Part shown: positions 1 through 64,000 of the stretch, piece by piece
How the letters are laid out: each line of letters opens with the position of its first letter
How positions within the stretch are numbered: the stretch's first letter is position 1
NCBI GenBank assembly: GCA_036504215.1
Contig: DASXVO010000040.1
Span: 62,001 to 126,000 of the forward strand
Direction of reading: 5' to 3'
Length of the DNA stretch: 64,000 nucleotides
DNA from: Vicinamibacterales bacterium
GTDB taxonomy: Bacteria; Acidobacteriota; Vicinamibacteria; Vicinamibacterales; Fen-181
The notes under the pieces: model-generated
Database searches by the model: none
What the model was told of the DNA's origin: nothing
The model's input: only the letters and a program-made list of their open reading frames with translations
Translations under genes and position numbers: made by a program

Positions 1-782
1 GGCTCTGGGATCAGTACGGCGGGTCGATGCCGTCCGGCTGGATCCGGTGGATGTTCGAGCAGGCCTTCCCCACCGCGTTCGAGGTCGTCTACCCACCGGC
101 GCTCGACGCAGAAGACCTCTCCGCGAAGTACGACGTCATCATCCTCCCCACCGGGGCTGTGTCGGGGCCTGAGGGTGGAGGCGAACGGATGCCGTCCGTC
201 GTGCCCGTCGAATTCGCGAACAGGGCCGGAAGCATCACGGTCGCCAAGACGCTGCCCCGGCTTAGAACGTTCGTCGAGAACGGCGGCACGCTCGTCCTCA
301 TCGGCAACTCGACGCGTCTCGCCTACGAACTCGGTCTGCCGGTGACCGACGCGCTCGTCGAGACCGTCAACGGCGTGGAGCGGCCGCTCGGGACCGAGAA
401 GTTCTACGTGCCAGGATCCCTGTTGACCGCCGCGGTCGCCGTGACGAATCCGCTGGCGTACGGCCTGGACGGCAGCGTGGACGTCCTGTTCCTCGAGAGT
501 CCCGCGTTCCGCCTGCAGCCGGACGCGGCGCTGAAGGGGATGCAGGCGGTGGCCTGGTTCCCGACGGGCGAACCGCTCGACAGCGGGTGGGCGTGGGGCC
601 AACAGTATCTGAAGGGGACGGTGGCGATCGCCGAAGGGGCAATGGGAAAAGGGAAGGTGTGCCTGTTCGGCCCCGAGATTACCTTCCGGGGACAGCCGCA
701 CGGGACATTCAAGTTCCTGTTCAACGCCATCTACTACGGTGCGGCGAAGCCTGTCGTGCTGGGCCGCGGCGCCGCGCGATAG
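1..782 (+). CDS. C-terminal part of an M14-family zinc carboxypeptidase-like protein (5' truncated by window)
   Basis: The reading frame is open from base 3 (LWDQYGGSMPSGW) so the true start lies upstream; the internal ATG at 27 is not a convincing start. The visible ~260 residues look like the C-terminal glutamine-amidotransferase-like (Rossmann) extension found after the peptidase domain in large secreted M14-type proteins of Acidobacteriota: an initial RIGLY/LWD-type segment, SGWIRWMFEQ, YDVIILPTG, then GGTLVLIGNST and a final GKGKVCLFGPEITFRGQ block. The zinc-binding HxxE and catalytic Glu would be in the missing part. Enzymatic activity therefore cannot be judged here. It ends at TAG 780-782, convergent with the TIG-repeat lipoprotein gene. 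Family assignment is by recollection of this C-terminal architecture, so moderate confidence. Confidence 0.6.
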   Translation, partial: LWDQYGGSMPSGWIRWMFEQAFPTAFEVVYPPALDAEDLSAKYDVIILPTGAVSGPEGGGERMPSVVPVEFANRAGSITVAKTLPRLRTFVENGGTLVLIGNSTRLAYELGLPVTDALVETVNGVERPLGTEKFYVPGSLLTAAVAVTNPLAYGLDGSVDVLFLESPAFRLQPDAALKGMQAVAWFPTGEPLDSGWAWGQQYLKGTVAIAEGAMGKGKVCLFGPEITFRGQPHGTFKFLFNAIYYGAAKPVVLGRGAAR

Positions 783-847
783 GGGGCAACGGATCGCGGG
801 CTCCGTGGGGGTCGGGAACACGTTCGTCGGCGACGTCGGCGACGGGC

Positions 848-2731
848 CTATGATCCCGGCTGCACGGCGAAACTCCACGGAGCCGACGCCCCCGCTGGCG
901 TTGTAACGCGCAGGCTGTAGTTGCCGGACGTCGCGAAACTCACGACGATCTGGAACAGCGTCGCCGTCACGTTCTGCACCTGCGACGGACTGAGTGTCGT
1001 CGTCGAACCGTTCGGCAACGTCAGCGCCACGGTCAGACCAGGCGCGAAGTTGCCGCCCGCGACCATGACGGTCTGGCTCGCGGTGCCCTGGACCGGCGAG
1101 CGGGGTGACAAGCCGATCACGACCGGCACCGCCGAGTCCGCCGCGATGACGGTGAACGACGATGCTTCCGAGGCCGGCCCGGACGGGTTGGACACCCGCA
1201 GGCTGTAACTGCCGACCTCCGACAGGACGGCGTAAATCTGGAACAGCGTGCTCGACGCGGCCTGGATCGCCGACCCAGCGAACGTCGCGGTCGCGCCGCT
1301 CGGGCTCGTCAGGACGGCTGTCAGGGTGCTCTGGAAACCCGTTCCCCTGACCGTGAGCAACTGGGCCACGGAACTCCGGGTCGGCGAACCGCTCGCGATG
1401 GGGCTCACGCTGGAAATCACCGGGCGTGGCACGTCGGGCGCCTTGACGGTGAATGTCCACGGCTCCGATGTCTGCCCGCCCGGGTTGACAACGCGCAGGC
1501 TGTAGCTGCCGGACTGCGCCAGCGTGACCATCGTCTGAAACACGGTAGACGACCCGAACGTGATGGCGGACGGACCGACGGTCGTCGTGGTGCCGTTCGG
1601 CAGCGTCACCGTCACGCTCAGCCCTGACTGCAGATTCGTACCCGCGACGTAGATCGGCTGCGGCGCCGTGCTCATCGTCGGCGAGGAAGGCGACAGCCCT
1701 GTCACGGCGGGCCGCACGGGCGGGTCGAGCGCGTTGACGGTGAACGCCCACGGCTCCGACGTCTGTCCGTCCGGGTTGACGACGCGCAGGCTGTAGCTGC
1801 CGGACTGCGTCAGCGTGACCATCGTCTGAAACACGGTAGACGACCCGAACGTGATGGCGGACGGACCGACGGTCGTCGTGGTGCCGTTCGGCAGCGTCAC
1901 CGTGACGCTCAGCCCCGACTGGAAGTTCGTGCCCGCGACGTAGATCGGCTGCAGGGCCGTGCTCATCGTCAGCGAGGAGGGCGACACGCCCGTCACGGTT
2001 GGCCGGGCCGGTGTCTCGACGGCTCTGACCGTGAAAGCGAAGGGCTCGGACGCCTGACTCCCCGGGTTGACGACGCGGAGGCTCCAACTTCCTGCTTCCG
2101 CCAGTGTCACCACAACCTGGAACGTCGTGGCGGTCACGTTCTGCACGTTCCCGCCGCCGACCGTCGACGTCCCGCCGGGCCCGGTCAGCTCCACCGTGAG
2201 ACCGGGGTGAAACTGCGAGCCGCCGACGTAGATCTTCTGGCTCGCGGTGCCTTGCGTTGGTGTGCCCGGTGAAATGCCGACAACCGCGGGGCGGGGCGAC
2301 GTCGCTGGTGCCGCCGTGAGCGTGACGGGCGGCGACGGCAGCGAGGCGGGATTCGTCACCGACAGGCTGTACGTTCCGGCGTCTGGAACCATCACGTCGA
2401 GTTCGAACGACGTCTCGGTGAGATTCTTGATCGCGGTGCCCGAGAACGTACTCGTGTCGCCGGTGGACTTCGTGAGCAGCGCGGACAGGCCAGGCCTGAA
2501 ATTTGAGCCTGCCACGAGGATGGTCTGATCAGTCAGGCTTGGCGCCAGCGACGCAGGCAGCAGACCGGTCACCGTTGGCGTCGTCGCAGTCGGCGACGCG
2601 GGCGGCGTTGCCGCGGTAACGGCGGTTGCGGAAGGACCCGCCGGATTCGAACTGCCGCACGCAGTCAGTACCAGCGAGAGAATGACTGCACATGTTGACG
2701 CGATTATCCTCGCGCCGCTCCGGGTGACCAT
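848..2731 (-). CDS. Lipoprotein with six IPT/TIG-like repeats
   Basis: A 627-residue protein with a lipoprotein signal peptide: basic N-terminus, hydrophobic core and lipobox LTAC with the acylated Cys at residue 25. After a Pro/Thr/Ala-rich linker come about six immunoglobulin-like IPT/TIG modules of roughly 95-100 residues. Each has a hydrophobic P-x-V-x-G-ISP/LSP start, an I-x-VAG-x-NF strand (here IYVAGTNFQSG and similar), and ends in YSLRVVNPxGQ. Modules 3 and 4 are nearly identical at protein and DNA level. Such modules usually make extended surface rods for adhesion or polysaccharide binding; no catalytic domain is visible. The ATG at 2731 is preceded by a GAAGGAGC-type ribosome site. 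No partner genes lie beside it, so the ligand is unknown. Confidence 0.8.
   Translation of the reverse strand: MVTRSGARIIASTCAVILSLVLTACGSSNPAGPSATAVTAATPPASPTATTPTVTGLLPASLAPSLTDQTILVAGSNFRPGLSALLTKSTGDTSTFSGTAIKNLTETSFELDVMVPDAGTYSLSVTNPASLPSPPVTLTAAPATSPRPAVVGISPGTPTQGTASQKIYVGGSQFHPGLTVELTGPGGTSTVGGGNVQNVTATTFQVVVTLAEAGSWSLRVVNPGSQASEPFAFTVRAVETPARPTVTGVSPSSLTMSTALQPIYVAGTNFQSGLSVTVTLPNGTTTTVGPSAITFGSSTVFQTMVTLTQSGSYSLRVVNPDGQTSEPWAFTVNALDPPVRPAVTGLSPSSPTMSTAPQPIYVAGTNLQSGLSVTVTLPNGTTTTVGPSAITFGSSTVFQTMVTLAQSGSYSLRVVNPGGQTSEPWTFTVKAPDVPRPVISSVSPIASGSPTRSSVAQLLTVRGTGFQSTLTAVLTSPSGATATFAGSAIQAASSTLFQIYAVLSEVGSYSLRVSNPSGPASEASSFTVIAADSAVPVVIGLSPRSPVQGTASQTVMVAGGNFAPGLTVALTLPNGSTTTLSPSQVQNVTATLFQIVVSFATSGNYSLRVTTPAGASAPWSFAVQPGS
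1441..2022. repeat. Two near-identical 291-bp tandem units inside the TIG lipoprotein gene
   Basis: The sequence around 1501 (tgtagctgccggactgcg) recurs at 1792, an offset of 291 bp or exactly 97 codons. The two copies stay almost identical for over 200 bp, including the stretch encoding TVGPSAITFGSSTVFQTMVT, while the other modules of the same gene are much more diverged. This points to recent in-frame duplication or gene conversion between neighbouring modules, and implies that copy number could vary between strains. Confidence 0.85.
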
Positions 2732-3365
2732 CGTGATGCTCCTTCAGGGGGCGTGTACGCACGGTGGCTGGTCAGCAAGCCGCGTACCGTCGGACCGATC
2801 TGGCGGTGATGCGAGCCGTTGAGATCCGCCGCGGTGACTTCGGCGTTCTTATTGATCGCGTCCCGACACACGCGTCACCGCACACATGGTGCGGGGCGCA
2901 CCGCGCGTGTCGGCATGACTGAAACGTGTGGATCTTCATGGGGCGGCGCACACAGCCGCGACGCGCTGCCGGAGTCGGCATGTGCGACGAGGACGACCGA
3001 CTCGGTCCAGATGGTCAGAGAGACACGGTCGCCCCGAGGGGTGCTTCCGAGTCCGACAACTGACAATTCGTGTCCGGCTGAGTGACGGACTTTGTCGGAC
3101 GACGGCGCGGGCTCGGGGTACGGCGTGGTTGCGTTCGAGTTCACGGCGTTCTCGGTGCGGCGACCGGAACCTCGCCGAAAGAACCTCCCGTCCGGGTCCG
3201 CCGGAGGCGGAGGCGTGTCCGGGCCGGCTGTGCGTGTGGGGACGAGGCTTCGCAGAATACCGGACAGAACCCGGAGATGGCAGACCCACGCCGACGCGAT
3301 GGCCGGTACTGGCCGGCGATTGGATACCGGGGCAGGCCCTCGGGAAGCCCTGCGCCGGGCGCACG
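2732..3365. other. Gene-poor stretch of about 630 bp between the lipoprotein and TetR genes
   Basis: Several overlapping open frames exist on both strands, but they look like GC-rich chance frames: none has a convincing ribosome site, recognisable domain or hydrophobic pattern. I see no RNA gene, repeat or clear terminator. The lipoprotein promoter must lie at its right of 2731. Confidence 0.6.
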
Positions 3366-3395
3366 TTGACAGGTCGGCGTCTTCTCGACTATATT
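3366..3395 (+). promoter_or_regulatory. Near-consensus sigma-70 promoter of the TetR/RND operon
   Basis: A perfect -35 box TTGACA (3366-3371) and a -10 box TATATT (3390-3395) are separated by 18 bp. Transcription would start near 3402, leaving a leader of only about 18 nt before the ATG at 3420. This AT-rich patch stands out sharply in a GC-rich neighbourhood. Confidence 0.75.
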
Positions 3396-3422
3396 CATAC
3401 GAGTGTTTGATACATACGTATG
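3396..3422. promoter_or_regulatory. Probable TetR operator (27-bp imperfect palindrome) overlapping the start codon
   Basis: A dyad runs from CATACG (3396-3401) to CGTATG (3417-3422), with inner matching half-sites TGT (3404-3406) and ACA (3412-3414) around a centre at 3409. It lies immediately after the -10 box, covers the predicted transcription start and includes the first codon of the TetR gene. A repressor bound here would block initiation of the whole operon, which fits autoregulation. Binding itself is inferred. Confidence 0.65.
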
Positions 3423-4064
3423 ACGCTGAAACACACCGAACCGTCCCCGGGCACCCGCGAGCGGATCCTCGACACGGCCGAGCGGCTGTTTGCCGTGCAC
3501 GGGTTCGCCGGAACGTCCGTCCGTGAGATCACGGATGCCGCGGAAGCCAACCTGGGCGCGGTCAACTACTACTTCCGCTCCAAGGAGAACCTCTACACCG
3601 AGGTCTTCATGCGTCGCGCGGCGCTCCTCAGAGGGCCGGTCGAGGCGGCCGGCCGGGAGGCCGCGGGCCTGGCGCGCACGAGCCCTGAGCGGGCGCTCCG
3701 GACCCTCGGTCGCGCCTTCATGGTTCCGCACGAGGACCACGGCGCTTCCCAGTACCTGATCGGGCTCTTCGCGCGGGAGGCCGTCGAGGCATGTCTGCCG
3801 CCGGGCCTCCTCGTGCGCGAGTTCCTCGTTCCGATCATCGAGACGACGACCGGCGTCCTGCGGCGCGCGTGGCCCAACCTGCCCGAGACCAAGGCGAGGG
3901 CATGCGCCCACTCGTTCTTCGCGCAACTCATGCACATCGTGAAGGGTGCCGGGCACGCCGCGACGCCCGTGGACGACCAGTTCGAGCATGCCGTGCGCTT
4001 CACGGTGGCGGCAGTCCGGCACATGGCGGGAGATCAGTCCGGCCCATCACGCCGCAACTCATAA
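3420..4064 (+). CDS. TetR/AcrR-family repressor of the RND efflux operon
   Basis: A 214-residue TetR-type regulator. The helix-turn-helix is at residues ~14-60, with the classic TRERILDTAERLF helix, a GFAGTSVREITDAA recognition region and NYYFRSKENLY. The rest is a helical ligand-binding/dimerisation domain resembling the CerR/DUF1956 subgroup that often controls multidrug efflux. The ATG lies inside a palindromic operator and has no clear Shine-Dalgarno, so its transcript has a very short leader. It is followed 23 bp later by the membrane-fusion protein gene, so it is probably the first gene of the efflux operon and represses it until a toxic ligand binds. The inducer cannot be predicted. 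Confidence 0.85.
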   Translation: MTLKHTEPSPGTRERILDTAERLFAVHGFAGTSVREITDAAEANLGAVNYYFRSKENLYTEVFMRRAALLRGPVEAAGREAAGLARTSPERALRTLGRAFMVPHEDHGASQYLIGLFAREAVEACLPPGLLVREFLVPIIETTTGVLRRAWPNLPETKARACAHSFFAQLMHIVKGAGHAATPVDDQFEHAVRFTVAAVRHMAGDQSGPSRRNS

Positions 4065-4087
4065 CCTGGACCCTCGTGGAGAGAGTA

Positions 4088-5257
4088 ATGGAAAGGGAAA
4101 GACTCGTTGGCCTCCTGGCTGGCGCGGCGATGATCGCTGGTTGCGGGAAGGCGCCGACGCCCCCGCCATCCGGCCCCGTCGAAGTCGGAGTCGTCGCGAT
4201 GCACGCCGAGCGTGTCGTGCTGACGACCGAGCTGCCGGGCAGGACGGCGGCGTACTTGATCGCCGAGGTACGGCCGCAGGTGAACGGCCTCATCCAGCAG
4301 CGAAAGTTCGTGGAAGGATCCAGCGTCCAGGCGGGCGCACTCCTCTACCAGATCGATCCGGCGCCGTACCAGGCGACGTTCGAGCAGTCGAAAGCCGCGC
4401 TCGCCGTTGCGGAGGCCAACCTGCCGCCGGTGCGGTCGCGCGCCGAGCGGCTGAAGGGACTCGTCGAAATCCGGGCTGTCGGCCAGCAGGATTACGATGA
4501 AGCCGCCGCCGCGGTCCTCCGGGCCGAGGCGGGCGTCGCTTCGGCTCGTGCCGCCGTGGAGAGCGCACGCATCAACCTCGCGTACACGCCGCTCAAGGCG
4601 CCAATCTCGGGTCGGACAGGCAAGTCGTCGGTGACGCCGGGCGCGCTCGTGACCGCCTACCAGCCGACGCCCCTCGTCACGATCCAGCAACTGGATCCCA
4701 TCTACGTCGACGTGACGCAATCGAGCGCCGATCTGTTGCGCCTTCGTCGGAGTCTGGCGAGCGGGCCCTTGACGCGCTCCGGCCCGGTCGAGAGCAAGGT
4801 CAAGTTGTTGCTCGAGGACGGAACTCGGTATGCGCGCGAAGGCAGGCTCCAGTTCCGCGATGTCACGGTGGACCCGACGACGGGCTCGGTGGTCCTGCGC
4901 ATGGTCTTCCCGAATCCCGATGCGCTGCTGCTTCCCGGCATGTTCGTCCGCGCGATCGTCGAGGAAGGCGTGCTCGGACAGGCCATCCTGGCACCCCAGC
5001 AGGGCGTGACCCGCGACGCCAAGGGAAACGCGAGCGCCCTGGTGGTGGACGCGTCGGGCAAGGTGGCCGTGCGGCCGATCGTCGTGGACCGGGCGATGGG
5101 CGACCGGTGGCTCGTGACCTCGGGCCTCGCCGACGGCGATCGCGTGATCGTCGAGGGACTCCAGCGGATCCGCCCGGGCGTTCTCGTGAAGGCCGTTCCG
5201 TTCTCCCCGGCGGGGGCGCGTGCGGAGAGACCAACCGCCGCCGCTCCTTCGAAGTAG
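4088..5257 (+). CDS. RND efflux periplasmic adaptor (membrane fusion) lipoprotein, MexA/AcrA type
   Basis: A 389-residue adaptor protein anchored in the inner membrane by a lipobox (IAGC, Cys19) and bridging the RND pump to the outer-membrane channel. The lipoyl-like hairpin is visible (VRPQVNGLIQQRKFVEGSSVQAG), followed by a coiled-coil hairpin built from repeated Ala/Glu-rich helices, then the beta-barrel (YTPLKAPISGRTGKSSVTPG, then LVTIQQLDPIYVDV) and the membrane-proximal domain. A longer open frame extends upstream into the TetR gene, but the ATG at 4088 has a GAGAGAG ribosome site and starts the signal peptide, so I chose it. It ends 11 bp before the pump gene. Confidence 0.93.
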   Translation: MERERLVGLLAGAAMIAGCGKAPTPPPSGPVEVGVVAMHAERVVLTTELPGRTAAYLIAEVRPQVNGLIQQRKFVEGSSVQAGALLYQIDPAPYQATFEQSKAALAVAEANLPPVRSRAERLKGLVEIRAVGQQDYDEAAAAVLRAEAGVASARAAVESARINLAYTPLKAPISGRTGKSSVTPGALVTAYQPTPLVTIQQLDPIYVDVTQSSADLLRLRRSLASGPLTRSGPVESKVKLLLEDGTRYAREGRLQFRDVTVDPTTGSVVLRMVFPNPDALLLPGMFVRAIVEEGVLGQAILAPQQGVTRDAKGNASALVVDASGKVAVRPIVVDRAMGDRWLVTSGLADGDRVIVEGLQRIRPGVLVKAVPFSPAGARAERPTAAAPSK

Positions 5258-5268
5258 GGGGACGCCAT

Positions 5269-8200
5269 ATGCTGTCCAGGTTCTTCCTCGATCGTCCGGT
5301 CTTCGCCTGGGTCATCGCGCTCGCGATGATGCTGGCGGGCGGCCTCGCCATCTACAGCCTGCCCATCTCGCAGTATCCACCGATCGCCCCCCCTTCAATC
5401 AGCATCCGCGCCATGTATCCTGGCGCCTCGGCCAAGACGGTCGAAGATAGCGTCGTCCAGATCATCGAGCAGAAGATGACGGGCCTCGACCGGATGCTGT
5501 ACATGAGTTCCACGAGCGACTCGGCGGGATCCGCGGGGGTGACGCTCACCTTCGCCCCCGGCACCGATCCGGACCTGGCCTGGGCGAAGGTGCAGAACAA
5601 GCTGCAACTCGCGTTGCCCTCGCTGCCCGACGTGGTTCAGAGCCGGGGCCTGACCGTGAGCAAGTCCACCCGCAACTACCTCCTCCTGGTGGGTCTCACC
5701 TCCGACGATCCGGGCACGACCCAGCAGGACCTGAACGACTACGCCGTCTCGCAGATCGAGACCGTCGTTGCCCGCGTGCCAGGGGTGGGGGAAGTGGAGG
5801 TCATGGGGAGCGGGTACGCCATGCGGATCTGGCTCGATCCGGACCGGCTGACCAAGTACGGGATGACTCCGAGCGACGTGATCGCGGCCGTCCGGACCTA
5901 CAACGTAGAGGTCTCCGCGGGCCAACTGGGCGGCGCCCCCGCCGTGCAGGGCCAGCGCCTGAACGCTTCGATCCTCGTCCAGTCGCTGCTGGTGACGCCG
6001 GAGGAGTTCGCGGCGATCCCCTTGCGGACCAACGCGGACGGGTCCGTCGTGCGGGTCAGTGACGTCGGCCGCACCGAACTCGGGACCGAACTGCCCGACA
6101 TCAGGCCCCAGTACAACGGCCACCCGGCAGCCATGCTCGCGATCCGGCAGGAGGCAGGCGCGAACGCCCTCGACACCGCCGCCGGCATCAAGACGGCGAT
6201 GGCCGACCTGTCGAAGTACTTTCCGTCGGGCATGAAGGTCGTCTACCCGATGGACACCACGCCGTTCGTGAAGGTGGCGATCGGCGAGGTCGTCAAGACC
6301 CTTCTCGAAGCGGTGGTCCTCGTCTTCTTCGTCATGTACTTGTTCCTCGGGAACCTCCGGGCGACGCTCATCCCCACGATCGCCGTGCCGGTCGTCATCC
6401 TCGGAACCTTCGGCGTCCTCAGTGCGCTCGGCTACTCGGTGAACATGCTGACCATGTTCGCCATGGTCCTCGCCATCGGCCTCCTCGTCGATGACGCCAT
6501 CGTCGTTGTCGAGAACGTCGAGCGCGTGATGAGCGAAGAGGGCCTGCCCCCGCGAGAGGCCACGCGAAAGTCGATGGACGAGATTTCGAGCGCGCTCATC
6601 GGCATCGGTCTCGTCCTGGCGGCCGTGTTCGGGCCGATGATGTTCTTTCCCGGCTCGACCGGCGTCATCTACCGCCAGTTCTCGGTCACCGTCATCGCCT
6701 CCATGCTCCTGTCGGTCATGGTCGCTCTGATCCTGACGCCCGTCCTCTGTGCCTCGCTGCTGCGACCCGTGGCGAAGGGGCATGAGGCTGCAGAGACCGG
6801 TTTCCGCCTGTTGCGACCCTTCTTCCTCTGGTTCGACCGCGTGTTCTATCGCGCACGCGACTGGTACGAGGGCGCAGTCGGTCACATCCTCGCGAGGAAG
6901 ATCCGCTACGGCGTCGTCTTCGTCGTGATCGCCGCCGGCATGGTGGTCCTCTTTTCGCGGATGCCTACCGGATACCTGCCCGACGAGGACCAGGGAATGC
7001 TGATGGGCATCATCCAGCTGCCGGTCGGCTCGACACTGGAGCAGACCGACGCGGTCATGGACGAGATTCGTCGCCACTTCATGGAGAACGAGAAGGACGC
7101 TGTCGATGCCTTCATGGGCGTCTCGGGCGTGGGCTCGGCTGGTCGCGGTCAGAACCAGGCGATGGCCTACATCAAGCTCAAGGACTGGGATCTCCGCAAC
7201 ACCGAGGGTCTGCGGGCGAAGGCCGTGGCGAGAAGGGCGATGATGGTCCTCTCGCGCATCAACGAAGCGAGTGTCTACATCGTGCCGCCGCCGCCCGTCA
7301 CTGAACTCGGGAACGCGACCGGGTTCGATTTCATGCTGCAGGATCGGGGCGGGCTCGGGCACGAGCGGCTCTCGCAGGCGCGCGATCAGCTCCTCCAGAT
7401 GGCCGCCAGAGACCCCCGCCTCGCCCGGGTGAGACCCAACGGGATGTCGGACGTGGCGCAGTACAAGCTGGACATCGACTGGGGAAAGGCCGGCACGCTC
7501 GGCGTCCCGATCAGCTCGGTGCAGAGCTACCTCGCCGCGGCGTTCGGCGGCTCGTACGTCAACGACTTCGTGCAGGGTGGGCGGGTCAAGCGCGTGTACG
7601 CCCAGGCCGACGCCCCCTTCCGCATGCTTCCGAGCGATCTCGACCGTCTCCAGGTCCGCAACAACCGGGGCGGTCTCGTCCCGCTGTCGGCGATCGCATC
7701 CGGCCGCTGGGTCTACGGCTCGCCGCGTCTCGAACGCTACAACGGCGTCCCCGCGATGAACATCCAGGGTGAACCCGCACCCGGGTACAGTTCCGGGGAC
7801 GCCATGAACGCGATGGAGAAACTCACCACGAAACTCCCGGCAGGGGTCGCCTTCCAGTGGACGGGTCTCTCGTACCAGGAGCGCATGGCCGAGTCGCAGG
7901 CCGGGCTCCTCTACGCGTTCTCCGTCCTCGTCATCTTCCTGGTGCTCGCCGCACTCTACGAGAGCTGGACGGTGCCGATTGCGATCCTGCTCGCGCTTCC
8001 GCTCGGCGTCATCGGCGGTGTCGCGGCTTCCAGCCTTCGTGGGTTGCCAAGCGACGTCTACTTCCAGATCGGCCTGCTGACGGTGCTCGGCCTCACCACG
8101 AAGAACGCCATCCTCATCGTGCAGTTCGCTCAGGGCCATCTCGAACAGGGGATGGGCCTTGTCGAGGCGACGATCCAGGGGGCGAGACTCCGCCTCCGCC

Positions 8201-8451
8201 CGATCGTCATGACCTCGCTCGCCTTCGGTTTCGGCGTCTTGCCCCTGGCCATCGCCCGGGGAGCTGGGGCGGGCGCCCAGGCGGCCATTGGCACGAGCGT
8301 CCTCGGCGGAATGGTCACCGCGACGTTCCTGGCGATCTTCTTCATTCCGCTGTTCTACGTATTCGTGGTCAAGGTGTTCGGCAGGAAGGCGAAGGAGACG
8401 CCGGCGAAGTCAGCCGCTCCGGGCGCCGCACCTTCACCGGAGGGTCTCTGA
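5269..8451 (+). CDS. RND multidrug efflux pump, HAE1 family (AcrB/MexB type)
   Basis: A 1060-residue inner-membrane proton-driven drug exporter of usual length. It starts with the family signature MLSRFFLDRPVFAWVIA and has the two large periplasmic loops and twelve membrane helices. The proton-relay motif in TM4 is present as GLLVDDAIVVVENVERVM, with the paired Asp residues, and the second half carries GLTTKNAILIVQFA with the relay Lys. The ribosome site GGGGGA lies just upstream of ATG 5269; an in-frame extension upstream overlaps the adaptor gene and is not real. It is 2 bp from the outer-membrane factor gene, so the three products form one tripartite pump. Substrates are likely amphiphilic toxins or drugs. 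Confidence 0.96.
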   Translation: MLSRFFLDRPVFAWVIALAMMLAGGLAIYSLPISQYPPIAPPSISIRAMYPGASAKTVEDSVVQIIEQKMTGLDRMLYMSSTSDSAGSAGVTLTFAPGTDPDLAWAKVQNKLQLALPSLPDVVQSRGLTVSKSTRNYLLLVGLTSDDPGTTQQDLNDYAVSQIETVVARVPGVGEVEVMGSGYAMRIWLDPDRLTKYGMTPSDVIAAVRTYNVEVSAGQLGGAPAVQGQRLNASILVQSLLVTPEEFAAIPLRTNADGSVVRVSDVGRTELGTELPDIRPQYNGHPAAMLAIRQEAGANALDTAAGIKTAMADLSKYFPSGMKVVYPMDTTPFVKVAIGEVVKTLLEAVVLVFFVMYLFLGNLRATLIPTIAVPVVILGTFGVLSALGYSVNMLTMFAMVLAIGLLVDDAIVVVENVERVMSEEGLPPREATRKSMDEISSALIGIGLVLAAVFGPMMFFPGSTGVIYRQFSVTVIASMLLSVMVALILTPVLCASLLRPVAKGHEAAETGFRLLRPFFLWFDRVFYRARDWYEGAVGHILARKIRYGVVFVVIAAGMVVLFSRMPTGYLPDEDQGMLMGIIQLPVGSTLEQTDAVMDEIRRHFMENEKDAVDAFMGVSGVGSAGRGQNQAMAYIKLKDWDLRNTEGLRAKAVARRAMMVLSRINEASVYIVPPPPVTELGNATGFDFMLQDRGGLGHERLSQARDQLLQMAARDPRLARVRPNGMSDVAQYKLDIDWGKAGTLGVPISSVQSYLAAAFGGSYVNDFVQGGRVKRVYAQADAPFRMLPSDLDRLQVRNNRGGLVPLSAIASGRWVYGSPRLERYNGVPAMNIQGEPAPGYSSGDAMNAMEKLTTKLPAGVAFQWTGLSYQERMAESQAGLLYAFSVLVIFLVLAALYESWTVPIAILLALPLGVIGGVAASSLRGLPSDVYFQIGLLTVLGLTTKNAILIVQFAQGHLEQGMGLVEATIQGARLRLRPIVMTSLAFGFGVLPLAIARGAGAGAQAAIGTSVLGGMVTATFLAIFFIPLFYVFVVKVFGRKAKETPAKSAAPGAAPSPEGL

Positions 8452-8453
8452 TC

Positions 8454-9845
8454 ATGCCTCGATGCCGCGCGTATCTCCTCTGCGGAGCGGTGCTGGCCCT
8501 CGGTGGCTGCTCGCTCGCTCCGAAGTACGCCCGCCCCGCCGCTCCGGTTCCGCCCACCCTTCCGAGCGCCGGGATGGTGGCCGGTGCGCCCCAGGTGACG
8601 GAGGTTCCCTGGCGGGAGTTCTTCACGGACGGACGGCTCCGGGCGGTGGTCGAGAAAGCCCTCGCCAACAACCGTGACCTGCGAATTGCCACGCTCAACA
8701 TCGAGCGGGCGAGGGCCCTGTACCGCGTGCAGCGTGCCGATCTCTTCCCAACGGTTGCCGTCGCCGCCAACGCGTCGAACCAGCACATTCCGAGCAAGGT
8801 CTCAGGCACCGCCGACGGGTACACGGCGACACAGTACACGGTGGCCCTTGGCGTGTCCGCCTGGGAGATCGACGTGTTCGGCCGCGTCCGCAGCCTCGAG
8901 GCGGCGGCCCTCGAGCAGTACCTCGCCACCGAGCAGGCGGGCCGCGCGGCGCAGATGGCCGTCGTCGCCGCCGTCGCGCACGCCTACCTCACGCGGGCGG
9001 CGGATGAGGACGGCCTCCGGCTCGCCACGGGGACCCTCGAGGCGCAGCAGGCATCCCTCGCCCTCATCCAGAAGACGCGCGATCTCGGCATCGCCTCCGA
9101 CCTCGAGCTCAGCCAGGTGCGAAGCCAGGTCGAGGCGGCGCGCGCCGACATCGCCCGCTATACGTCGTACCTGGCCGTGGACCTGAATGCCCTCCAGGTC
9201 CTCGTCGGTACCTCGGTCGGTCCCGATCTCCTGCCCGCCAGCCTGTCGGCCGTGAGTCCGCCACGCCCGATCTCGGCCGGCGTCTCCTCCGACGTGCTCC
9301 TTCGCCGGCCGGACATCCTCATGGCCGAACACCAACTCCGTTCGGCGAACGCGAACATCGGCGCCGTGCGTGCCGCGTTCTTCCCCCGCATCGCCCTGAC
9401 GATGGGTGTGGGATCGGCAAGCGCAGAGCTGACATCACTGCTGGGCGCCGGGACAGGCATCTGGAGCTTCGCCCCGCAGCTCGTGCAGCCGCTCTTCACC
9501 GCGGGCGCGACGAAGGCGAGGCTCGAGGCGTCGAAGGTGGATCGCGAGATCGCCGTCGCGCGCTACGAGCAGGAGATTCAGCAGGCCTTCGCCGAGGTCT
9601 CGAACGCGCTGACGCTCCGCCGGACTCTCGTGAGCCAGCGGGAAGCGCAGGAGGCGCTTGTCTTGTCCCTCGAAGAGACGCTTCGCCTGTCCGATGCCCG
9701 CTACAAGGCGGGCCTCGACGGCTACCTCGGCGTGCTCGTCGCTCAGCGGGCGCTCATCGCGGCGCAGCAGGCGCTGGTCGCCGTGAGGTTCGCCGAGCAG
9801 GCCAACCTCGTCACGCTCTACAAGGTCCTGGGCGGAGGGGTGTGA
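8454..9845 (+). CDS. Outer-membrane efflux channel lipoprotein, OprM/NodT family
   Basis: A 463-residue TolC-like channel with a lipoprotein signal (lipobox LGGC, Cys19) followed by the typical SLAPKYARPAAPVPP segment. Two repeated helical OEP domains are visible, with NRDLRIATLNIERARA near the start of the first and RSANANIGAVRAAFFPRI in the second. It is the final part of the tripartite pump encoded with the adaptor and RND genes, whose stop at 8449-8451 lies 2 bp upstream of this ATG. The length is normal for NodT-family lipoproteins. Confidence 0.95.
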   Translation: MPRCRAYLLCGAVLALGGCSLAPKYARPAAPVPPTLPSAGMVAGAPQVTEVPWREFFTDGRLRAVVEKALANNRDLRIATLNIERARALYRVQRADLFPTVAVAANASNQHIPSKVSGTADGYTATQYTVALGVSAWEIDVFGRVRSLEAAALEQYLATEQAGRAAQMAVVAAVAHAYLTRAADEDGLRLATGTLEAQQASLALIQKTRDLGIASDLELSQVRSQVEAARADIARYTSYLAVDLNALQVLVGTSVGPDLLPASLSAVSPPRPISAGVSSDVLLRRPDILMAEHQLRSANANIGAVRAAFFPRIALTMGVGSASAELTSLLGAGTGIWSFAPQLVQPLFTAGATKARLEASKVDREIAVARYEQEIQQAFAEVSNALTLRRTLVSQREAQEALVLSLEETLRLSDARYKAGLDGYLGVLVAQRALIAAQQALVAVRFAEQANLVTLYKVLGGGV

Positions 9846-9933
9846 GCGGCCAGCGTGCGCTCCTGCTCCACACCGTGGCGCCTGGCATCCTGCGCGAGGA
9901 GCTCGGCCGACGGCAACAATGTCCGGGCACGCG

Positions 9934-10728
9934 TCAGCCGAACTGGACCGACCTCTTGGTGAATGCCCCATCCATCCACCAGCCCGTGATGGGAAACGAC
10001 GTCCGCGGCGGCTCGTCGGCCACTGCGCCGGCCGCGACGAGAAGCGGCGCGTAGTGCTCCCACGTCGGGAGGGCCGTCCGGGCCGCAGGCGCGCGGACCT
10101 GGAAGTCCATCAGCGCGTCCACGTCGAAGCGCGAGAGCGCGTCGGCTGCCCAGGCATCGAACTCCTTCGCCCATTGAGGGATGCCGGGGCGGAACGCGTA
10201 CCGCATGTTGTGCGTCAGGAATCCGCTGCCGAACACGAGCGTCCCTTCGTCGCGAAGCGGCGCGAGCGCCTGACCGAGCCTGAAGAGTTCCTGAGCGTCG
10301 AGGCCAGGCATCGACACCTGCAGCACGGGGACATCGGCGTCCGGGTACATGGCCACGAGGGGGACGTAGGCGCCGTGGTCGAGCCCTCGGTCCGGATCGT
10401 CGGCCACAGCGATGTCTTTCTGATGCAGGAGGGCGCGGACGCGCGTGGCGAGCTCGGGCGCGCCCGGAGCGGGGTATTGGGTCAGATAGTACCGCTCGGG
10501 GAACCCCGAGAAGTCGTAGATCAGGGGCACCGCCCGGGTCGCGCCGAGCGAGGTTGGACGCTCCTCCCAGTGGGCCGAGACCATGAGAACGTCCTTCGGG
10601 CGTGGCATCGCCTTCGCCCATGAGGCGAGTTCAGCCATCCACGCTTCGTCATCGAGCAGGACGGGCGCCCCGTGCGCCGCGAAGATGACGGGCATCCGAC
10701 CGACCGATCCGCTCCACCTGGTTTCCAT
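9934..10728 (-). CDS. DODA-type (LigB-fold) extradiol ring-cleavage dioxygenase
   Basis: A 264-residue class III extradiol dioxygenase-like protein similar to YgiD/4,5-DOPA dioxygenase. The Fe/Zn-binding and catalytic residues expected of the family can be seen in FAAHGAP (His19), MVSAHWE, GLDHGAYVPL and FGSGFLTHNMR. Natural substrates of bacterial members are mostly unknown catechol-like compounds. The ATG at 10728 has a GAGGGAGAG ribosome site; a second ATG eleven codons in (MPVIFAAHG) is equally family-like. The start region overlaps the LysR gene on the same strand by about 80 bp, so the two are probably cotranscribed. Confidence 0.88.
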   Translation of the reverse strand: METRWSGSVGRMPVIFAAHGAPVLLDDEAWMAELASWAKAMPRPKDVLMVSAHWEERPTSLGATRAVPLIYDFSGFPERYYLTQYPAPGAPELATRVRALLHQKDIAVADDPDRGLDHGAYVPLVAMYPDADVPVLQVSMPGLDAQELFRLGQALAPLRDEGTLVFGSGFLTHNMRYAFRPGIPQWAKEFDAWAADALSRFDVDALMDFQVRAPAARTALPTWEHYAPLLVAAGAVADEPPRTSFPITGWWMDGAFTKRSVQFG

Positions 10729-11668
10729 GCACTCTCCCTCCTGCAAGATCGACGACGAGCATGTCGGCGTCGCTGCCCGAGCGCCGCTTGACCGCCGCCT
10801 CGAGCAGCACGAGGAAGGCGCCGACCGCCTTCGAGACGCTTCGGTCCCGGGCCTGGACCAGATGTAACGACCGGCGCATGCGGCAATCACGAAGCCGAAG
10901 ACCGACCAGACGCCGATCGTGCAGCTCCTGCTGGATGGTCAGGGCCGAGACGAATGCCACGCCGACGCCAGCCGCCACCGACCGCTTGATCGCCTCGGTG
11001 CTCCCCAGGTTCATCATCGGCCGCACCACCACGCCCTTCCGGCCGAGCGCCTCCTCGATGACCTCGCGCGTGCCCGAACCCTGCTCGCGCATCAGTAGCG
11101 GCTCGGTGCAGAACTGGCGGAGGGTGATGGGTCTTGCGGACGCGAACGGGTGCCCGGCAGGAACGATCGGCACCAGCTCGTCCACGAGGAACACACGGGC
11201 CTCCAGTTCCGGCCAGTGGACGAAGCCCTCTGTCACGGCGACGTCCACCCGGTGCTCCGTCAGGTATTGCTGGATCACGTGCGTGTTCGATACTTCCATG
11301 TGCAGGTCGACCTGCGGGTAGCGCCGCCTGAACCGCGCCAGGATCTCCGGCAGGAAATAGACGCCGATGCTCGTGCTGGCTCCGATGGTGAGGCTGCCGC
11401 GCTTCAGCCCCTGCAGCTCGGCGACCGCTCGATCGGCCTGATCGGCCAGGGCGAAGAGTCGGCGGGCGTAACCGGCCAGCAGTTCGCCGGCGGCGGTCAG
11501 CCGAACGCCCTTTGGCAGCCGATCGACGAGGGGTGCGCCGACGGCGCGTTCGAGGAGCTGCAACTGCTTCGACACGGCGGGCTGGCTGATCCGGAGCCGC
11601 TCTCCGGCCCGCGTCACGTTGCCTTCGCGTGCGACCGCATCGAAGATCGCGAGGTGGTTCAGGTTCAT
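10649..11668 (-). CDS. LysR-type transcriptional regulator
   Basis: A 339-residue LysR regulator. The N-terminal winged helix spans residues ~1-60 (LAIFDAVAREGNVTRAGERL, SQPAVSKQLQLLE) and is followed by a periplasmic-binding-protein-like effector domain of the CysB/CbbR/YeiE kind. The final ~40 residues run beyond the usual LysR length and overlap the dioxygenase gene in another frame. The gene is divergent from a YeiH-family exporter, a very common pairing for this subgroup, and the 47-bp shared upstream region has a T-N11-A dyad. It most likely controls the exporter, and perhaps the dioxygenase cotranscribed with it. Confidence 0.9.
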   Translation of the reverse strand: MNLNHLAIFDAVAREGNVTRAGERLRISQPAVSKQLQLLERAVGAPLVDRLPKGVRLTAAGELLAGYARRLFALADQADRAVAELQGLKRGSLTIGASTSIGVYFLPEILARFRRRYPQVDLHMEVSNTHVIQQYLTEHRVDVAVTEGFVHWPELEARVFLVDELVPIVPAGHPFASARPITLRQFCTEPLLMREQGSGTREVIEEALGRKGVVVRPMMNLGSTEAIKRSVAAGVGVAFVSALTIQQELHDRRLVGLRLRDCRMRRSLHLVQARDRSVSKAVGAFLVLLEAAVKRRSGSDADMLVVDLAGGRVHGNQVERIGRSDARHLRGARGARPAR

Positions 11669-11671
11669 GGC

Positions 11672-11686
11672 ATAACTTCAGATTAT
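11672..11686. promoter_or_regulatory. LysR-type binding box (T-N11-A dyad) in the divergent promoter
   Basis: ATAACTTCAGATTAT has inverted ATAA/TTAT ends separated by 7 bp and fits the T-N11-A rule (T11673, A11685). It sits between the LysR start (11668) and the exporter start (11716), where such regulators bind to act on themselves and on the divergent gene. A second AT-rich stretch, ATTATGCATTGGAATTAT, follows at 11699-11716 and may be an activation half-site. Confidence 0.5.
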
Positions 11687-11715
11687 CACCGCAATCAGCA
11701 TTATGCATTGGAATT

Positions 11716-12732
11716 ATGTCTGAAGCATCCGCTACAGTGCAAGACATGGCTGCCGCACGCCGTTCGATCGTGACGAAGATCCTCTTCCCGCTGGCGGTTC
11801 TCTTCGCGCTGACACCGTTCGCGTCGCCCGGAATCGCGCTGGCCGTCGGCCTCGCAATCGCCCTGAGCGCCGGCAATCCCTGGCCGGCCGCGACCCGCCG
11901 GATCAGCCGGCCGCTCCTTCAGGTGTCCGTCGTGTTCCTCGGATTCGGCACCAATCTCATCGCGGTGCTGGCCGCCGCGCGTCACGGCGCGCCGATCGCC
12001 ATGGCGACGATTGCCTTCACCTTCCTGCTTGGTGCCGTCCTCCGGCGCCTGCTGCGCCTTCAGCAATCGACCGCCATGCTGCTCGCCGCGGGCACGGCCA
12101 TCTGCGGAGGGTCTGCCATCGCGGCCGTGGCCCTCGCCACGGCGGCCGCCGAAGCGGAGGTCTCGGTGGCGCTCGGAACGGTCTTCCTGTTGAACGCGGT
12201 GGCGCTCTACGCCTTCCCCCCGTTGGGCCACGCGCTCGGCCTGTCGCAGGTGCAATTCGGCACCTGGGCCGGCATCGGCATCCACGACGTGTCCTCCGTG
12301 GTCGCGGCGGGTTCAGCCTATGGGCAGGTCGCACTCGAGACCGCCACCATCGTCAAGCTCTCGCGCACGCTGTGGATCGTCCCGGTGGCGCTGGTGGCGC
12401 GGTTTGCCGTGCTTCGTGGCGAGGAGAGAGCCGCGGGCGCCGACGCGCCGGCGTCCTCATCGCCGCGGCGTCGGATTGCGATCCCGTGGTTCGTGGGGTT
12501 CTTCCTGATCGCCTCAATCGCAGCCACGTTCATCCAGCCGGTTCACGATCTGGCGCCATTCCTCCTGGCGCTGGCGAAGGCGGGCATGACCGTCACGCTG
12601 CTGCTGATCGGGATGAGCCTGTCACGTTCGTCGCTGCGCGCGGTCGGCCTCAGGCCCTTGCTGCACGGCGTCACCCTGTGGCTGGCCATCAGCGTCATGG
12701 CACTCGCGGCCGTGCGTTGGGCGGGGATCTGA
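11716..12732 (+). CDS. YeiH/UPF0324-family putative sulfate exporter
   Basis: A 338-residue polytopic membrane protein with about ten hydrophobic segments, matching the conserved hypothetical YeiH family. The signatures include a GIALAVGLAIALSAGNPWP region, SVVFLGFGTN, AAGTAICGGSAIAAVA, and the GTWAGIGIHDVSSVVAAGSA block typical of the family. The family is annotated as putative sulfate exporter, though evidence for transport is limited. I chose ATG 11716; ATG 11746 (MAAARRS) is an alternative because a strong ribosome site is missing at the first. It is divergent from a LysR gene, the usual context of YeiH. Confidence 0.85.
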   Translation: MSEASATVQDMAAARRSIVTKILFPLAVLFALTPFASPGIALAVGLAIALSAGNPWPAATRRISRPLLQVSVVFLGFGTNLIAVLAAARHGAPIAMATIAFTFLLGAVLRRLLRLQQSTAMLLAAGTAICGGSAIAAVALATAAAEAEVSVALGTVFLLNAVALYAFPPLGHALGLSQVQFGTWAGIGIHDVSSVVAAGSAYGQVALETATIVKLSRTLWIVPVALVARFAVLRGEERAAGADAPASSSPRRRIAIPWFVGFFLIASIAATFIQPVHDLAPFLLALAKAGMTVTLLLIGMSLSRSSLRAVGLRPLLHGVTLWLAISVMALAAVRWAGI

Positions 12733-12806
12733 GGGCTGGACCAACTAGCCGCAGTCCTGGGGCAGCGCGGCAACCCTCCGGACGCTCGTGCCGTCTAACG
12801 ATTCAC

Positions 12807-15365
12807 ATGACGAGCCTTGCGAGTTCGATCCGCTACGCCATCCGTCAATTCCGGCTGTCGCCCGTCTTCACGGCTGCGGCTGTGCTGACGCTGGCCCTGG
12901 GCATCGGCGGTACCACGGCGATATTCACGCTGGTCCACGCCATCATGCTGCGCTCGCTGCCGGTCTCCGACCCGGCACGGCTGTACAGGATCGGCGACGG
13001 CGACGACTGCTGCGTCGAGGGCGGACCCCAGGACCGCTGGGGCCTGTTCTCCTTTCCGCTCTACGAGCGGCTCGAGGCCGAGGCGCCGGAATTCGAAGAA
13101 GTGACCGCGTTCCAGGCCGGCGGAGCGCGAGTGAGCGTGCGCCGCCAGGGCGTCGACCACGCAGCTCGACCGCTGCGGTCCGAGTACGTGACCGGACGCT
13201 ACTTCTCGACGCTTGGGATCGGCGCGTTCGGTGGGCGTGTGTTCACGACTGCCGACGACAGGCCGTCGGCACCACCCGTTGCCGTGCTCAGCCATCACGC
13301 GTGGCAGGCCACGTACGGCGCCGACCCGTCGGTTGTAGGATCCACGTTCGTCATCGAAGGCCACCCGTTCACGGTGATTGGCGTGGCGCCACCGGGGTTC
13401 TTCGGCGAGACGCTGCGGCCAAATCCGCCCGATCTCTGGCTCCCGCTGCAGCAGGAGCCGCTCATCGACGGCGACGGCGCGTTGCTGCATCAGTCCGTCT
13501 CCGCCTGGCTGCGCGTCATCGGCCGCCTGAAACCTGGCGCGTCTACCGACGGCATGGCTTCGCGCCTGACCGGAGTGCTCCGCCGGTGGATGCGATACGA
13601 CTCCGGCTATCCCTCCAACTGGATGCCGGACGTGATCCGCATGCTCCCCAAACAGGCGATCGCCGTCGTCCCGGCGGGTGCAGGCGTCGGCGTCATGAAG
13701 GAGCAGTACGGACGCAGCCTGCAGATCCTGCTGGCTGTCTGTGGCCTCGTGCTCCTCGTGGCGTGTGCGAACGTCGCAAACCTGCTGCTGGCCCGCGCCG
13801 CCGCCCGCCGCGGACAGACGGCCCTACGTCTCGCGATTGGCGCGACCGGGCGGCAGATTGTCGCGCAGGCGCTCGTCGAAAGCGTGCTCCTTGCGTTGGC
13901 GGGCGGGCTGGTTGGCCTCGCGGTGGCTGTCGGCGCTGCCCGCCTGCTGCTCGCGCTCGCCTTCCCCAGCGCCCGCTTTCTCCCGATTGGCGTTCGGCCG
14001 TCGTTCGTTGTGCTGGTCTTCGCCTTCGGCCTGGCGCTCGTGACCGGTGTCGCGTTCGGTGCCGCTCCCGCCTGGTTTGCGACGCGCACGAACCCGATCG
14101 ACGCGCTGCGCAGACTGGGTCGAAGCAGTGGCGACCGCTCGTCGCTCGCCCGGACCGGGCTGCTCGTCGTGCAGGCGATGCTGTCGGTCGTGCTCGTGGC
14201 GGGCGCGACGATGCTGGCGAGGAGCCTCGCGAACCTGGAACAGCAGGATTTCGGCTTTCGGGTATCGCAACGCGTGGTCGTGTCCCTGAACAGACCGCCC
14301 GCGACCTACTCGCTTCCGCGCCTGACCGCGCTCTACCGCGAGATCGAGCTGCGCCTCAATCGTCTACCCGGCGTGCAAGGCTCGGGGTTGGCGCTCTACA
14401 ATCCGCTCACCGACAACTGGGGCGAGATGATTCTCGTTTCGGGCCATCCGCCGCCGAAGATGGATGGGCAGTCGGGTGCGTCGTGGGATCGGGTGAGCGC
14501 CAACTACCTCCAGAATCTCGGCATGCCAATCGTGCGCGGCCGGCACTTCCGTGCTGCCGACAACGAAACGGGAGCGCTCGTAGCCGTCGTGAACGAGGCG
14601 TTCGTGAAGCGGTTCTTCAAGGACGGCGAAGATCCGCTCGGTCAGCACTTCGGGCTCGACCTGCCCGAGAACGCGGGCACGTTCGAGATCATCGGGGTGG
14701 TGCGCGACGCGAAATTCGCGGGGTTCGCGCTCGACGGGCCGGCGCGTCCGATGTTCTACGTGCCGCTCACCCAGAACGTCCCCTACAAGGACGATCTCAT
14801 GGCACGAGTCGAGCTGCAGTCCCACTTCGTCGGCGGGATCATGCTGGTGACGAATGCCTCGCCCGGCGCGCTCGAACCGGTGCTGACCAGGACGCTGGCG
14901 GAGGTGGACCCGAACCTGACGATCATCAGCGTGAGGACCCTTCAGCAGCAGGTCGACCTCTCGTTCGATCAGGAGCGCGCGGTGGCGAGCCTCGCCGGCT
15001 TGTTCGGGATCGTTGCCCTGCTACTGGCCGCTGTCGGGCTGTACGGCGTGACGGCCTACACCGTCGCCCAGCGGACGGGCGAGATGGGCATCCGCATGGC
15101 GCTCGGCGCCGGCCGGGGCAAGGTGATTGGGTTGGTGCTCGGTTCCGCGTTCAAGCGCGTCGGGGTGGGGCTCGCCCTGGGCCTGCCGCTGGCCGTCGGC
15201 GCCGGACGGCTCATCTCCGCGCAGCTCTACGGTGTGTCGTTCTGGGACCCGATCGCGCTGGCGCTCGCCGTCGCATCCCTTGCCGCGTGCGCGTTGGTCG
15301 CGGCGATCGTCCCGGCCGGCCGCGCCGCGGCCGTTTCGCCGATGACTGCGCTCAGAACGGAGTAG
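12807..15365 (+). CDS. ADOP-type ABC transporter permease (MacB_PCD/FtsX domains, duplicated)
   Basis: An 852-residue permease with two MacB/FtsX halves. Each half has an N-terminal membrane helix, a periplasmic MacB core domain and a three-helix FtsX unit. Recognisable parts are SSIRYAIRQFRLSPVFTAAA with LALGIGGTTAIFTLV at the start, LLVACANVANLLLARAAAR around residue 315, and a final GLYGVTAYTVAQRTGEMGIR. Proteins of this design without their own ATPase are abundant in Acidobacteriota as ADOP (acidobacterial duplicated orphan permeases). No ATPase gene is adjacent. The frame is open far upstream, but ATG 12807 begins the family domain. Confidence 0.9.
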   Translation: MTSLASSIRYAIRQFRLSPVFTAAAVLTLALGIGGTTAIFTLVHAIMLRSLPVSDPARLYRIGDGDDCCVEGGPQDRWGLFSFPLYERLEAEAPEFEEVTAFQAGGARVSVRRQGVDHAARPLRSEYVTGRYFSTLGIGAFGGRVFTTADDRPSAPPVAVLSHHAWQATYGADPSVVGSTFVIEGHPFTVIGVAPPGFFGETLRPNPPDLWLPLQQEPLIDGDGALLHQSVSAWLRVIGRLKPGASTDGMASRLTGVLRRWMRYDSGYPSNWMPDVIRMLPKQAIAVVPAGAGVGVMKEQYGRSLQILLAVCGLVLLVACANVANLLLARAAARRGQTALRLAIGATGRQIVAQALVESVLLALAGGLVGLAVAVGAARLLLALAFPSARFLPIGVRPSFVVLVFAFGLALVTGVAFGAAPAWFATRTNPIDALRRLGRSSGDRSSLARTGLLVVQAMLSVVLVAGATMLARSLANLEQQDFGFRVSQRVVVSLNRPPATYSLPRLTALYREIELRLNRLPGVQGSGLALYNPLTDNWGEMILVSGHPPPKMDGQSGASWDRVSANYLQNLGMPIVRGRHFRAADNETGALVAVVNEAFVKRFFKDGEDPLGQHFGLDLPENAGTFEIIGVVRDAKFAGFALDGPARPMFYVPLTQNVPYKDDLMARVELQSHFVGGIMLVTNASPGALEPVLTRTLAEVDPNLTIISVRTLQQQVDLSFDQERAVASLAGLFGIVALLLAAVGLYGVTAYTVAQRTGEMGIRMALGAGRGKVIGLVLGSAFKRVGVGLALGLPLAVGAGRLISAQLYGVSFWDPIALALAVASLAACALVAAIVPAGRAAAVSPMTALRTE

Positions 15366-15412
15366 CGCCAGCCCAGCCTCGCCCGCACATTGACCTCGAC
15401 GCTGCGCCGCGA

Positions 15413-17875
15413 CTACTCCTGTCGAAGCGCGAGGGCAGGGTGAAGACGGGCAGCGCGGAGCGCCGGCACATAGCAGGCAACGACGCCCGTGACGATCAGG
15501 ACGAACGTCGTCGCGGCGAGCACGACGGGGTCGTAGGGTGCCACGCCGAACAGCAGGCCGCGCGCCAGGCGGGCGAACACGCCGGACACGACGAGACCCG
15601 CGGCCGCGCCGCCCATCACGACCACCACGCCCTCGCGCAGCACGACGCGGAGAACCTGCAGGCGTGTGGCGCCGAGCGCGACCCGGATGCCGATCTCTCG
15701 AGTGCGGCGAGCCACCGAAAATGCGGCCACGCCGTAGACACCAACGGCTGCGAGCGCCATGGCGAGCAGCGCCATGACGCCGAGGACCGAGGCGGCGAGC
15801 CGGACCGGCATGATCGAGACGCCGACCTGATCCTCGAGCGATCGTACGTCGAAGATCGGCACGTCGCGATCGATTGAGCCGAGTCGCGCAACGATCGACC
15901 GCGCCATGACGTGCGGATTCCCGTCCGCCCGCACGTGAAGGACCACTGAGGAGACGTTGTGCTGGCCGAGCGGCAGGTAGACATATGGCGTCGGCTCCTC
16001 GTTGACCGTCACGTACTTTCCGGTTCCCGCCACCCCGATCACCTCGAGCCAATCGGGCGCCCGCTCGAGCCGGATGCGCCGGCCGATGGGATCCCGCCCG
16101 GGCCAGTATCGGGCTGCAAACGTCTGGTTGACGATTGCCACAGTGGGAGAACCTCCGCGGCTCTCCGGGCCGAACGATCGGCCCCGCAGGATCGGAATTC
16201 GCATCGTATCGAAGTGCTCGGACGTGACGATGTTGTACGCGACATCCGGCGCGCCGTCGCGGTCCTGGCGGTCGCCGACAACCACCTGTTGGCGCTCAGA
16301 CACGACGCCGAGTGGGACGAACTGCGCGAGGCTCGCGCTCCGCACGCCGGGCAGCGTGGCCATCGTCGTCATGACACGGTCGTAGAACTCACGGGTCTTC
16401 GATGCGCTCCCGTACCGCGACCCTGGTTCCACGCTGAGAATCAGCACGCCGCGAGGATCGAACCCGAGGTCGAGACGCTCCGCCTGCTGAAGGCTCCTCA
16501 ACACGAGGCCGGCGGTGGCCGAGAGCAGGACGCCGGCGGCCACCTGCGCGGCCACGAAAGTCTGACGCACGCGCCGCCGCCGCCGCACGGATCCCGCCTG
16601 TCCCTTGAGCACGGCGGCCGGCCGGAGGCCAGAACTGGACCAGGCTGGTGCCAGGCCGACGAGAATGCCAGTCCCGATCACGAGCAACACGGCGACGCTG
16701 AGCACCATGCGATCCATGGATGCGTCGACGCCGACGGGAACGGAGGCCGGAGGGCGAAACGCGGACAGCGCCCCGGTGAGCCACTGAGACAGCGCGAGGC
16801 CGACGAGGCCGCCGCCGACCGACAGGAGCAGGCTCTCGACGAGGACCTGCCGGACGATCTGCCAGCGCGTCGCGCCGAGCGCCAGCCGCATCGCCATCTC
16901 CCCTGCGCGGGCCGCGGATTGCGCGAGCATCAGGTTCGCCACGTTCACGCACGCGACGAGCAGCACGAGCAGGACCACGAGCGCCAACAGCGTCATGAAG
17001 GCGACCACCGGCGCGCGAGCCGCCGGGAAGATGCGGAACTGGCTCTCGGACAAGATGCTGACCACGCGGGCCCGGCCATTCGCATCTCGCCACGTGTCGG
17101 GGTGATCCTGGTACAACCGCCCAGCAATCGTCCAGAACTCAGCCCGAGCCTTGGACACCGGGACGCCGGCCCCCAAACGGCCCAGCAGGAGCAGCGTCCG
17201 CGTGCCGCGCACCTTCGTCCACCCTGTTGTCCGGAGTTCGGGCGGCATCAGTGCGCTCGACTGCAGGATCGGAATCCAGACATCGACGATCAGGCCCCGC
17301 AGCGTGCCACGGAACGACGGAGGAGCAACGCCGGTGACCACGAAGGGGTGCCCGTTGAGCTGTACCGTGCGGCCCACGATGGCCGTCTCGGCCCCGTATT
17401 TCCGCTTCCAGTACCCATGACTGATGACGGCGGTCGCCGTTGGCGCGTCCTCGCGATCGTCGTCGGGAACCAACGTGCGGCCCAGCATCGCGTTGACGCC
17501 AACCGTCTGGAAGTAGTTTCCGCTGACGAGCTCCGCAAACACGCGTTCGCTCTCGCCGCCGCCTCGCATGGTGACCGCCATCGGGGAGGAGGCGGCCAGT
17601 CCCGACAGCGACCTCGTGCGGTCACGGAAGTCGCAGTAGTCCGGGTACGAGTTGGGCCCGTAGAACAGAGCGCCGTCACGGCCGCTCGTGTAGACGCCGA
17701 CGACGCGTTCCGGCTGGTGGAACGGGAGAGGCCGAAACAGGAGCGCGTCGATGAAGCTGAAGACGCTCAGGCTCGCGCCGATGCCGAGGCCGATCGACAG
17801 AATGGCGACGAGTGTCGCGCCCCTGTGTCGAACCATCGTTCGCGCGCTGATCCGCAGTTCCCGCCACCATTCCAT
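15413..17875 (-). CDS. ADOP-type ABC transporter permease at the end of the RiPP operon
   Basis: An 820-residue MacB_PCD/FtsX permease of the same duplicated design as the gene at 12807, beginning MEWWRELRISARTMVRHRGA and LSIGLGIGASLSVFSF, with LVACVNVANLMLAQSAARAG mid-protein and GVYGVAAFSVARRTREIGIR near the end. Its ATG has a GGAGGGC ribosome site and lies only 28 bp after the stop of the 56-aa precursor-like peptide on the same strand, so it is likely the last gene of that operon. MacB-type permeases can move peptides and lipoproteins from the periplasm, so a role in export of, or immunity to, the peptide product is possible but unproven. No partner ATPase is adjacent. Confidence 0.88.
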   Translation of the reverse strand: MEWWRELRISARTMVRHRGATLVAILSIGLGIGASLSVFSFIDALLFRPLPFHQPERVVGVYTSGRDGALFYGPNSYPDYCDFRDRTRSLSGLAASSPMAVTMRGGGESERVFAELVSGNYFQTVGVNAMLGRTLVPDDDREDAPTATAVISHGYWKRKYGAETAIVGRTVQLNGHPFVVTGVAPPSFRGTLRGLIVDVWIPILQSSALMPPELRTTGWTKVRGTRTLLLLGRLGAGVPVSKARAEFWTIAGRLYQDHPDTWRDANGRARVVSILSESQFRIFPAARAPVVAFMTLLALVVLLVLLVACVNVANLMLAQSAARAGEMAMRLALGATRWQIVRQVLVESLLLSVGGGLVGLALSQWLTGALSAFRPPASVPVGVDASMDRMVLSVAVLLVIGTGILVGLAPAWSSSGLRPAAVLKGQAGSVRRRRRVRQTFVAAQVAAGVLLSATAGLVLRSLQQAERLDLGFDPRGVLILSVEPGSRYGSASKTREFYDRVMTTMATLPGVRSASLAQFVPLGVVSERQQVVVGDRQDRDGAPDVAYNIVTSEHFDTMRIPILRGRSFGPESRGGSPTVAIVNQTFAARYWPGRDPIGRRIRLERAPDWLEVIGVAGTGKYVTVNEEPTPYVYLPLGQHNVSSVVLHVRADGNPHVMARSIVARLGSIDRDVPIFDVRSLEDQVGVSIMPVRLAASVLGVMALLAMALAAVGVYGVAAFSVARRTREIGIRVALGATRLQVLRVVLREGVVVVMGGAAAGLVVSGVFARLARGLLFGVAPYDPVVLAATTFVLIVTGVVACYVPALRAARLHPALALRQE

Positions 17876-17903
17876 GGTGCCCTCCGATCGGCAGGTCGCT
17901 CAA

Positions 17904-18074
17904 CTATCCGTCGCGTCGCGTTCGCTCGCGCCGTATCTCGTCGCCGAGTTCGCCGAGGGCCGGCTCGGTGACGTGATTCCAGGTCCACCCCGTTGCACGA
18001 CCGAGCGAGGCACAGGGCGGGTCGGGATCCGTGAGAATCCGGGACGCCGTGATCAATCCGCGATTGACTTCCAT
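17904..18074 (-). CDS. Putative RiPP precursor peptide 1 (56 aa)
   Basis: A 56-residue gene with a strong ribosome site, GGAGGTGA, 6 bp before ATG 18074. The peptide reads M-E-V-N-R then GLITASRI, LTDPDPPCASL, GRATGWTWNH and a charged tail ending RRERTRRDG. It aligns without gaps over 34 residues to the 43-aa peptide encoded 168 bp upstream: identical positions are M1, N4, G6-S11, I13, P17-P19, C21-L24, G29-W30 and H34. The conserved GLITAS block could be the recognition part, and the C/S/W/H-rich part the modified core. The longer Arg/Glu-rich tail is unique to this copy and may be a follower. It is followed by an FtsX permease and preceded by the exporter and radical SAM genes. The function is inferred from size, pairing and context. 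Confidence 0.75.
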   Translation of the reverse strand: MEVNRGLITASRILTDPDPPCASLGRATGWTWNHVTEPALGELGDEIRRERTRRDG

Positions 18075-18099
18075 TGTTCACCTCCATCGCTGCGCAACG

Positions 18100-18119
18100 G
18101 CCCCCGTCCGATCGGGGGC
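18100..18119. promoter_or_regulatory. Stem-loop just upstream of precursor 1
   Basis: GCCCCCG (18100-18106) pairs perfectly with CGGGGGC (18113-18119) around a 6-nt loop. In the minus-strand transcript it lies 26-45 nt before the start codon of precursor 1, right upstream of its ribosome site. It is one of three hairpins between the two peptide genes. Confidence 0.55.
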
Positions 18120-18121
18120 TG

Positions 18122-18157
18122 CGCCGGGTGGCGCGTCGTCGGGACCTCCACCCGGCG
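18122..18157. promoter_or_regulatory. Middle stem-loop between the two precursor genes
   Basis: CGCCGGGTG (18122-18130) is the exact reverse complement of CACCCGGCG (18149-18157), giving a 9-bp stem with an 18-nt loop in the intercistronic RNA. Confidence 0.5.
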
Positions 18158-18183
18158 TCGGTGATCGCACGCCTCGATCGATG

Positions 18184-18210
18184 GCGCCGGCCCAGGTCGA
18201 GGGCCGGCGC
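18184..18210. promoter_or_regulatory. Strong 10-bp stem-loop after precursor 2
   Basis: GCGCCGGCCC (18184-18193) pairs perfectly with GGGCCGGCGC (18201-18210) around a 7-nt loop. It begins about 33 nt after the stop codon of precursor 2 on the minus strand. There is no U-tract, so it is more likely a 3'-end stabiliser or attenuator than a complete intrinsic terminator. Such elements after a RiPP precursor often raise its level above that of the flanking genes; this is inference. Confidence 0.55.
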
Positions 18211-18242
18211 ATCGTCATCTTGTCCGTCTGGCTCTCGCCGGA

Positions 18243-18374
18243 CTAGGTCGCCTCGGCTTCCTTCGTGTGGCTGTGCTCGAAGTCCCACCCTGCGTAGTAG
18301 CACAGTGACGCGCAGCCGGGGTCCGGCTCTGGTCTGATCGACGAGGCGGTGATCAACCCTTCGTTCTTCTTCAT
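18243..18374 (-). CDS. Putative RiPP precursor peptide 2 (43 aa)
   Basis: A 43-residue peptide with a GGAGGTCACG ribosome site. Its ATG (18374-18372) overlaps the TGA of the ABC exporter (18373-18371) as ATGA, so it is translationally coupled to that gene, strong support for it being real. It reads MKKNEGLITASSI, RPEPDPGCASLCYYAGW, then DFEHSHTKEAEAT, sharing the GLITAS, PDPxCASL, GW and H positions with the second peptide downstream. The likely core has two Cys (21 and 25), two Tyr and one Trp, all residues that radical SAM enzymes crosslink in known RiPPs. There is no GG cleavage motif. The modification and the mature product are unknown. Confidence 0.8.
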   Translation of the reverse strand: MKKNEGLITASSIRPEPDPGCASLCYYAGWDFEHSHTKEAEAT

Positions 18375-20215
18375 CGTGACCTCCAGTCTCCGAGGTGATG
18401 CGCGGCCGGTCGAGGGCCGCGCGGGGTGGTGGGGCAGCCGAAAGACCGCCCCGGGTGCAGTGGACGATTCCCTTCGCCAAGCCGGGCGTGTGCGGCTGCG
18501 AAGAGCTGGCTGTGGATCGCCGGCGCGGAAGGGCGGAACGACTCGTCGACGTCGGCCTCCACAAACGGAACGCGCAAGTCGCAGACCCGGTCCGCAATCG
18601 CCACGACCGCCGGGTCGTGCGAGATGACGATTGCGGTGCGGCCGCGCAGGTAGCTGTCCAGGTGTGCCAGGACCGCGGTCGCGGTCTGCTCGTCGAGCCC
18701 CTTGGTTGGCTCGTCGAGCAGCACGATCGGCGCGTCTTTGAGCATCGCGCGGGCGATGCCCAACCGGAGTCTCTGGCCGTTCGACAGGGCGATTCCGCCC
18801 TCGCCGATTCGGGTGTCGAGACCGCGAGGCAGTGCGCGGATGAACTCGCTGGCACACGCGAGCGAGACAGCCTCCTCGATCTGTTGACTCGATGCGCTCC
18901 GCCTCGCGAGGCGGAGGTTCTCTTCGACCGTGCCGCTCAGCAGGTACGGATCTTCGAACACCACGGCGAGATGAGATCGGTACTGTGCGATGTCGAGCTG
19001 GCGCACGTCGATTCCGCCCAGCAGGATGCGCCCGCTCTCCGGATCGTAGAACCGCAGGAGCAGGCGTAGCACGGTCGACTTGCCGCAGCCGCTCGCGCCG
19101 ACGATCGCGAGCCGCTCCCCCTGGTCGACGTGAAAGGAGAGCCGGTCGAGGACGGGGGGGCCGGAAGGATAGCGGAAGACGATCGACTCGGCACAGAGGT
19201 CGAACCGGTGCGGAACCGGCCCCACCCCGGTGCGGCGTTCACCGGGGAGGTTCCGCAGCTCCACCAGCCGCCGAAGTGAAACGAGTGCGCTCTGCACGTC
19301 GACGTTCTGGCTCAGCACAGCCTGAAGCGGAGAGAAGACGTAGCTGATGAACGCCTGGAAGGCGACCAGTTGACCGACCGACATGCGGCCGGCCAGACAC
19401 TCGGCGGCCCCGAACCACAAGACGACGAACGGCGCAACGGTGCTGACCAGGTACGTCGAGCGCCGGGCCGCTGCCGACGTCATCTCCTCGCGGACGACCG
19501 TGTTCACCATATGGAGGAGTTGCGACCTCTGGCGCAAACGGCCGTCCCACTCGGCCCCGAACGCCTTGACGACGGGCACCCTCGCCAGCACTTCCTGAAG
19601 CCCCCACCCGACCTGCGCGCGGGCGTCCTGCGCGAGCTGCGCGCAGGCGCGAATCCTCCGGTTGAACACGATGATGGTCAGGGCGAACGCCGGCAGCGTG
19701 GCCAGGCACACGAGAGCGAGCTTCCAGGACAGCAGCGTCAGGCTGAGGGCTCCGCCCACGAGCAGAATCGCACTCTGGAGGATGCCGAGCAGCGGGCCGG
19801 CCAGGATGGCGTTGAGGCGAACCAGATCGGCACGCACGCGGGACGCCAGGAACCCCGGCGGGTGATTCTCGAGCGCGATCAACGATGCGCGCTGCAGCCG
19901 CTCGAGGATCTCCAGATGGAAGCTCCCGAGAACGTGCTCGCGCAGCATGACGACGACCAGCGTGTGCGCCATCGTCACGATCGCGTTGAACGCCAGGATC
20001 GCGAACAGGCCGACGACCACGATGGAGAACAGGGAGAGGTCCCGCGCTTTCACGAGGCGATCGACGATCACCATCGTCAGGAACGGGAGCGGGAGCTGCA
20101 CGGCAACGGTCAGCAGCATCGTTGCGGCGGCCAGCCACAGGCGCCGTCGATGCGGCGCGACGAAGCGCCAGAAGGTCCTGAGATCGGATCGCTCCTGGAG
20201 TCCGAGTTGCGTCAC
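18371..20215 (-). CDS. ABC exporter (fused permease-ATPase) of the RiPP operon
   Basis: A 614-residue half-transporter: an N-terminal six-helix ABC exporter domain (residues ~20-310) followed by an ATPase domain. Walker A is GASGCGKST, the signature is LSNGQRLRLGIARAML (LSNGQ instead of the usual LSGGQ), Walker B is PIVLLDEPT and the H-loop is VISHDP. There is no C39 peptidase domain, so leader removal must be done by another protease. A ~70-residue basic, proline-rich tail follows the ATPase. The GTG start at 20215 overlaps the stop of the nucleotidyltransferase gene (GTGA), and its stop overlaps the start of precursor 2 (ATGA). It most likely exports the modified peptide. Confidence 0.9.
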   Translation of the reverse strand: MTQLGLQERSDLRTFWRFVAPHRRRLWLAAATMLLTVAVQLPLPFLTMVIVDRLVKARDLSLFSIVVVGLFAILAFNAIVTMAHTLVVVMLREHVLGSFHLEILERLQRASLIALENHPPGFLASRVRADLVRLNAILAGPLLGILQSAILLVGGALSLTLLSWKLALVCLATLPAFALTIIVFNRRIRACAQLAQDARAQVGWGLQEVLARVPVVKAFGAEWDGRLRQRSQLLHMVNTVVREEMTSAAARRSTYLVSTVAPFVVLWFGAAECLAGRMSVGQLVAFQAFISYVFSPLQAVLSQNVDVQSALVSLRRLVELRNLPGERRTGVGPVPHRFDLCAESIVFRYPSGPPVLDRLSFHVDQGERLAIVGASGCGKSTVLRLLLRFYDPESGRILLGGIDVRQLDIAQYRSHLAVVFEDPYLLSGTVEENLRLARRSASSQQIEEAVSLACASEFIRALPRGLDTRIGEGGIALSNGQRLRLGIARAMLKDAPIVLLDEPTKGLDEQTATAVLAHLDSYLRGRTAIVISHDPAVVAIADRVCDLRVPFVEADVDESFRPSAPAIHSQLFAAAHARLGEGNRPLHPGRSFGCPTTPRGPRPAAHHLGDWRSR

Positions 20216-20979
20216 GACACCCTCGCCCGCGCGGCCAGCCGCGCCTCGCACCACGCCAGGTCTTCCGGCGTGGTCAGGTTGACGTCGAAGGTCGAGACGC
20301 ACTCCGCGCGCACGCGGGCACCGCGGTCGATCAGGGTCTGGATGGCGTCGGTGATGCCGAGTTCGCCGTTCGCGGCGCGGGGCGTCCGTTCGAGCGCCTC
20401 GAAGATGGCCGGAGTGAACGAGTAGACGCCGCATCCCTTGAGCCCGGTCTCCCCCATCGGGGGCTTCTCGATGACCCGCGTCACGCGCCGGTCAGGGCCG
20501 AGCACCACCCGGAAGTTGCGGTGGAACCGCATGGGATCGCGTTCCTCGACGATGGCGACGACGGCGTCGCTCGTACCGTCGAGCACGGGGTCCAGCAAGC
20601 GGGACCCTCGAGCGGGCACGAAGAAGATGTCACCGAGGAACAGCGCAAAGGGACCCCTCACGTGCGGCTGGAGACAGAGAACCGCATCACCCGATCCGCG
20701 TGTGCTCGACTGTTCGATGACTTCGATCGTGCCGGGCTCCGGCCGGACGACCGACAGGTAGTCAATCACGCGCTCCCTTCCGCAGCCGAGGACCAGCAGC
20801 ACCCGGGAGATCCCGAGCCCGTGCATCGCGTCGAGCTGGTGGAGGAGCACCGGACGACCGCCCACCGGAAGCAGCGTCTTGGGCAGGCCGCGGAACGCCC
20901 CATTCATCCGGCTGCCTCGGCCTGCGGCGATGATCGCGCCGGTCAGCGCGTCACGAGCAGAAGAAGTCGCGGTAGCCAT
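20212..20979 (-). CDS. Sugar-phosphate nucleotidyltransferase-like protein
   Basis: A 255-residue nucleotidyltransferase of the GT-A-like fold that activates sugar or alditol phosphates with NTP. The nucleotide-binding loop GAIIAAGRGSRM is at residues 14-25 and the substrate Lys lies in LPKTLLPVGG. A metal-binding Asp is in FALFLGDIFF, and the IEKPPMGETGLKGCGVYSF segment is typical of the family. ATG 20979 overlaps the glycosyltransferase gene by 29 bp and has an AAGGTG ribosome site. It presumably makes the nucleotide-activated donor used by a glycosyltransferase of the same operon. The sugar cannot be told from sequence. Confidence 0.85.
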   Translation of the reverse strand: MATATSSARDALTGAIIAAGRGSRMNGAFRGLPKTLLPVGGRPVLLHQLDAMHGLGISRVLLVLGCGRERVIDYLSVVRPEPGTIEVIEQSSTRGSGDAVLCLQPHVRGPFALFLGDIFFVPARGSRLLDPVLDGTSDAVVAIVEERDPMRFHRNFRVVLGPDRRVTRVIEKPPMGETGLKGCGVYSFTPAIFEALERTPRAANGELGITDAIQTLIDRGARVRAECVSTFDVNLTTPEDLAWCEARLAARARVS

Positions 20980-22396
20980 CGTGAAGCACCTTCCAACTGA
21001 AGTGCGCGACCATGTAGTCGCGGTGATCGACGAACTCGTCCGAGTCGAGAAGCCCCAGGATCTTCCGGCCCATCTCCGGCAGGTCCTGGCACAGGTGGAC
21101 CAATGGGGCGCCATCGACGCGCGATCGTTGCCAGTGATACGACGGCAGGTCGAGGTTGACGCACGTCATGCCGCAGGCCAGCGCTTCCGCCGTGACGTAG
21201 GAGTAGAAGTCGGCGATCGACGGCAGGACGTGAATCCGGCACCGGGAGTACTCGGCGACCACATCGTCGCCCTCGCGACGTCCCGCGAACTCGACGTGAT
21301 TCGTCAGGCCGAGCCGTTCGATCGCCGCCCGAAGGCAACCGATTTCCTGCCGCTCGACCGGCGCAGACGACTCGATGTCGCCCACGAGCCGCAGTCGTAG
21401 TGCCGGACGGTGGTCCACCATCCCCCGGAAGGTCTCGAGGAACGCCCGCACGCCCTTGTTCGCTGTCAGGCGACCGACGAACAGCAGCGTCTCCTTGTCA
21501 CGTTCGACGGGAAGCGGCCTGAACCGATCGGTGTCGACGGGGTACGGAAGCTGTACCAGCTTCTGCCGCGGAATGCCCCACGCCAACGCGTGCCGGTAGT
21601 CGGGCTCCTGCAACACGAGCAGCTTGCCGATGCGTTCGGCGTCGTACCAGCACCGGTCGCCGCCACGAAGGCCTGGCGGCTGGAAGAAGGACGGCACGAG
21701 CAGCCACTGCCGCGATGGGAAGAACTCGACCACGTCCTGAGCGAGGACCTGCGGGTAGAAGTAGGTGACGATGGCGTCGGCGTTCGACTGCTGAAGCGCG
21801 CCGAACAGATCGGAGGATCCGACCGTGTAGTTGCAGAGCGCCTCGGCGTCGCCAGCACCAGCCGCACCGAATGTTGCCACCCGCCGCCGAAGCCGGCACA
21901 CGTCGGTCCACCGGGGAACCGTGAAGCGCGCGACCGGAACCCCGTCGATGACCGCGTGCGCCGGCAGGTCCGGGCGCCTGTCGTAGGTGAAGACGAGGTG
22001 TTCGAGCGGCTCGGACAGGTGAGCGCAGATGTCCGCGATCTGGCGCTGCGTGCCGGACAGGTGGGGCAGATAATCGGACGTCACGTGGACGATGCGCTTC
22101 TTTGGCCTCCGCGCGACGAGGACTTTCGACCGAACCATCGCGGACAGTGTCCGAGGGCTCTGCAGCGTGTCCGGTCGAAGCTCGCCGTTTTCGACCCTCA
22201 CGCCCAGTGCGTCCTCGAGGTCGGTGAGCAGCCCGCACACGCCGTCGGCCGTGATGCCCAGGACGCCGAAGGGTGAATCGAACCACGGTGGCGGCGCCGG
22301 CAGCTCGTTCTCCCGTCCCGCGGCCAGCCTCATGGCGTGCTCGATGCCGCCAGCGTCCGGGACGGTCGCCGCGGTGAGAGAACCGTCCACGCGCAT
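20951..22396 (-). CDS. GT4-type glycosyltransferase with N-terminal degenerate carrier-protein-like domain
   Basis: A 481-residue protein. Residues ~100-480 are a GT-B glycosyltransferase of family 4: HVTSDYLPHLSGTQRQI at its start, LLFVGRLTANKGV in the linker region and the donor-site segment HVLPSIADFYSYVTAEALA with the conserved Glu. Residues ~43-92 look like an acyl/peptidyl-carrier domain (CGLLTDLEDALGVRVENGEL and a TLSAMV helix), but the phosphopantetheine-bearing DSL is replaced by TADG, so it should not be chargeable. ATG 22396 overlaps the CPBP gene stop (TGATG). Within a RiPP operon it may glycosylate the peptide; the degenerate carrier domain may serve for docking. Confidence 0.82.
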   Translation of the reverse strand: MRVDGSLTAATVPDAGGIEHAMRLAAGRENELPAPPPWFDSPFGVLGITADGVCGLLTDLEDALGVRVENGELRPDTLQSPRTLSAMVRSKVLVARRPKKRIVHVTSDYLPHLSGTQRQIADICAHLSEPLEHLVFTYDRRPDLPAHAVIDGVPVARFTVPRWTDVCRLRRRVATFGAAGAGDAEALCNYTVGSSDLFGALQQSNADAIVTYFYPQVLAQDVVEFFPSRQWLLVPSFFQPPGLRGGDRCWYDAERIGKLLVLQEPDYRHALAWGIPRQKLVQLPYPVDTDRFRPLPVERDKETLLFVGRLTANKGVRAFLETFRGMVDHRPALRLRLVGDIESSAPVERQEIGCLRAAIERLGLTNHVEFAGRREGDDVVAEYSRCRIHVLPSIADFYSYVTAEALACGMTCVNLDLPSYHWQRSRVDGAPLVHLCQDLPEMGRKILGLLDSDEFVDHRDYMVAHFSWKVLHDGYRDFFCS

Positions 22397-23259
22397 CACG
22401 CGGCCTCCCGCACCGGTGCCGCCCAACCGCCCTGGCGCCGGGCGAGCATCAGCAGGCCAGCCGCGACGACGAGCAGGAAGAGCGCCGTCACGATTTTGAA
22501 AACCACCAGCTCGAGGTGACTGCCGAGGTGATAGTTGAAGGTGAACACCCGGGATACCTCGAACGCCGGAACGCGGTAGAAATAGATGCCGTCGCCCCAG
22601 AAGTCCCACCCGGCGTGAATGCCGATCGCCAACCACAGCGACCGGGTCACGATCACCGCGAGCGCGAGGACCACGCCGAGCAGGAAGAGATTGAGGAGCA
22701 CGAGAACGCCCACGCCCTTGAACGCATGGATGAGGCTGTAGAGCACCGAGGAGGCGACGACGGCCACCGGAACCGCGCGATAGCCTCGGAGGAGCCGCGT
22801 CAGCACGTACCCGCGGAAGAGCAGTTCCTCGCCGAGTCCGATGCCCAGGTTGATGACGACCCCGAGGCCCACGCCCACGGCGGCCAGTTGCACCGGGAGT
22901 CCGGTGATTGTCACGCGGCGAAGATCGGTCCAACCCGCAGCATGGTGCACCGCGCCGATGCCGCCGACCGCCACGCCCGCCACCACGAACCCAATCGCGA
23001 GCGCCCGAACGAGCCTCGCATCCCGCACGACGCCCAGGTTGTTCAGGCCTTCGCGGTGGACGAAGTGCTGGTAGGCCGCGACGAACAGGAGAGTGAACGG
23101 CAGGATGAACCAGATGCCCACGACCCGCGTATGGGTGAGCAGCGCGACCGGAATGACGCAGACGAGGGACAGCACGAGGAACGATACGAGGAAGATCAGG
23201 ACCTCGCAGAGCGGTGCGAACAACGGCCAGACGCGTGACCGGATGGTGGGTTGATTCAC
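22396..23259 (-). CDS. CPBP-family intramembrane metalloprotease
   Basis: A 287-residue membrane protein with about eight helices. The CPBP (Rce1/Abi) catalytic motifs are present: GEELLFRG (Glu144, Glu145, Arg149), a His in SLIHAFKG and HAGWDF in the third motif. Members cleave prenylated proteins or act in bacteriocin immunity and maturation. GTG 23259 overlaps the stop of the preceding gene and follows an AGGAGG ribosome site. Since the ABC exporter lacks a C39 domain, this is the best candidate in the operon for leader removal, or it may give self-immunity. Both are inference from context. Confidence 0.88.
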   Translation of the reverse strand: MNQPTIRSRVWPLFAPLCEVLIFLVSFLVLSLVCVIPVALLTHTRVVGIWFILPFTLLFVAAYQHFVHREGLNNLGVVRDARLVRALAIGFVVAGVAVGGIGAVHHAAGWTDLRRVTITGLPVQLAAVGVGLGVVINLGIGLGEELLFRGYVLTRLLRGYRAVPVAVVASSVLYSLIHAFKGVGVLVLLNLFLLGVVLALAVIVTRSLWLAIGIHAGWDFWGDGIYFYRVPAFEVSRVFTFNYHLGSHLELVVFKIVTALFLLVVAAGLLMLARRQGGWAAPVREAA

Positions 23260-24596
23260 GACATGACCTCCTGGGCACGAGCGAGGATGCGCTCGGAGAT
23301 GGCGGCGGCGCCCGGCAGGCGCGTCAACTCGGCGCAGTACGCCGCCTGGTGTTCCCGGAGTTCCCGCCGAACCGATTCGTCGCAGAGCAGCCGCTGGAGC
23401 GCACACGTCGTCGCGCCCTCGTCGAAGAGTTCGAGGCGTTCGAACGTACGTGCGTACCGATTGCCGTCGAACAGCGGCCGCAGCTCCTCGAGCCAACCGA
23501 GCGGGAAGACCGCCGACGGGAAGATCGACCCGGGCGCCTCGCGCTCGATGGATCGAACCAGGCCCTCGACGTGCGCCGACAGGGGGAAGGGCGAGTCGAA
23601 CGCCACGCCGTCGGCGGCAGGGCGGGCAGAGACGCTGTTGACGAAGGCGGCCGCGGGAACTCCGGCGATGACCGCGCGCGTCACCGTCGCCGACGTGACG
23701 TTGTCGGCGATGACGAGATCGCTGGTGCGCACGAGGTCATCGACCACGCTCACGGGCAGGCCAGAGCGGTACTGCAGGGTGACCTGGCCCGAGGTCTCGA
23801 CGCGGTCCTCGAGTTCGCCGCTGACGAACACGAGTCGAACGGGAACCAGGCACGCGGAGAAGTACCGGGCGAGCAGGCGCGGGTAGTAGCGCATGTACGG
23901 GATGCCAAGCGTCGTGCACAACTGGATCGCCCAACTCCCCACCGGCACGAGCACGAGGCGCTCGTGGACCGGGAGGCCGAGCCGACAGCGAACTTGATCC
24001 GTGCGCTCGCCGGGCGACCCGGCGCCGCCGGAGAGGTTGAACTTGAAGATCCGGTCGTCGGGGTCGATCCGGGGGTCGTGCAGCGGGCACGGCCGGACGA
24101 TCGCGGCGATCCGGTCTGGAAGCGGCTGGATCTCACAGATCTTCGTCCTCGGTCGCGGTCCTTTCGGTGCGCCGGGGTCTCCGGCCTTGGGCGCCTCGAA
24201 CCGGCGCAGACACTCGATCGTGATCCTCCGCAGCCGAGGGTGCAGCATGAGGTGGTCGAAGGTCGCGACGGGGCACGAGAGATCGAACAGCCAGTTGTTC
24301 GACCAGACATGGGCGACATCCGCCGACTCGTTGAGGTAGTAGTCGGACGTGATGATCAGGGACGGGGAGATCTCGCGGGCGGCGAGATTCAGCGCCCGCT
24401 GGTTCGCCGTCCGATCGTCGGAGAGCGGCGCGACCTTCCATCCTCCCTGCCGGAGGAAGTCCGCTGCGAACGGGAACGCCGCGAACCTGACGTTCCAGCC
24501 GTTCGCCGTCAGATCCGCCGCGAAGCGCGCGGCGGTGTAGGTCTCGCCGAGGCTCTTCTGGCGAGCTGTCACGAAGAGCGCCGAAGGCGTGGTCAC
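23256..24596 (-). CDS. Glycosyltransferase-fold protein, DUF6365-like
   Basis: A 446-residue protein whose N-terminus (ALFVTARQKSLGETYTAARF) and overall pattern resemble GT-B-type proteins of the DUF6365 kind. The C-terminal half has a DLVIADNVTSATVTRAVIAG segment, similar in position to the nucleotide-sugar site of MGT/UDP-glycosyltransferases. No catalytic residue can be named with certainty. GTG 24596 overlaps the stop of the upstream radical SAM gene (GTGA), and its own end overlaps the CPBP start. With the GT4 gene and the nucleotidyltransferase it forms a sugar-transfer set inside the operon. Confidence 0.65.
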   Translation of the reverse strand: MTTPSALFVTARQKSLGETYTAARFAADLTANGWNVRFAAFPFAADFLRQGGWKVAPLSDDRTANQRALNLAAREISPSLIITSDYYLNESADVAHVWSNNWLFDLSCPVATFDHLMLHPRLRRITIECLRRFEAPKAGDPGAPKGPRPRTKICEIQPLPDRIAAIVRPCPLHDPRIDPDDRIFKFNLSGGAGSPGERTDQVRCRLGLPVHERLVLVPVGSWAIQLCTTLGIPYMRYYPRLLARYFSACLVPVRLVFVSGELEDRVETSGQVTLQYRSGLPVSVVDDLVRTSDLVIADNVTSATVTRAVIAGVPAAAFVNSVSARPAADGVAFDSPFPLSAHVEGLVRSIEREAPGSIFPSAVFPLGWLEELRPLFDGNRYARTFERLELFDEGATTCALQRLLCDESVRRELREHQAAYCAELTRLPGAAAISERILARAQEVMS

Positions 24597-25999
24597 GGTG
24601 TCACCCCCTGGGTCCGGGGCGCAGCGGCCGCGGGGAGACACGGCGAATCGCCGGCTGCAGACCGGTACTCGTCCTGGAGAGGTCCGTGGTGGCGCCAGAC
24701 GGACTTGTAGAAGGCGCAATATGGGTCGCGCGCGTAGATATTTCCGGAGGCGCTCTCGGCGTGGGCCATGCAGCCGCCCGCACAGAAGTAGCGGCACTCG
24801 CAGCCGGCGCACCCCGGCACGCGATCGACGGTGCGGTCGAGGTACGCGCGCTTCGCCTCGGTCGAGGTCAGCACACGCTCGAGTTCCGCGTCATCGAGCG
24901 CGCTCACGCGTCCGAGACAGTGCCGAGCGTCGGTGAGGTTCGGGCACGGATGGATGGCGCCGTCCGCGTGGATTGCGATGATGCGATCGAGCCGGCAGTC
25001 GGTGCGGACGCGGGTCATCGCCAGCTGACCGTCGTCGGCATCCGCGCCGCCCGCCGCCAGACGTTTGGCGACCGCCCGCTGGTGCAGCGCGAACATGTCG
25101 GCGCACGAGGTGGTGAGGCGGTCTCGATTGCAGAGTCCGCGGCCGGTCGGCACGAAGAAGCCGAATGACACGTCGGCGCCAAAGGCGGCCGCGACATCCA
25201 CCACGTCCTCGAGGTGTTCGTGGTTCAGTCGCGTGACGGTCGGGTTGATCGACACGCGCGCCATCGGGAAACCGTTCGCGCGCAGCGTCTCGAGCCCGCG
25301 GATCGTCCTCGCGAACGTGCCCGCTCCGCGAATCCGGTCGTTCAGATCGGCCGTGGCGCCGTCGAGGCTGATGTTGAGGGAGTCGACGCGCGCCGCAAGC
25401 ATGCCGGCGACGGCGCCGGTGAGCAGCGTCCCGTTGGTGACCAGGGTGATCGATCCGAACCTGGAGCGGGCGGTCGCGAGGATGTCTTCGATGTCCCGCC
25501 GGAGGAGCGGCTCGCCCCCGGTGACGATGAGGCGGGTGAACCGGCACCGCGCCGCGACGTCGAGAAGGCGGTGGATCGCGGGCAGGTCGAGAACGTCCGG
25601 TCCCGTCCGCTGGTCGGCGTCCATGTAGCAGGTGATGCACGAGAGGTTGCAGCGCGACGTGACGTGAAGGTGCAACGCGCGTGGCGCTGGCTCCGCCATG
25701 CCGGCAGCGCCTGGTGCCGTAACCTCAGCGGCGCTCTCTCGAACGAAGCCGTGTTCGCGCAGGTAGGCCACCGTATCCCGGATCGCCTCGGGAGAGAACC
25801 GAGAAGCCGGTGTGCCGACGCCGGCTGATGTCGGATGGCCGCCAGCGACGACGGAGCGGACGGCCTCGAGCCCCTCGCGAGGCATGCGGACCCATGTCCC
25901 CGCGGGAACGTTCAGCACGAGTGCCTGCGTCGCCTTGGCGATCACGTGGGTGCCCGGGGTGAACTCCAACGGTGTCAGGTCGCCTCGAGCCGGTGTCAT
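24593..25999 (-). CDS. Radical SAM/SPASM peptide maturase with N-terminal PqqD-like domain
   Basis: A 468-residue enzyme. Residues ~15-90 form a PqqD-like RiPP recognition element that would bind the precursor leader (VLNVPAGTWVRM, then RDTVAYLREHGFV). The radical SAM barrel starts with CNLSCITC (Cys117, Cys121, Cys124), with GGEPLLR for SAM binding and LNISLDGA. The C-terminal SPASM domain, carrying auxiliary Fe-S clusters, shows CRLDR, HPCPN and GCAGCECRYFCAGGCMAHA. ATG 25999 overlaps the stop of the preceding radical SAM gene (ATGA). It is likely one of the core enzymes installing a C-C, C-S or C-O link or an epimerisation on the GLITAS peptides. The reaction type cannot be read from sequence. 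Confidence 0.9.
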   Translation of the reverse strand: MTPARGDLTPLEFTPGTHVIAKATQALVLNVPAGTWVRMPREGLEAVRSVVAGGHPTSAGVGTPASRFSPEAIRDTVAYLREHGFVRESAAEVTAPGAAGMAEPAPRALHLHVTSRCNLSCITCYMDADQRTGPDVLDLPAIHRLLDVAARCRFTRLIVTGGEPLLRRDIEDILATARSRFGSITLVTNGTLLTGAVAGMLAARVDSLNISLDGATADLNDRIRGAGTFARTIRGLETLRANGFPMARVSINPTVTRLNHEHLEDVVDVAAAFGADVSFGFFVPTGRGLCNRDRLTTSCADMFALHQRAVAKRLAAGGADADDGQLAMTRVRTDCRLDRIIAIHADGAIHPCPNLTDARHCLGRVSALDDAELERVLTSTEAKRAYLDRTVDRVPGCAGCECRYFCAGGCMAHAESASGNIYARDPYCAFYKSVWRHHGPLQDEYRSAAGDSPCLPAAAAPRTQGVTP

Positions 26000-27483
26000 G
26001 GCAGATACTCCTCGGCCATTGCGAAATCGACCGCGCCGCCGAACACGCGCCTCAGGTTGAGCCAACTGCTCGCCGCCGGGGTGTACCCCGCAGCGATGCG
26101 GGGCAGCACCAGCCGAAGGAACTGACAGAGCGACGACGCGCGGCGGCCGCCCGCCTCGGCCGAGGCAACGTCCGCGGCGCATCCGCCCTTGCAGAAGTAG
26201 CGAACCGCACATCGGGCGCAGCCCGGCCGTTCATCGACGCCAGCGACCGCGGGTTCGAGACTCCGCCGGGAGAGCGAGTCGGCGTCCGTCAACAGGTTGC
26301 CGAGGCGGTAGGGTGAAGACTGCAGCCCGTCGCAGGGGAAGATCGTCCCATCGCAGTCGACGAGCACCGAACCTGCGCCGGCGCCGCAGCTCACGCCGGC
26401 GCGAGACATGTAGCGATCGCAGAAGGCGTTGAACGACGCGGACGCAACCTCGTAGTACTCCGCCAGCATCCAGACACGCATGTACGTCGTCAGCAGTTCC
26501 GCGGCCGTGACGCCGCTTCCATTCCCTGCGAGCCCGGCGCGTCCTCGAGCGACCACGGGCGTCAGCTCGAGCGACAGGCGGAGTCTGCCGGCGAGTTTCA
26601 CGAGGTTGGGCACGTCGCGGAGGTTCTGCCGCATGATGACGGCTTTGATGCCGAGAGCCGGACCGCCGAGCGCTTGGAGCCGGAGAATGCCGTCGATCGT
26701 CCGCTGGAAGGTCCCGGCCCCACGAATCGCGTCGTGCACCTCGGGCCGCGACCCGTCCAGGCTCACGCAGACGCGAGCCACGCGAGCCGCGATGGCCTGG
26801 CAACGGGCCGCGTCGAGGAGCGTGCCGTTGGTGGCCACACCGACGCGCGCCACGTTTCGGGCCGCGCACTGGAGAACCTCCGCGAAACGCGCGTGCAGCA
26901 GCGGCTCGCCGCCGAACAACACGAGGTCGGCGACGCCAGCGCGCGCCATCCGCTCGACGAGCGCGTACAGCTGGGCCGCCGGCGGGTCGAACGATCGCGC
27001 CGGCGGCCGCTCGTCCGCCCAGCCCGTCGAGTCCGCATCACCGCGGACCGCGTCTCGAGCCGGCCCGGCGCACACGCCGCAATGCGCGCAGCGCAGGTTG
27101 CAGCGGCGAGTCACGTTGAGCATCGCCGCTCTCACCGGCGCGGCGCACGGCAAGGTCGCGGGTCCGCAGGCTTTGTCCCCGGCAGGCCGTGCGAAGCCGC
27201 CGAGCAGCAGCGTGTCAATCAGGCGGCGCCGCTGCTCCGACGAGGCGTCCGCAGCCTGGACGTCGAGGCTGCCCGGCTCGCCTCGCCACATCTGTCGAGT
27301 GAACCGGGCACCGGCGCCAGACAGTCGTATCCAGTTGCCGCCCCGTGAGTTCACCAGCAGTGTGGTCCGGCGCGCCTGAATCAGCCGGGTCGCCGCGTCC
27401 CATTCGAGCGGCGGCGCCGAGGACAGGATCTGGCTCCGCGCGTTGGTGACGGTGGGAGGGATCAGTGCGGCCCGCATATGCAC
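25996..27483 (-). CDS. Second radical SAM/SPASM peptide maturase with N-terminal PqqD-like domain
   Basis: A 495-residue enzyme of the same plan as its downstream neighbour. A PqqD-like region (~25-100, TTLLVNSRGGNWIRLSGAG) precedes the radical SAM motif CNLRCAHC at Cys128, Cys132 and Cys135, with FGGEPLLH and VCVSLDGSRP. An insert with an extra CGVCAG follows the cluster motif directly. The SPASM part shows CGAGAGS, FPCDG and GCARCAVRYFCKGGCAAD. GTG 27483 directly follows the TGA of the zinc-ribbon gene and has a GAGGAG ribosome site; ATG 27477 is an alternative. Both the RRE and the SPASM signatures point to ribosomal peptide modification. Confidence 0.9.
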   Translation of the reverse strand: MHMRAALIPPTVTNARSQILSSAPPLEWDAATRLIQARRTTLLVNSRGGNWIRLSGAGARFTRQMWRGEPGSLDVQAADASSEQRRRLIDTLLLGGFARPAGDKACGPATLPCAAPVRAAMLNVTRRCNLRCAHCGVCAGPARDAVRGDADSTGWADERPPARSFDPPAAQLYALVERMARAGVADLVLFGGEPLLHARFAEVLQCAARNVARVGVATNGTLLDAARCQAIAARVARVCVSLDGSRPEVHDAIRGAGTFQRTIDGILRLQALGGPALGIKAVIMRQNLRDVPNLVKLAGRLRLSLELTPVVARGRAGLAGNGSGVTAAELLTTYMRVWMLAEYYEVASASFNAFCDRYMSRAGVSCGAGAGSVLVDCDGTIFPCDGLQSSPYRLGNLLTDADSLSRRSLEPAVAGVDERPGCARCAVRYFCKGGCAADVASAEAGGRRASSLCQFLRLVLPRIAAGYTPAASSWLNLRRVFGGAVDFAMAEEYLP

Positions 27484-27810
27484 TCAATGCTCCTCGTTGC
27501 CACGGCGGGCACCGGCACCGCCTGCGAGGACGCGCCGGCGCCGCGCGAAGACGAATGCAAGGAATACCGTGAGCGCGGCGATCCACGTCAGCACCGCCAC
27601 GACCGGGGTGAACTCCTCCGGGCCGATCCGTCCGACCGCGATCCTGACGAACCACAGGAGACCCAGGATTATGACGAGCGCCGCGAGCGTGCCCCTGAAC
27701 AGCGCGCGCTGATAGCGTGCCTCGAGGCCGTCGGGCACGCCGCTACCGCACGACGGGCAGGTCCGCGTTGCAGCCGTTCCCACATCACGCCCGCACGTTG
27801 GACAGAACAT
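27484..27810 (-). CDS. Small zinc-ribbon membrane protein
   Basis: A 108-residue protein with an N-terminal zinc ribbon (MFCPTCGRDV, then TCPSCGSGV: two CxxC knuckles), then two hydrophobic membrane helices (LAALVIILGLLWFVRIAVG and a second at ~75-92) and a basic Arg-rich end. Its start at 27810 lies inside the 3' end of the upstream radical SAM gene, whose last 26 bp it overlaps. The zinc ribbon may be cytoplasmic and serve as a protein contact. The function is unknown; the position suggests an accessory or immunity role in the RiPP operon. Confidence 0.75.
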   Translation of the reverse strand: MFCPTCGRDVGTAATRTCPSCGSGVPDGLEARYQRALFRGTLAALVIILGLLWFVRIAVGRIGPEEFTPVVAVLTWIAALTVFLAFVFARRRRVLAGGAGARRGNEEH

Positions 27811-28777
27811 CGCATTGCTCCTGCAGACCGCCGGACGCCCGGGGGATTCGCGGCGCCGGACCAGGCCACGTGGAAAACGGTTCGAGATCGGCGTGACCGA
27901 ACAATTGGTGGTAGTTCGTGTACACGCCCCCGCACGCGGTCCTCGCCGCGCAGCCCGCGCAAGGCGGGGCCAGGCGCTTGCCGGTAGCATTCAGACAGTC
28001 GTCGTAGTCGTCGATGACCTGCCCGTAGAAGAGCATCCGCTCCTTGCGCGTCCGCCACCACTCGACGCAGAGGCGCTCGTGCGGGCGGACCGCGCAGAAT
28101 GGAAATCCCTCGAGCACGGCGTGCTGGCCGATCTCGTCGCAGTACCGGATCGTCTCGTCGAGGACGGGGAGGAGCTCGGAGTACGGCACAGCCAGGTTGC
28201 GAAGCCCGCTTGCCGCGAGGCCCGCCGGGCACAGCCCCGCCAGGTTCACGGTGTCGACGCCAGCACGCGAGAGGACGCCGGCGATCGCGCGCAGGTCCTG
28301 GTAGTTCTGTTGCACACAGACCGTGGCGGACTGCACGCCCTGCCCCAGGCGCTTGACGTTGTCGATGCCTTGCATCGCTTCGTCGAAGCTCCCCGGCACG
28401 GTCGTCAGTCCGTCGTGCACCGCCGCGTTCGGGCCATGTACCGAGATGACGAAGAAGGACACACCCAAATCAACGAGACGCTTCGCGTAGTCCGCATCGG
28501 CGAGACGGCGCGCGTTGGTGAACATGATTACCGTGGGGTAGCCGTACTGCCGGATCCGACGCAGTAGCTCGACGAGTGGCTCGTAGACGGTGGGCTCACC
28601 GCCGATGACGCACACCGCTTCGTACCCGCGGCCGGTGTGCTCGCGCAGAAACGCGTCGAGGGCCGGCAGGGGAACGGTCTCCGGCGGACGGCCGAGCGGG
28701 TCGGTCGTGCAGAACCGGCAACGGTTCGTGCAGCGTCGCGTCACGTGGAGCGTGATGAAGTACTGGGGAAGTCGCAT
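27785..28777 (-). CDS. Radical SAM enzyme without recognition domain (paralogue A)
   Basis: A 330-residue protein that begins straight at the radical SAM barrel (MRLPQYFITLHVTRRCTNRC), with cluster cysteines 16, 20 and 23 in CTNRCRFC, and CVIGGEPTVYEPL for SAM contact. A SPASM-like Cys set lies at the end (PPCAGCAARTACGGVY). It is clearly related to the next upstream enzyme (28788): both have an F-V-I/I-V-SVHGP strand, LEGFPxC and the CGGVY ending. ATG 28777 follows a GGGGGAGG ribosome site. It lacks a PqqD-like domain, so it may use the recognition domain of the other two maturases or act on another substrate. Confidence 0.87.
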   Translation of the reverse strand: MRLPQYFITLHVTRRCTNRCRFCTTDPLGRPPETVPLPALDAFLREHTGRGYEAVCVIGGEPTVYEPLVELLRRIRQYGYPTVIMFTNARRLADADYAKRLVDLGVSFFVISVHGPNAAVHDGLTTVPGSFDEAMQGIDNVKRLGQGVQSATVCVQQNYQDLRAIAGVLSRAGVDTVNLAGLCPAGLAASGLRNLAVPYSELLPVLDETIRYCDEIGQHAVLEGFPFCAVRPHERLCVEWWRTRKERMLFYGQVIDDYDDCLNATGKRLAPPCAGCAARTACGGVYTNYHQLFGHADLEPFSTWPGPAPRIPRASGGLQEQCDVLSNVRA

Positions 28778-28787
28778 GATCCTCCCC

Positions 28788-29705
28788 CTATGCCGCACCG
28801 GCAACCTGCGGCTGGAACTCGTCCCAGCCGTGCAGCTGGACGTAGGGTCGGTAGACGCCGCCGCACTCGCCGGTCAGCGCGCACGCCGCGCAGGAGGCCC
28901 CCTTCGTCTTGCACGTGGACGCGACGTACGCGTCGTGGTTCTGCCAGATGACGCCGTGGATGAGGCAGGTGATCTGGTGCCCGTGCCTATCGTCGCGCGC
29001 CAGGCAGAGATGCGCGAGTTCCGGCGCGGCGCACGACGGGAATCCCTCGAGCGTGGCGACCACGCCGCGGTCGAGCGCGACGCGGACGGCGGCGACGACG
29101 TGCGGCGCGATGCGGTCGAATCGGGGCATGAGAGCCGCCCCGGCCGCCGCCGCGCGCCCGGCCGGCATCAGGCTCGAGATGTTGACGTGCGAGGCACCCG
29201 CCGCGATCACCCGCTCGACGGTCGCCGCCAGGAGGCTGAAATTGCGCGTCGTCACGACGGTGTTCGTTCGCACCGCGCAGCCCAGCGCCGCCGCATGCTC
29301 TATGCCGCGAAGCGCCCGAGAGAGGCCGCCGGGAACGCCGCACAGATCGTCGTGGATGTCGGCGGTGGGCCCGTGGACCGAGACGATGAAGAGCGAGACG
29401 CCCGCGGCGGCGAGCCGCTCGACGAAGGCACGGTCGGCAAGCGCCCAACCGTTGGTTTGAAGCGATACCGACGGATAGCCGAACGCCCGCACGCTGGCGA
29501 GGACGTCGAACAGATCGCGGCGCAGTGTCGGTTCACCCCCGTGCAGGTTGACTCGTTCGAATCCCTGGTCACGGTTCGACTCGAGGAAGACCTCGATATC
29601 AGCCGCGGCGACGTCCCCGCCCTCTCGCACCAGTCGATCGCCCCACACGCAGAACTGGCAGCGGAAGTTGCAGCGATCGGTGACGTGGATGCTCAGCTCT
29701 CTCAT
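28788..29705 (-). CDS. Radical SAM enzyme without recognition domain (paralogue B)
   Basis: A 305-residue enzyme starting MRELSIHVTDRC with CNFRCQFC at Cys12, Cys16 and Cys19, LHGGEPTLRRDL for SAM binding, FIVSVHGPT and LEGFPSCAAP. The C-terminus carries auxiliary-cluster cysteines (ASCAACALTGECGGVYRPY). It is a paralogue of the 27785 enzyme, separated by 10 bp. The open frame extends upstream through a stretch reading VVYETGRSPVL, so a longer GTG-initiated form cannot be excluded; ATG 29705 has only a weak AGG ribosome site but begins at the family N-terminus. Confidence 0.87.
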   Translation of the reverse strand: MRELSIHVTDRCNFRCQFCVWGDRLVREGGDVAAADIEVFLESNRDQGFERVNLHGGEPTLRRDLFDVLASVRAFGYPSVSLQTNGWALADRAFVERLAAAGVSLFIVSVHGPTADIHDDLCGVPGGLSRALRGIEHAAALGCAVRTNTVVTTRNFSLLAATVERVIAAGASHVNISSLMPAGRAAAAGAALMPRFDRIAPHVVAAVRVALDRGVVATLEGFPSCAAPELAHLCLARDDRHGHQITCLIHGVIWQNHDAYVASTCKTKGASCAACALTGECGGVYRPYVQLHGWDEFQPQVAGAA

Positions 29706-29854
29706 GACGTGCCTGTGTCCATCACGATGACCGGCGGAAGGCCGTTCGACCTTCCGCATCGGGTCCGTTGCCGGGAGAACGGGCGATCGGCCCGTTTCGT
29801 ACACCACGTCGCGATGCCCGCCACGCCTCGGCCGCTCCTCCCGTGGGAACCCGG

Positions 29855-30373
29855 CTACAGGTCCGAGCCGTAGGGCATGCACCAGGTGCCGGCTCGGAGA
29901 GGCTCGCCTTCACCCTGCGCGCGACCGCGGCTCTGTCGCCGCCCGTGGATGGTGCAGTACCGTTCGACGTCCTTGGCCGCCCGACGTGCGGCGTCGCTGT
30001 CGATCTCCGGGCGGAACCCGGAGTGGCGGACGGCCCGATCCCCGAGCAGGAAACCCACGTTGATGACCGTCTGCCGATCGAGGAGCCAGCGGTTGCCGAA
30101 CCGATGCAGTGCCCCGAGGAAGCGTTCGCGATAGTGCTGGCGAAGCCAGATGACCGCCTCGCGCCGAACGGACTTCCGGTCGCCCACCGCCTGGCCGAAT
30201 GCCAGGAAGCAGTCCTCGAGAATGTAGTCAACGGCCTCTTCGCGGGTTCGTCGCTCGGCCGAGGCGGCATCGGCGATGCGCTGGCTCGCCACGTCGGCGA
30301 CAATGCCGCGCTCTTCGTCCGGCATTCGAAGTCCAGGGGGCACGTACGTGAGCAACGGGTCTCGGACGGACAT
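29855..30373 (-). CDS. Uncharacterised 172-aa protein (paralogue of the next upstream gene)
   Basis: A helical 172-residue protein that I do not recognise. ATG 30373 has a strong AAGGAGGGG ribosome site. Residues ~45-145 (AVDYILEDCFLAFGQAVGDR, AVIWLRQHYRERFLGA, RFGNRWLLDRQT, FLLGDRAVRHSG) align with the gene at 30468. This copy adds a 40-residue N-terminal part with a short Pro-rich motif (LLTYVPPGLRMP) and a basic tail ending AGTWCMPYGSDL. The tail holds a single Trp, Cys and Tyr, which resembles a peptide core fused to a long leader, but this is speculation. No membrane segment or catalytic motif is visible. Confidence 0.7.
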   Translation of the reverse strand: MSVRDPLLTYVPPGLRMPDEERGIVADVASQRIADAASAERRTREEAVDYILEDCFLAFGQAVGDRKSVRREAVIWLRQHYRERFLGALHRFGNRWLLDRQTVINVGFLLGDRAVRHSGFRPEIDSDAARRAAKDVERYCTIHGRRQSRGRAQGEGEPLRAGTWCMPYGSDL

Positions 30374-30467
30374 CTCTCCCCTCCTTGCTACGTTTCGCAG
30401 CGTTCTGATACCACTCTCCGCGAGACGGGTGACCTGAGCGTGGCGTCGCGATTCCCGGCGGACGTCG

Positions 30468-30821
30468 TCAGGATTCCGGGCGTGCGCCAGCAGGTGTGTG
30501 TCCCGCGCCCAACCCCCGCATTCGGCACCCCGCTTCGACTTCAGCCGACGCCGTCATCGCCGCCTTCAGGTCCACGTTCGGTCGGTCACCCGCATGGACG
30601 CGAGCCCGCTCGCCGAGGAACCTCCCCACGCCGTGCAGTCGATCACGGTCGGCCTCCCAACAGTTCCCGAGATCGGTCATCGCGTAGAGGAAGAAGCGGC
30701 GGTATCTCTGACGCCACCACACGATCGCGTCGTAGTCGACCCGCTTGCGTCGTCCGAGCGCGCGGCCAGCGGCGAGAAAGCAGTCGGCAAGTACGAAGTC
30801 AACTTCCTGCTCTGCGTCCAT
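30468..30821 (-). CDS. Uncharacterised 117-aa protein (short paralogue)
   Basis: A 117-residue protein homologous over ~100 residues to its neighbour: EVDFVLADCFLAAGRALGRR, AIVWWRQRYRRFFLYAM, LGNCWEADRDRLHGVGRFLG and RARVHAGDRPNVD. Conserved features are the DCFLA helix, a W-x-RQ-x-YR helix, GN-x-W and VGxxLGxRA, suggesting a compact all-helical fold. It lacks the N-terminal and C-terminal extensions of the other copy. ATG 30821 has a GAGG ribosome site. The longer open frame upstream of it is probably leader DNA. It sits between the kinase and its paralogue. Confidence 0.68.
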   Translation of the reverse strand: MDAEQEVDFVLADCFLAAGRALGRRKRVDYDAIVWWRQRYRRFFLYAMTDLGNCWEADRDRLHGVGRFLGERARVHAGDRPNVDLKAAMTASAEVEAGCRMRGLGAGHTPAGARPES

Positions 30822-30979
30822 GTGGGCCTCGCATTGTTTCAGCGGTTGTTGCGACCGTCGATGCGAGAACGCCAATCCGGGCCACCTCGTACACCACCCC
30901 GGACCGGACGATCGCTCAGGCGTCGCCGGCTCTTGCGTGGAATGCCGAGGCGCCGTCGGCCGGCGGCGTCCCGTCGATG

Positions 30980-33715
30980 TCAATACCGTGCTTGGATGGT
31001 GGCGCGAAGACGCTGGCAGGTCTCCCGGAACTCGGCCGCGGTCGACGGACGCGCGCGAGGGTCACGCGCCAACGCCCGGCCCAGGAACTCCGCCACGGCG
31101 GACGGGCAATCGACGGCATACGTCCGGACGTCGGGCGGGGCGGACTGCCGCACGCGCTGAACGACCGCGTGAGCCGACGCGGCAGCGAACGGATTGCGCC
31201 CGGCCAGCGCCTCATACAGCAAGACGGCCAGGCTCCACAGGTCGACCAATGGGTCCGGTGGGAACCCGGCGAACGCCTCAGGCGACAAGTACGTGAGGGT
31301 TCCGGCGAGGTGCTGCGACCACTCGTTCTCAGCCCCGGCGGCCACGCGGTCGGTCGCCGCTGCCGCGCGCGCCTCGGTGCCGATGTCGGCCAGGCCGAAG
31401 TCGAGGAGCTTTGGCACGCCGTCTTTCGTGAAACCGACGTTGCTCGGTTTGACGTCGCGGTGCAGCACCCCGGACAGATGCAGCCGTTCGAGCACGTCCG
31501 CAAGGGCGACGGCCAGGTCGATGGCTTCGGCCGGCAAGAGCGGACGCCGCCGGAGCCGGTCGGCCAGCGTGCCCCCGTCCAGGTACTCCATCACCAAAAT
31601 CAGTGTCGATCGCCATCGTTCGGTGCCGTGGATGAGCGCCAGGTTCGGGTGTTGAAGCATCGCCATGGCGCGCGCCTCTCGCTGGAGGACGGCCACACGC
31701 TCGGGGGCAAGGCGCGCTACGGCCTTCAGGGCGACCCTGCGGTCCAGGACGACGTCCACCGCTTCGTACACGACGCCCATGCCGCCCGTGCCGATCAACC
31801 GATTCACATGGAACTTCCCGTGCAGGAATTGCGGGAGCGCCGCGGTGCTTGTGCCGCCCCCGCATCGACAGAGACGGGTGAGCGACGGAAGCACGGCTTT
31901 ACAGGCGGAGCACAGGGCCGCGGGCTCGTCGCTCCAGTCCCCCGGTTCGTCTGCGTTGAACCGAACGGCATCGCGACCCCGGCCATGTCGCTGATCGCTC
32001 AGGCGCCAGTTCTCGACGACGATGGCCGCGTGGCCGGCCATCAGACTCAAGACCACCTGGTCCTCGGCGTCGTACGGCAACTCGGTACGCCGTTCGGTCA
32101 GCGCCAACACGCCGGTCGGCCGCTGCCCCCACCACACGAGCGGCACCAGCAGTTGCACGGCACTCTCGACGAGCCACGCCCGGTCGTCGGGAGGCAGCAA
32201 GTCGAAGAGCGGGCTGCGTTCGTCGCCGGCAACGCGGATCACTTGTGCGGAGGCGATCAGCAGGCGGCCCAGTGTCGATCTCGCGGAGAGTGACGGCGTG
32301 TCCTCCTCCACGGAGACGAAGCGTTCCGCCTTCTCATCGAGCAGGAGCACGGCAACCCGCCGCGGGTGCAGGGCGCGCTCGACTTCTCGGGCCAGCGTCG
32401 TCGAGATGTCCCGAACGCCTCGCGCCTTTCGCAGTTCTCCGTCGAGGGCCGCGATGATCCGTGGGAAGTCCGGGCTGCTGCGCAGAAAGAGCCGGTCGAT
32501 GGCCCGGAGGAGTCGCTGACGGGCTGCAAACAGCACGAGGCCCAGCCCCAGCACCGGAGCGAGCGGCGAGAGCACGAGGGTCGAAACCAGGACGTAGACG
32601 GTCTCGTGCCGACGCATGACCACGTAGAGGCAGAGATACGCCAGCGGAACCGCGGACAGCAACAACACGGCCTTCCGCGCCGCCGCGTACCGGGTCGCCC
32701 GTCGAATGAGCGGCTTGAGGTCCATCACACGGTGCACGAGGACCGCGTACGCGGTCGCCGGCACGATGGAGAGCAGGAACAGGTAGACGACGACGCCGAA
32801 GGCTGGACGATGCGTGGGATCTTCGATGAACGGCGTGAACGGCGACCCGAGAACGACCACCAGAATGGGTGTGAAGCCGACGACGAGCGCCCCGGTGAGG
32901 AAGCCGCTCCGGCGCCGCTCCTCCCGCGAATCGAACCGCGACCGCCACAGGAGGAACAGAAGGGCGGGTGCACCCACGCTGAAGAGCACCACCCAGTACC
33001 AGCTTCGGGTGGGTTCGAGGCGATCGCCGAACACCAGCAGCGCCGCATGCTGAGTCGGTCCGTAGAGGAGACCGAGGTTGACGAGCGCCAGCGCCACGCC
33101 GACGGCGAAGGCGACGGCGGTAAACCGCCGGGAGACCCGCAGGTGAACAGGGTTGGTCGCCGTGTTGGGGAAGGCCGAGACGAAGCGCCACAGCGCGTAC
33201 GAGAGGAACGCATCGGCCGCCGTGTGCGTCAGAAGCGTCGTCAGCCGCTCGAGTTCGGGCCAACGATCGGCCAGTCCGACGAGACGGTCGGCGAAGGCGG
33301 AGGCAATGACGAGAAACAGCCGGCCGAGGCTGCGCGCACGCTGATCGCCGCTGCCTGCCTGTGTCAGGACCACGGCGGCGATGCCGAACGTGGCGAGGCA
33401 GGCCACGTGCGGCCAGACGGACCGGGACAACGCTCCGTCGATGACGGCACTCGTGATCGCCGCCCCCGTGCCGAATGCGACCTTGACAGCCGCAACGATC
33501 AGGACGAGCGTGAACGTGAACGAAACCAGGCGATGTTCGGCGGGCCTGGGCAGGGGCTCGACGGGCCGGGCGGCCGCGGCAAGCGACGCCACGGTCTTGA
33601 AGTGGCGGACACGGGCACGCTCCGACTCGGTGGCGGCGGCCTCGGCCTCGGCCCAGTCGACGGGCCTTCCGTCGGCGATCGCTTCGGCAATCGACGCGAG
33701 CCGGTCCTCAGCCAT
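30980..33715 (-). CDS. Large membrane Ser/Thr protein kinase with GAF domain
   Basis: A 911-residue sensor kinase. A short cytoplasmic N-terminus is followed by about nine membrane helices (~70-400), then a GAF-like domain (REVERALHPRRVAVLLLDEK, LVPLVWWGQRPTGVLAL), a Cys-rich knuckle (CSACKAVL, CRCGGG) and a C-terminal Hanks-type kinase (~630-900). The kinase shows the glycine loop GTGGMGVVYEA, catalytic HRDVKPSN, DFGLAD and the SPEAF segment, so it looks active. ATG 33715 overlaps the sigma factor gene by 8 bp. ECF sigma factors coupled to such kinases are often switched on by phosphorylation, so the pair may sense a signal and control the RiPP operon. Confidence 0.9.
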   Translation of the reverse strand: MAEDRLASIAEAIADGRPVDWAEAEAAATESERARVRHFKTVASLAAAARPVEPLPRPAEHRLVSFTFTLVLIVAAVKVAFGTGAAITSAVIDGALSRSVWPHVACLATFGIAAVVLTQAGSGDQRARSLGRLFLVIASAFADRLVGLADRWPELERLTTLLTHTAADAFLSYALWRFVSAFPNTATNPVHLRVSRRFTAVAFAVGVALALVNLGLLYGPTQHAALLVFGDRLEPTRSWYWVVLFSVGAPALLFLLWRSRFDSREERRRSGFLTGALVVGFTPILVVVLGSPFTPFIEDPTHRPAFGVVVYLFLLSIVPATAYAVLVHRVMDLKPLIRRATRYAAARKAVLLLSAVPLAYLCLYVVMRRHETVYVLVSTLVLSPLAPVLGLGLVLFAARQRLLRAIDRLFLRSSPDFPRIIAALDGELRKARGVRDISTTLAREVERALHPRRVAVLLLDEKAERFVSVEEDTPSLSARSTLGRLLIASAQVIRVAGDERSPLFDLLPPDDRAWLVESAVQLLVPLVWWGQRPTGVLALTERRTELPYDAEDQVVLSLMAGHAAIVVENWRLSDQRHGRGRDAVRFNADEPGDWSDEPAALCSACKAVLPSLTRLCRCGGGTSTAALPQFLHGKFHVNRLIGTGGMGVVYEAVDVVLDRRVALKAVARLAPERVAVLQREARAMAMLQHPNLALIHGTERWRSTLILVMEYLDGGTLADRLRRRPLLPAEAIDLAVALADVLERLHLSGVLHRDVKPSNVGFTKDGVPKLLDFGLADIGTEARAAAATDRVAAGAENEWSQHLAGTLTYLSPEAFAGFPPDPLVDLWSLAVLLYEALAGRNPFAAASAHAVVQRVRQSAPPDVRTYAVDCPSAVAEFLGRALARDPRARPSTAAEFRETCQRLRATIQARY

Positions 33716-34307
33716 CCTCCATCTCCCGGGCAAGGCGTTCGAGCGCGCGCCGCACCGCGAGTCTGGCCGCTTCCGCCGTCGGCTTGTCGAGGACGAGAGC
33801 GAGTTGTTCGTAGCTGTATCCGAGCTCGAGGCGTGCCACGATCGACTGGCGGTCGGCGGGCCGGAGACGCATCACGGCGCGCCGATACAAATCCTGCTGC
33901 TCCCGGTCGATCGCGAGAGCGAGCGGGGATTTCCCCGAGTTCGAGGGCTCCTCCTCGAGTTCCGCATGTCTCGGGCGCCGGCCCGCCTGCCTGAACTGGT
34001 CCCGAATCCGATTGACCAGCGACCGCCGCAGGTACCCGATCAGCGCACCGTCGCGCTGCGGTTCGAATGCAGGAAGGCGCCTGAGCGTCTGGAGGACCGT
34101 TTCCTGCACGAGGTCCTCGGTGTCGACTGCATCCCTCGCCCAGGTCGGCACGCGCCGACGGGCCCACGCATGCAGACGCGGCAAGTAGCGCGCGAAGAGC
34201 ACTTCGAGCGCGCGGGCCTCACCGCGTCGCGCACGATCGAGGAGTTCGTTGGAGTTGGCTCCGGTGAGCGTCGGACGGGACGGAGGTGTCGCCGGCGCTT
34301 GGCTCAT
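33708..34307 (-). CDS. ECF-type RNA polymerase sigma factor
   Basis: A 199-residue sigma-70-family protein. Region 2 spans ~25-95 (ALEVLFARYLPRLHAWARRR, DTEDLVQETVLQTLRRL) and region 4 ~145-195 (LRPADRQSIVARLELGYSYE with the DNA-binding helix EQLALVLDKPTAEAARLAVR). There is no adjacent anti-sigma factor; instead it overlaps the membrane kinase gene by 8 bp, a setting typical of kinase-linked ECF groups. The ATG at 34307 has a GGGGG ribosome site. It is the first gene of the minus-strand run that ends with the precursor peptides. Confidence 0.9.
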   Translation of the reverse strand: MSQAPATPPSRPTLTGANSNELLDRARRGEARALEVLFARYLPRLHAWARRRVPTWARDAVDTEDLVQETVLQTLRRLPAFEPQRDGALIGYLRRSLVNRIRDQFRQAGRRPRHAELEEEPSNSGKSPLALAIDREQQDLYRRAVMRLRPADRQSIVARLELGYSYEQLALVLDKPTAEAARLAVRRALERLAREMEDG

Positions 34308-34517
34308 AGTCTGCCCCCACGTGGCGAATTCAGCGCAGCGAAGGCGGCATCCGACAGGCGCCGCTCAATCCTAACAGAGGTTCGGACCGTGCGTCGGGCC
34401 ACCGATCCGAAGTTGTGCAAAGACGACGGCTTGTACGAACGGACGCCGATCGCCGTTCTCCCATGTGGAGGCTCGGGAACCACCGAGAAGGCCCGACCGA
34501 CCGGAAGAAGGCAGACG

Positions 34518-35042
34518 ATGGAGCCAGTGTTCGTGCCGATGCAGTGGATGGTCGCCGTGGCGGCGGCCGGCGGAGTGCTGAACGCCGTCGTCTCCCACGA
34601 CGTGCACCTCTGGCCCGCGATGACCACGGACATTCCCGGTGTCCGCATCGCACGGCCCGGACTCCTGCTGTGCGGGGCGGTTGGTGCGCTTCCGGGGGCC
34701 CTGCTCGCGCTGGCCGTGCCCCTCCTCCCCGCCAGCGGGGCGTGGCCCGTTCGGCTTCCCATCCTGCTGGGCGCCGTCGTGAGCTTCGGCTTCATCGCCG
34801 CCAGGTGGCTCACCAACGAAACCGACAAACGACTGCTGAAGGCGGCCTTGTGTACGGCGTGCGAGGCGCCCGCCGCCCTGCCCGACGCCATTCACGCCAT
34901 ACGAGCCGCCCGGCCCCGTGTGGCCTACGAACTCGCGTGCCGGCTGAGGCCGCGAACGCTGCCGCTCGATCGTTTCGTGGAGGCCGTCCCGTGCGGTCCG
35001 CCGAGACGCGACTCGGCGACGATGCCAGGAACACCGTCATGA
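34518..35042 (+). CDS. Small membrane protein of unknown function
   Basis: A 174-residue protein with three to four hydrophobic segments (VPMQWMVAVAAAGGVLNAVV, LLLCGAVGALPGALLALAVP, LPILLGAVVSFGFIAARWL) followed by a hydrophilic C-terminal half with CTACEAP. I do not recognise a family with certainty. ATG 34518 follows a GAAGGCA ribosome site; the in-frame extension upstream runs through the sigma factor promoter and is not real. It is divergent from the sigma factor gene. Confidence 0.65.
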   Translation: MEPVFVPMQWMVAVAAAGGVLNAVVSHDVHLWPAMTTDIPGVRIARPGLLLCGAVGALPGALLALAVPLLPASGAWPVRLPILLGAVVSFGFIAARWLTNETDKRLLKAALCTACEAPAALPDAIHAIRAARPRVAYELACRLRPRTLPLDRFVEAVPCGPPRRDSATMPGTPS

Positions 35043-35088
35043 AGCGGTAGAAACTCCGCCCCCGAACCTTCGCGATGAAGAAACACCC

Positions 35089-35694
35089 TCAGGGGCGCGG
35101 CGTCCTGACCATGCACCACACGTGTGGCGCGGTCCCCGCTCGAATCTCACTTCGGACCGAGAAGCCCAGGCGCGCGTAGAAGGAAACGGACCGGGCCTCC
35201 GATGTCTCGAGATAGGCGAGCACCTTCTCGCTGTCGCACACGTCGAGGCCAGGTTCGAGAACGGCGCGCCCTCGCCCTTGGCCCTGCGCGTGGATCTCGG
35301 TGCCGACGGCGGCCAGGTGCCAATGCTGCTCGATCGGCCGGTGCTCGTGCAGCGCACGCTCCAAGGTGATTCTGCGCCGCTCGGCTCCGCCGGCCATCGA
35401 GACGAGCACGCGCAGCCAGCGTTCGGCCGGGCCCTGCAGTTCGGCGGTGGCCCCGGGCGGAAACCACACGCCAACGGCGGTCCTGTCAGCCAGGCACCAG
35501 ACGCGGCCCCGGTCGAACCCGGCGTTCAACGCCGCCACAAACCACAGGTGTGACGCGACGGCCCGCACATACCGATTCGGGAACAACCACGTCTGGGCCG
35601 GCTCGTTCCCGAACGCGCGTCTCAACACTCGTGCGAGAACCGCACGGTCTGATGGCTTGGCCCGGACGACTGACAGTTCGCCACTCGTCTTCAT
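35089..35694 (-). CDS. GNAT-family N-acetyltransferase
   Basis: A 201-residue acetyltransferase. The acetyl-CoA site is present as LAAVGTEIHAQGQGRGRAVL, with the Q/RxxGxG/A pattern QGQGRGRA, followed by YLETSEARSVSFYARLGF, the typical end of the fold. It resembles the group that includes puromycin N-acetyltransferase-like and other small-molecule acetyltransferases. The substrate is unknown and no operon partner is adjacent. Confidence 0.88.
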   Translation of the reverse strand: MKTSGELSVVRAKPSDRAVLARVLRRAFGNEPAQTWLFPNRYVRAVASHLWFVAALNAGFDRGRVWCLADRTAVGVWFPPGATAELQGPAERWLRVLVSMAGGAERRRITLERALHEHRPIEQHWHLAAVGTEIHAQGQGRGRAVLEPGLDVCDSEKVLAYLETSEARSVSFYARLGFSVRSEIRAGTAPHVWCMVRTPRP

Positions 35695-35873
35695 TGCGTC
35701 CCCAGCGCAGCGCGCGCGACGTCACGTCGCCCGACACACAAAGAGCCCTGTTGCAGCGGAGGGATTGTGCCACACCCTTGGACGGGGAGCGCGACACGAG
35801 ACGGCTGCGGCCGGCTCGCGTGGGTGCAACAATCGTCGACCGCCGGCAAATTACCGGCCAGGAGGCTCGCGGT

Positions 35874-36749
35874 ATGCGGAGTGTGATGTCGCTGGCGTGC
35901 GCGGTTGCCATGGCCGCTGTCGTAACAGGCCAGGGGCGGGAAGACGGGCTGGTGTCGCTCGCAGACGCCGAACGGGCCTTCGCGAAGCTCAGCGTCCGGA
36001 CGAGCCAGCGCGAGGCCTTTCTCGCCAACTTCGCCGACGAAGGAGTCTGGTTCGATCCCGGCCCCTCCAACACGAAGGCCGCGCTGGCGAAATCCGCCGC
36101 GCCGACCTCGGCGCGAAAGCGGAGCCTCGACTGGGAACCTGTGACGGGCGACATCGCGCTCTCGAGTGAACTCGGGTACACGACCGGGCCCTACACGCTC
36201 ACCGAAGACGGGAAGACGATCGCCGAGGGATGGTTCTTCTCCGTCTGGCGGAGGCCGTCCGGCGGGCAGTGGAAGGTCGTGGCCGACTTCGGGATTCCTG
36301 TCGCGTCGGGCAGCACGCTCCGGCCGCGCGAGTTCAAGGCGGCCGAAGTGCACGGCGTGCGCCCGGCTGGCCTGGTGGGGGAGGACGCCGCGAAGACCGA
36401 GATCGAAACGGCCGAACGGGAGTTCGCCGAGCGGGCAGGCCGCGACGGCCTGCAGGCGGCCTGCCGAGACAGAGGCACCGACGATCTCCGCCTCTACCGA
36501 CCGAACGACGCGCCGCTCGTCGGGCGCCTCGCGGCCGCGGCGTCGATGCCGTCCCTGCCGACGCGTCTTCAGTGGCAGCCGTCGCACGTCTCGGTCTCGA
36601 CGGCGGGAGACCTCGCCTACTCCTACGGCGCGTACGCGATCGGCAGTGACTCCGGCGGCACTGCCACGAAGGGGTTCTACCTTCACGTCTGGAAGCGACG
36701 GCCCGAAGGCTGGCGGCTGGCCGTGGACGTGACCAACGTGGAGCGCTAG
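35874..36749 (+). CDS. Secreted protein with two SnoaL/DUF4440-like domains
   Basis: A 291-residue protein with an N-terminal signal peptide (MRSVMSLACAVAMAAVVTG). Two repeats of the NTF2-like fold follow: each starts with an AERAFAKLS/AEREFAERAG helix and continues with a tryptophan-rich sheet (LGYTTGPYTLTEDGKTIAEG, and LAYSYGAYAIGSDSGG), ending in GWRLAVDV. Such domains bind small hydrophobic ligands, or act as enzymes in a few cases; no catalytic residues can be named. ATG 35874 has a CAGGAGG ribosome site. It lies alone between a GNAT gene and a hydrolase. Confidence 0.85.
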   Translation: MRSVMSLACAVAMAAVVTGQGREDGLVSLADAERAFAKLSVRTSQREAFLANFADEGVWFDPGPSNTKAALAKSAAPTSARKRSLDWEPVTGDIALSSELGYTTGPYTLTEDGKTIAEGWFFSVWRRPSGGQWKVVADFGIPVASGSTLRPREFKAAEVHGVRPAGLVGEDAAKTEIETAEREFAERAGRDGLQAACRDRGTDDLRLYRPNDAPLVGRLAAAASMPSLPTRLQWQPSHVSVSTAGDLAYSYGAYAIGSDSGGTATKGFYLHVWKRRPEGWRLAVDVTNVER

Positions 36750-36865
36750 CCGCACCGAGTGACACGCCGCTCGTTCCGTGCCCGCGAACCCGGACCCGAA
36801 CAGCGCGGCGGCGACCGTCCTCCTGGATCTCGTAGTAATGTAGGGTCTACTCCAGGAGGTCAGCC

Positions 36866-38854
36866 GTGTCCTATCCTCGCGCCTCGTTCGCCCGATTCTT
36901 TGGCCCGGTCCTCGCCGTCCTGCTGGCCGGCGCGATGCCGCTGGCACAGAGTGGGCCGCAGCGGCCCGCCACGTATCCCGGCCTGCCGGGCGAGACGCCG
37001 GAGAAGCTCCAGCTTCTGACCGCCGGCTTCGACTACGCCAGGCGCGACGTGATGATCCCGATGCGCGACGGCGTGAAGCTGCACACGGTCATCCTCGTGC
37101 CGAACGGGGCGAAAGGGGCGCCCATCCTTCTCACCCGAACGCCCTACGATGCGACGGCACTGACGAGCCACGCCGACAGCGCTCACCTGGGCACGATTCT
37201 CTCCGGCTACGACAACGCGACCGACGTGATCGTCGAGGGCGGGTACATCCGTGCCGTCCAGGACGTTCGCGGCAAGTACGGGTCCGAGGGCGACTACGTG
37301 ATGAACCGCCCGCTGCACGGTCCGCAGAATCCGACGCCGGTCGATCACGCCACCGACACGTTCGACACGATCGACTGGCTCGTGAAGAACGTGCCCGAGA
37401 CCAACGGCAAGGTGGGCATCCTGGGCATCTCGTACGACGGATTCCTGCCGCTGATGGCGCTCGTCAACCCGCACCCGGCGCTCAAGGTGGCCGTGCCGAT
37501 GAACCCGATGGTCGACGGCTGGATGGGAGACGACTGGTTCCACAACGGTGCGTTCCGCCAGCAGAACATGCCGTACATCTACACGCAGGAGGCGACGCGC
37601 AGGTCAGAGGTGAAGTGGTGGACCAGCCACTTCGACGACTACGACACGTACATGCAGGCCGGATCGGCGGGCGAACTGGGGCGGCGGCGCGGCCTGGAAC
37701 AGGTCGGCTTCTGGCGCAAGCTGCTCGAGCACCCGGCCTACGACGCGTTCTGGCGCGACCAGGCCATGGACAAGATCCTCGCCGCGCTCCCGCTGAACGT
37801 CCCCGTCATGCTCGTGCACAGCCTGTGGGATCAGGAGGACATCTACGGCGCGATCGCGGTGTACAAGGCGATCGAGCCGAAGGACACGAACAACGACAAG
37901 GTGTTCCTGGTCATGGGCCCGTGGTTCCACGCGCAGGAGATCGGCGATGGGAGCGCGCTCGGAGCGATCAGGTTCGGCGCCGACACGGCGCTCGCGTTTC
38001 GACAGCAGACGCTGGCTCCCTTTCTGGCGCAGTACCTGAAGGACGGCGCACCGAAGGCGGACGTCGCGCCGGTCACCGCGTTCGAGACCGGCACCAACAC
38101 CTGGCGCCGCCTGCCAGCGTGGCCGGCGGGCTGCTCGAACGGGTGCGGGATCGAGTCGAAGCCGCTGTACCTCGGAGCCGGCCTCACGGCCGCGTTCGCG
38201 GCGCCGAAGCCCGGGGATGCGCCGTTCGACGAGTACGTATCCGACCCGGCCAAGCCCGTGCCGTATCGCGCACGCCCGGTGCCGCCGAGCAGCGGCGCGG
38301 CCTGGTCGGAGTGGCTCGTCGGCGACCAGCGCGAAGCGTCGGGGCGTCCCGACGTGCTCGCGTTCGTCTCGGAGACGCTGACGGCACCCGTGAAGATCAG
38401 CGGGCAGCCGGTTGCCAACCTCGTCGCCGCGACGAGCGGCACCGATTCGGACTGGGTCGTGAAGGTGATCGACCTCTATCCCGACGAGGTGGCCGGCCAG
38501 CCGGCGATGGGCGGGTACCAGTTGATGGTGTCGGCCGACATCTTCCGCGGCCGATACCGCGAGAGCTTCGACACGCCCCGGGCCATCGCCGCCGACACGC
38601 CGCTCGTGTACCGGTTCGCGCTGCCGACGGCGAACCACGTCTTCCGGCCCGGCCACCGGATCATGGTTCAAGTGCAGTCCAGCTGGTTCCCGCTGTACGA
38701 CCGAAATCCCCAGACCTTCGTCCCGAGCATCTTCTGGGCGAAGCCGGCCGACTACCGGAAGGCGACACAACGGATCTACCACGCGCCGGGCCAGGCCAGC
38801 TTCGTGGAACTGCCGGTCGTCGTCACCCACCTCCCTTTCGCAACACGTAACTGA
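36866..38854 (+). CDS. Secreted CocE/NonD-family hydrolase (Xaa-Pro peptidase-like)
   Basis: A 662-residue hydrolase with a signal peptide. The N-terminal alpha/beta-hydrolase domain has the nucleophile motif GISYDG (Ser189), VMIPMRDGVKLHT near the start and a later Asp/His pair region (VMLVHSLWDQ; GPWFHA with the likely catalytic His). The C-terminal jelly-roll (PepX_C) contains YRESF and FRPGHRIMVQVQSSWFPLYD. Relatives are alpha-amino-acid ester hydrolases and glutaryl-7-ACA acylases. The start is GTG 36866, with a CCAGGAGG ribosome site. The natural substrate is unknown. Confidence 0.92.
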   Translation: MSYPRASFARFFGPVLAVLLAGAMPLAQSGPQRPATYPGLPGETPEKLQLLTAGFDYARRDVMIPMRDGVKLHTVILVPNGAKGAPILLTRTPYDATALTSHADSAHLGTILSGYDNATDVIVEGGYIRAVQDVRGKYGSEGDYVMNRPLHGPQNPTPVDHATDTFDTIDWLVKNVPETNGKVGILGISYDGFLPLMALVNPHPALKVAVPMNPMVDGWMGDDWFHNGAFRQQNMPYIYTQEATRRSEVKWWTSHFDDYDTYMQAGSAGELGRRRGLEQVGFWRKLLEHPAYDAFWRDQAMDKILAALPLNVPVMLVHSLWDQEDIYGAIAVYKAIEPKDTNNDKVFLVMGPWFHAQEIGDGSALGAIRFGADTALAFRQQTLAPFLAQYLKDGAPKADVAPVTAFETGTNTWRRLPAWPAGCSNGCGIESKPLYLGAGLTAAFAAPKPGDAPFDEYVSDPAKPVPYRARPVPPSSGAAWSEWLVGDQREASGRPDVLAFVSETLTAPVKISGQPVANLVAATSGTDSDWVVKVIDLYPDEVAGQPAMGGYQLMVSADIFRGRYRESFDTPRAIAADTPLVYRFALPTANHVFRPGHRIMVQVQSSWFPLYDRNPQTFVPSIFWAKPADYRKATQRIYHAPGQASFVELPVVVTHLPFATRN

Positions 38855-39036
38855 TGCACGGGCACGTTGCCGCCCGAGATGGCGCACCGAAGAAACTGCC
38901 TGCATTGGCGGTCAGTCGCGCCACCAGCACCCCGGCTTCCCGCTGGAATGGAATTTGCCCCGGTTCGCCCTTGGACCGGTGTTAGAACGCGCCCGCAACC
39001 TGCGGGACGAGCGCCGGGCCCCACTCTGGCAAACTA

Positions 39037-40314
39037 ATGAGCAGCGCCGGTCCGTCTCCGGACGTACGCATGCGACTGGCGGTCCTGCTGGCGCTGGCGG
39101 TCCTTCCAGGCATTGTGCCGATCGTGTGGTGGTCCGACGGGATGCTGGTTCGCTGTCTCGCGACATTCGGCCTGGTCGCCCTGCCAACGGTTGTGGTCGT
39201 GTTCCGGCAGAGCGAACGGCTGTTCGTGCGAGAGTGGCAGCGGGCGCACGACGCGACGGACCGGCGCGTGGAGGAACGGGCGGAGGAGGCGCTCCGGACG
39301 CTGTCGCGCGTGATCGAGCAGACGGACGACAGCGTCTTCGTGACCGACCGGGACGGCGTCATCCAGTACGTGAACCCATCCTTCGAGCGGCTGACTGGAT
39401 ACTCGCGACAGGAAGCCATCGGTGCCACGCCGCGGCTCTTCAAGTCCGATGCGCACGAGGCCCGGTTCTTCGTCGATCTGTGGCAACGGCTCCTCGCCGG
39501 CTCCACGGTGCGAGAGGTCTTCACCAACAGGAGGAAGGACGGTCGCCTCTATTACGAGGACCAGACTGTATCGCCAGTTCGCGATGCGGCCGGCCGGATC
39601 ACGCAGTTCGTTTCGACCGGACGCGACATCACCGAACGCAAGCGGACCGACGCCGCGCTCCGCCGGCTGAACAACAGTCTCGAGCACGAAGCCAGCCGAA
39701 TAGCGGGCGCCCTGCACGACGAGGCCGGCCAGTTCCTGACCGTTGCGCACATCACGCTGGCGGACGTGGCCCGGACGCTGCCCCCGGCCGCCCGCGAACG
39801 GCTCCAGGAGGTGCGTCAGAATCTCGAGCAGATCGAAGACCAGCTCCGTCGGCTCTCACACGAGTTGCGGCCTCGGATATTGGACGACCTCGGCCTCGTC
39901 GAAGCGCTGAGATTCCTCGCCGAGGGCGTGAGCGGACGAACGGGCATCCCGATCACCGTGGAGGCCTCCGTCAACGGCCCGTGTCCTTCGCCAGTCGCCA
40001 CCGCAATCTACAGGATGGTGCAGGAGGCGCTGAACAACATCACCAGGCACGCACGGGCGACGAGGGGATCGGTCGTGCTGAAGCAGGAGGGAGAGAAGAT
40101 CGCCTGTTCGGTCGATGACGACGGCGTGGGCTTCGACGCCGTGGGCCACGGCTCGAACGGTCACCCGGGCCTGGGACTGCTCGGCATTCAGGGCCGTCTC
40201 GAGGCGCTTGGCGCGCAGTTGACGATCCGTTCCGCTCCCGGGGCCGGGACCGAGTTGCTCACGACGATTCAACTGGAGAGATCCGATGCCGCTCCGAATT
40301 CTCCTGGCGGATGA
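39037..40314 (+). CDS. PAS-domain sensor histidine kinase (NarX/DesK-type)
   Basis: A 425-residue kinase with two N-terminal membrane helices (~12-57), a PAS domain with PAC motif (~85-200; SVFVTDRDGVIQYVNPSFER, STGRDITERK), a HisKA_3 dimerisation domain with the phosphoacceptor His227 in ALHDEAGQFL, and an HATPase domain (N-box EALNNITRHA, DDDGVGFD, GLGLLGIQGRL). This type pairs with LuxR-class regulators; the next gene, which overlaps it by 29 bp, is exactly that. The signal is not predictable, though a cytoplasmic PAS suggests an internal cue. Confidence 0.93.
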   Translation: MSSAGPSPDVRMRLAVLLALAVLPGIVPIVWWSDGMLVRCLATFGLVALPTVVVVFRQSERLFVREWQRAHDATDRRVEERAEEALRTLSRVIEQTDDSVFVTDRDGVIQYVNPSFERLTGYSRQEAIGATPRLFKSDAHEARFFVDLWQRLLAGSTVREVFTNRRKDGRLYYEDQTVSPVRDAAGRITQFVSTGRDITERKRTDAALRRLNNSLEHEASRIAGALHDEAGQFLTVAHITLADVARTLPPAARERLQEVRQNLEQIEDQLRRLSHELRPRILDDLGLVEALRFLAEGVSGRTGIPITVEASVNGPCPSPVATAIYRMVQEALNNITRHARATRGSVVLKQEGEKIACSVDDDGVGFDAVGHGSNGHPGLGLLGIQGRLEALGAQLTIRSAPGAGTELLTTIQLERSDAAPNSPGG

Positions 40315-40918
40315 TCACCGAATCGTTCGCCAGGGCCTGAGAGCCTTGCTGGAGCGGGAAGGGTTCGCTGTGGTCGGGGAGGCAGCGGACGGGCAGGAGG
40401 CGGTGCGTCTCGCAGACGCGCTCGACCCCGACGTCTCGGTGCTCGATCTGGTGATGCCCCTGCTCAACGGCCTCGATGCGAGCCGCGAGGTCGTGAGGAA
40501 CCGCGCAGAATCGCGCATCATCCTGCTCACGATGCACGCCGAAGAGCATCAGGTCGTGGCCGCGCTCCGCGCCGGGGTTCGGGGCTACGTGCTGAAGTCG
40601 CAGGCGGCGGAAGACCTGGTTCAGGCGATCAAGGAAGTGGCCCTGGGCGAGATCTACCTGAGCCCGAAGGTCTCACGTGTCTTCATCGAAGGGTACCTGG
40701 CCCGTTCCGAAGAGCCGCCGGAGCCGCTGGCGCCACGCGAACGTCAGGTGCTGCAGCTCATCGCCGAGGGCAACACGTCGAAAGAGGTCGCGGGCCTGCT
40801 TGGCGTGAGCGTCAAGACCGCGGAGTCCTACCGCACGCGGATCATGGAGAAGCTCGACATCCACGAGACGGCCGGGCTGGTCCGATACGCAATCCGTCGC
40901 GGCCTCATTCAGCCGTAG
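40286..40918 (+). CDS. NarL/FixJ-type response regulator
   Basis: A 210-residue regulator with a receiver domain (acidic pair Asp9-Asp10, phosphoacceptor Asp54 in SVLDLVMP, and the switch Lys in YVLKSQA) and a C-terminal LuxR HTH (LAPRERQVLQLIAEGNTSKE, VAGLLGVSVKTAESYRTRIM). Its start overlaps the kinase gene, so the two make one two-component system. The target genes are not apparent, but the degenerate receiver just downstream is a partial paralogue of this protein. Confidence 0.93.
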   Translation: MPLRILLADDHRIVRQGLRALLEREGFAVVGEAADGQEAVRLADALDPDVSVLDLVMPLLNGLDASREVVRNRAESRIILLTMHAEEHQVVAALRAGVRGYVLKSQAAEDLVQAIKEVALGEIYLSPKVSRVFIEGYLARSEEPPEPLAPRERQVLQLIAEGNTSKEVAGLLGVSVKTAESYRTRIMEKLDIHETAGLVRYAIRRGLIQP

Positions 40919-41050
40919 CAGGCCGGCATTCCCGCCGGTCCTGTTGGTCCTCCCCCTCCGGGAAACCCCTCCCGCTCTCCCCGGTGTTCACCGACTTGGC
41001 GCTGGCTTCCCCGCAGCCTATTCTCGACCGACGCGCACAAGGAGCACGAC

Positions 41051-41530
41051 ATGCCGCTCAGGATTCTCCTGGCTGCCGAGTTCGGACCGGTGCGGCGGAG
41101 CCTGGAGACACTCCTCGAGCAGAACGAGGTCGATGTCGTGGGCCAGGCGGCGGACGGTCCGGGCATCGTCGCATTGGCCCGGGTGCTTCGACCCGACGTC
41201 GCCATCCTGGACCTCTGCCTCAGCAGGGAAGAGACGCTCACGCTGGCGGACGACATCCGCGGAACGTCCGGGGCCACGCGGGTGATCCTCGTGCAGGGCG
41301 ATCCGTTCGATGGCGACGTCCATGCCGTCTTCGGTGCCGGCATTTCAGGGGTCGTACTCAGAGCCAAGGTCGCCGACGACCTGGTGCGGGCGATCCGCGA
41401 CGTCGGACGCGGAGAGTACTTCCTCAGCCCGTGCGCATCTCGCGCCCTCGTGCAGGCCCATCTGAAGCCGAGGCTGGCCGCCGCGCCACCCTGCGGACGC
41501 GGGTCGCGGCCCCATGGGATTACGAACTGA
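41051..41530 (+). CDS. Degenerate receiver-domain protein (no output domain)
   Basis: A 159-residue protein consisting of one receiver-like domain and an unstructured tail. It starts with the same MPLRILLA as the upstream regulator and aligns with it, keeping Asp54 (AILDLCLS). However, the acidic pair that binds Mg2+ is replaced by Ala-Glu (LLAAEFG), and the switch Lys position reads VVLRAKV. The HTH is missing. It is probably a duplicated and decayed copy acting as a phosphate-independent partner or sink. It lies 132 bp after the regulator and 41 bp before the sigma-54 activator. An ATG with an AAGGAG ribosome site supports expression. Confidence 0.75.
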   Translation: MPLRILLAAEFGPVRRSLETLLEQNEVDVVGQAADGPGIVALARVLRPDVAILDLCLSREETLTLADDIRGTSGATRVILVQGDPFDGDVHAVFGAGISGVVLRAKVADDLVRAIRDVGRGEYFLSPCASRALVQAHLKPRLAAAPPCGRGSRPHGITN

Positions 41531-41571
41531 CGATCGAAGCTCATCGAACAGCGTCGGGAGGCGCCGGCGTC

Positions 41572-42945
41572 ATGGCCCACGGTGGTTCAATCCTGGTTGT
41601 CGACGACGAAGAGCCGATGGTACGCATGCTGGGTCTCGCACTGCGCGAGGAAGGGCACGACGTGGTCGAGACCACGAGCCCGCGACACGCGAAACGGCTG
41701 CTGCTCGAGCGCCAGTTCGACGTTTTCGTCGTGGACAACATCATGCCCGAGTTCACAGGCCTCGACCTGATCAAGGACCTGGTCCAATCGGTGCCGGACG
41801 CGGAGCGCCCGCAGATTCTCCTGATGACCGGCCAGCCGACCATCGAAGGCGCGATCGACGCCGTGAAATCAGGGGTGCTCGACTACCTGCAGAAGCCGTT
41901 CGACATCGAACACCTGCTCGCGATGGCCGCGCACGCGCTGGAGGTTCGGGAGATGCGCGCGCAGAATCGCCTGCTGCTGGCCGAGCGCGACGAGGAGTTC
42001 GACAACTACGGGATGGTCGGCCGGAGCCGCGCGATTCGGGAGGTGCTGGCCTGCGTGCGGATGGTGGCGGCCTCGAAGAGCACGGTCCTCATCACCGGCG
42101 AGACCGGCACCGGCAAGGAGTGCGTGGCACGCGCCATCCACGCGCAGAGCCTGCAGCGAGTCCGCCCGCTCATCAAGGTGAACTGTGCGGCCATCCCCGA
42201 CAACCTGCTCGAGTCGGAGCTGTTCGGCTACGTGCGCGGTGCATTCACCGGGGCGATGACGAGCAAGCGGGGCAAATTCGCGCTCGCCGACCGCAGCTCG
42301 ATCTTCCTCGACGAGATCGGGACGATGAGTCCGCTCCTCCAGCCGAAGATCCTGCGCGTCCTGCAGGAACGCGAGTTCGAGCCTCTCGGGTCGGAGCGAA
42401 GCGAGCAGGTGGATGTCCGCCTGATTGCCGCGACCAATCGTGACCTCACCCGCATGGTGGCCGAAGGCCAGTTTCTCGAGGACCTCTACTACCGGCTGAA
42501 CGTGATTCCGCTGCACATCCCGCCGCTGCGCGAGCGCCCGGAGGACATCCCGATTCTGGTGGAGCACTTCCTTCGGAAACATGCCACGCACGTCGGCAGG
42601 CCGATCGAACGGGTGGAGGACCGGGCGCTGGAGCTGCTCTGCAGGCACAAGTGGCCGGGCAACGTGCGGGAGCTCGAGAACATGGTCGAACGCGCACTCG
42701 TGCTCTCGACGGGCCCGGTTCTGCTCGCCAGCGGCCTCTCGAGCCTTGGCGTCGCGGCGCCGGCACAGGCCCCATCGCTGCCTTCCGCGAGGCTCACGGA
42801 CAACGTCGCCTGGGCGGAACGCGAGACGATTCGGCAGGCGCTCATCGCCACGCACGGGATGAAGAAGCACGCCGCCGACATGGTCGGCATCAGTCCGCGC
42901 GCCCTCACCTACTACCTCGGAAAGCACAAGCTGCTGGACGCCTGA
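41572..42945 (+). CDS. NtrC-type sigma-54-dependent response regulator
   Basis: A 457-residue activator: a receiver (Asp11-Asp12, phosphoacceptor Asp55 in VFVVDNIMPEF, Lys in YLQKPF), a central AAA+ domain with Walker A GETGTGKE, the sigma-54 contact loop GAFTGA, Walker B SIFLDEIG and RLIAATNRDL, then a Fis-like HTH (RQALIATHGMKKHAADMVGI, PRALTYYLGKH). All the elements for sigma-54 activation are intact. ATG 41572 is chosen because it starts the receiver; the upstream frame is not real. Its cognate kinase is not adjacent, unless the PAS kinase at 39037 also serves it. Confidence 0.93.
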   Translation: MAHGGSILVVDDEEPMVRMLGLALREEGHDVVETTSPRHAKRLLLERQFDVFVVDNIMPEFTGLDLIKDLVQSVPDAERPQILLMTGQPTIEGAIDAVKSGVLDYLQKPFDIEHLLAMAAHALEVREMRAQNRLLLAERDEEFDNYGMVGRSRAIREVLACVRMVAASKSTVLITGETGTGKECVARAIHAQSLQRVRPLIKVNCAAIPDNLLESELFGYVRGAFTGAMTSKRGKFALADRSSIFLDEIGTMSPLLQPKILRVLQEREFEPLGSERSEQVDVRLIAATNRDLTRMVAEGQFLEDLYYRLNVIPLHIPPLRERPEDIPILVEHFLRKHATHVGRPIERVEDRALELLCRHKWPGNVRELENMVERALVLSTGPVLLASGLSSLGVAAPAQAPSLPSARLTDNVAWAERETIRQALIATHGMKKHAADMVGISPRALTYYLGKHKLLDA

Positions 42946-43026
42946 GCCCCGGGCGCGTGCCGCGCAGGTTCGGGCGGCCTCCTGGCGATCTGGCGGGAGA
43001 TCGGGCGCGTGGGCGATAATCGGCGC

Positions 43027-43449
43027 ATGGCAGATCTCAGTCGTATCGGTGTGGCCATCGATTCGGAGTTGCTCGCCGACTTCGATACGCTGATTACCAA
43101 GCGCGGCTACGGCAGCCGGTCCGAAGCGTTCCGCGACCTCATTCGCGACGCGCTCATCAACCAGGCCGCAGGCGCCGACGACGCGCCCGTTGTCGGAACG
43201 ATTACGCTCGTCTACGATCATCGCCAGCGCATGTTGAGCGATCGGCTCAACGCGGCGCAGCACGAGTTCCACCACGAGATGCTCTCCACGCTGCACGTGC
43301 ACCTCGATCACGAGCATTGCCTCGAGGTCGTGGTCGTGCGCGGCCGGGCCGGACAGGTCCGTCGTGTCGCGGACACGCTCATCAGCATGAAGGGTGTGAC
43401 GCACGGCCGGCTGACGCTGACCAGTCCGACCCAGAACCTGCCGGGCTGA
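43027..43449 (+). CDS. nikR: Nickel-responsive regulator NikR
   Basis: A 140-residue ribbon-helix-helix repressor. The N-terminal DNA-binding strand-helix-helix is residues 4-45 (LSRIGVAIDSELLADFDTLI, GYGSRSEAFRDLIRDALI) and the ACT-like C-terminal domain carries the square-planar nickel site: His79, His90, His92 and Cys98, offset by +3 from the E. coli His76/His87/His89/Cys95 set. It thus looks able to bind Ni(II). No nickel transporter or urease/hydrogenase gene is in the window, so its targets are elsewhere. The start codon chosen begins MADLSRIGV; an upstream in-frame start adds six residues. Confidence 0.93.
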   Translation: MADLSRIGVAIDSELLADFDTLITKRGYGSRSEAFRDLIRDALINQAAGADDAPVVGTITLVYDHRQRMLSDRLNAAQHEFHHEMLSTLHVHLDHEHCLEVVVVRGRAGQVRRVADTLISMKGVTHGRLTLTSPTQNLPG

Positions 43450-43463
43450 TAGAATCCTTGCAG

Positions 43464-43802
43464 ATGCCTCGACGTCAGTGGGTGATTGTCTATGCCGGTG
43501 GCACCGCGGACGCCACGGTCCTGCGCGACCTTCTCGAAGGCAGCGGCGTGTCGGCCATGCTGGCCGACGAGGTCATGGGGACCATGGCGCCGTTCGTGAT
43601 CGCGGCGGGCAATGCGCCCGCGGTGAAAGTGCTCGTGCCGGAGGACCAACTGGACGATGCCCGGGACGTCGTGGTGGACTTCGCGGTCAGCTCGAAGGCG
43701 ATCGGACGGATCGAGGGAGCACCGTGGCGGTGCCGTCGCTGTGGCGAAGAGAACGAGCCCCAGTTCGACACCTGCTGGAACTGCCAGGCGGAGAAGGCGT
43801 GA
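43464..43802 (+). CDS. DUF2007-type protein with C-terminal zinc ribbon
   Basis: A 112-residue protein: the N-terminal ~70 residues match the ferredoxin-like DUF2007 (putative signal-transducing) domain (WVIVYAGGTADATVLRDLLE, VKVLVPEDQLDDAR), and the end is a zinc ribbon (CRRCGEENEPQFDTCWNC). Members are thought to be regulatory, but no role is established. It lies between nikR and tadA, with its TGA overlapping the GTG of tadA. Confidence 0.8.
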   Translation: MPRRQWVIVYAGGTADATVLRDLLEGSGVSAMLADEVMGTMAPFVIAAGNAPAVKVLVPEDQLDDARDVVVDFAVSSKAIGRIEGAPWRCRRCGEENEPQFDTCWNCQAEKA

Positions 43803-44272
43803 GTTTCGACCCCGATTTCATGCGTGAAGCGCTGCAGCAGGCGCTGAGGGCGGCTGCGGCCGGCGAGGTGCCGGTCGGGGCCGTCGTCGTCCTCGACGGC
43901 CGGGTGGTCGGCGCCGGGTTCAACCATCCGATCGGCAGCCACGACCCGACGGCGCACGCGGAGATCGTGGCGATTCGAGCGGCCGCAGCGGCCGTCGGCA
44001 ACTACCGTCTGACCGGCGCGACGCTCTACGTCACCGTCGAACCGTGCATGATGTGCGTGGGCGCCATGGTCCACGCGCGAATCGGCACACTGGTCTTCGG
44101 CGCGCCCGAGCCGAAGAGCGGCGCGATTGCCTCCGCGCAGAGCGCCCACCTGTCGCCGGGCCTCAACCACGTGTTCAGCGTCGTCTCCGGCGTCCTCGAG
44201 GACGAGTGCCGCGCGGTCATGCGGACGTTCTTCTCGGACAGACGGCAGAGCCGGACTCCCACCGCGCGTTGA
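43799..44272 (+). CDS. tadA: tRNA-adenosine (A34) deaminase TadA
   Basis: A 157-residue zinc deaminase converting adenosine to inosine at the wobble position of tRNA-Arg(ACG). The zinc and catalytic residues are all present: His53 and Glu55 in TAHAEIVAI and Cys83/Cys86 in EPCMMC. The N-terminal helix (FMREALQQALRAA) and the VPVGAVVV and FNHPIGSHDPTAHAE strands are typical of TadA rather than of guanine or cytosine deaminases. The GTG start (43799) overlaps the stop of the DUF2007 gene (GTGA), which favours it over ATG 43820. Confidence 0.92.
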   Translation: MSFDPDFMREALQQALRAAAAGEVPVGAVVVLDGRVVGAGFNHPIGSHDPTAHAEIVAIRAAAAAVGNYRLTGATLYVTVEPCMMCVGAMVHARIGTLVFGAPEPKSGAIASAQSAHLSPGLNHVFSVVSGVLEDECRAVMRTFFSDRRQSRTPTAR

Positions 44273-44287
44273 CACCGGTCCGAGCCG

Positions 44288-46453
44288 GTGGCTACCATGA
44301 CCCTTCTGGACATGCCAACACAGCCTGCGCTGACATACGGCGACGGATGGTTCGCCGAAGAACGCTACCAGTCTCGCCCGTTCCGTTGGATGACACGGGT
44401 GGGACGCTGCCGGATGACCGGCCTGGCAGCGTCCGGGCCCGCGCTCCTGCGCGTCACCGGGGGTGTCTGGGGCAACGACGCGGTCCCGCCGGTGCTGTCG
44501 GTGACGGTCAACGGCCGCCCCGCCGGTGCCACCGCCGTCAGCGCGGACGTCGGGAACTGCCTGTTTCAGATCGAATCGTCGGACGAGCTCGAGATCGAGC
44601 TGACGCTCGACCGGACGTTCTTTGTGCCCGGCGACGAGCGCGCGCTCGGCATGATGGTTCGGGCCGTCGACGTGCTTACGGCAGAACAGCTCGAGCAATC
44701 GATCGACGCCGAGGGCTGGTTCGAGTGGGAGCACCACGAGTACTTTCCGTTCCGGTGGATGGGCCTGACGTCGCGGATGCTGCTGCCGGCGCCGCTGCGC
44801 GCACGCGGACGGTTCGCGCAGGTCCCGTTGTCGGGTGATTGCCCGGACGGGGAGCAGGTGTTGACGGTTCTGGGTGGCGACGATGTGCTCGCGACTTTGC
44901 CAGTCCTGCGCGGCTGGCACGTGTACGACGTGTCGCTCGTGCCCGAGGGCTGCGCGAAGGAGCAGATTCCCCCAGAGTCGTTGACGCTCACGTTCCGTCT
45001 CAACACGCTGTGGCCCGTGGATCGGCATCCCGACGATCCCCGCGCGCTCGGGATTCGCGTCGGCCCACTCGAGGTCCACGACGATCGCCATCGCCACCAG
45101 TACGTGAAGCTGTTCCACGCGGCGGCGACGAGCCGTGGCGTGGCGGGAGAGGCCGGCGACGTGCTCTCGGCTGCGGGTTTGGTGCGGGGTGTACCGCGTG
45201 AAGCTGCCGAGGCCAGCCCGTACCGCGGCCTGCCGATCGACGGTGACGGCTGGTTCTGGGTGGAGTTCGACGACAACGGGCCGTTCCGCTGGATGCGCAG
45301 CGAGGGACAACTGCGGATCACCGACCAGGTGCGACAAGGCAACCGGTACTGCGTGCTCCCGATCTTCTCGTCGTTCCGGAACCTCACGCAGGAAGTGACG
45401 ATCCTCGCCGACGGCCGCCCGCTCCGGACGATCGCGCTGCTCAAGGCCTGGAACTCCTACAGCGTCGAGTTGCCCCCGCCGACCGGGCAGGATCTCATCC
45501 TCACCCTCCGGTTGAACAAGATTCCGCCGGTCGTCAGCCACGATCGCGATCCGCGGCCGCTCGGCGTGCGCCTCAGCGATATTTCGTTCCACGACGATCC
45601 CGCACGCCACGACCGGGCCTGGTTCATGGCCGCGAACGCGGCGAAGAACCAGCAGGAACTGCGCGACGGCGCGACCACGCTGTCGTCGTTCCCGTTGATG
45701 CTCGGCATCGATCTCTACGGCAAGTGCAATATCAAGCCGGCGTGCGTGTACTGCCTCTGGGACCCGATGAAGGCGCTCGAGGGCGAGCACGTCAACGCGG
45801 TCATCGACGACCGCACGCTCGAGAACTACGGCGACTTCTTCCGCGGCCCCAAGCAGCTCGTCAACTGTTCGTTCGGCGAGCCGCTGCTCCACCCGCGCTT
45901 CGAACAGGTGCTCGAGTTCATGACGTCCCACGGCAAGATGGCCGAGATCTCGAGCAACGGCCAGGCTTTCAACGCGCGCACCGTCCGTGCGCTCGAGGGG
46001 AAGCCGGTCTATCTCTACGTCTCGCTCGATTCGGCCACGCCGGAAACCTACGCGCGGCTGCGCAACGATCACTGGCACGAGATCGTCACGGGATTGCTGT
46101 TCCTGCGCGACGCGAGACGCCGGGGCCACGGCTGGCCGCGGCTCAATCTCGTCTTCATGCCGATGCGCGCGAACCGGCAGGATGTCGAGATGTACTTCAA
46201 GCTGTGCGAGTTGGTGGAAGCCGATCAGCTCGTGCTGAGGCCGCTGCTGTATCTCGAGGCGCCCGACATCCAGCGCGACCGCGGCGGCTACCACTTCGAC
46301 TACGAGCAGGAACTGCTGGACCGCGAGGAACTGGCTCGCATCTTCACCGAGTGCGGCGTCTACGCGAAGCAGTACGAGGTGCGCGTGATCAGCCAGTTCG
46401 ACTTCGGGAAGATCGAGGCGCCGGCCATCGGCGAGGGGAGGGTGCACGGGTGA
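44288..46453 (+). CDS. Radical SAM protein with three N-terminal beta-rich repeats and a Cx5CxxC cluster motif
   Basis: A 721-residue protein. The first ~450 residues contain three diverged repeats, each starting with GDGWF or EGWF and PFRWM (residues ~18-35, ~138-155 and ~318-335) and continuing in a beta-rich jelly-roll-like pattern with LTFRLN or LTLRLN strands. The last ~260 residues are a radical SAM domain with LYGKCNIKPACVYCLW, a Cx5CxxC spacing instead of the usual Cx3CxxC, then SFGEPLLHPRFE and a final VRVISQFDFG. No SPASM cysteines are in this gene; they are in the overlapping next gene (GTGA). GTG 44288 or ATG 44297 could be the start. TTGACA (44270) and TACCAT (44293) 17 bp apart may be a promoter, which would favour a later start such as ATG 44312. 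The substrate is unknown. Confidence 0.8.
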   Translation: MATMTLLDMPTQPALTYGDGWFAEERYQSRPFRWMTRVGRCRMTGLAASGPALLRVTGGVWGNDAVPPVLSVTVNGRPAGATAVSADVGNCLFQIESSDELEIELTLDRTFFVPGDERALGMMVRAVDVLTAEQLEQSIDAEGWFEWEHHEYFPFRWMGLTSRMLLPAPLRARGRFAQVPLSGDCPDGEQVLTVLGGDDVLATLPVLRGWHVYDVSLVPEGCAKEQIPPESLTLTFRLNTLWPVDRHPDDPRALGIRVGPLEVHDDRHRHQYVKLFHAAATSRGVAGEAGDVLSAAGLVRGVPREAAEASPYRGLPIDGDGWFWVEFDDNGPFRWMRSEGQLRITDQVRQGNRYCVLPIFSSFRNLTQEVTILADGRPLRTIALLKAWNSYSVELPPPTGQDLILTLRLNKIPPVVSHDRDPRPLGVRLSDISFHDDPARHDRAWFMAANAAKNQQELRDGATTLSSFPLMLGIDLYGKCNIKPACVYCLWDPMKALEGEHVNAVIDDRTLENYGDFFRGPKQLVNCSFGEPLLHPRFEQVLEFMTSHGKMAEISSNGQAFNARTVRALEGKPVYLYVSLDSATPETYARLRNDHWHEIVTGLLFLRDARRRGHGWPRLNLVFMPMRANRQDVEMYFKLCELVEADQLVLRPLLYLEAPDIQRDRGGYHFDYEQELLDREELARIFTECGVYAKQYEVRVISQFDFGKIEAPAIGEGRVHG

Positions 46454-46866
46454 CCTACCGGCAGGACACCGCCGGCGTGGCGCGCGCCAAGGAACTGGCC
46501 GCGGAGGAACTGGGCGTCGCGCGCGAGTACCTCTGCCGCGAACCGTGGGAGAGCTACTACATCCTCAGGCGCGGCATCCTGCCGTGCTGTCACGGCTCCC
46601 AGCCGATCGCGCCGATGACCGAATGGGCGACCGCGTGGAACTCGCCGCAGATCCAGGAAATCCGCCGCTACCTCGCCGAGGGCAGGCTGAGCCCGTATTG
46701 CCTCGACAGCTTGGGCTGCCCGGTGGTGCAGCGATACTTGGAGGAGCAGAAGCGCAAGGCGCTCATTCCCGCGCTCGCGCCATCGACGCGCCCGCCGCTG
46801 CTGCGGTTCGTCAACCGGATGCTCGGCGGCGTGCCGGCGCGGTTGTACCGGGCGATCCGCCGGTAG
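46450..46866 (+). CDS. Stand-alone SPASM-like iron-sulfur domain, coupled to the radical SAM gene
   Basis: A 138-residue protein starting GTG, overlapping the upstream TGA as GTGA. It has a helical N-terminus, then LCREPWESYYILRRGILPCC and a later PYCLDSLGCPVVQRYLEEQ, the pattern of a SPASM/twitch C-terminal region with auxiliary-cluster cysteines (CREPW, CCHG, YCLDS, GCP). In most radical SAM proteins this would be fused to the catalytic domain. Here it is encoded separately, and the products presumably bind one another. A hairpin terminator follows at 46897-46918. Confidence 0.75.
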   Translation: MTYRQDTAGVARAKELAAEELGVAREYLCREPWESYYILRRGILPCCHGSQPIAPMTEWATAWNSPQIQEIRRYLAEGRLSPYCLDSLGCPVVQRYLEEQKRKALIPALAPSTRPPLLRFVNRMLGGVPARLYRAIRR

Positions 46867-46896
46867 AGAAGGGGCAAAGGCGGGCCCGCCACGACC

Positions 46897-46918
46897 GAGT
46901 GGGACGGGCGTCCCGCTC
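46897..46918 (+). terminator. Probable terminator hairpin of the radical SAM pair
   Basis: GAGTGGGA (46897-46904) pairs with TCCCGCTC (46911-46918), with one G-U pair and a 6-nt loop, 30 bp after the SPASM gene. The run of T that follows is short, so strength is uncertain. A TAGAAT box (46929-46934) follows, a plausible -10 for the tRNA gene. Confidence 0.5.
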
Positions 46919-46959
46919 GTCCTCATGCTAGAATTGGAAACTACCTGTTGGCGGCATGC

Positions 46960-47050
46960 GGAGAGGTACCGAAGTGGTCGTAACGGGGGCGCCTCGAAAG
47001 CGTCTTGTCGCGTAAGCGGCACGTGGGTTCGAATCCCACCCTCTCCGCCA
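46960..47050 (+). tRNA. tRNA-Ser(CGA)
   Basis: A 91-nt class II tRNA. The acceptor stem GGAGAGG (46960-46966) pairs with CCTCTCC (47040-47046), followed by discriminator G and encoded CCA (47048-47050). The anticodon loop is CTCGAAA with anticodon CGA at 46995-46997, the anticodon stem GGCGC/GCGTC has one G-U pair, a long variable arm is present, and the T arm is GTGGG-TTCGAAT-CCCAC. It decodes UCG. An integrase gene begins 80 bp downstream, so the 3' half is probably the attachment site of the integrative element. Confidence 0.95.
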
Positions 47051-47129
47051 TATTAAAATCAACAACTTACAGCCATTCGGCTTCGCCAGCGTGCAATAGC
47101 GTGCTACGCTGTCTTGAGGCGAAGCACCC

Positions 47130-48362
47130 ATGGCATTGACGCTCTACCGTCGCCACCGGCTCGAATGTGAGGCGGCCCACCCGGAGGATTCCCGCTCAGG
47201 CGACTGGGAGGAACACCGGAAGGGCTGGAAACGCTGCAACTGCGGCATTCACCTCTCGGGCTCGCTCGGCGGCAACTTCTCGCGCAAGGCCGCGGGCACC
47301 CCCGATTGGGAGAAGGCGCGGCAGATCGCCGACGTGTACGAGAAGGCGGACTCGTGGACCGGCACGAAGGTGGCCCCGGCCGTTCTCGAACCTGCTCCCG
47401 AGAAGCCCCGCATGACGATCGCGGACGCCTGCGGCCTGTTCATTACGAGTCGCGAGTCGGCCGGCCTCGCGCCCGCGACGCTGCGGAAGTACCACACGTT
47501 CACCAAACAGATCACCGCCTATGCCGACAGCCAGGGCTACATCATGCTCGACCAGATCACGGCTGCGGATATCGACCTGTTTTGGTCGGCCTGGAAGCTC
47601 GGGGCGCGCGCCAAGGGCAAGCGGCTGACGACGCTACGGGCGTTCTTCCGGTTCTGCCTGAACCGGAAGTGGATTCCCGAATCGCCCGTCAGTTCGGATA
47701 TCAAGCCGCCCGTGGGCTCGAGCAAGGCTGCCAACAAGGCCCCCTTCACCGACGACGAACTGCAGCGCATCATCGACGCCTGCGACCAGGTGACCGTCGA
47801 GTGGAAGAACGAAACCGGTGTGGGCGCCTGGACCGGCGAGGACTTGAAGGACCTGATCTGGCTGATGGTCTACACGGGCTTCCGGATTTCCGATGCGACG
47901 TTCTTCGACATCAAGCGCCTGAAGGGAAATCAGGTCTTCATCAGGGCCACGAAGAACGGTGGCGACGTGTTCGCGTACATCCCTGACTGGTTGCGGGACC
48001 GCTTGCTGGCGAGAGCCGAGCGCAGTGGCACCCGACCATTCATCGTCGCACGATCCGTGCGCCTCGAGACGGTCACCAATATTTGGCGGAGACGACTGGC
48101 GAAAGCCTTCGAAGCCGCCGGACCGTTCGAGGAGCCCGCCACGCCGCACCGCTTCCGGCACACGTTCGCGCGCATTCTCTTGCAGCGGGGCGTATCGGTC
48201 GCGGATGTGGCCGACCTGATCGGCGACGATGAGAAGACGGTGCGCGAGCACTATGCGCGCTGGGTGCCTGAACGGCAAGCCAGACTGACGACGATTCTGA
48301 AGGATTCGTTTCAAGGTCTGCCGACACCCAGATTGACCGTTCTCCACGGCGGACGACATTAG
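47130..48362 (+). CDS. Tyrosine recombinase/integrase
   Basis: A 410-residue site-specific recombinase. After an N-terminal ~90-residue part with a short Cys motif (KRCNCGIHLSG) comes a SAM-like core-binding domain (~93-190; LAPATLRKYHTFTKQITAYA) and the catalytic domain (~205-390). The catalytic residues are Arg in YTGFRISD, His and Arg in HRFRHTFA and the nucleophile Tyr in REHYARWV. It reads away from the tRNA it presumably targets. A short non-catalytic tail follows. Confidence 0.95.
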   Translation: MALTLYRRHRLECEAAHPEDSRSGDWEEHRKGWKRCNCGIHLSGSLGGNFSRKAAGTPDWEKARQIADVYEKADSWTGTKVAPAVLEPAPEKPRMTIADACGLFITSRESAGLAPATLRKYHTFTKQITAYADSQGYIMLDQITAADIDLFWSAWKLGARAKGKRLTTLRAFFRFCLNRKWIPESPVSSDIKPPVGSSKAANKAPFTDDELQRIIDACDQVTVEWKNETGVGAWTGEDLKDLIWLMVYTGFRISDATFFDIKRLKGNQVFIRATKNGGDVFAYIPDWLRDRLLARAERSGTRPFIVARSVRLETVTNIWRRRLAKAFEAAGPFEEPATPHRFRHTFARILLQRGVSVADVADLIGDDEKTVREHYARWVPERQARLTTILKDSFQGLPTPRLTVLHGGRH

Positions 48363-48649
48363 CGACCATTGAGCAGACGGGTGTGGATCCGCACGGCGAC
48401 CGATTCAGGCACCGAATACACCGTGTGCGCTTTCTTGCGGCCCAGCCGGATCTTGATCACGTCCTGTTCGTCCTTCACGAGCAGCCGCACGGTCTCCCGA
48501 CCAAGCTTCCACAAATCGGCGAGTTCTCCGATCCGGTAGTGGCGCTCGAACGCCTGGCCCTCGGGGGCCGCTGGCTCCCTGCTCCTCGTGGGCGCCGCGG
48601 CATTCCGGGTGTCTTGGCCGCCGACAGGATAGTGCTCGGTGAATGGCAT
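48359..48649 (-). CDS. Excisionase-like small DNA-binding protein
   Basis: A 96-residue protein with a disordered N-terminus and a MerR-like winged helix (HYRIGELADLWKLGRETVRL, then IKIRLGRKKAHTVYSVPES), as in excisionases (RDF) and other helix-turn-helix type 17 proteins. It is convergent with the integrase, overlapping it by 4 bp, which fits a directionality factor. An alternative is a helix-turn-helix transcription regulator. Confidence 0.75.
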   Translation of the reverse strand: MPFTEHYPVGGQDTRNAAAPTRSREPAAPEGQAFERHYRIGELADLWKLGRETVRLLVKDEQDVIKIRLGRKKAHTVYSVPESVAVRIHTRLLNGR

Positions 48650-48701
48650 CGGACCGCACCCCGCGCTTCACCCGTGAACCTCGGCCCCGTTTTCCCCCCG
48701 T

Positions 48702-48731
48702 CCCGGGTACCGCCCGAAGGCGGTACCCGGG
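48702..48731 (-). terminator. 13-bp stem with cUUCGg tetraloop
   Basis: CCCGGGTACCGCC (48702-48714) and GGCGGTACCCGGG (48719-48731) are perfect inverted arms around a 4-nt loop that reads TTCG on the minus strand, an exceptionally stable C(UUCG)G hairpin. It lies between the SpoVG-like gene and the excisionase-like gene. No U-tract follows, so it may be a weak terminator or a processing/stability element. Confidence 0.5.
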
Positions 48732-48744
48732 GGAGCTGTGTGAC

Positions 48745-49059
48745 CTACGACGCGGCCTCAGTGGCTGTCTCCTCGTACTCGGCGTAGGCCCTCAGTACGA
48801 GATCCCGCATGCGTTCCTGCGCCGCGGCGTCGACGATGGGGCGGAGCAGCGCAAAGCTGCGGCGCTCCCCGTTGACGCTGTACTGGCGCGCCGGGAAGGT
48901 GACGTTCCGACCGCCGTTGTTGCGGCGCTCCCAGATCCCGAAGCCGATCAGCTTCAGGCCGTCAAGCGGTCCGCTGGCGAAGTGCAGTTCGGCATCCGCC
49001 AGCTTTCCCGGCGGGTTGCCCTTGTCGTTGGCGACGATCTTGACGACGATTCCGTCCAT
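48745..49059 (-). CDS. SpoVG-like protein, copy 1
   Basis: A 104-residue protein with a SpoVG-like pattern: an initial beta strand (GIVVKIVAND), KLADAELHF, GLKLIGFGIWERRNNG, NVTFPARQYSVNGE, then RPI and a C-terminal helix (RMRDLVLRAYAEYEETA). SpoVG binds nucleic acids and occurs on plasmids and phages. ATG 49059 has an AGGAGG ribosome site. It is ~55% identical by eye to the gene at 57198, at the other side of the CBASS cargo. Confidence 0.65.
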   Translation of the reverse strand: MDGIVVKIVANDKGNPPGKLADAELHFASGPLDGLKLIGFGIWERRNNGGRNVTFPARQYSVNGERRSFALLRPIVDAAAQERMRDLVLRAYAEYEETATEAAS

Positions 49060-49115
49060 GGTCTGACCTCCTCGTGAAGCCCGCCGCACAGGCGGGCGGT
49101 TGTGGAACGTCCGGG

Positions 49116-49511
49116 TTACTCCGCCGTCGTCCGCGGGTCCTCCTCGCCGTCGATTCCGGGATCGACCGGCGTTTGGAGGCGCTGCCAGAGCCAGTGCTGC
49201 AGCGATGTCAGGCCGACCAGCACGGGGTCGGCCGGGGCGAGGATGTGGTGATTCCCGCGGCAGCGGGCGCGCTGCCACGCGAGTTCGCCCGCATCGACCA
49301 GGACCAGGCGAGCGCGACTCCGCCCGCTCCCGTTGGTGTGGTCGATGTCGGCCGCTGCGAACCCGGCGAGATCCGACAGCATCGATGCGTAGAGCGTGAC
49401 CGTCGACGGGCTGTCGAGCGCCGCAGGCGCGGTGGTCACGAACGCGTGGTACAAGCGGCTCTGTCGGCCGATCGTGATGCCGATGCTCGGCGTCGTCGCG
49501 ATGTCACGCAC
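49116..49511 (-). CDS. Uncharacterised element protein (131 aa)
   Basis: GTG 49511 follows a strong AAAGGAGG ribosome site, which decides the start over the longer frame. The protein has SIGITIGRQSRLYHAFVTTA, STVTLYASMLSDLAGFAAAD, ARLVLVDAGELAWQ and a C-terminal helix LTSLQHWLWQRL. No known domain is recognised; the alternation of short strands and helices suggests a small alpha/beta fold. It lies 56 bp upstream of the SpoVG-like gene and is probably cotranscribed with it. Confidence 0.6.
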   Translation of the reverse strand: MRDIATTPSIGITIGRQSRLYHAFVTTAPAALDSPSTVTLYASMLSDLAGFAAADIDHTNGSGRSRARLVLVDAGELAWQRARCRGNHHILAPADPVLVGLTSLQHWLWQRLQTPVDPGIDGEEDPRTTAE

Positions 49512-49963
49512 GGTGTGCCTCCTTTCTGTCGCGTTTGGGTTGATGTCCGCGGGCTGAACCCCTCGGGCATCACGTATTGGCCGAATCCGGGCGAGATCGC
49601 CGGAGCCGTCAAGGCCGCCAGCCCCGCGTCGCGGGGTCGGAGCGAAGCGGAGAGCCTTGACGGGCCGGCGGCGAGCCCGAGAATCAGGAACGTGATGTCC
49701 GAGGTGCGCACGGGCAAGTGGTCGCAGGCGGCCGCGCCATGGCCGTCCGCGAAGGGTCGTCTGGGTCGTCTGGCGAACGTGCATTCGACTGAAGACGCGC
49801 ACACAGACCTCCGGCGAAAGGCCGCTGGCTCTGGAGCGTGCGGCAGGTCACTTCGCGACCAGGCGGTCGCGGACGGTGCGGGTGGCCTGGGCCGATCCCG
49901 CGTGATGGCGATTGTCGAAACGGGGAGCCGCGGGGGGATGTGCCCGCGCGGCGGCCACCATGG
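49512..49963. other. 452-bp gene-free stretch with a long hairpin
   Basis: No supported gene is present. The only clear structure is the long inverted repeat at 49598-49670. Open frames crossing this region are shadows or extensions of neighbours without ribosome sites. Confidence 0.55.
49598..49670. repeat. Long interrupted inverted repeat (hairpin)
   Basis: CGCCGG and CCGTCAAGGC (49598-49603, 49606-49615) are mirrored by GCCTTGACGG and CCGGCG (49654-49663, 49665-49670), making a 16-bp stem with one small bulge. A nested CCCCGC/GCGGGG hairpin lies inside the loop. It lies downstream of the DUF932 gene and upstream of the 131-aa gene, both on the minus strand. It could be a terminator, or a replication or transfer site of the element. 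Confidence 0.55.
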
Positions 49964-51070
49964 TCAGTTGACCGTGGTGAGGAGGCGGCTGGCGGCGCGG
50001 TCGAGGGCGAAGCGTCCATCCTGCCAGGACGTGCGTTGGCTGAGTCGCGTCAGCCCCTGCACGTAGCCCCAGACCGAACGGGGATTCGTCTCGTGTCGTT
50101 CCGCCAAGTCGTACGCCTCCGCGGCCTGCTTGTGCGACAGATCGATCCGTCGCATGGCCGCGTCAACCACCGCCTCGCGCGTGGCGCCCAGTTCCTGGGT
50201 GGTGGCCCCGAGGAGCAGGGAGCGGTCACGGGCGGTGTCCGCGTCGAGGGCCGCGCGCACGCCTTCGAGCGAAGACGTCCACGCGTCCTGGATCGACGCG
50301 CCCACGTGGCGGCGCCGGAAGCCGGCCACGTACTGGAAACCCCAGATGAGGTGATTCGCGCAGACCGCGCGGAACAAGAACACATCCAAGGTCAGGGCGG
50401 CGGCGCCCACGTCACTGTTCCGGAGGATGAACCCGCGGAACAGTCCGGCGTGGGACTCATCGGTCGGGTCGTCGAGATCGCGGTTGCCGTCCACGAGGAA
50501 CAGGAACATGTCTCGATCTCCCAGGTAGGCGCCGGACGGAACGCGTTCGGCGCCGTACTCGCCGTCCTTGTAGCCGAGCGGGAGGTGCCAGGCCGGGCGC
50601 AGGGCCATGAGGTCGAGCACCCGGCTGGCCAGCTCGTCGTGGTGGACCCGTGCGTAGCGCGATGATGTGATCGCGTGCACCGTCCACGGGGCGGCACAGT
50701 CCGCGAGGAGCTGGTGCTCGTCGCGGCGTTGCCGCTGCAGCCCGACGTTGATCGCGCTGGACGCGATCGTGGCGGGCAGCGTCCGGAGGTACTTCGGGGG
50801 CGCGCCGGCGATCGTGGCGAGCTGCTCGAAGCTCCAATGGGTCAAGGCGGCGGAGCGACCGGACGCGTCGTGCAGCACGAGCGCGTCATTCGCCACTGCC
50901 TCGGTCCTAAACGCGGGGGTCTCGATGGTGCGCTCCTCGAGGCGGTTGCGCCGAGCGCAAGCCGCCGCGTGGAGCGCCGCGACGCTGTCGTACCGTTCAT
51001 CGGCTGGGCGCGTGGCCCATTCGCGATGGGCGGTGTGCGCGGCGACAGCGGACACACCAATCCCGTTCAT
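49964..51070 (-). CDS. DUF932-family phage/plasmid protein
   Basis: A 368-residue protein of the DUF932 family found on plasmids and phages, often near genes for replication or transfer; the role is unknown. Recognisable segments are ALTHWSFEQLATIAGAPPKY, VHAITSSRYARVHHDELASR, GFILRNSDVGAAALTLDVFL and RAVCANHLIWGF. ATG 51070 has an AAAGGAAC ribosome site and the longer upstream frame is discounted. It stands alone between a long hairpin region and the CBASS operon. Confidence 0.85.
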   Translation of the reverse strand: MNGIGVSAVAAHTAHREWATRPADERYDSVAALHAAACARRNRLEERTIETPAFRTEAVANDALVLHDASGRSAALTHWSFEQLATIAGAPPKYLRTLPATIASSAINVGLQRQRRDEHQLLADCAAPWTVHAITSSRYARVHHDELASRVLDLMALRPAWHLPLGYKDGEYGAERVPSGAYLGDRDMFLFLVDGNRDLDDPTDESHAGLFRGFILRNSDVGAAALTLDVFLFRAVCANHLIWGFQYVAGFRRRHVGASIQDAWTSSLEGVRAALDADTARDRSLLLGATTQELGATREAVVDAAMRRIDLSHKQAAEAYDLAERHETNPRSVWGYVQGLTRLSQRTSWQDGRFALDRAASRLLTTVN

Positions 51071-51253
51071 GGGGTGTTCCTTTCGACATGGCCCTGAGGG
51101 CGATGGGTGGAAACTGGCTCCACGTCGGGCGACGTGGAGGGGCGGCCGGATTGGCCACAGACGTGATGATCTAAACGTAGGCGCGCAGGCGCGCCATGTC
51201 AAGCACAGCCCTGGCGCAGCCACGCCCGGCCTGGGAGAGCTGACACGACGGCG

Positions 51254-51937
51254 CTAAGAGGAAGTCGCGCTCCTCGTGCGGCGTACTCTCAACTGCTGGC
51301 CGAGCCGACGAAACCAACACCGGCCGAGCTGCTTACGGAGAACATTCAAACGCCGGTTGTGGCACTTGCCCAGGCGAAGACCTGTCCCGCACGGGCACAA
51401 CTCCTTGTTGGCTTGCCGTCTCCGCATTGACGCCAGACGAACATAGTCGCGGACCAGATCTTCGCGGGGCGCGCCGAAGATGACGGTTAAGTCCTGCAGA
51501 ATGCCCGCGGTCCCGTGGCGCAACTCTCCGAATGGGAGAACGCCATTCCGCCGGCGATGCGAGTGGCCGTAGAGATACGGCACGACGCAGCGTTTAACGA
51601 AGCGCAGGAGCGATGGGGACTCAGCGAGAACTAGGCGTAAGCGTGTGGGCGAGCCGAGGCAGAGGGAGCCGTCGTCGAGCTTGTGAAACGATGGTGGAAT
51701 TCTGCCCCCGGTCTCGGCCACCTTCGGCACCGACCGGGGATAACCGACGGGCACCGTGAGTCTGACGTTGTAGGCGTCCGCGATCTGCTCGCCATTCGGA
51801 GCCTCCGCCACGAACGTCAGCTCCCCGGCTATGGTCAATTCGCTTGAAGAACAGGGAACGAGTCGAAGCCCGGGGTACGTCTCGAGCAGATCCTGCACGC
51901 ACCAGGATGCGAATTGCGCCCGCAGAGCACTAGTCAC
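51254..51937 (-). CDS. CBASS E2-like ubiquitin-transfer protein with C-terminal SEC-C motif
   Basis: A 227-residue protein. The first ~150 residues resemble bacterial E2-like (UBC-fold) proteins: VRLTVPVGYPRSVPKV, and the active-site region FHKLDDGSLCLGSP with catalytic Cys93. The end carries a SEC-C zinc motif (CPCGTGLRLGKCHNR). In short type II CBASS a lone E2-like Cap2 conjugates the CD-NTase C-terminus to targets to prime signal synthesis, without an E1. GTG 51937 overlaps the CD-NTase gene stop by 8 bp. The E1 and JAB proteins of full type II systems are absent. Confidence 0.85.
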   Translation of the reverse strand: MTSALRAQFASWCVQDLLETYPGLRLVPCSSSELTIAGELTFVAEAPNGEQIADAYNVRLTVPVGYPRSVPKVAETGGRIPPSFHKLDDGSLCLGSPTRLRLVLAESPSLLRFVKRCVVPYLYGHSHRRRNGVLPFGELRHGTAGILQDLTVIFGAPREDLVRDYVRLASMRRRQANKELCPCGTGLRLGKCHNRRLNVLRKQLGRCWFRRLGQQLRVRRTRSATSS

Positions 51938-53105
51938 GCTGCCCCCAAGGGCGTGGTGGGCTCGTCACATACACGACGGGCGTTGAGGCCGGAGTCTGAG
52001 GATGTGCCGTTTCAACCCGTTCGAACCGCTTCCGCTCATCTTCGGTGAGGTCGACGTGGAACGTCCGACGAACGTCGGTGGCGACACCCTTGCCCCCAAT
52101 CGAGCGGGCGAGCCGCGCCACGTCCACCTTCGCTTGGGTGTGCCACGCCCAGAAGTTGTCCTCAAGGCTCGGGTCTCGTGCCCACTTGTCTGCGTAATCC
52201 TCAGCCGGGTCTGCGGGATTGGGCACGCGCGGCCGGAGGTCTCGGACGAATCGCGGCATACCGGTGAGAATCTGCTCGAGCGCCAGGAACAAGTCGGCTT
52301 CCCCACCATAGGCGTGAGTAGCCAGATTCGTTATGACCATCGAGATTGGCGCCTTGTCGCGAGCCTTTTCGAACATCACATCCCGGTGCCGCTTGAGGAG
52401 CTGAATGCTACGCTGCAACGGCGTCTTCCATTCGTACGGCGGGACATCCTCAACCGAGGCGTACACGCTCGCCTCGAGAAGTCTCTTGATTCGATCGGTC
52501 GCCACAGGGCGCGTGCGCCCCTCGAACCATGCTGCAAAGCCATCAGGATTGCTGCTCAGGAGCGCGGTCGTGATCTGGTCGTACAAGGGATGACGCCGGT
52601 CGGTAATTGCCACGGCTTGAGCTGCGAGATCGTAGGGGACCCCTCTCAGCGCGATCATCCGAATGACACCTGGTTCTTCCGGAAGGCACGGGAGGCTGTC
52701 GAGGTGAAATCGAACCTCGTCAGCGTAGGGCAGGCGCCAGCATCGGTGCTTCTCCTCAACCGGCTGGAGGATGCCGTGGGCTTCGGCGTAGTCGCGGATC
52801 TCGGCTCCGTAGAGCTCCTTCAGTTGTCGCTGGGTCATAGCGGTCTTCGAGGCGGCGAGGATCGTCACGTGGTCGAGGTCGTAGTCGTCGTGTGGGTTGA
52901 TGGGACGGACCACGGTGCCGTACCTGAAGGAGCCCTGTGGTCGGACTTGAGGCTCGAACGCTGCGACGCGTGACTCGGCACGGCTGAGCCAGTCTCCCAG
53001 TGACCGATGCCGGGCGGCGGCCTTTTCGTAGTAGGACCTCGGAATGTCGAGGTACTCTGCGATCGTGTCTAGCAGCGGCGTGGCGAGCGGGACGTCGGCG
53101 ATCAT
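51930..53105 (-). CDS. CBASS CD-NTase (cyclic oligonucleotide synthase)
   Basis: A 391-residue nucleotidyltransferase. The active site has the helix-N motif GSFRYGT (Gly58-Ser59), the metal-binding acidic pair in DDYDLD (Asp76/Asp78) and a third Asp (Asp136, RFHLDSLP). The rest is the helical OAS1-like domain. On phage infection such enzymes make a cyclic di- or trinucleotide that activates the effector. The C-terminus ends in WGQRD, where E2-driven conjugation would occur. ATG 53105 overlaps the effector gene's stop (ATGA) and follows GAAGGAGA, so it is preferred over GTG 53111. Confidence 0.9.
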   Translation of the reverse strand: MIADVPLATPLLDTIAEYLDIPRSYYEKAAARHRSLGDWLSRAESRVAAFEPQVRPQGSFRYGTVVRPINPHDDYDLDHVTILAASKTAMTQRQLKELYGAEIRDYAEAHGILQPVEEKHRCWRLPYADEVRFHLDSLPCLPEEPGVIRMIALRGVPYDLAAQAVAITDRRHPLYDQITTALLSSNPDGFAAWFEGRTRPVATDRIKRLLEASVYASVEDVPPYEWKTPLQRSIQLLKRHRDVMFEKARDKAPISMVITNLATHAYGGEADLFLALEQILTGMPRFVRDLRPRVPNPADPAEDYADKWARDPSLEDNFWAWHTQAKVDVARLARSIGGKGVATDVRRTFHVDLTEDERKRFERVETAHPQTPASTPVVYVTSPPRPWGQRD

Positions 53106-54307
53106 TGGCACTCTCCTTCAGGAACAGACAAGACGGGGACAAAACCGCCGCGGTCGTTCACTTGGTCATAGACAAGCCAAGGCATGTCCGCCTTCGGCAT
53201 GCGCGTACGGCCGAGCTCGACCGCGGCGGAGACGGGCGCCACGGGAAAGACGTGCAACACGGTTCGCTGACCGTGAGCCATCTTGATCTGGTCGAAGAGG
53301 AGCCGCAGTTGCGAACGCAGTTCAGAAAGTTGGTGGCGCGACTTCATCATGTCGTTGTGAGGAGTTCCCACCGTCAGCGTCCAGATACTGGCGTTCGGCC
53401 CGAGCACCGACGTGATCCGATCACAACTCACGGTCGCGCTGAGCGCGAGAACCAGGGCCGGTGGCCCCGTAGCCGCAGTAGGCGGCTTGATCTCGAATGC
53501 AGGTGTTGGAGCGGACGCCGGCCACTCCCATGTCGGCGGCTCTCTGTGCCGCTGATAGATGTCAGCCGGGACGATGTCGCCAAGGAGGGCGCCGAGCAGT
53601 ACGAGTAACGGTTGCGGGGCGAGGGCAAACACCGAGAGGTGGTCAATACCGCCTGTGGCTAGAGCAGCGCTAACTCGCTGGGTGAACTTTCGGTGCAGCT
53701 CCGCCGCCTCGACTGTCCAGAACGACGTGTCGCGATCGATGAACGAACTGTTGATGGTGCCGAGCTCAATAGGGATCTCAGAGGCAGGGTACCGGATGGG
53801 GAACAGAGCCACCGCCGTCTCCCGGAAGTTGAGCGGCCGACTGTGGAGACCGATGTTCGCGCCGTAGAGAAGAACGTGACTTCTTTTGTCCTCCGCGATT
53901 CCGGTAACAAGTTCGATCCGGCCTTCGTGGGTCGCCTTCCACTGACGGAGGATCGCGGCTTCGTAGCGTCCGCCGTCGCGTCTCTGGTCCAACTTTCGGT
54001 GACAGTCGTGGCAGACGAGCATCAGGTTGGCCAGGTCGTTCAGTTCCTCTGGATATCGGATCTCGGTGTTGCCCCTCGGCCCGCCCGAGCTGAAGGCATG
54101 GATGTGAGCCTTCTGGGCGATGTTCACTTGCTCCTGGGTGATGGGCGATTTCCACAGCGCTCTGTTACAGCCTGGAAACTCGCAGCGGCCGGCTGCCTTT
54201 CCCCAGAGCATGCACTGGGTCTTGGGGAGGACGTGTCTGGTGACGTCAATGGCGTCCACCGTGGGGCTGGTCGTCTGAGCGTCGGTTGGGGGGGGCGAAT
54301 ACCTCAT
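53102..54307 (-). CDS. CBASS effector: HNH nuclease fused to SAVED domain (Cap5-like)
   Basis: A 401-residue protein. The N-terminal HNH endonuclease (~28-115) has zinc cysteines 42, 47, 99 and 102 (GRCEFPGC, LVCHDCHRKLD) and AHIHAFSSGGPRGN with the catalytic His68. The C-terminal ~200 residues form a SAVED domain (ALVLALSATVSCDR, HVFPVAPVSAAVELGR, MPWLVYDQVNDRGG) that binds the cyclic nucleotide. In known Cap5 systems this triggers double-stranded DNA degradation and cell death. I take ATG 54307 (GGAGA ribosome site), because the longer frame would run over the operator repeats. Confidence 0.92.
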   Translation of the reverse strand: MRYSPPPTDAQTTSPTVDAIDVTRHVLPKTQCMLWGKAAGRCEFPGCNRALWKSPITQEQVNIAQKAHIHAFSSGGPRGNTEIRYPEELNDLANLMLVCHDCHRKLDQRRDGGRYEAAILRQWKATHEGRIELVTGIAEDKRSHVLLYGANIGLHSRPLNFRETAVALFPIRYPASEIPIELGTINSSFIDRDTSFWTVEAAELHRKFTQRVSAALATGGIDHLSVFALAPQPLLVLLGALLGDIVPADIYQRHREPPTWEWPASAPTPAFEIKPPTAATGPPALVLALSATVSCDRITSVLGPNASIWTLTVGTPHNDMMKSRHQLSELRSQLRLLFDQIKMAHGQRTVLHVFPVAPVSAAVELGRTRMPKADMPWLVYDQVNDRGGFVPVLSVPEGECQ

Positions 54308-54329
54308 TGCGGTCTCCGGGAACAGATGT

Positions 54330-54344
54330 TCAACTACAGCGAAC
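54330..54344. promoter_or_regulatory. Direct repeat 1 in the CBASS divergent promoter (candidate CapH operator)
   Basis: TCAACTACAGCGAAC recurs with one change 39 bp downstream (54369-54383). It lies 23-37 bp upstream of the effector start, in the 129-bp gap between the divergent effector and regulator genes. The flanking GTTC (54328) and GAAC make it a partial dyad. Confidence 0.6.
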
Positions 54345-54368
54345 AATAGCATGCGCTTGGGCGGACAG

Positions 54369-54383
54369 TCAACTATAGCGAAC
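54369..54383. promoter_or_regulatory. Direct repeat 2 in the CBASS divergent promoter (candidate CapH operator)
   Basis: TCAACTATAGCGAAC matches repeat 1 in 14 of 15 bases. Two copies in one divergent promoter suit cooperative binding by a dimeric repressor that silences both directions. Confidence 0.6.
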
Positions 54384-54436
54384 GGAGTGCCACTTAAGCG
54401 TATTCTTGGAGTATGCTTCACTGTTGGGGGAAGAAC

Positions 54437-54853
54437 ATGTCACTGGCCGAACGCATCCGCAGAATGAGGGAATCCGGAGGCCTGACGCTCGACGAAGTGG
54501 CGAGGCGGGCCAAGATCTCCAAGACGTATCTGTGGGAACTGGAGAAGGATACGGCTGCGGAGATCAAGCCGTCGGTAGACGTACTACTGCGTATAGCGGC
54601 GGCGCTCGGAGCCACTCTCGCGGACTTGTTGGCTTTGCCGACGGCATCCGTGAATGAAGGTGCAGTCGAGGTACCCTCGTCGTTACGCGAGTTCCAAGGG
54701 CGAATGAAGAAGTTGGGCACTCCGCTCAGTGATCGTGACATCCGCGATCTGGCGGTGATGAAGTTCAGAGGCGGCCAGCCACAGACAGCCGATGAATGGC
54801 ACCAACTCTATCTCACGCTCACGGCGACGACCGGCCGGAGGCGATCGCCGTGA
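54437..54853 (+). CDS. XRE-family repressor, CapH-like
   Basis: A 138-residue protein with an N-terminal XRE helix-turn-helix (~4-60: RIRRMRESGGLTLDEVARRA, KISKTYLWELEKDTAAEIKP, VDVLLRIAAALGATLADLL) and a C-terminal helical part that may be the cleavage or dimerisation region. It is divergent from the CBASS operon, and its stop overlaps the start of a metallopeptidase gene, exactly the CapH-CapP arrangement that keeps some CBASS operons repressed. ATG 54437 has a GGGGGAAG ribosome site, better than the ATG eight codons upstream. Confidence 0.85.
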   Translation: MSLAERIRRMRESGGLTLDEVARRAKISKTYLWELEKDTAAEIKPSVDVLLRIAAALGATLADLLALPTASVNEGAVEVPSSLREFQGRMKKLGTPLSDRDIRDLAVMKFRGGQPQTADEWHQLYLTLTATTGRRRSP

Positions 54854-55842
54854 GTGATGCGACCTCGGCGTTGATCGCGGAACTTGTTAGATCGACGGAT
54901 GCCTCCGATCCCACTGCGGCGATGCGAATCAAGGCGAGACATGCCATAGAGCTGTTTCGCTCGACGCTCGGGGAGCCTTCGCTGCCGATCAACGTAGAAG
55001 CGCTGGCGAGCCTCCTCGGGATTAGCCGTACGAACGAACGTCCTGTCTTCAGCGATGACGCCGAACTCGTGAGCATGCAGGACGGGAGAGTCGCTATCCG
55101 TGTCAACCCGGACAGACCCGAAACACGTCGTCGGTTCAGTCTCGCTCACGAGATCAGCCACACCTTTCTTCCCCACTATCGGAGCAAGACATGGTGCCGC
55201 ACTGATGCACGATATCGGCGCCGTGAGAACCCAGACGATTTGGTCGAGATGCTGTGCGACGTGGGTGCGGCAGAATTGATCATGCCCGTCCCGTGGTTTC
55301 TTCGGGACGCAGGCCTGGTTCGGACCGGCTTTCAGTTGGTGCAGCTAGCCCGAACGTACGGCGTGTCGCGAGAAGCGGCCCTCCGCAGGTTTGCCGAGGC
55401 GCACTCTGGCTGCGTCGCGGCAGTGTTCTTCTCGTGGAAGCTGAAGCCCGCCCAAGAGAGGACGATCGGTCGGCTCGAGCCGAATCTCTTTGGCACCGAT
55501 CCTGTTGAGGACGCGAAGCGCGCGAGGAGACTACGAATCGACTATTCCGTCCCAAGCCAAGGCTTCGCCGAGGCGGGTCACTATCTTCCGCCTGACAAGT
55601 CTGTGGCAAGCGAGGGGCCGCTCTTTGAAGCTGCGGTGATGGGGGCGCCGTCTGAGGGCGAGTGTCACTTGGACCTGGGTTCGGCGCGAGGCCGTTATCG
55701 AGTAATGGTCGTTCCATTGTGGACAGACGACGCCGATCTGGGCCCACAGGGAGAAAACGGCGTGGCAGCGGTCGTCGAACCGCTCGACGGTCGCCGGCAT
55801 TCCGAGGAACAAGCACGGCAAACCGGCACTCTGTTGGGCTGA
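54850..55842 (+). CDS. ImmA/IrrE-type zinc metallopeptidase, CapP-like
   Basis: A 330-residue protein. The metallopeptidase domain has HEISH (His100, Glu101, His104) and a downstream helix DLVEMLCDVGAAELIMP with the third ligand region. A C-terminal GAF/unknown domain follows, possibly for sensing. In characterised CBASS systems CapP cleaves CapH when DNA damage products bind, derepressing the defence genes. GTG 54850 overlaps the CapH TGA (GTGA), so the two are coupled. The longer frame begins inside capH. Confidence 0.87.
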   Translation: MSDATSALIAELVRSTDASDPTAAMRIKARHAIELFRSTLGEPSLPINVEALASLLGISRTNERPVFSDDAELVSMQDGRVAIRVNPDRPETRRRFSLAHEISHTFLPHYRSKTWCRTDARYRRRENPDDLVEMLCDVGAAELIMPVPWFLRDAGLVRTGFQLVQLARTYGVSREAALRRFAEAHSGCVAAVFFSWKLKPAQERTIGRLEPNLFGTDPVEDAKRARRLRIDYSVPSQGFAEAGHYLPPDKSVASEGPLFEAAVMGAPSEGECHLDLGSARGRYRVMVVPLWTDDADLGPQGENGVAAVVEPLDGRRHSEEQARQTGTLLG

Positions 55843-55889
55843 GCGGACAGACGAGGACTACCGTGAGTCCATGGGGGCGACCGGCTTCC

Positions 55890-57077
55890 TCATCTTTGGC
55901 CGTCTGACCATGTCGCGGTTGCGGTTGCGTCCTGCATCCTCTTGGTGGCGATATCATACTCACGCCTCAACATCAGGGGTCCGTGTCTTCTAGTCACGAG
56001 AATGCCGTTCCCGGCAATGGTGACTGCGGCTGCCCGCTTGTTCCAAATCACACGATGAGTCCGCAGGACCGCGGTCGCCTCTGGTACAAGGCTGTGGATT
56101 TCCCGCAGTTGCGCCCACTGTTCGGCGGTCGCTGTGGCGGTGACGCGGCTGTTGACGACAATGTCTTCCGCAGACACGACAACATCCTTGTAGTCCGAGA
56201 GCTGCCGAAGATAGGTTTGTAGGCGCTGAACGCCATCGCGCGGGTAAACGGGGACAGGGGCCAATGCCGCGAACACCTGGTCGGTGATCGTCTCGATCGC
56301 CTCCGCCATCGGCAGCATGCCGGCCGCCTGGCGCTCCCGCTGGTCGGGCGTTCCGTGCTTGGCGATCCAGTCCGCGATGTAGCGCTTCTTCTCCTCGTGC
56401 AGCGCTAGCTGTGCCGCGCGTTCTTGCTGGTTCCGTTCCTTCTTGGCTTGGAGGTCCGCGCGGAACCGCCGGTGGGCTTCCGGCGGGACGTCCCGCGCGA
56501 GCCCCTCGTCGGTCGCCACGTCGAAGTACACGCGACGTTGGTCGGTCGCCAGGACGCAGCCCTTCGGCGAGGGGGCCGGATGGACGAGTGCCCGCTGCGT
56601 CTTGTCCTCCAGGAAGGCCTCCGCGAGCTGCGAGCGTCGGTCCCGTTCTGCGTCCCGCTTCTTCGCCCGGGCGACGGTGCGCTCGGCCTGGTAGACACGC
56701 TCGAGTTCGTGGTTGCGGGCGGCCTCCCGGAACAGGTCGTCGAGCGTCGGCGGGGCGTCGTAGGTCGGCGCGGCGTCGACCCGGACCACGCGCTGGTCGG
56801 CGTCCATCTGGAATCGGGGCCGCAGCTTCAGACGAGCCACACCCTTCGCATCGACGCTCACGAGGTGCAGACGGGTCGCCGGAACCTGCACGTTGACCTC
56901 TTGGACGGCGCGACCGTCGCCGCCGGCCAGCAGCGACGCCTTCCGGCCCGCCTCCGAGAGCTGGTACACAGCCACCACCGCCAGTGCGTGTCCGGCGTCA
57001 TGGGTCGGGACGACCGTGGGAGCGCCGTCCGTGACGAGCTCGGGTCGGCGAATGGCAGTGCGGGGGGCGGAATCCAT
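55890..57077 (-). CDS. Uncharacterised element protein with Glu/Arg/Lys-rich coiled-coil centre
   Basis: A protein of 395 residues (GTG 57083 would add two). It has a compact N-terminal beta-rich part (AVVAVYQLSEAGRKASLLAG, ATRLHLVSVDAKGVARLKL), a long charged helical middle (ELERVYQAERTVARAKKRDA and DLQAKKERNQQERAAQLALH) and a C-terminal alpha/beta part (LRRQLSD-like coil, VVVSAEDIVVNSRVTATATA). I know no family for it. It lies next to the SpoVG-like gene on the same strand as the transfer genes and is likely backbone of the element. Confidence 0.65.
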   Translation of the reverse strand: MDSAPRTAIRRPELVTDGAPTVVPTHDAGHALAVVAVYQLSEAGRKASLLAGGDGRAVQEVNVQVPATRLHLVSVDAKGVARLKLRPRFQMDADQRVVRVDAAPTYDAPPTLDDLFREAARNHELERVYQAERTVARAKKRDAERDRRSQLAEAFLEDKTQRALVHPAPSPKGCVLATDQRRVYFDVATDEGLARDVPPEAHRRFRADLQAKKERNQQERAAQLALHEEKKRYIADWIAKHGTPDQRERQAAGMLPMAEAIETITDQVFAALAPVPVYPRDGVQRLQTYLRQLSDYKDVVVSAEDIVVNSRVTATATAEQWAQLREIHSLVPEATAVLRTHRVIWNKRAAAVTIAGNGILVTRRHGPLMLRREYDIATKRMQDATATATWSDGQR

Positions 57078-57197
57078 ATCCACGTCCTTCCTGGATGGGC
57101 GGTCCTGACGGTTCCGAACGCCGGGCGGCGGTCTCGTGAACGAACGTGCCCGAGGCAGCGGCCGTGACGGCGGCTGCCTCGGGTGACGATGAACGGG

Positions 57198-57518
57198 TCA
57201 GGACTCGACATCGACGCGGCTGTACGCGTCGAGGATCAAATCCCGGACACCGTCCGGGGACACCGGCTCTCCGTTCGCGGGGCGCAAGAGCGCAACGCTC
57301 CGGCGCTCACCGTTGACGGAGTACTGCCGGGCGGGGAACGTCACGTTCTTCCCGCCATCGCGACGTTCCCAAACGGCGAAGCCGATGAGGCGGAGTCCGC
57401 TGAGCGGACCCGCACCGGCTTCGAAGATCAGTTCCGCGTCAGCCAGCTTCCCTGAGGGACCGCCTGGCTCGGTGCGGACGACCTTCACGGACACCACAGT
57501 GCCTTTCTCCTTGGCCAC
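57198..57518 (-). CDS. SpoVG-like protein, copy 2
   Basis: A 106-residue paralogue of the gene at 48745. Shared strands include GKLADAEL, LIGF, VWERRDGGKNVTFPARQYSV and NGERRS-ALLRP, with a C-terminal helix RDLILDAYSRV. The GTG start (57518) is set by a GGAGG ribosome site (TTGGAGGATACC). Two SpoVG-like genes bracket the 49-57 kb section of the element. Confidence 0.65.
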   Translation of the reverse strand: MAKEKGTVVSVKVVRTEPGGPSGKLADAELIFEAGAGPLSGLRLIGFAVWERRDGGKNVTFPARQYSVNGERRSVALLRPANGEPVSPDGVRDLILDAYSRVDVES

Positions 57519-57639
57519 GGTATCCTCCAAGACTGCCGAGGGCCTGGGCCGACGGCAGCGGCTATGTTCACCAGGGTCCTGGGACGCTGGCGAACCGGGT
57601 GAACGCACGGCCGTGTGGCGCGTGCGTGGTCGACGAAAC

Positions 57640-58569
57640 TCACGGTGAATGACTGCGCATCGTCCCGCTTCCGAGCAGGCCGCCGATCGGCTCCCGCCCG
57701 TAGCGAAGCGCGTGCTCCAGCTTCGCGATCAACTCCCGCTCGGACCACGGCGGCTCGCAGCGCGCGTTCCAGTCGGCGAGCACCTGCAGCGCGGCGTCGG
57801 TGTCCAACTCAAAGCCACGGGCCAGGCGACAGCAGACGCGGAAGGTGCGGACATCCCCTCGCTGGCCTGCCACGGCCGGCGGGACCGCCGACAGGTATCG
57901 TCTGGCGCGGTCCATGATGGAGGCCTCGGACACCGACGCCTGTGGCGTCGACGCCGGCCGGTCGTGACCAACCATCAAAGCAGTCGGCGTCGGGAAGTCG
58001 CCCGGTCCGTAGACGGCCCTCGCGGCCCGGTACTCGACCTTGACGACCGGGGCCGGCGACCACTTCCGATTGAGGAAGCCCGGCAGACGCATCGTCTGCG
58101 AGCAGGCGGTCGCTGCAGGGTCCGCGCCCACTTCGGGAGCAAGCCACTTTTGCAGGCGTTCGACACCCTCCGGCGAGAAGCCTCGCACCCGCCAGAGGAT
58201 CTGGAGACGGCCAGGCGATGAGTGGACGACGCACGACAGGGCCGGCAGGTCTGTCCGCGTCGCCAGGCGCTCGACCACGCGCGGCGCATCCTCATCCTCA
58301 TCCAGGAACACGTGGCGCACCGCCCGGACCGCCTGCCTCGTGCGCTCCCTGCGACCGGGCGTCATCGCGTTGACGCTGACGTACACGTTGAAGCGGTAGG
58401 CGTTCATCACGCGCATCCATGCCTGCCACCGGGGCTCGCAGAACGTCGCCAGCGGCGCGACCCGTTGTGTCACTCGCCCGGTGTCATACGCCTTCAGGAA
58501 CACCGCCACCCAATCGTCCGGTTCGAACGCCCGCCTCAGGAAGTCGGCCGCCGTCTCCTGGTTCGTCAT
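57640..58569 (-). CDS. RepB-like DNA primase domain protein
   Basis: A 309-residue protein with a RepB/AEP-type primase core: YRFNVYVSVNAM, the acidic metal site in HVFLDEDEDAPRVV, VVHSSPGRLQILWRV and RLPGFLNRK, all typical of plasmid RepB primases. A C-terminal helical PriCT-like part follows (CRLARGFELDTDAALQVLAD, WSERELIAKLEHALRYG). It would synthesise primers for replication of the element after transfer. Its start overlaps the VirB11-like gene stop by 4 bp (ATGA). Confidence 0.85.
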   Translation of the reverse strand: MTNQETAADFLRRAFEPDDWVAVFLKAYDTGRVTQRVAPLATFCEPRWQAWMRVMNAYRFNVYVSVNAMTPGRRERTRQAVRAVRHVFLDEDEDAPRVVERLATRTDLPALSCVVHSSPGRLQILWRVRGFSPEGVERLQKWLAPEVGADPAATACSQTMRLPGFLNRKWSPAPVVKVEYRAARAVYGPGDFPTPTALMVGHDRPASTPQASVSEASIMDRARRYLSAVPPAVAGQRGDVRTFRVCCRLARGFELDTDAALQVLADWNARCEPPWSERELIAKLEHALRYGREPIGGLLGSGTMRSHSP

Positions 58570-59564
58570 ACCGCGCGCTCCTGCCCGTCTTCCGCGTCAT
58601 ACCGCCGCTCGAGAACGAACCGGTCGGTGTCGCCGTCATACCGGTCCACCGCCACCATTTCGGTGACCCGGCGCCGGCTGCCCCGTCGGGCGACGTGGAC
58701 GACGAGGTGGATCGCCAGCGCGATGGCCTCGCGGATGCTCCGGTGCGGCAGGCCGACGTTGGCGGTTAGGACGCAGTGCGCCAGGCGAGTCAGGGCCTGC
58801 TCGGCGGAGTTGGCGTGGATCGTCGTCAGACTCCCCAGATGTCCGGTATTCAGTGCCTGCAAGAGGTCGAACGCCTCCGCCCCGCGCACCTCGCCCACCA
58901 GGATGCGATCCGGCCGGTGTCGCAGCGTGGCCCGCACCAGGTCCGCGATGGTGACGGGCGGGAGCGGCGCCTCGTGTCCGAGCGGCGCCTGAGCCCGACG
59001 GGCCTCGAGTCTCAGGAGGTTCGGCTTGTCCAGGTGAATCTCGGCGGTTTCCTCGATCACCACGATGCGATCGGCGTCGGGGATTCCTGCGGCGAGGGCA
59101 TTCAGGAGCGTCGTCTTCCCCGTGCCGGTGCCCCCTGAGATCAGGATGTTCTGCTGCGACTCGACGGCCTCGGCGAGTCGGGTGGCCAACGCGGGCGTGA
59201 CCGCGCCCACCTCGACGAGGTCGTCGAGGGTGTACCGCCGCGTGAACTTCCGGATGGTGAGCGCCGGTCCGGCGACCGCGCACGGTGGGAACATCGCGGC
59301 GACCCGCGAGCCATCCTCGAGCCGCGCGTCGAGCAGCGGCTGCACCTCCGAGATCTCGTCCCCGCAGGCCCGTGCGATGTTCTTGATTGCGACGGTCAGA
59401 TTCCGGGGCTCGAGCGTGCGCCCGGGCACCGGGGCGAGGGCCCCGTCGCGCTCGACGAAGACGCGCCGGCCGCCGTCGTTCACCATCACCTCGGTCACGG
59501 TCGGATCGACCAGGAGATCCTCGATGGGCCGGAGGAACGGCAGGATGCGGTCCAGGCTGCTCAC
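58566..59564 (-). CDS. VirB11/TrbB/CpaF-type secretion ATPase
   Basis: A 332-residue hexameric traffic ATPase. Walker A is ISGGTGTGKTTLL (residues 142-154), the Asp box is VVIEETAEIHL, Walker B is RILVGEVRGAEAFDLLQAL and the His box is GHLGSLTTIHANS. The N-terminal domain contains VTEVMVNDGGRRVFVERDG. It powers type IV secretion or pilus assembly. Its start and stop overlap the VirD4-like and primase genes by 4 bp, so the three are translated together. Confidence 0.9.
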   Translation of the reverse strand: MSSLDRILPFLRPIEDLLVDPTVTEVMVNDGGRRVFVERDGALAPVPGRTLEPRNLTVAIKNIARACGDEISEVQPLLDARLEDGSRVAAMFPPCAVAGPALTIRKFTRRYTLDDLVEVGAVTPALATRLAEAVESQQNILISGGTGTGKTTLLNALAAGIPDADRIVVIEETAEIHLDKPNLLRLEARRAQAPLGHEAPLPPVTIADLVRATLRHRPDRILVGEVRGAEAFDLLQALNTGHLGSLTTIHANSAEQALTRLAHCVLTANVGLPHRSIREAIALAIHLVVHVARRGSRRRVTEMVAVDRYDGDTDRFVLERRYDAEDGQERAV

Positions 59565-61552
59565 AGCGCCCCCTGCGCCAGGTGGTCGAAGTAGCTGGTG
59601 TGCACGTCCAGGTAGTGCGGTTTCAGGTAGCAGAGTTGCGGCGGCAGCGGATTGAAACCGTCATACGGCAACGCGATGGCCTGCGCGTTCTGCAGCTCGG
59701 TGAACACGCGGGGCGCAAAGATGTACTCGTGGTGCGGTGCATAGCTCTTGCTTGCGCCGAGCGTCTGCTTGGCCGCGGCGGCCCGCCCGGTGAGCAGGGA
59801 GACGTGCGCGCTCTGGCCGGATTCCGACAGGCTGTAGTGCGCCTTGAGACGATCCCGCCGGCCGCACAGTTCCGCCGCCGTTCGGGCGGTGAATTCGTCG
59901 CTTGTGGCCAGGAACAACTTCGTCCGGAAGCACTGGAGGAGGGTGCGCCAGCTCTCCTCGCCGGGCAGGGCGGATCGCAGGGAGCTGATGCTCTGCGTCG
60001 CGACGATCGGAATCAGCCGCGCCTGGCGCGACAAGGCGAAGGTTCGCTCGTCGCCGGTCGGGTCGGTTTCGCCCACGGTGGCGAACGCGTGGTACTCGTC
60101 GCAAATGAAGAGCAGGTCGCGCCAGATACGCTCGGGATGCGCCGAGATCTGCGGGATCCGCTGGAGCACGGCGCGCTGGAAGTCGAGTTTGAGCATGACG
60201 CCCAGCGCGCGGGCCAGGCCCGGGTTCATGCCGACTGGGAAGTTGAGTGCCAGGAGATGGCCGGTCTCGAGCAGCTCCTCGAGCGGCGGCAAGGGGCGCG
60301 GCGAGCCCGGTGGGGGATCGTCCAGATACGCGCTTCGGGGCGGACAGAACGTCCGGTGGATCGCGGGATTGTCGTCGAAGAGCGAGAGGAACACGACGAC
60401 CCCCTCCGTGATAGAGGATCGGAGGCGGTGGTCGAGGCGGCTCCACCCGTGCTGATACCACCGGTGGACGGCGTCGAACAGGTAGCGACGCTGCGCCCAT
60501 CCTGACCCCTGGGCCCGCTGCACCTGGTACGGCACGTGGTGGGCAGCGAGGTATTCATCGAGGTCCGCTTGATAGGGGTGCGCCATGTGGTCGGGCCCTT
60601 CGGCGAACCACAGCGTCCACGGGGCGTGCGCACACTGCCGCCGATAGTCCTCGACGGGGACGAGGATGGCCTCCGGCGGCTGAGTGAGCGTGGTCTTCAA
60701 CTGCCGGATGTCGCGATCGATCTGCGTGTCGTCCAGGACGTAGCGGTAGATCTCCGACAACGTGGTGTACCCGTCCGTGATGCGGCGCAGCAGGATGACG
60801 AACTTGAGGAGGTCGGTGTAGGCCTGCTGCCAGAACGGTTCCTTCGACTTGCCAAACAGGTTATTGAGCAGGGACGCGATGGCGTACGCCACGGCGTAGG
60901 GGTCGAGGTCGTTGTGGAGCGGGTTGTAGCAGACGTCGCCGCCCAACGAGATTTCGAGGTAGTCGTTGCTGCGGCCGGCCCGGTCGAGAATCGCGCGCGC
61001 CTGCTTGCAGAAGTCGCCCTTCACCTCGAGGAGCAGCCCCCCAATCTTCCGTTCCCGATCGTCCGCTCGCCACCGCAGCAACTGCTCGACGTAGGGATAC
61101 ATACAGGCGGACGTCTTGCCGGTGCCGACGGCCCCCAGGATCATCACGCCGGTGTAGAGCCCCCGCTGCGGGATCGTGAGCCACGTGGGGGCGGGCGCCC
61201 GGCCGGGCGTCGTCTCGAAGTGCCGTTCCCCGAGCACGAGCGTCGGCGTCGCCCGGTGCTCGGGGGCCGGATACGCCGGGAGCGCGCGGCGCCGCACGGC
61301 CGGGCTGTGACGAGACGCGGCGATGGCGAGCAGCGAGAGGACCATCGACGCCGCCACGAACAGGGTGCTGAACCAGAGCGTGGCGTAGCCGTAGCAGAGG
61401 ACATCGAACACGAACGGCTTCCGCACATAGATCATCTGGAGCAGCACGTCGTCGGCCAGGCGGACGGGGTAGGCGTGCAGACCCCACGTGCCGACCGCGG
61501 CGGCCACGATCATAGCGAGGACGACGCGCACCTGGACGACGCCTTGGAGCAT
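59561..61552 (-). CDS. VirD4/TraG-type conjugative coupling ATPase
   Basis: A 663-residue membrane ATPase linking the relaxosome to the transfer channel. Two N-terminal membrane helices (~8-28, ~58-80) are followed by the ATPase with Walker A GAVGTGKTS (140-148), Walker B LLFICDEYHAFA and the TraG-like IVATQSISSLRSAL motif. The sequence resembles type IV secretory system conjugative DNA transfer proteins. The ATG at 61552 has an AAGGAGG ribosome site. It lies directly upstream of the VirB11-like gene. Confidence 0.88.
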   Translation of the reverse strand: MLQGVVQVRVVLAMIVAAAVGTWGLHAYPVRLADDVLLQMIYVRKPFVFDVLCYGYATLWFSTLFVAASMVLSLLAIAASRHSPAVRRRALPAYPAPEHRATPTLVLGERHFETTPGRAPAPTWLTIPQRGLYTGVMILGAVGTGKTSACMYPYVEQLLRWRADDRERKIGGLLLEVKGDFCKQARAILDRAGRSNDYLEISLGGDVCYNPLHNDLDPYAVAYAIASLLNNLFGKSKEPFWQQAYTDLLKFVILLRRITDGYTTLSEIYRYVLDDTQIDRDIRQLKTTLTQPPEAILVPVEDYRRQCAHAPWTLWFAEGPDHMAHPYQADLDEYLAAHHVPYQVQRAQGSGWAQRRYLFDAVHRWYQHGWSRLDHRLRSSITEGVVVFLSLFDDNPAIHRTFCPPRSAYLDDPPPGSPRPLPPLEELLETGHLLALNFPVGMNPGLARALGVMLKLDFQRAVLQRIPQISAHPERIWRDLLFICDEYHAFATVGETDPTGDERTFALSRQARLIPIVATQSISSLRSALPGEESWRTLLQCFRTKLFLATSDEFTARTAAELCGRRDRLKAHYSLSESGQSAHVSLLTGRAAAAKQTLGASKSYAPHHEYIFAPRVFTELQNAQAIALPYDGFNPLPPQLCYLKPHYLDVHTSYFDHLAQGAL

Positions 61553-61567
61553 GGGTCGGGCTCCTCC

Positions 61568-61894
61568 TTACGAGCGACCAGGGACAGCCGTCGCTGGCCG
61601 CGTGACGGCGAGGGTCGAGGCCGGCTCGCGGGTGTCTGGGGCCGGGCCCTCCGAGCGGTGATCCGCCTTCATAACCGACGGCCGAGGCGCGCCCGAGTCC
61701 GGATGGTCCGCCCGCCATTTCACGAAGTCCTTGTCCTTAGCGAGCACGGTGTCGATCATCTCGTTGAGCACGTACTCCGTGGGCTCGCCGAGGAACTGCG
61801 CGTACGCGTGCAAGGTGTCGTGGTTCTCGCGGTCGAGACGGGTGACGAGACGGACCATCTGCTTGCCGCGCGTGCGAGGTTTGATCAGCGACAT
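61568..61894 (-). CDS. Small helical (ribbon-helix-helix-like) accessory protein
   Basis: A 108-residue protein whose N-terminal ~55 residues resemble a TraM/RHH-type accessory domain (RLVTRLDRENHDTLHAYAQF, LGEPTEYVLNEMIDTVLAKD), followed by a disordered Pro/Ser-rich tail. Such proteins bind the transfer origin or regulate it. It is 15 bp upstream of the VirD4-like gene and about 155 bp from the large inverted repeat at 62050-62120. ATG has a GGAGGGCG ribosome site. Confidence 0.65.
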   Translation of the reverse strand: MSLIKPRTRGKQMVRLVTRLDRENHDTLHAYAQFLGEPTEYVLNEMIDTVLAKDKDFVKWRADHPDSGAPRPSVMKADHRSEGPAPDTREPASTLAVTRPATAVPGRS

Positions 61895-62349
61895 ACGCCC
61901 TCCTTCACCGAGGGTCGAGACGACGGGTTGCGGCCGGCGTTCGGCGCGGGTGACGCGCCGTCCACGGGACCGAGTTCGCGGACGCCATGACGAGCCGTGA
62001 CGGCGGCATCAGGCGCGGCCGATCAGAGGACGACGTGGACAGGGGCAGCCGGGCGTGAGCGACCCCCGGGGGCGGGGCGGGGCTGACCCGCCTCCCAAAC
62101 CGGGGGGTCGCTCACGCCCGATCCCCTCCACCAGCTACAGGCGACGGCCGCGGATGGGCGGCTGAAGACGCCGCCCACGACACGGCAGCCCGACATCACG
62201 CAACTCGCGCCGCCAGGAGCACTTCCCGGGGCCCTGGCGACGTTTTCCGCCACGAGGCCGCTCGATCGGCGTCACTCTGCCTGCCTCGCCAACAGGGGGA
62301 ACACCTTACTTCCGTGGGCGTTCCCCCACCCGTTCCCCCCTCCTCGTGG
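61895..62349. other. 455-bp gene-free stretch holding a large inverted repeat
   Basis: No supported gene lies here. It is the only larger gap within the transfer module and carries the 62050-62120 inverted repeat and GC-boxes (GGGGCGGGGCGGGGC). This is where an origin of transfer would be expected. Confidence 0.55.
62050..62120. repeat. 18-bp perfect inverted repeat, candidate oriT or replication origin
   Basis: CGGGCGTGAGCGACCCCC (62050-62067) is the exact reverse complement of 62103-62120, separated by 35 bp. It could form an extensive cruciform. The position, between a relaxosome-like accessory gene with VirD4 and the gene for a wHTH protein, favours a role in transfer or replication, but a strong terminator is the alternative. 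Confidence 0.6.
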
Positions 62350-63324
62350 TCAGGCCGTGCCAACCAAGGGAGAGAGGTGCAGGTACTGATGGGGCACCAC
62401 CTGGCACTCCAAGCCGGCGCGTCCTCGCTGGATCGCGTCCACGACGACCGTGGACATGGCGGAGTGGACCACGCGATCGCCGCCCTCTCGCCAGCCCCGG
62501 TAGAGCGACCGAAACCGAGGGGCGCTGAAGTCGCGACGGGCGGCCTGGAGGCGCTCGGTCTGGCGACCATCGCCGGTCCGCATCTCGCGGAAATACCACA
62601 GCAGTTCGTCCGCGATGTCCGGCCGGACGGGCTGCGTCAACGCCTCGCGAAACGCCTGCTCGTACGCCGGGATCGAGGCCTTCAGGTGGCGAGGCACCAG
62701 CACTCGCAGCCGCCACTCCGGGAGGGCGTAGAGCAGTTCCGCATGTCGGTGCAGGAACGCCCGGAAGTCGATCGGCACCTCGCGCGCGGCGAGGTAGACG
62801 AAGACGTGACGGCCGTCTGGGGCCACGCCGATCGGGAGCTTCTCGAGGAAGTACCGGGTCGTGGTGGTGCCACCTCGGCCGAAGGTGACGGAGGGCAGCT
62901 CCGTGGGCCGCAGGCTCGTCGTCTCGACGAAGTGCTGGACCTTCTCTCCCTCGGTCGCCAGCCAGGTCAGATCGCGGTGTGCCAGCACGTGGTCGAGGAC
63001 GATCAACCGTTCAACGGCGCGGCCAATCGCAGACGGCCGACGGAACCGCGCGTCCGGCTCACCAATGGCCCTGTAGAGCGCCTTGTGGTGGACGTGATAG
63101 ACGCGCGCCTTCCCGTGCCCGCAGCTATACGGGGTGGCGTAGCGGCGGGCGACCAGGCGGCCAAAGAAGTCGTGGGTCTTCTGACCGCGCACGATGCCCG
63201 CGTACGTGCAGTACTGGCGGGCCAGGCACACCCCCGCATGGCGCAGGACCGCGAGGAGGAATCCGGTCTGCCGTGCCGTGAAGCCGAAGTCCGCCATGCG
63301 CTGCAGTTGCTCGTCGTAGGTCAC
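62350..63324 (-). CDS. Uncharacterised element protein with N-terminal winged-helix region
   Basis: A 324-residue protein. GTG 63324 overlaps the stop of the upstream gene (GTGA) and follows a GGAG ribosome site, which rules out the longer frame. Residues ~5-75 look like a winged helix (GFTARQTGFLLAVLRHAGVC, FFGRLVARRYATPY, KALYRAIG). The rest is alpha/beta (RLIVLDHVLAHRDLTWLATE, GRHVFVYLAAREVPIDFRAF). It is usually seen beside a replication-relaxation-like gene in similar elements. A specific function is not known to me. Confidence 0.65.
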   Translation of the reverse strand: MTYDEQLQRMADFGFTARQTGFLLAVLRHAGVCLARQYCTYAGIVRGQKTHDFFGRLVARRYATPYSCGHGKARVYHVHHKALYRAIGEPDARFRRPSAIGRAVERLIVLDHVLAHRDLTWLATEGEKVQHFVETTSLRPTELPSVTFGRGGTTTTRYFLEKLPIGVAPDGRHVFVYLAAREVPIDFRAFLHRHAELLYALPEWRLRVLVPRHLKASIPAYEQAFREALTQPVRPDIADELLWYFREMRTGDGRQTERLQAARRDFSAPRFRSLYRGWREGGDRVVHSAMSTVVVDAIQRGRAGLECQVVPHQYLHLSPLVGTA

Positions 63325-64000
63325 GACAGGAACTCCTCGGTCACCCGCGGGTCGAACGGCCGCCCGCCACCGGAGCGGCCGGACCGACCGCCCAGGCGCC
63401 CCAGCCCGGAGGAGCGGTAACACGTGAAGCCCGACCGGGCCTTGGCGGCGGCCATGGCGCCCCGATAGTGCGGCGTCAGCACCTCGACGTCCTCGATCGC
63501 CCAGCGACCGTCCGGTTGCTCGTATTCGATCCGCACATCCGGGAACTGGACGTGATCGTCGACCTCAGGGAGATCGTGCGCGCGGGCCCAGTCGGCCACC
63601 GTCGGCACCTCCTCGTCGTGGTCCGGTCGTCCGGCTCGACGGGCCCGGTTGCGCTCCTGCAGGAACCGCTGATAGTCCCGCTTCAGCTCGTAGTCCAGGA
63701 CGACACGATGGACGCGGCCCCCGGAGGCGGTGAGCCGCTCGGCGGCCTCGAGATAGGCCCGGTAGGCGTGACTGTCGTGGGTCAGTTCGCGGGGCTTGAC
63801 GGCGCCCGCGTAGAAGGCCTGCTCGCGACCCTCTCCGGCGATCCGGTGGCGTTCCAAGAAGTCGCGCCCGCGTTCCGTCAACGTGACCAGGGTCGTGCGC
63901 CGATGTCCGACGATGTGCGGCAGCGTCCGCACGAGACCCGCCTCCCGGAGGCGGTAGACATCGCCGCCGCCGGCGTGGGAGCGGCGTCCGGATTCCTCCC
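63321..64000 (-). CDS. Replication-relaxation-like protein (5' part outside the window)
   Basis: The frame remains open to the window edge (GDVYRLREAGLVRTLP precedes the GTG at 63932), so this is the C-terminal part of a longer protein. The visible part has a winged helix (RLREAGLVRTLPHIVG, TLVTLTERGRDFLERH) and a likely nuclease-fold end (FPDVRIEYEQPDGRWAIEDV, EVLTPHYRGAMAAAKARSGF), resembling replication-relaxation plasmid proteins. It may bind and nick or relax element DNA. No Tyr relaxase motif is visible in this part. Confidence 0.6.
   Translation of the reverse strand, partial: EESGRRSHAGGGDVYRLREAGLVRTLPHIVGHRRTTLVTLTERGRDFLERHRIAGEGREQAFYAGAVKPRELTHDSHAYRAYLEAAERLTASGGRVHRVVLDYELKRDYQRFLQERNRARRAGRPDHDEEVPTVADWARAHDLPEVDDHVQFPDVRIEYEQPDGRWAIEDVEVLTPHYRGAMAAAKARSGFTCYRSSGLGRLGGRSGRSGGGRPFDPRVTEEFLS

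Follow-up and report, generated by a model that had tools for sequence, protein, structure and literature searches.

A pair of short genes at the end of a radical SAM operon

The window, by which we mean the whole stretch of 64,000 nucleotides that was analysed, carries on its minus strand two short open reading frames, P1 (18374..18243, 43 aa, MKKNEGLITASSIRPEPDPGCASLCYYAGWDFEHSHTKEAEAT) and P2 (18074..17904, 56 aa, MEVNRGLITASRILTDPDPPCASLGRATGWTWNHVTEPALGELGDEIRRERTRRDG), which we regard as putative RiPP precursors. Their ATGs are preceded by GGAGGTCACG and GGAGGTGAACA, respectively, with the Shine-Dalgarno (SD) sequence GGAGGT lying 4-5 nt ahead of each, and the two peptides align without gaps over 34 residues, 19 of which are identical (BLASTP 42.4 bits, E 5e-13 for the pair). 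The alignment score of 96 compares with a shuffle mean of 19.4 and was equalled in none of 20,000 shuffles. A preliminary description of this DNA had claimed both the two genes with strong ribosome sites and the gapless alignment, and both are found where it placed them. Beyond the aligned part P2 continues into a tail of 22 residues that differs from P1.

The nucleotide differences between the two genes are those of a coding pair. Across the 34 codons the nucleotide identity is 56/102 (55%), the differences at codon positions 1, 2 and 3 number 13, 9 and 24 (binomial P 0.006 for 24 of 46 at third positions), and 12 of the 19 residues common to both peptides are encoded by different codons. The annotated frame alone is conserved and free of stops in both copies (19/34 identical, BLOSUM 96), the next best frame reaching 15/33 and BLOSUM 50 and containing stops. 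This coding-type conservation in one open frame indicates a selected coding pair and not a chance similarity or a DNA-level repeat. Judged from their sequences, P1 and P2 are real genes under purifying selection on both peptides, and both are presumably translated.

Both peptides are short and hydrophilic and not transmembrane, and residues of the types C, W, H, T and S are conserved between them. P1 has two cysteines and P2 has one, which makes a multi-thioether scaffold impossible for P2; Cys21, Trp30 and His34 are common to both peptides and are candidates for reaction. As the conserved block spans almost all of P1, leader and core are inseparable from two paralogues. Neither peptide matched any Pfam or NCBIfam model (E<=10), and hence no named RiPP precursor family, and in the papers listed by a literature search GLITAS, a motif of the common block, was found only as drug names and other unrelated words.

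P1 closes a series of minus-strand genes that runs from rSAM A (28788..29705) and rSAM B (27785..28777) through a small zinc-ribbon protein whose C-terminal half is hydrophobic (27484..27810; an ORF with an SD site and weak zinc-ribbon matches), rSAM C (25996..27483) and rSAM D (24593..25999) to a DUF6365 protein (23256..24599; PF19892 1.9e-58), on which a literature search found nothing. There follow a CPBP/Rce1-like intramembrane protease (22396..23259; PF02517 9e-18), possibly a leader peptidase or immunity protein, a GT4-type glycosyltransferase with a small N-terminal extension (20951..22396; Glyco_trans_1_4 2.1e-17), a sugar-1-phosphate nucleotidylyltransferase-like protein (20212..20979; NTP_transferase 3.4e-12) and an MsbA-type ABC exporter of 614 aa (18371..20215; ABC_membrane 2.5e-30, ABC_tran 1.6e-31, TIGR02204 6e-103), in which no peptidase domain was recognised. 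The N-terminal ~100 residues of the glycosyltransferase (22396-22100, minus) resemble an acyl-carrier-protein domain in which Ala replaces the phosphopantetheine Ser, although the sole match to a model, AmcB, is weak (E 0.059).

Between rSAM A (29705) and P1 the ends of neighbouring genes range from a 29 nt overlap to 10 nt apart. A and B are separated by 10 nt, B and the zinc-ribbon gene overlap by 26 nt, the zinc-ribbon gene and C are adjacent, and C and D share an ATGA; D and the DUF6365 gene then overlap by 7 nt, DUF6365 and CPBP by a GTGA, CPBP and GT4 by 1 nt, GT4 and the nucleotidylyltransferase gene by 29 nt, the latter and the exporter by a GTGA, and the exporter and P1 by an ATGA in which the ATG of P1 overlaps the exporter's TGA. 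These junctions show that rSAM A to P1 are arranged as one translationally coupled operon, and the overlap of P1 with the exporter stop codon and the four radical SAM genes (PF04055 matches in A-D) are as the preliminary description had them. A distance of 6 kb separates P1 and P2, at the far end of this operon, from its closest radical SAM gene. Neither GC nor GC3 sets the operon apart from its surroundings, and in a sister species about two genes to the left of the operon are kept and nothing beyond, which fits with or without an insertion.

P1 and P2 are separated by 168 nt (18075..18242, minus) that fold into three strong hairpins (MFE -93.2 kcal/mol, z -3.84), a stability reached by 0 of 200 shuffles. 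This structured spacer is absent from the preliminary description, and it matched no Rfam family. An ADOP-family FtsX/MacB-like permease (15413..17875, minus; TIGR03434 808.8 bits, above the cut-off) starts 28 nt past P2, and its membership in the system is uncertain; homologues also occur elsewhere, for example in loci L068 and L070 described below.

At its other end the operon is preceded by a cassette of an ECF sigma factor, a GAF/Ser-Thr kinase and a pair of small proteins that are homologous to each other (29855-34307, minus). These small proteins (30821-30468 and 30373-29855, 117 and 172 aa), which the preliminary description does not mention, had no Pfam or NCBIfam match. Of 148 other genomes of the order, 10 have this ECF-kinase cassette, each with both small paralogues, and in the stretches examined from these genomes it was found with no counterpart of rSAM A-D, of the sugar genes or of the exporter. 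We therefore rejected the cassette as part of the RiPP system and, since it recurs on its own, the operon proper most likely begins at rSAM A.

Two kinds of radical SAM enzyme

The radical SAM motifs are intact in all four enzymes. C and D (PF04055 1.7e-22 and 1.5e-24) are 33% identical to each other and combine an N-terminal domain with a CX3CX2C motif and a seven-cysteine SPASM pattern, and an alignment of eight relatives shows none of these cysteines to vary. When the PDB was searched with a C/D profile, CteB came first (3.9e-16) and SkfB next (3e-13), and a structure model of D, of low confidence (pLDDT 50), was best matched by CteB, SkfB and SuiB. C and D stay below the NCBIfam equivalog cut-offs for CteB/SkfB-type maturases.

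The preliminary description had assigned PqqD-like domains to two of the radical SAM enzymes, a claim that homology and predicted fold bear out but direct comparison does not: Pfam and NCBIfam call no PqqD in the N-terminal domains of C or D, and hhalign of these domains against PqqD/MftB was negative with thin profiles of 2 and 3 sequences. A model of the isolated N-terminal domain of D, likewise of low confidence (pLDDT 56), consists of predicted strands followed by helices, and its top eight Foldseek matches are all RiPP enzymes (the TbiB1 lasso RRE with five chains, CteB, a lasso B1 RRE and ThcOx; best E 0.013, probability 0.92). In addition, Pfam finds PqqD in the region aligned to this domain in 4 of 6 relatives from the phylum (L078, L079, L068 and L082; E 2e-7 to 6.5e-11). 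The match of the predicted fold and the alignment with Pfam-detected PqqD domains are two independent indications that the N-terminal domain of C and D is a RiPP recognition element (RRE).

A and B (PF04055 1.9e-18 and 1.1e-21) are 38% identical and have no RRE. The best NCBIfam model for both is HxsC4, at 132 bits for A and 114 bits for B and far under its cut-off of 500, while with TIGR03977 (HxsC) they score 90.7 and 106.7 bits and miss the cut-off of 267.9. Among solved structures, the cytosylglucuronate decarboxylase BlsE is closest to them (6.7e-21).

Distribution and small-peptide cassettes beside related enzymes

If the GLITAS peptides formed a conserved family that recurs near radical SAM genes, as the preliminary description had supposed, homologues of P1 and P2 should appear in related genomes. 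Our searches covered the window's own phylum (presumably Acidobacteriota, to judge from the ADOP permease), plus plasmids and viral contigs, and the P1/P2 model matched only this genome among 7 genomes of the family, 193 of the class and 396 of the phylum (overlapping sets), so that the supposed family did not emerge; homologues with other neighbours were not found either. Weak matches of the peptide model (L003-L015 and L022) were rejected as unrelated or stop-containing frames or as lying inside long ORFs, and neither P1/P2 nor the operon had a match in plasmids or viral contigs.

The operon, too, apparently does not recur in other genomes of the class, to judge from the following comparisons. 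Within the class rSAM C matched nothing at E 1e-30 other than its own paralogue D, and DUF6365 gave one weak match. HxsC-like matches occur in 65 class genomes (this one included), mostly in the radical SAM core only; five such loci were opened and held no operon homologue past single radical SAM genes, the best of these neighbourhoods being a glycan/methyltransferase context and not a relative of the operon. We also set aside the rSAM B matches from a scan of genome contigs, which were only NirJ-type enzymes beside heme d1 genes, a plasmid DUF6365 match that belongs to a polyketide/nucleoside-type cluster of Streptomyces and has no radical SAM genes around it, and plasmid radical SAM matches in Kitasatospora, Pontibrevibacter, Paraclostridium and Embleya, whose neighbourhoods are unlike this operon.

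Searches of another class (162 genomes) and of the phylum (396 genomes) found C/D-like enzymes (threshold E 1e-35) in eight other genomes, and several of these enzymes adjoin small genes. The enzymes of L078 and L079 are 27-28% identical to D with the same architecture as C and D, and ~140-160 nt upstream of each PqqD-SPASM enzyme lies a gene for a cysteine-containing peptide with an SD site (L078 8034-8195 and L079 7980-8144, both plus strand). These homologous peptides of 53 and 54 aa share the pattern YxPxxxxxYTSxxIxExxGPAxTCSxxPCPxD (0 of 2,000 shuffles equal the pair's score), belong to no Pfam or NCBIfam family and are likely another RiPP precursor family. In L070 a 56-aa ORF rich in Cys, Gly and Ser (15209-15039, minus) precedes a SPASM-type radical SAM enzyme and an ABC exporter and looks like a sacti- or ranthipeptide precursor, and in L068 a 52-aa ORF starting MPYEPPKGLSDTQVL (19511-19353, minus), a possible precursor, has a PqqD-SPASM radical SAM gene and an ABC exporter downstream of it. 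P1 and P2 have no significant similarity to any of these candidates. This branch of enzymes thus tends to accompany small peptides, and its members lead to other cassettes of this phylum with small peptides unrelated to P1 and P2. The cassettes of L078 and L079 resemble the present locus in that a candidate precursor adjoins an enzyme of C/D architecture, but they contain one enzyme with the precursor directly upstream, whereas here there are four enzymes and the precursors lie at the far end.

A candidate RiPP pathway and competing explanations

We consider it likely that P1 and P2 are paralogous RiPP precursors that are matured by the radical SAM enzymes of the operon and whose product is exported. 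This reading draws on the coding pair, the coupled operon, the RRE-SPASM enzymes C and D and the precursor-like genes beside their relatives. What stands of the RiPP proposal in the preliminary description is the precursor pair with maturases and an exporter in one coupled operon; the recurring family and GLITAS as the leader found no support. Against this reading we count that P1 and P2 have no homologue in the sets searched, and hence no phylogenetic coupling of peptide with enzymes, and that they lie far from the enzymes, whereas in the relatives the candidate precursor is directly upstream. Their dissimilarity to those candidates, the negative direct comparisons of C and D with PqqD, the low confidence of both structure models and the lone cysteine of P2 weigh on the same side.

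From here on we infer the substrate role of P1 and P2, the reacting residues, the position of the leader, glycosylation, export and activity. The RRE domains of C and D would recognise part of either peptide, with the common N-terminal GLITAS-I block as the probable site, and the two enzymes may jointly act on the PDPxCASL....GW...H stretch and install a SAM-radical cross-link or C-H modification there, for which the cysteine, tryptophan and histidine named above are the candidate target residues. The RRE-less, HxsC-like A and B might add a second modification and the sugar enzymes may glycosylate the product, which the CPBP protease may trim, or protect against, and which the MsbA-type exporter would release. 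A narrower version, which we think rather doubtful as a whole, would make this a new RiPP class of two-component GLITAS-block peptides, with a cross-link centred on Cys21, Trp30 or His34 that is made by a four-enzyme assembly (two RRE-SPASM, two HxsC-like) and then glycosylated.

Among known systems the closest working analogue is thuricin CD, a two-component sactipeptide whose cluster likewise holds two related precursors (TrnA/TrnB) and two RRE-SPASM enzymes (TrnC/TrnD). There TrnC and TrnD associate in a complex and jointly modify the two peptides (PMC12093266), and by analogy we propose that C and D may work as a cooperating pair like TrnC/TrnD. TrnA and TrnB carry three thioether cross-links each, for which the two cysteines of P1 and the one of P2 are too few; the P1/P2 system is therefore, judged by gene layout and cysteine numbers, thuricin CD-like in layout and not a member of that family, and it differs also in having sugar genes and a second, HxsC-like pair of radical SAM enzymes. 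The maturases of the SCIFF ranthipeptide (CteB) and of a sactipeptide (SkfB) are the closest solved relatives of C and D and have the same RRE-radical SAM-SPASM order, but the six-cysteine precursor pattern of SCIFF is absent from P1 and P2 and the enzymes here stay below the TIGR03974 cut-off. Similarly, A and B score best with the models of the His-Xaa-Ser system, yet far below the cut-offs, and P1 and P2 contain no His-Xaa-Ser repeats.

It is also conceivable that the radical SAM enzymes act on a sugar or nucleoside, the operon product being a small glycoside-like metabolite and P1 and P2 small accessory proteins such as exporter subunits or immunity peptides. The relationship of A and B to BlsE, the sugar enzymes of the operon, the coupling of P1 to the exporter gene and the Streptomyces polyketide/nucleoside-type setting of a DUF6365 gene would all agree with this. 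We nevertheless regard it as unlikely, as the solved structures closest to the RRE-SPASM enzymes C and D are those of peptide maturases, the NCBIfam similarity of A and B to the peptide-associated HxsC4/HxsC exceeds that to BlsE (132 vs 77 bits for A), and short hydrophilic peptides with the conserved residue types named above do not look like transmembrane subunits.

Two precursors, four radical SAM enzymes and an adjoining exporter also speak against P1 and P2 being precursors of an intracellular peptide-derived redox cofactor like PqqA or MftA, although they are almost as short as these and mftC and pqqE are among the plasmid matches of rSAM D. Mycofactocin is glycosylated, so sugars can be added to such cofactors, but no cofactor-using dehydrogenase was recognised in the operon and presence in a single genome within the class argues against a housekeeping cofactor; we hold this to be very unlikely. 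The slimmest chance we give to P1 and P2 being translated but not radical SAM substrates, that is, regulatory or orphan small proteins at the operon's end by the ADOP permease. Their lack of homologues in the genomes searched, 3′-end position and structured spacer would suit such a role, whereas a precursor role agrees better with the ATGA overlap with the exporter gene, with a composition rich in C, S, W and H, and with the way two paralogous peptides match two paralogous enzyme pairs (A/B and C/D).

Radical SAM RiPPs are one of the main sources of new peptide chemistry, and genome-mining tools tend to overlook small precursors of this kind for which there is no family model. The operon offers a defined set of two putative substrates, four enzymes and one exporter in a soil phylum, with which it could be tested whether the thuricin CD scheme of paired radical SAM enzymes acting on paired precursors applies more widely, and whether HxsC-like enzymes that have no RRE make use of their partners' recognition domain.

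Elsewhere in the window, and unlinked to the operon, lies a gene for another radical-SAM-like protein with a CNIKPACVYC motif and an N-terminal extension (44288-46453, plus strand). Further on, a tRNA-Ser(CGA) is followed at once by a tyrosine-integrase-like gene (46960-48362, plus strand), and this tRNA site is probably the attachment site of a rightward integrated element that is separate from the operon.

Follow-up and report, generated by a model that had tools for sequence, protein, structure and literature searches.

The window, by which we mean the whole stretch of 64,000 nucleotides that was analysed, contains a run of 16 genes between positions 34307 and 17904, all of them on the minus strand. 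A sequence-only reading had described this run as a 16-kb operon that starts at a sigma factor gene, with genes in one direction and mostly overlapping or less than 30 bp apart. With start codons picked from the listing of open reading frames, we find that this coupling is real: among the 15 junctions between the sigma factor gene and the last small gene (precB), 11 are overlaps or gaps below 30 bp (-8, 10, -26, 0, -4, -4, -4, -4, -29, -4, and -4 bp), and from rB to precA all nine junctions overlap or abut. Three longer junctions, of 158, 94, and 149 bp, come before rA, and a fourth, of 168 bp, separates precA from precB. A MacB/FtsX-type permease (15413 to 17875, minus strand) starts 28 bp past precB; it was omitted from the operon as first described and is possibly cotranscribed with precB.

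The first four genes encode an ECF-type sigma factor (33708 to 34307; PF04542), a Ser/Thr kinase with a GAF domain (30980 to 33715; PF00069), and two small proteins, sm1 (30468 to 30821) and sm2 (29855 to 30373), which are 44% identical to each other. The same genes are present in identical order in 10 other genomes, where the genes of the peptide pathway are absent; in 10 of 10, neither the four radical SAM enzymes nor DUF6365 gave a match within 8 to 20 kb around the cassette. The sm2 proteins end in an AG[Y/T]WC tail that follows a variable linker and is near-invariant in 11 of 11 cases. The sigma-kinase-sm1-sm2 set stands by itself as a conserved unit of regulatory type, which may control the downstream operon. 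Because it is a separate cassette, the biosynthetic operon proper begins at 29705 and extends to 17904. We thus rejected a single operon starting at the sigma factor, and the four genes, being found 10 times without the pathway, are not specific to it.

Enzymes and candidate precursors of the operon

The gene content that had been proposed for the remainder was confirmed, with Pfam matches above the cutoffs for the four radical SAM proteins, the nucleotidyltransferase, the intramembrane protease, and the exporter. The two glycosyltransferase-type proteins are a GT4-type enzyme and, as the second one, a DUF6365 protein with a predicted GT-B fold. The Radical_SAM matches lie in rA (28788 to 29705), rB (27785 to 28777), rC (25996 to 27483), and rD (24593 to 25999). 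As the whole genome of 5.92 Mb has only 44 such matches, the presence of four within 5.2 kb is no chance spacing. The four enzymes fall into two pairs of relatives, rA with rB (38% identity in a three-sequence alignment) and rC with rD (33%).

rA, the partner of DUF6365, and rB are HxsC-like enzymes. In the family alignment of nine sequences, rA shows the motifs CxxxCxxC and LEGFPxC ... CxxCx5CxGVY, and in a tree the rA family is a clade of single origin (support 95/97). HxsC and HxsC4 (TIGR03977 and NF038332) are the closest NCBIfam models for both proteins, but the scores of 90.7 to 132.5 bits are far from the cutoffs of 267.9 and 500; for TIGR03977, rA reaches 90.7 bits and rB 106.7 bits against 267.9. 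On these scores we rejected membership of the His-Xaa-Ser system, which also differs from the locus in that the precursors here have, by eye, no His-Xaa-Ser repeats and in that the partner here is DUF6365. HxsB was not among the best 25 NCBIfam matches (of 42 to 78 families) of each of the four radical SAM proteins. rC (Radical_SAM, 80.8 bits) and rD resemble peptide maturases of the SPASM type, as StsB, PqqE, and MftC are among their NCBIfam neighbors, with StsB and MftC the best for rC. However, both proteins score under the cutoffs of all these models, and the SPASM domain itself, at 17.9 bits in rC and 17.3 bits in rD, is below the Pfam cutoff of 21.5. A PqqD-like RRE domain was not found by sequence in either protein: Pfam is blank over the first 124 residues of both, and PqqD gives no match there. 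The predicted model of rD (mean pLDDT of 50) is too poor to judge this point.

Between the two pairs lies ZnR (27484 to 27810), a small protein with hydrophobic segments and a zinc-ribbon-like N terminus (CPxC...CPxC), for which all zinc-ribbon matches are below the cutoffs. Farther downstream are a CPBP/Rce1-like membrane protease (22396 to 23259; PF02517, 64.8 bits), which is a candidate leader peptidase, the GT4-type glycosyltransferase (20951 to 22399; PF13692/PF00534), which has an N-terminal extension of about 90 residues, a sugar-1-phosphate nucleotidyltransferase-like protein (20212 to 20979; PF00483 and PF12804), and an ABC exporter with membrane domain and ATPase (18371 to 20215; PF00664 and PF00005). 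The domains of these four proteins all match above the Pfam cutoffs; the NCBIfam matches of the nucleotidyltransferase (Arch_glmU, AglF, RmlA-like) are below theirs. A carrier-protein-like domain at the GT4 N terminus, an impression from the letters, was rejected, as Pfam is blank there at an E value of 5.

The operon ends with precA (43 amino acids; 18243 to 18374), which shares 4 bp with the exporter gene, and precB (56 amino acids; 17904 to 18074). The two candidate precursors are 55% identical, with a conserved N terminus and a divergent C terminus (EAT in precA and RDG in precB), and share the block GLITASxI..PDPxCASL with a cysteine inside PDPxCASL. A Shine-Dalgarno-like sequence is located upstream of them. 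As the last genes of an overlapping run that holds four radical SAM genes, they are placed as expected in a RiPP cluster. They match no NCBIfam or PHROGs family, and the Os1348 leader, sought with NF038399, is absent from both. No credible relatives were found in 149 genomes: the weak matches are at 3e-4 and above, and at an E value of ≤1 a total of 110 of the 149 genomes match, a background level. Among the best outside matches, five (L149 to L153) lie where the pathway enzymes are absent, save for a weak nucleotidyltransferase match in L153, and were rejected as relatives. Judged by their sequences, precA and precB appear to be a local precursor type.

DUF6365 as a predicted GT-B enzyme

The DUF6365 protein (23256 to 24596) matches PF19892 with 198.7 bits, compared to a gathering cutoff of 32.5, over profile positions 1 to 403 of 404. 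The Pfam entry carries no function, and we found no mention of DUF6365 in open-license PubMed Central papers. The AlphaFold model of the 446-amino-acid protein (pTM of 0.81) resembles natural-product GT-B enzymes (LanGT2, SpnG, and CalG3) and MurG, with a Foldseek E value of 6e-12 to CalG3 and a VIA-align Z score of about 21 to LanGT2 over 309 residues (model range 4 to 446). Sequence identity to these enzymes is only 12 to 18%, and searches of PDB sequences gave nothing significant; the best profile match, at an E value of 0.65, is a UDP-glycosyltransferase. From the model we predict that DUF6365 is a glycosyltransferase of the GT-B type. Its transferase activity is uncertain, because epimerases are also among the fold neighbors (UDP-GlcNAc 2-epimerase, Z score of about 20).

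Recurrence of rA-type enzymes with DUF6365

The rA/rB family was searched in 84,980 genomes, and the best 80 of 160 confirmed loci were examined. We defined the unit as an rA-family enzyme with DUF6365 and the nucleotidyltransferase within about 10 kb. DUF6365 and a nucleotidyltransferase lie near the radical SAM gene in the four strongest of these 80 loci (L043, L044, L045, and L046), and neither was found in any of the 76 lower-scoring ones. A fifth outside case of the trio is G008/L029. The hosts are a member of the Clostridiaceae, two Actinomycetota, one Blastocatellia MAG, and one further relative. L046, from Streptosporangium carneum, is a simple cluster in which the Os1348-type precursor, the rA-type enzyme, and DUF6365 each occur once. 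A DUF6365 profile rebuilt without L043 to L046 still recovers all four, and the DUF6365 matches in the genomes of their hosts (2, 1, 2, and 1) are every one inside the cluster. Among 396 genomes of the phylum of the window, the rA family is present in two (E ≤ 1e-45) and DUF6365 above the cutoff in four, which include both rA genomes. In the other two (G019 and G215) the rA family is absent at that threshold, and in an unrooted tree the DUF6365 of the window groups with their copies. A sample of the class Actinomycetes gave no further rA member, the one match in 296 genomes being the center itself. We found no description of the partnership between rA-type enzymes and DUF6365 in open-license PubMed Central papers.

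All five outside clusters contain a RiPP-type precursor that matches NF038399 (Os1348 NHLP clan) with E values of 4.6e-11 to 3.2e-4; one is above the cutoff of 40 bits (L045, 42.6) and four are below. In L029, L043, and L045 the precursor gene is upstream of the rA-type gene. In this respect these clusters resemble NHLP/Os1348-clan RiPP pathways, whereas precA and precB of the window do not match NF038399. The conserved unit consists only of the HxsC-like radical SAM enzyme (rA/rB), DUF6365, and the nucleotidyltransferase. rC, rD, GT4, and CPBP are not common to the other clusters, and rC and rD are absent from the syntenic L043 and L045 clusters. The expectation that the genes travel together therefore holds for the rA/rB type with DUF6365, not for all four radical SAM enzymes nor for both glycosyltransferases. 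A lack of co-occurrence of radical SAM and glycosyltransferase genes in relatives, named beforehand as the result that would speak against the proposal, was not seen, as the trio occurs in five outside clusters.

Proposed pathway and alternatives

We consider it probable that the genes from 29705 to 17904 are a RiPP operon for a peptide that is both radical modified and glycosylated. precA and precB would be the ribosomally made precursors, and rA, rB, rC, and rD, judging from their families, would modify the core by radical chemistry. The nucleotidyltransferase may provide an NDP-sugar, which DUF6365, based on its fold and recurrence, and probably also GT4 would place onto the peptide; the CPBP protease would then remove the leader and the ABC transporter would export the product. 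The part of this proposal already made from the sequence alone gains from the RiPP-type precursors in five of five clusters, but the glycosylation is deduced from folds and neighbors.

It is also possible, with a modest chance of being correct, that the operon combines two pathways, in which rC and rD act on precA and precB while rA, rB, DUF6365, the nucleotidyltransferase, and GT4 make a separate sugar product or use another substrate. The rC/rD-like enzymes elsewhere adjoin short precursor-like open reading frames, and sugar genes were not noticed there by eye. The lack of rC and rD in L043 and L045 fits such a division, as does the difference between the precursors of the window and the Os1348 type that accompanies the rA/DUF6365 unit. 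However, in the other clusters this unit has a RiPP-type precursor of its own, and the unbroken run of junctions from rB to precA also argues for one pathway. We regard it as improbable that precA and precB serve as small accessory or regulatory peptides instead of precursors, or that they go untranslated. Their lack of family matches and of relatives in the 149 genomes would agree with this, but their mutual identity, the Shine-Dalgarno-like sequence, the overlap of precA with the exporter gene, and the cysteine within the common PDPxCASL block do not. That sm1 and sm2 are the true substrates of rA and rB is hardly credible. Their position just upstream of rA recalls that of the precursors in L029, L043, and L045, and the tail of sm2 after a variable linker looks like a leader plus core. 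A core should vary, however, and this tail does not; moreover, in the 10 other genomes the pair is found beside the kinase with no radical SAM or DUF6365 match nearby.

To our knowledge, combined radical and sugar modification is rare among known ribosomal peptides. The mycofactocin precursor ends in Val-Tyr, and this end is missing from precA and precB. Mycofactocin (MftA to MftF) is described in excerpts of PMC7491314 as a ribosomal peptide that is radical SAM modified and glycosylated, with MftF as a GT2 enzyme. As an idea, a ribosomal peptide with both kinds of modification was thus already known. A glycosylated, peptide-derived redox cofactor of the mycofactocin type, instead of an exported peptide, is a very unlikely product of the operon, even though mycofactocin sets an example and MftC is among the best NCBIfam matches of rC and rD. 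Their scores for MftC (90.8 bits for rC and 120.1 bits for rD) are well below the cutoff of 265, on which ground we rejected membership of that system, and the Val-Tyr end is missing. The window also has four radical SAM enzymes, an exporter, a membrane protease, and GT4 plus DUF6365 in place of the GT2 enzyme that these excerpts give for MftF.

Going beyond the RiPP operon that we favor, we may speculate, with rather little confidence, that there is a distinct, phylum-spanning RiPP class in which a DUF6365 glycosyltransferase works together with an HxsC-like radical SAM enzyme that has an auxiliary iron-sulfur cluster of its own. In such a class, the radical SAM enzyme would open or create a site on the peptide for the sugar, for example, for a carbon-linked sugar or a sugar-peptide cross-link, and in the window this unit would have been joined to another kind of precursor system, of the SPASM type. 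DUF6365, a Pfam family without a function, gains a testable role, that of glycosylating ribosomal peptides, and the pair of an rA-type radical SAM gene and DUF6365 gives a handle for finding more such clusters. One of the clusters described here is present in a named strain, Streptosporangium carneum, and is open to direct testing.

Layout and boundary of the gene cluster

Sixteen genes run on the minus strand from position 34307 to 17904, in the order sigma factor, Ser/Thr kinase (STK), the small related proteins sm1 and sm2, the HxsC-like radical SAM enzymes rA and rB, a zinc-ribbon-like small protein, the radical SAM enzymes rC and rD (weak SPASM match), the DUF6365 protein, a CPBP membrane protease, a GT4 glycosyltransferase, a sugar nucleotidyltransferase, an ABC exporter, and the candidate precursors precA and precB. 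At 11 of the 15 junctions, neighbouring genes overlap or lie less than 30 bp apart, and the one-strand, mostly tight run described in the sequence-only reading was confirmed; longer gaps separate STK from sm1 (158 bp), sm1 from sm2 (94 bp), sm2 from rA (149 bp), and precA from precB (168 bp). The four radical SAM genes that it counted are also present, as two diverged pairs (rA/rB, 38% identity; rC/rD, 33%) within about 5 kb. This is not chance spacing, as the whole genome, at 5.92 Mb, has 44 Radical_SAM matches. On the plus strand, one more stretch (45872-46216) is weakly similar to rC (31%, query 191-301). A MacB-like permease (15413-17875) begins 28 bp past precB, and it and a second MacB/FtsX-type permease (12372-15365) lie downstream of the cluster, opposed to each other.

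The same reading had a single operon starting at the sigma factor, and this part could not be upheld. A search of 149 related genomes for the sm1-sm2 pair gave matches in 12: the window's own genome, ten more that have the pair, and one with a weak single match. The pair adjoins the kinase in the same order in all ten other genomes of the window's order whose surroundings were fetched; the sigma factor is visible in nine, the remaining contig (L167) beginning inside the kinase. At the thresholds used, rA, rB, rC, rD, DUF6365, the nucleotidyltransferase, and GT4 had no match around these ten cassettes. Because the order is kept without pathway-gene matches, the sigma factor-kinase-sm1-sm2 segment (29855-34307) is, on this comparison, a conserved cassette and a unit of its own. 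Given this separability and the gap between sm2 and rA, the biosynthetic operon most simply begins at 29705. The sm2 C-terminal tail, preceded by a variable linker, reads AGYWC in 10 of 11 proteins and AGTWC in the window.

The rA family and its companions

When 84,980 genomes of bacteria and archaea were scanned with rA, rB, and one relative aligned as the query, 288 stretches matched. Confirmation left 160, and of these the 80 best were used. Four top loci (E <= 1e-61) were well separated from the remainder of these 80 (E >= 3e-30). They come from Clostridiaceae bacterium M8S5 (Bacillota; L043), a Blastocatellia MAG (L044), Virgisporangium ochraceum (Actinomycetota; L045), and Streptosporangium carneum (L046), and all have a nucleotidyltransferase nearby and DUF6365, in two copies in L043 and L045 and one in L044 and L046. 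Neither companion was found by profile search (E 1e-3) in the 76 other loci among the best 80 of 160, which span 3.2 to 21 kb, so that some flanks are short. A DUF6365 profile built without the four top loci recovers all four and no other among the best 80 of 160, and in their genomes every DUF6365 match falls inside the cluster. G008, from the window's phylum, which the gene types suggest to be Acidobacteriota, is the fifth other genome with this combination. Among 396 genomes sampled from the phylum, DUF6365 is above the cut-off in four and the rA family (E <= 1e-45) in two of those four; no rA match at E <= 1e-20 was obtained in four same-genus genomes searched. The proposed co-occurrence of radical SAM and glycosyltransferase genes is therefore borne out in part: rA-type enzymes accompany DUF6365 and the nucleotidyltransferase in five other clusters, which do not share rC, rD, or GT4.

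On a tree that includes five outgroup rows, all nine members of the rA family group together (support 95/97). Common to them are CxxxCxxC and a C-terminal LEGxPxC ... CxxC-x5-CxGVY motif, with FEG replacing LEG in one member; the C-terminal cysteines are putative ligands of an auxiliary iron-sulphur cluster. The genes are arranged alike in L043 (6271-15460) and L045 (6304-15410): a B12-type radical SAM enzyme comes first, then the precursor, an rA-type gene and a small protein, a second rA-type gene and a small protein, two DUF6365 genes, and a class III aminotransferase. In L046, a polysaccharide pyruvyl transferase-like gene (10909-12324) follows the rA-type gene.

DUF6365 and a possible pathway

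DUF6365 has no function in Pfam, and no mention of it was found in open-licence PubMed Central papers. A structure model built from seven sequences (mean pLDDT 77.6, pTM 0.81) is matched along its length by GT-B glycosyltransferases (Foldseek E 6e-12 to CalG3; VIA-align against LanGT2, Z about 21, rmsd 3.9, 309 residues). UDP-GlcNAc 2-epimerases have the same fold and come close in score (Z about 20), and for this reason the model makes a glycosyltransferase likely but does not prove it. Since the nucleotidyltransferase is present in all six clusters, the window's included, sugar transfer is the simplest reading of the DUF6365 role. By eye, DUF6365 adjoins a methyltransferase in a different setting in L035 and L036 (G019 and G215), with APS-kinase-like and phosphodiesterase-like genes also beside it in L035. 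The GT4 protein (20951-22399) carries roughly 90 additional N-terminal residues without Pfam assignment, resembling, by eye, a carrier domain minus its serine.

In the pathway that we infer, the precursor peptide would be synthesised and its core modified by the radical SAM enzymes; the nucleotidyltransferase would produce an NDP-sugar, whose sugar DUF6365 (and GT4) would attach, and cleavage by the CPBP protease would precede release through the ABC exporter. The idea of joining radical SAM chemistry and glycosylation on a ribosomal peptide is not new, as mycofactocin combines both steps (PMC7491314). However, rC and rD score below the MftC cut-off, and precA and precB lack the mycofactocin precursor ending. 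HxsC models are nearest to rA and rB, yet the scores are well below half their cut-offs. Searches of open-licence PubMed Central papers turned up no named system that contains the rA/DUF6365 unit.

Candidate precursors

Next to the unit genes, each of the five other clusters has a short ORF matching NF038399 (Os1348 family, NHLP clan), with E values of 4.6e-11 (L045), 1.5e-9 (L043), 2.1e-8 (L046), 3.1e-5 (L044), and 3.2e-4 (L029, the G008 locus); only the L045 precursor exceeds the cut-off. The rA-type/DUF6365 clusters are, from their sequences, predicted RiPP clusters. precA (43 aa) and precB (56 aa) are 55% identical, with no family match in NCBIfam or PHROGs and no credible relatives in 149 genomes, and are putatively a precursor type different from the Os1348-type of the other five. 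A short motif is common to precA (CYYAG) and the L044 precursor (CYYFG), and the L046 precursor ends in YY; as precB has no Tyr, we claim no acceptor residue from it.

The likeliest partners of precA and precB are rC and rD. Enzymes of the rC/rD kind elsewhere adjoin short precursor-like ORFs. In other genomes of the phylum (L179, L181, and L182), rD-like enzymes lie near precursor-looking short ORFs.
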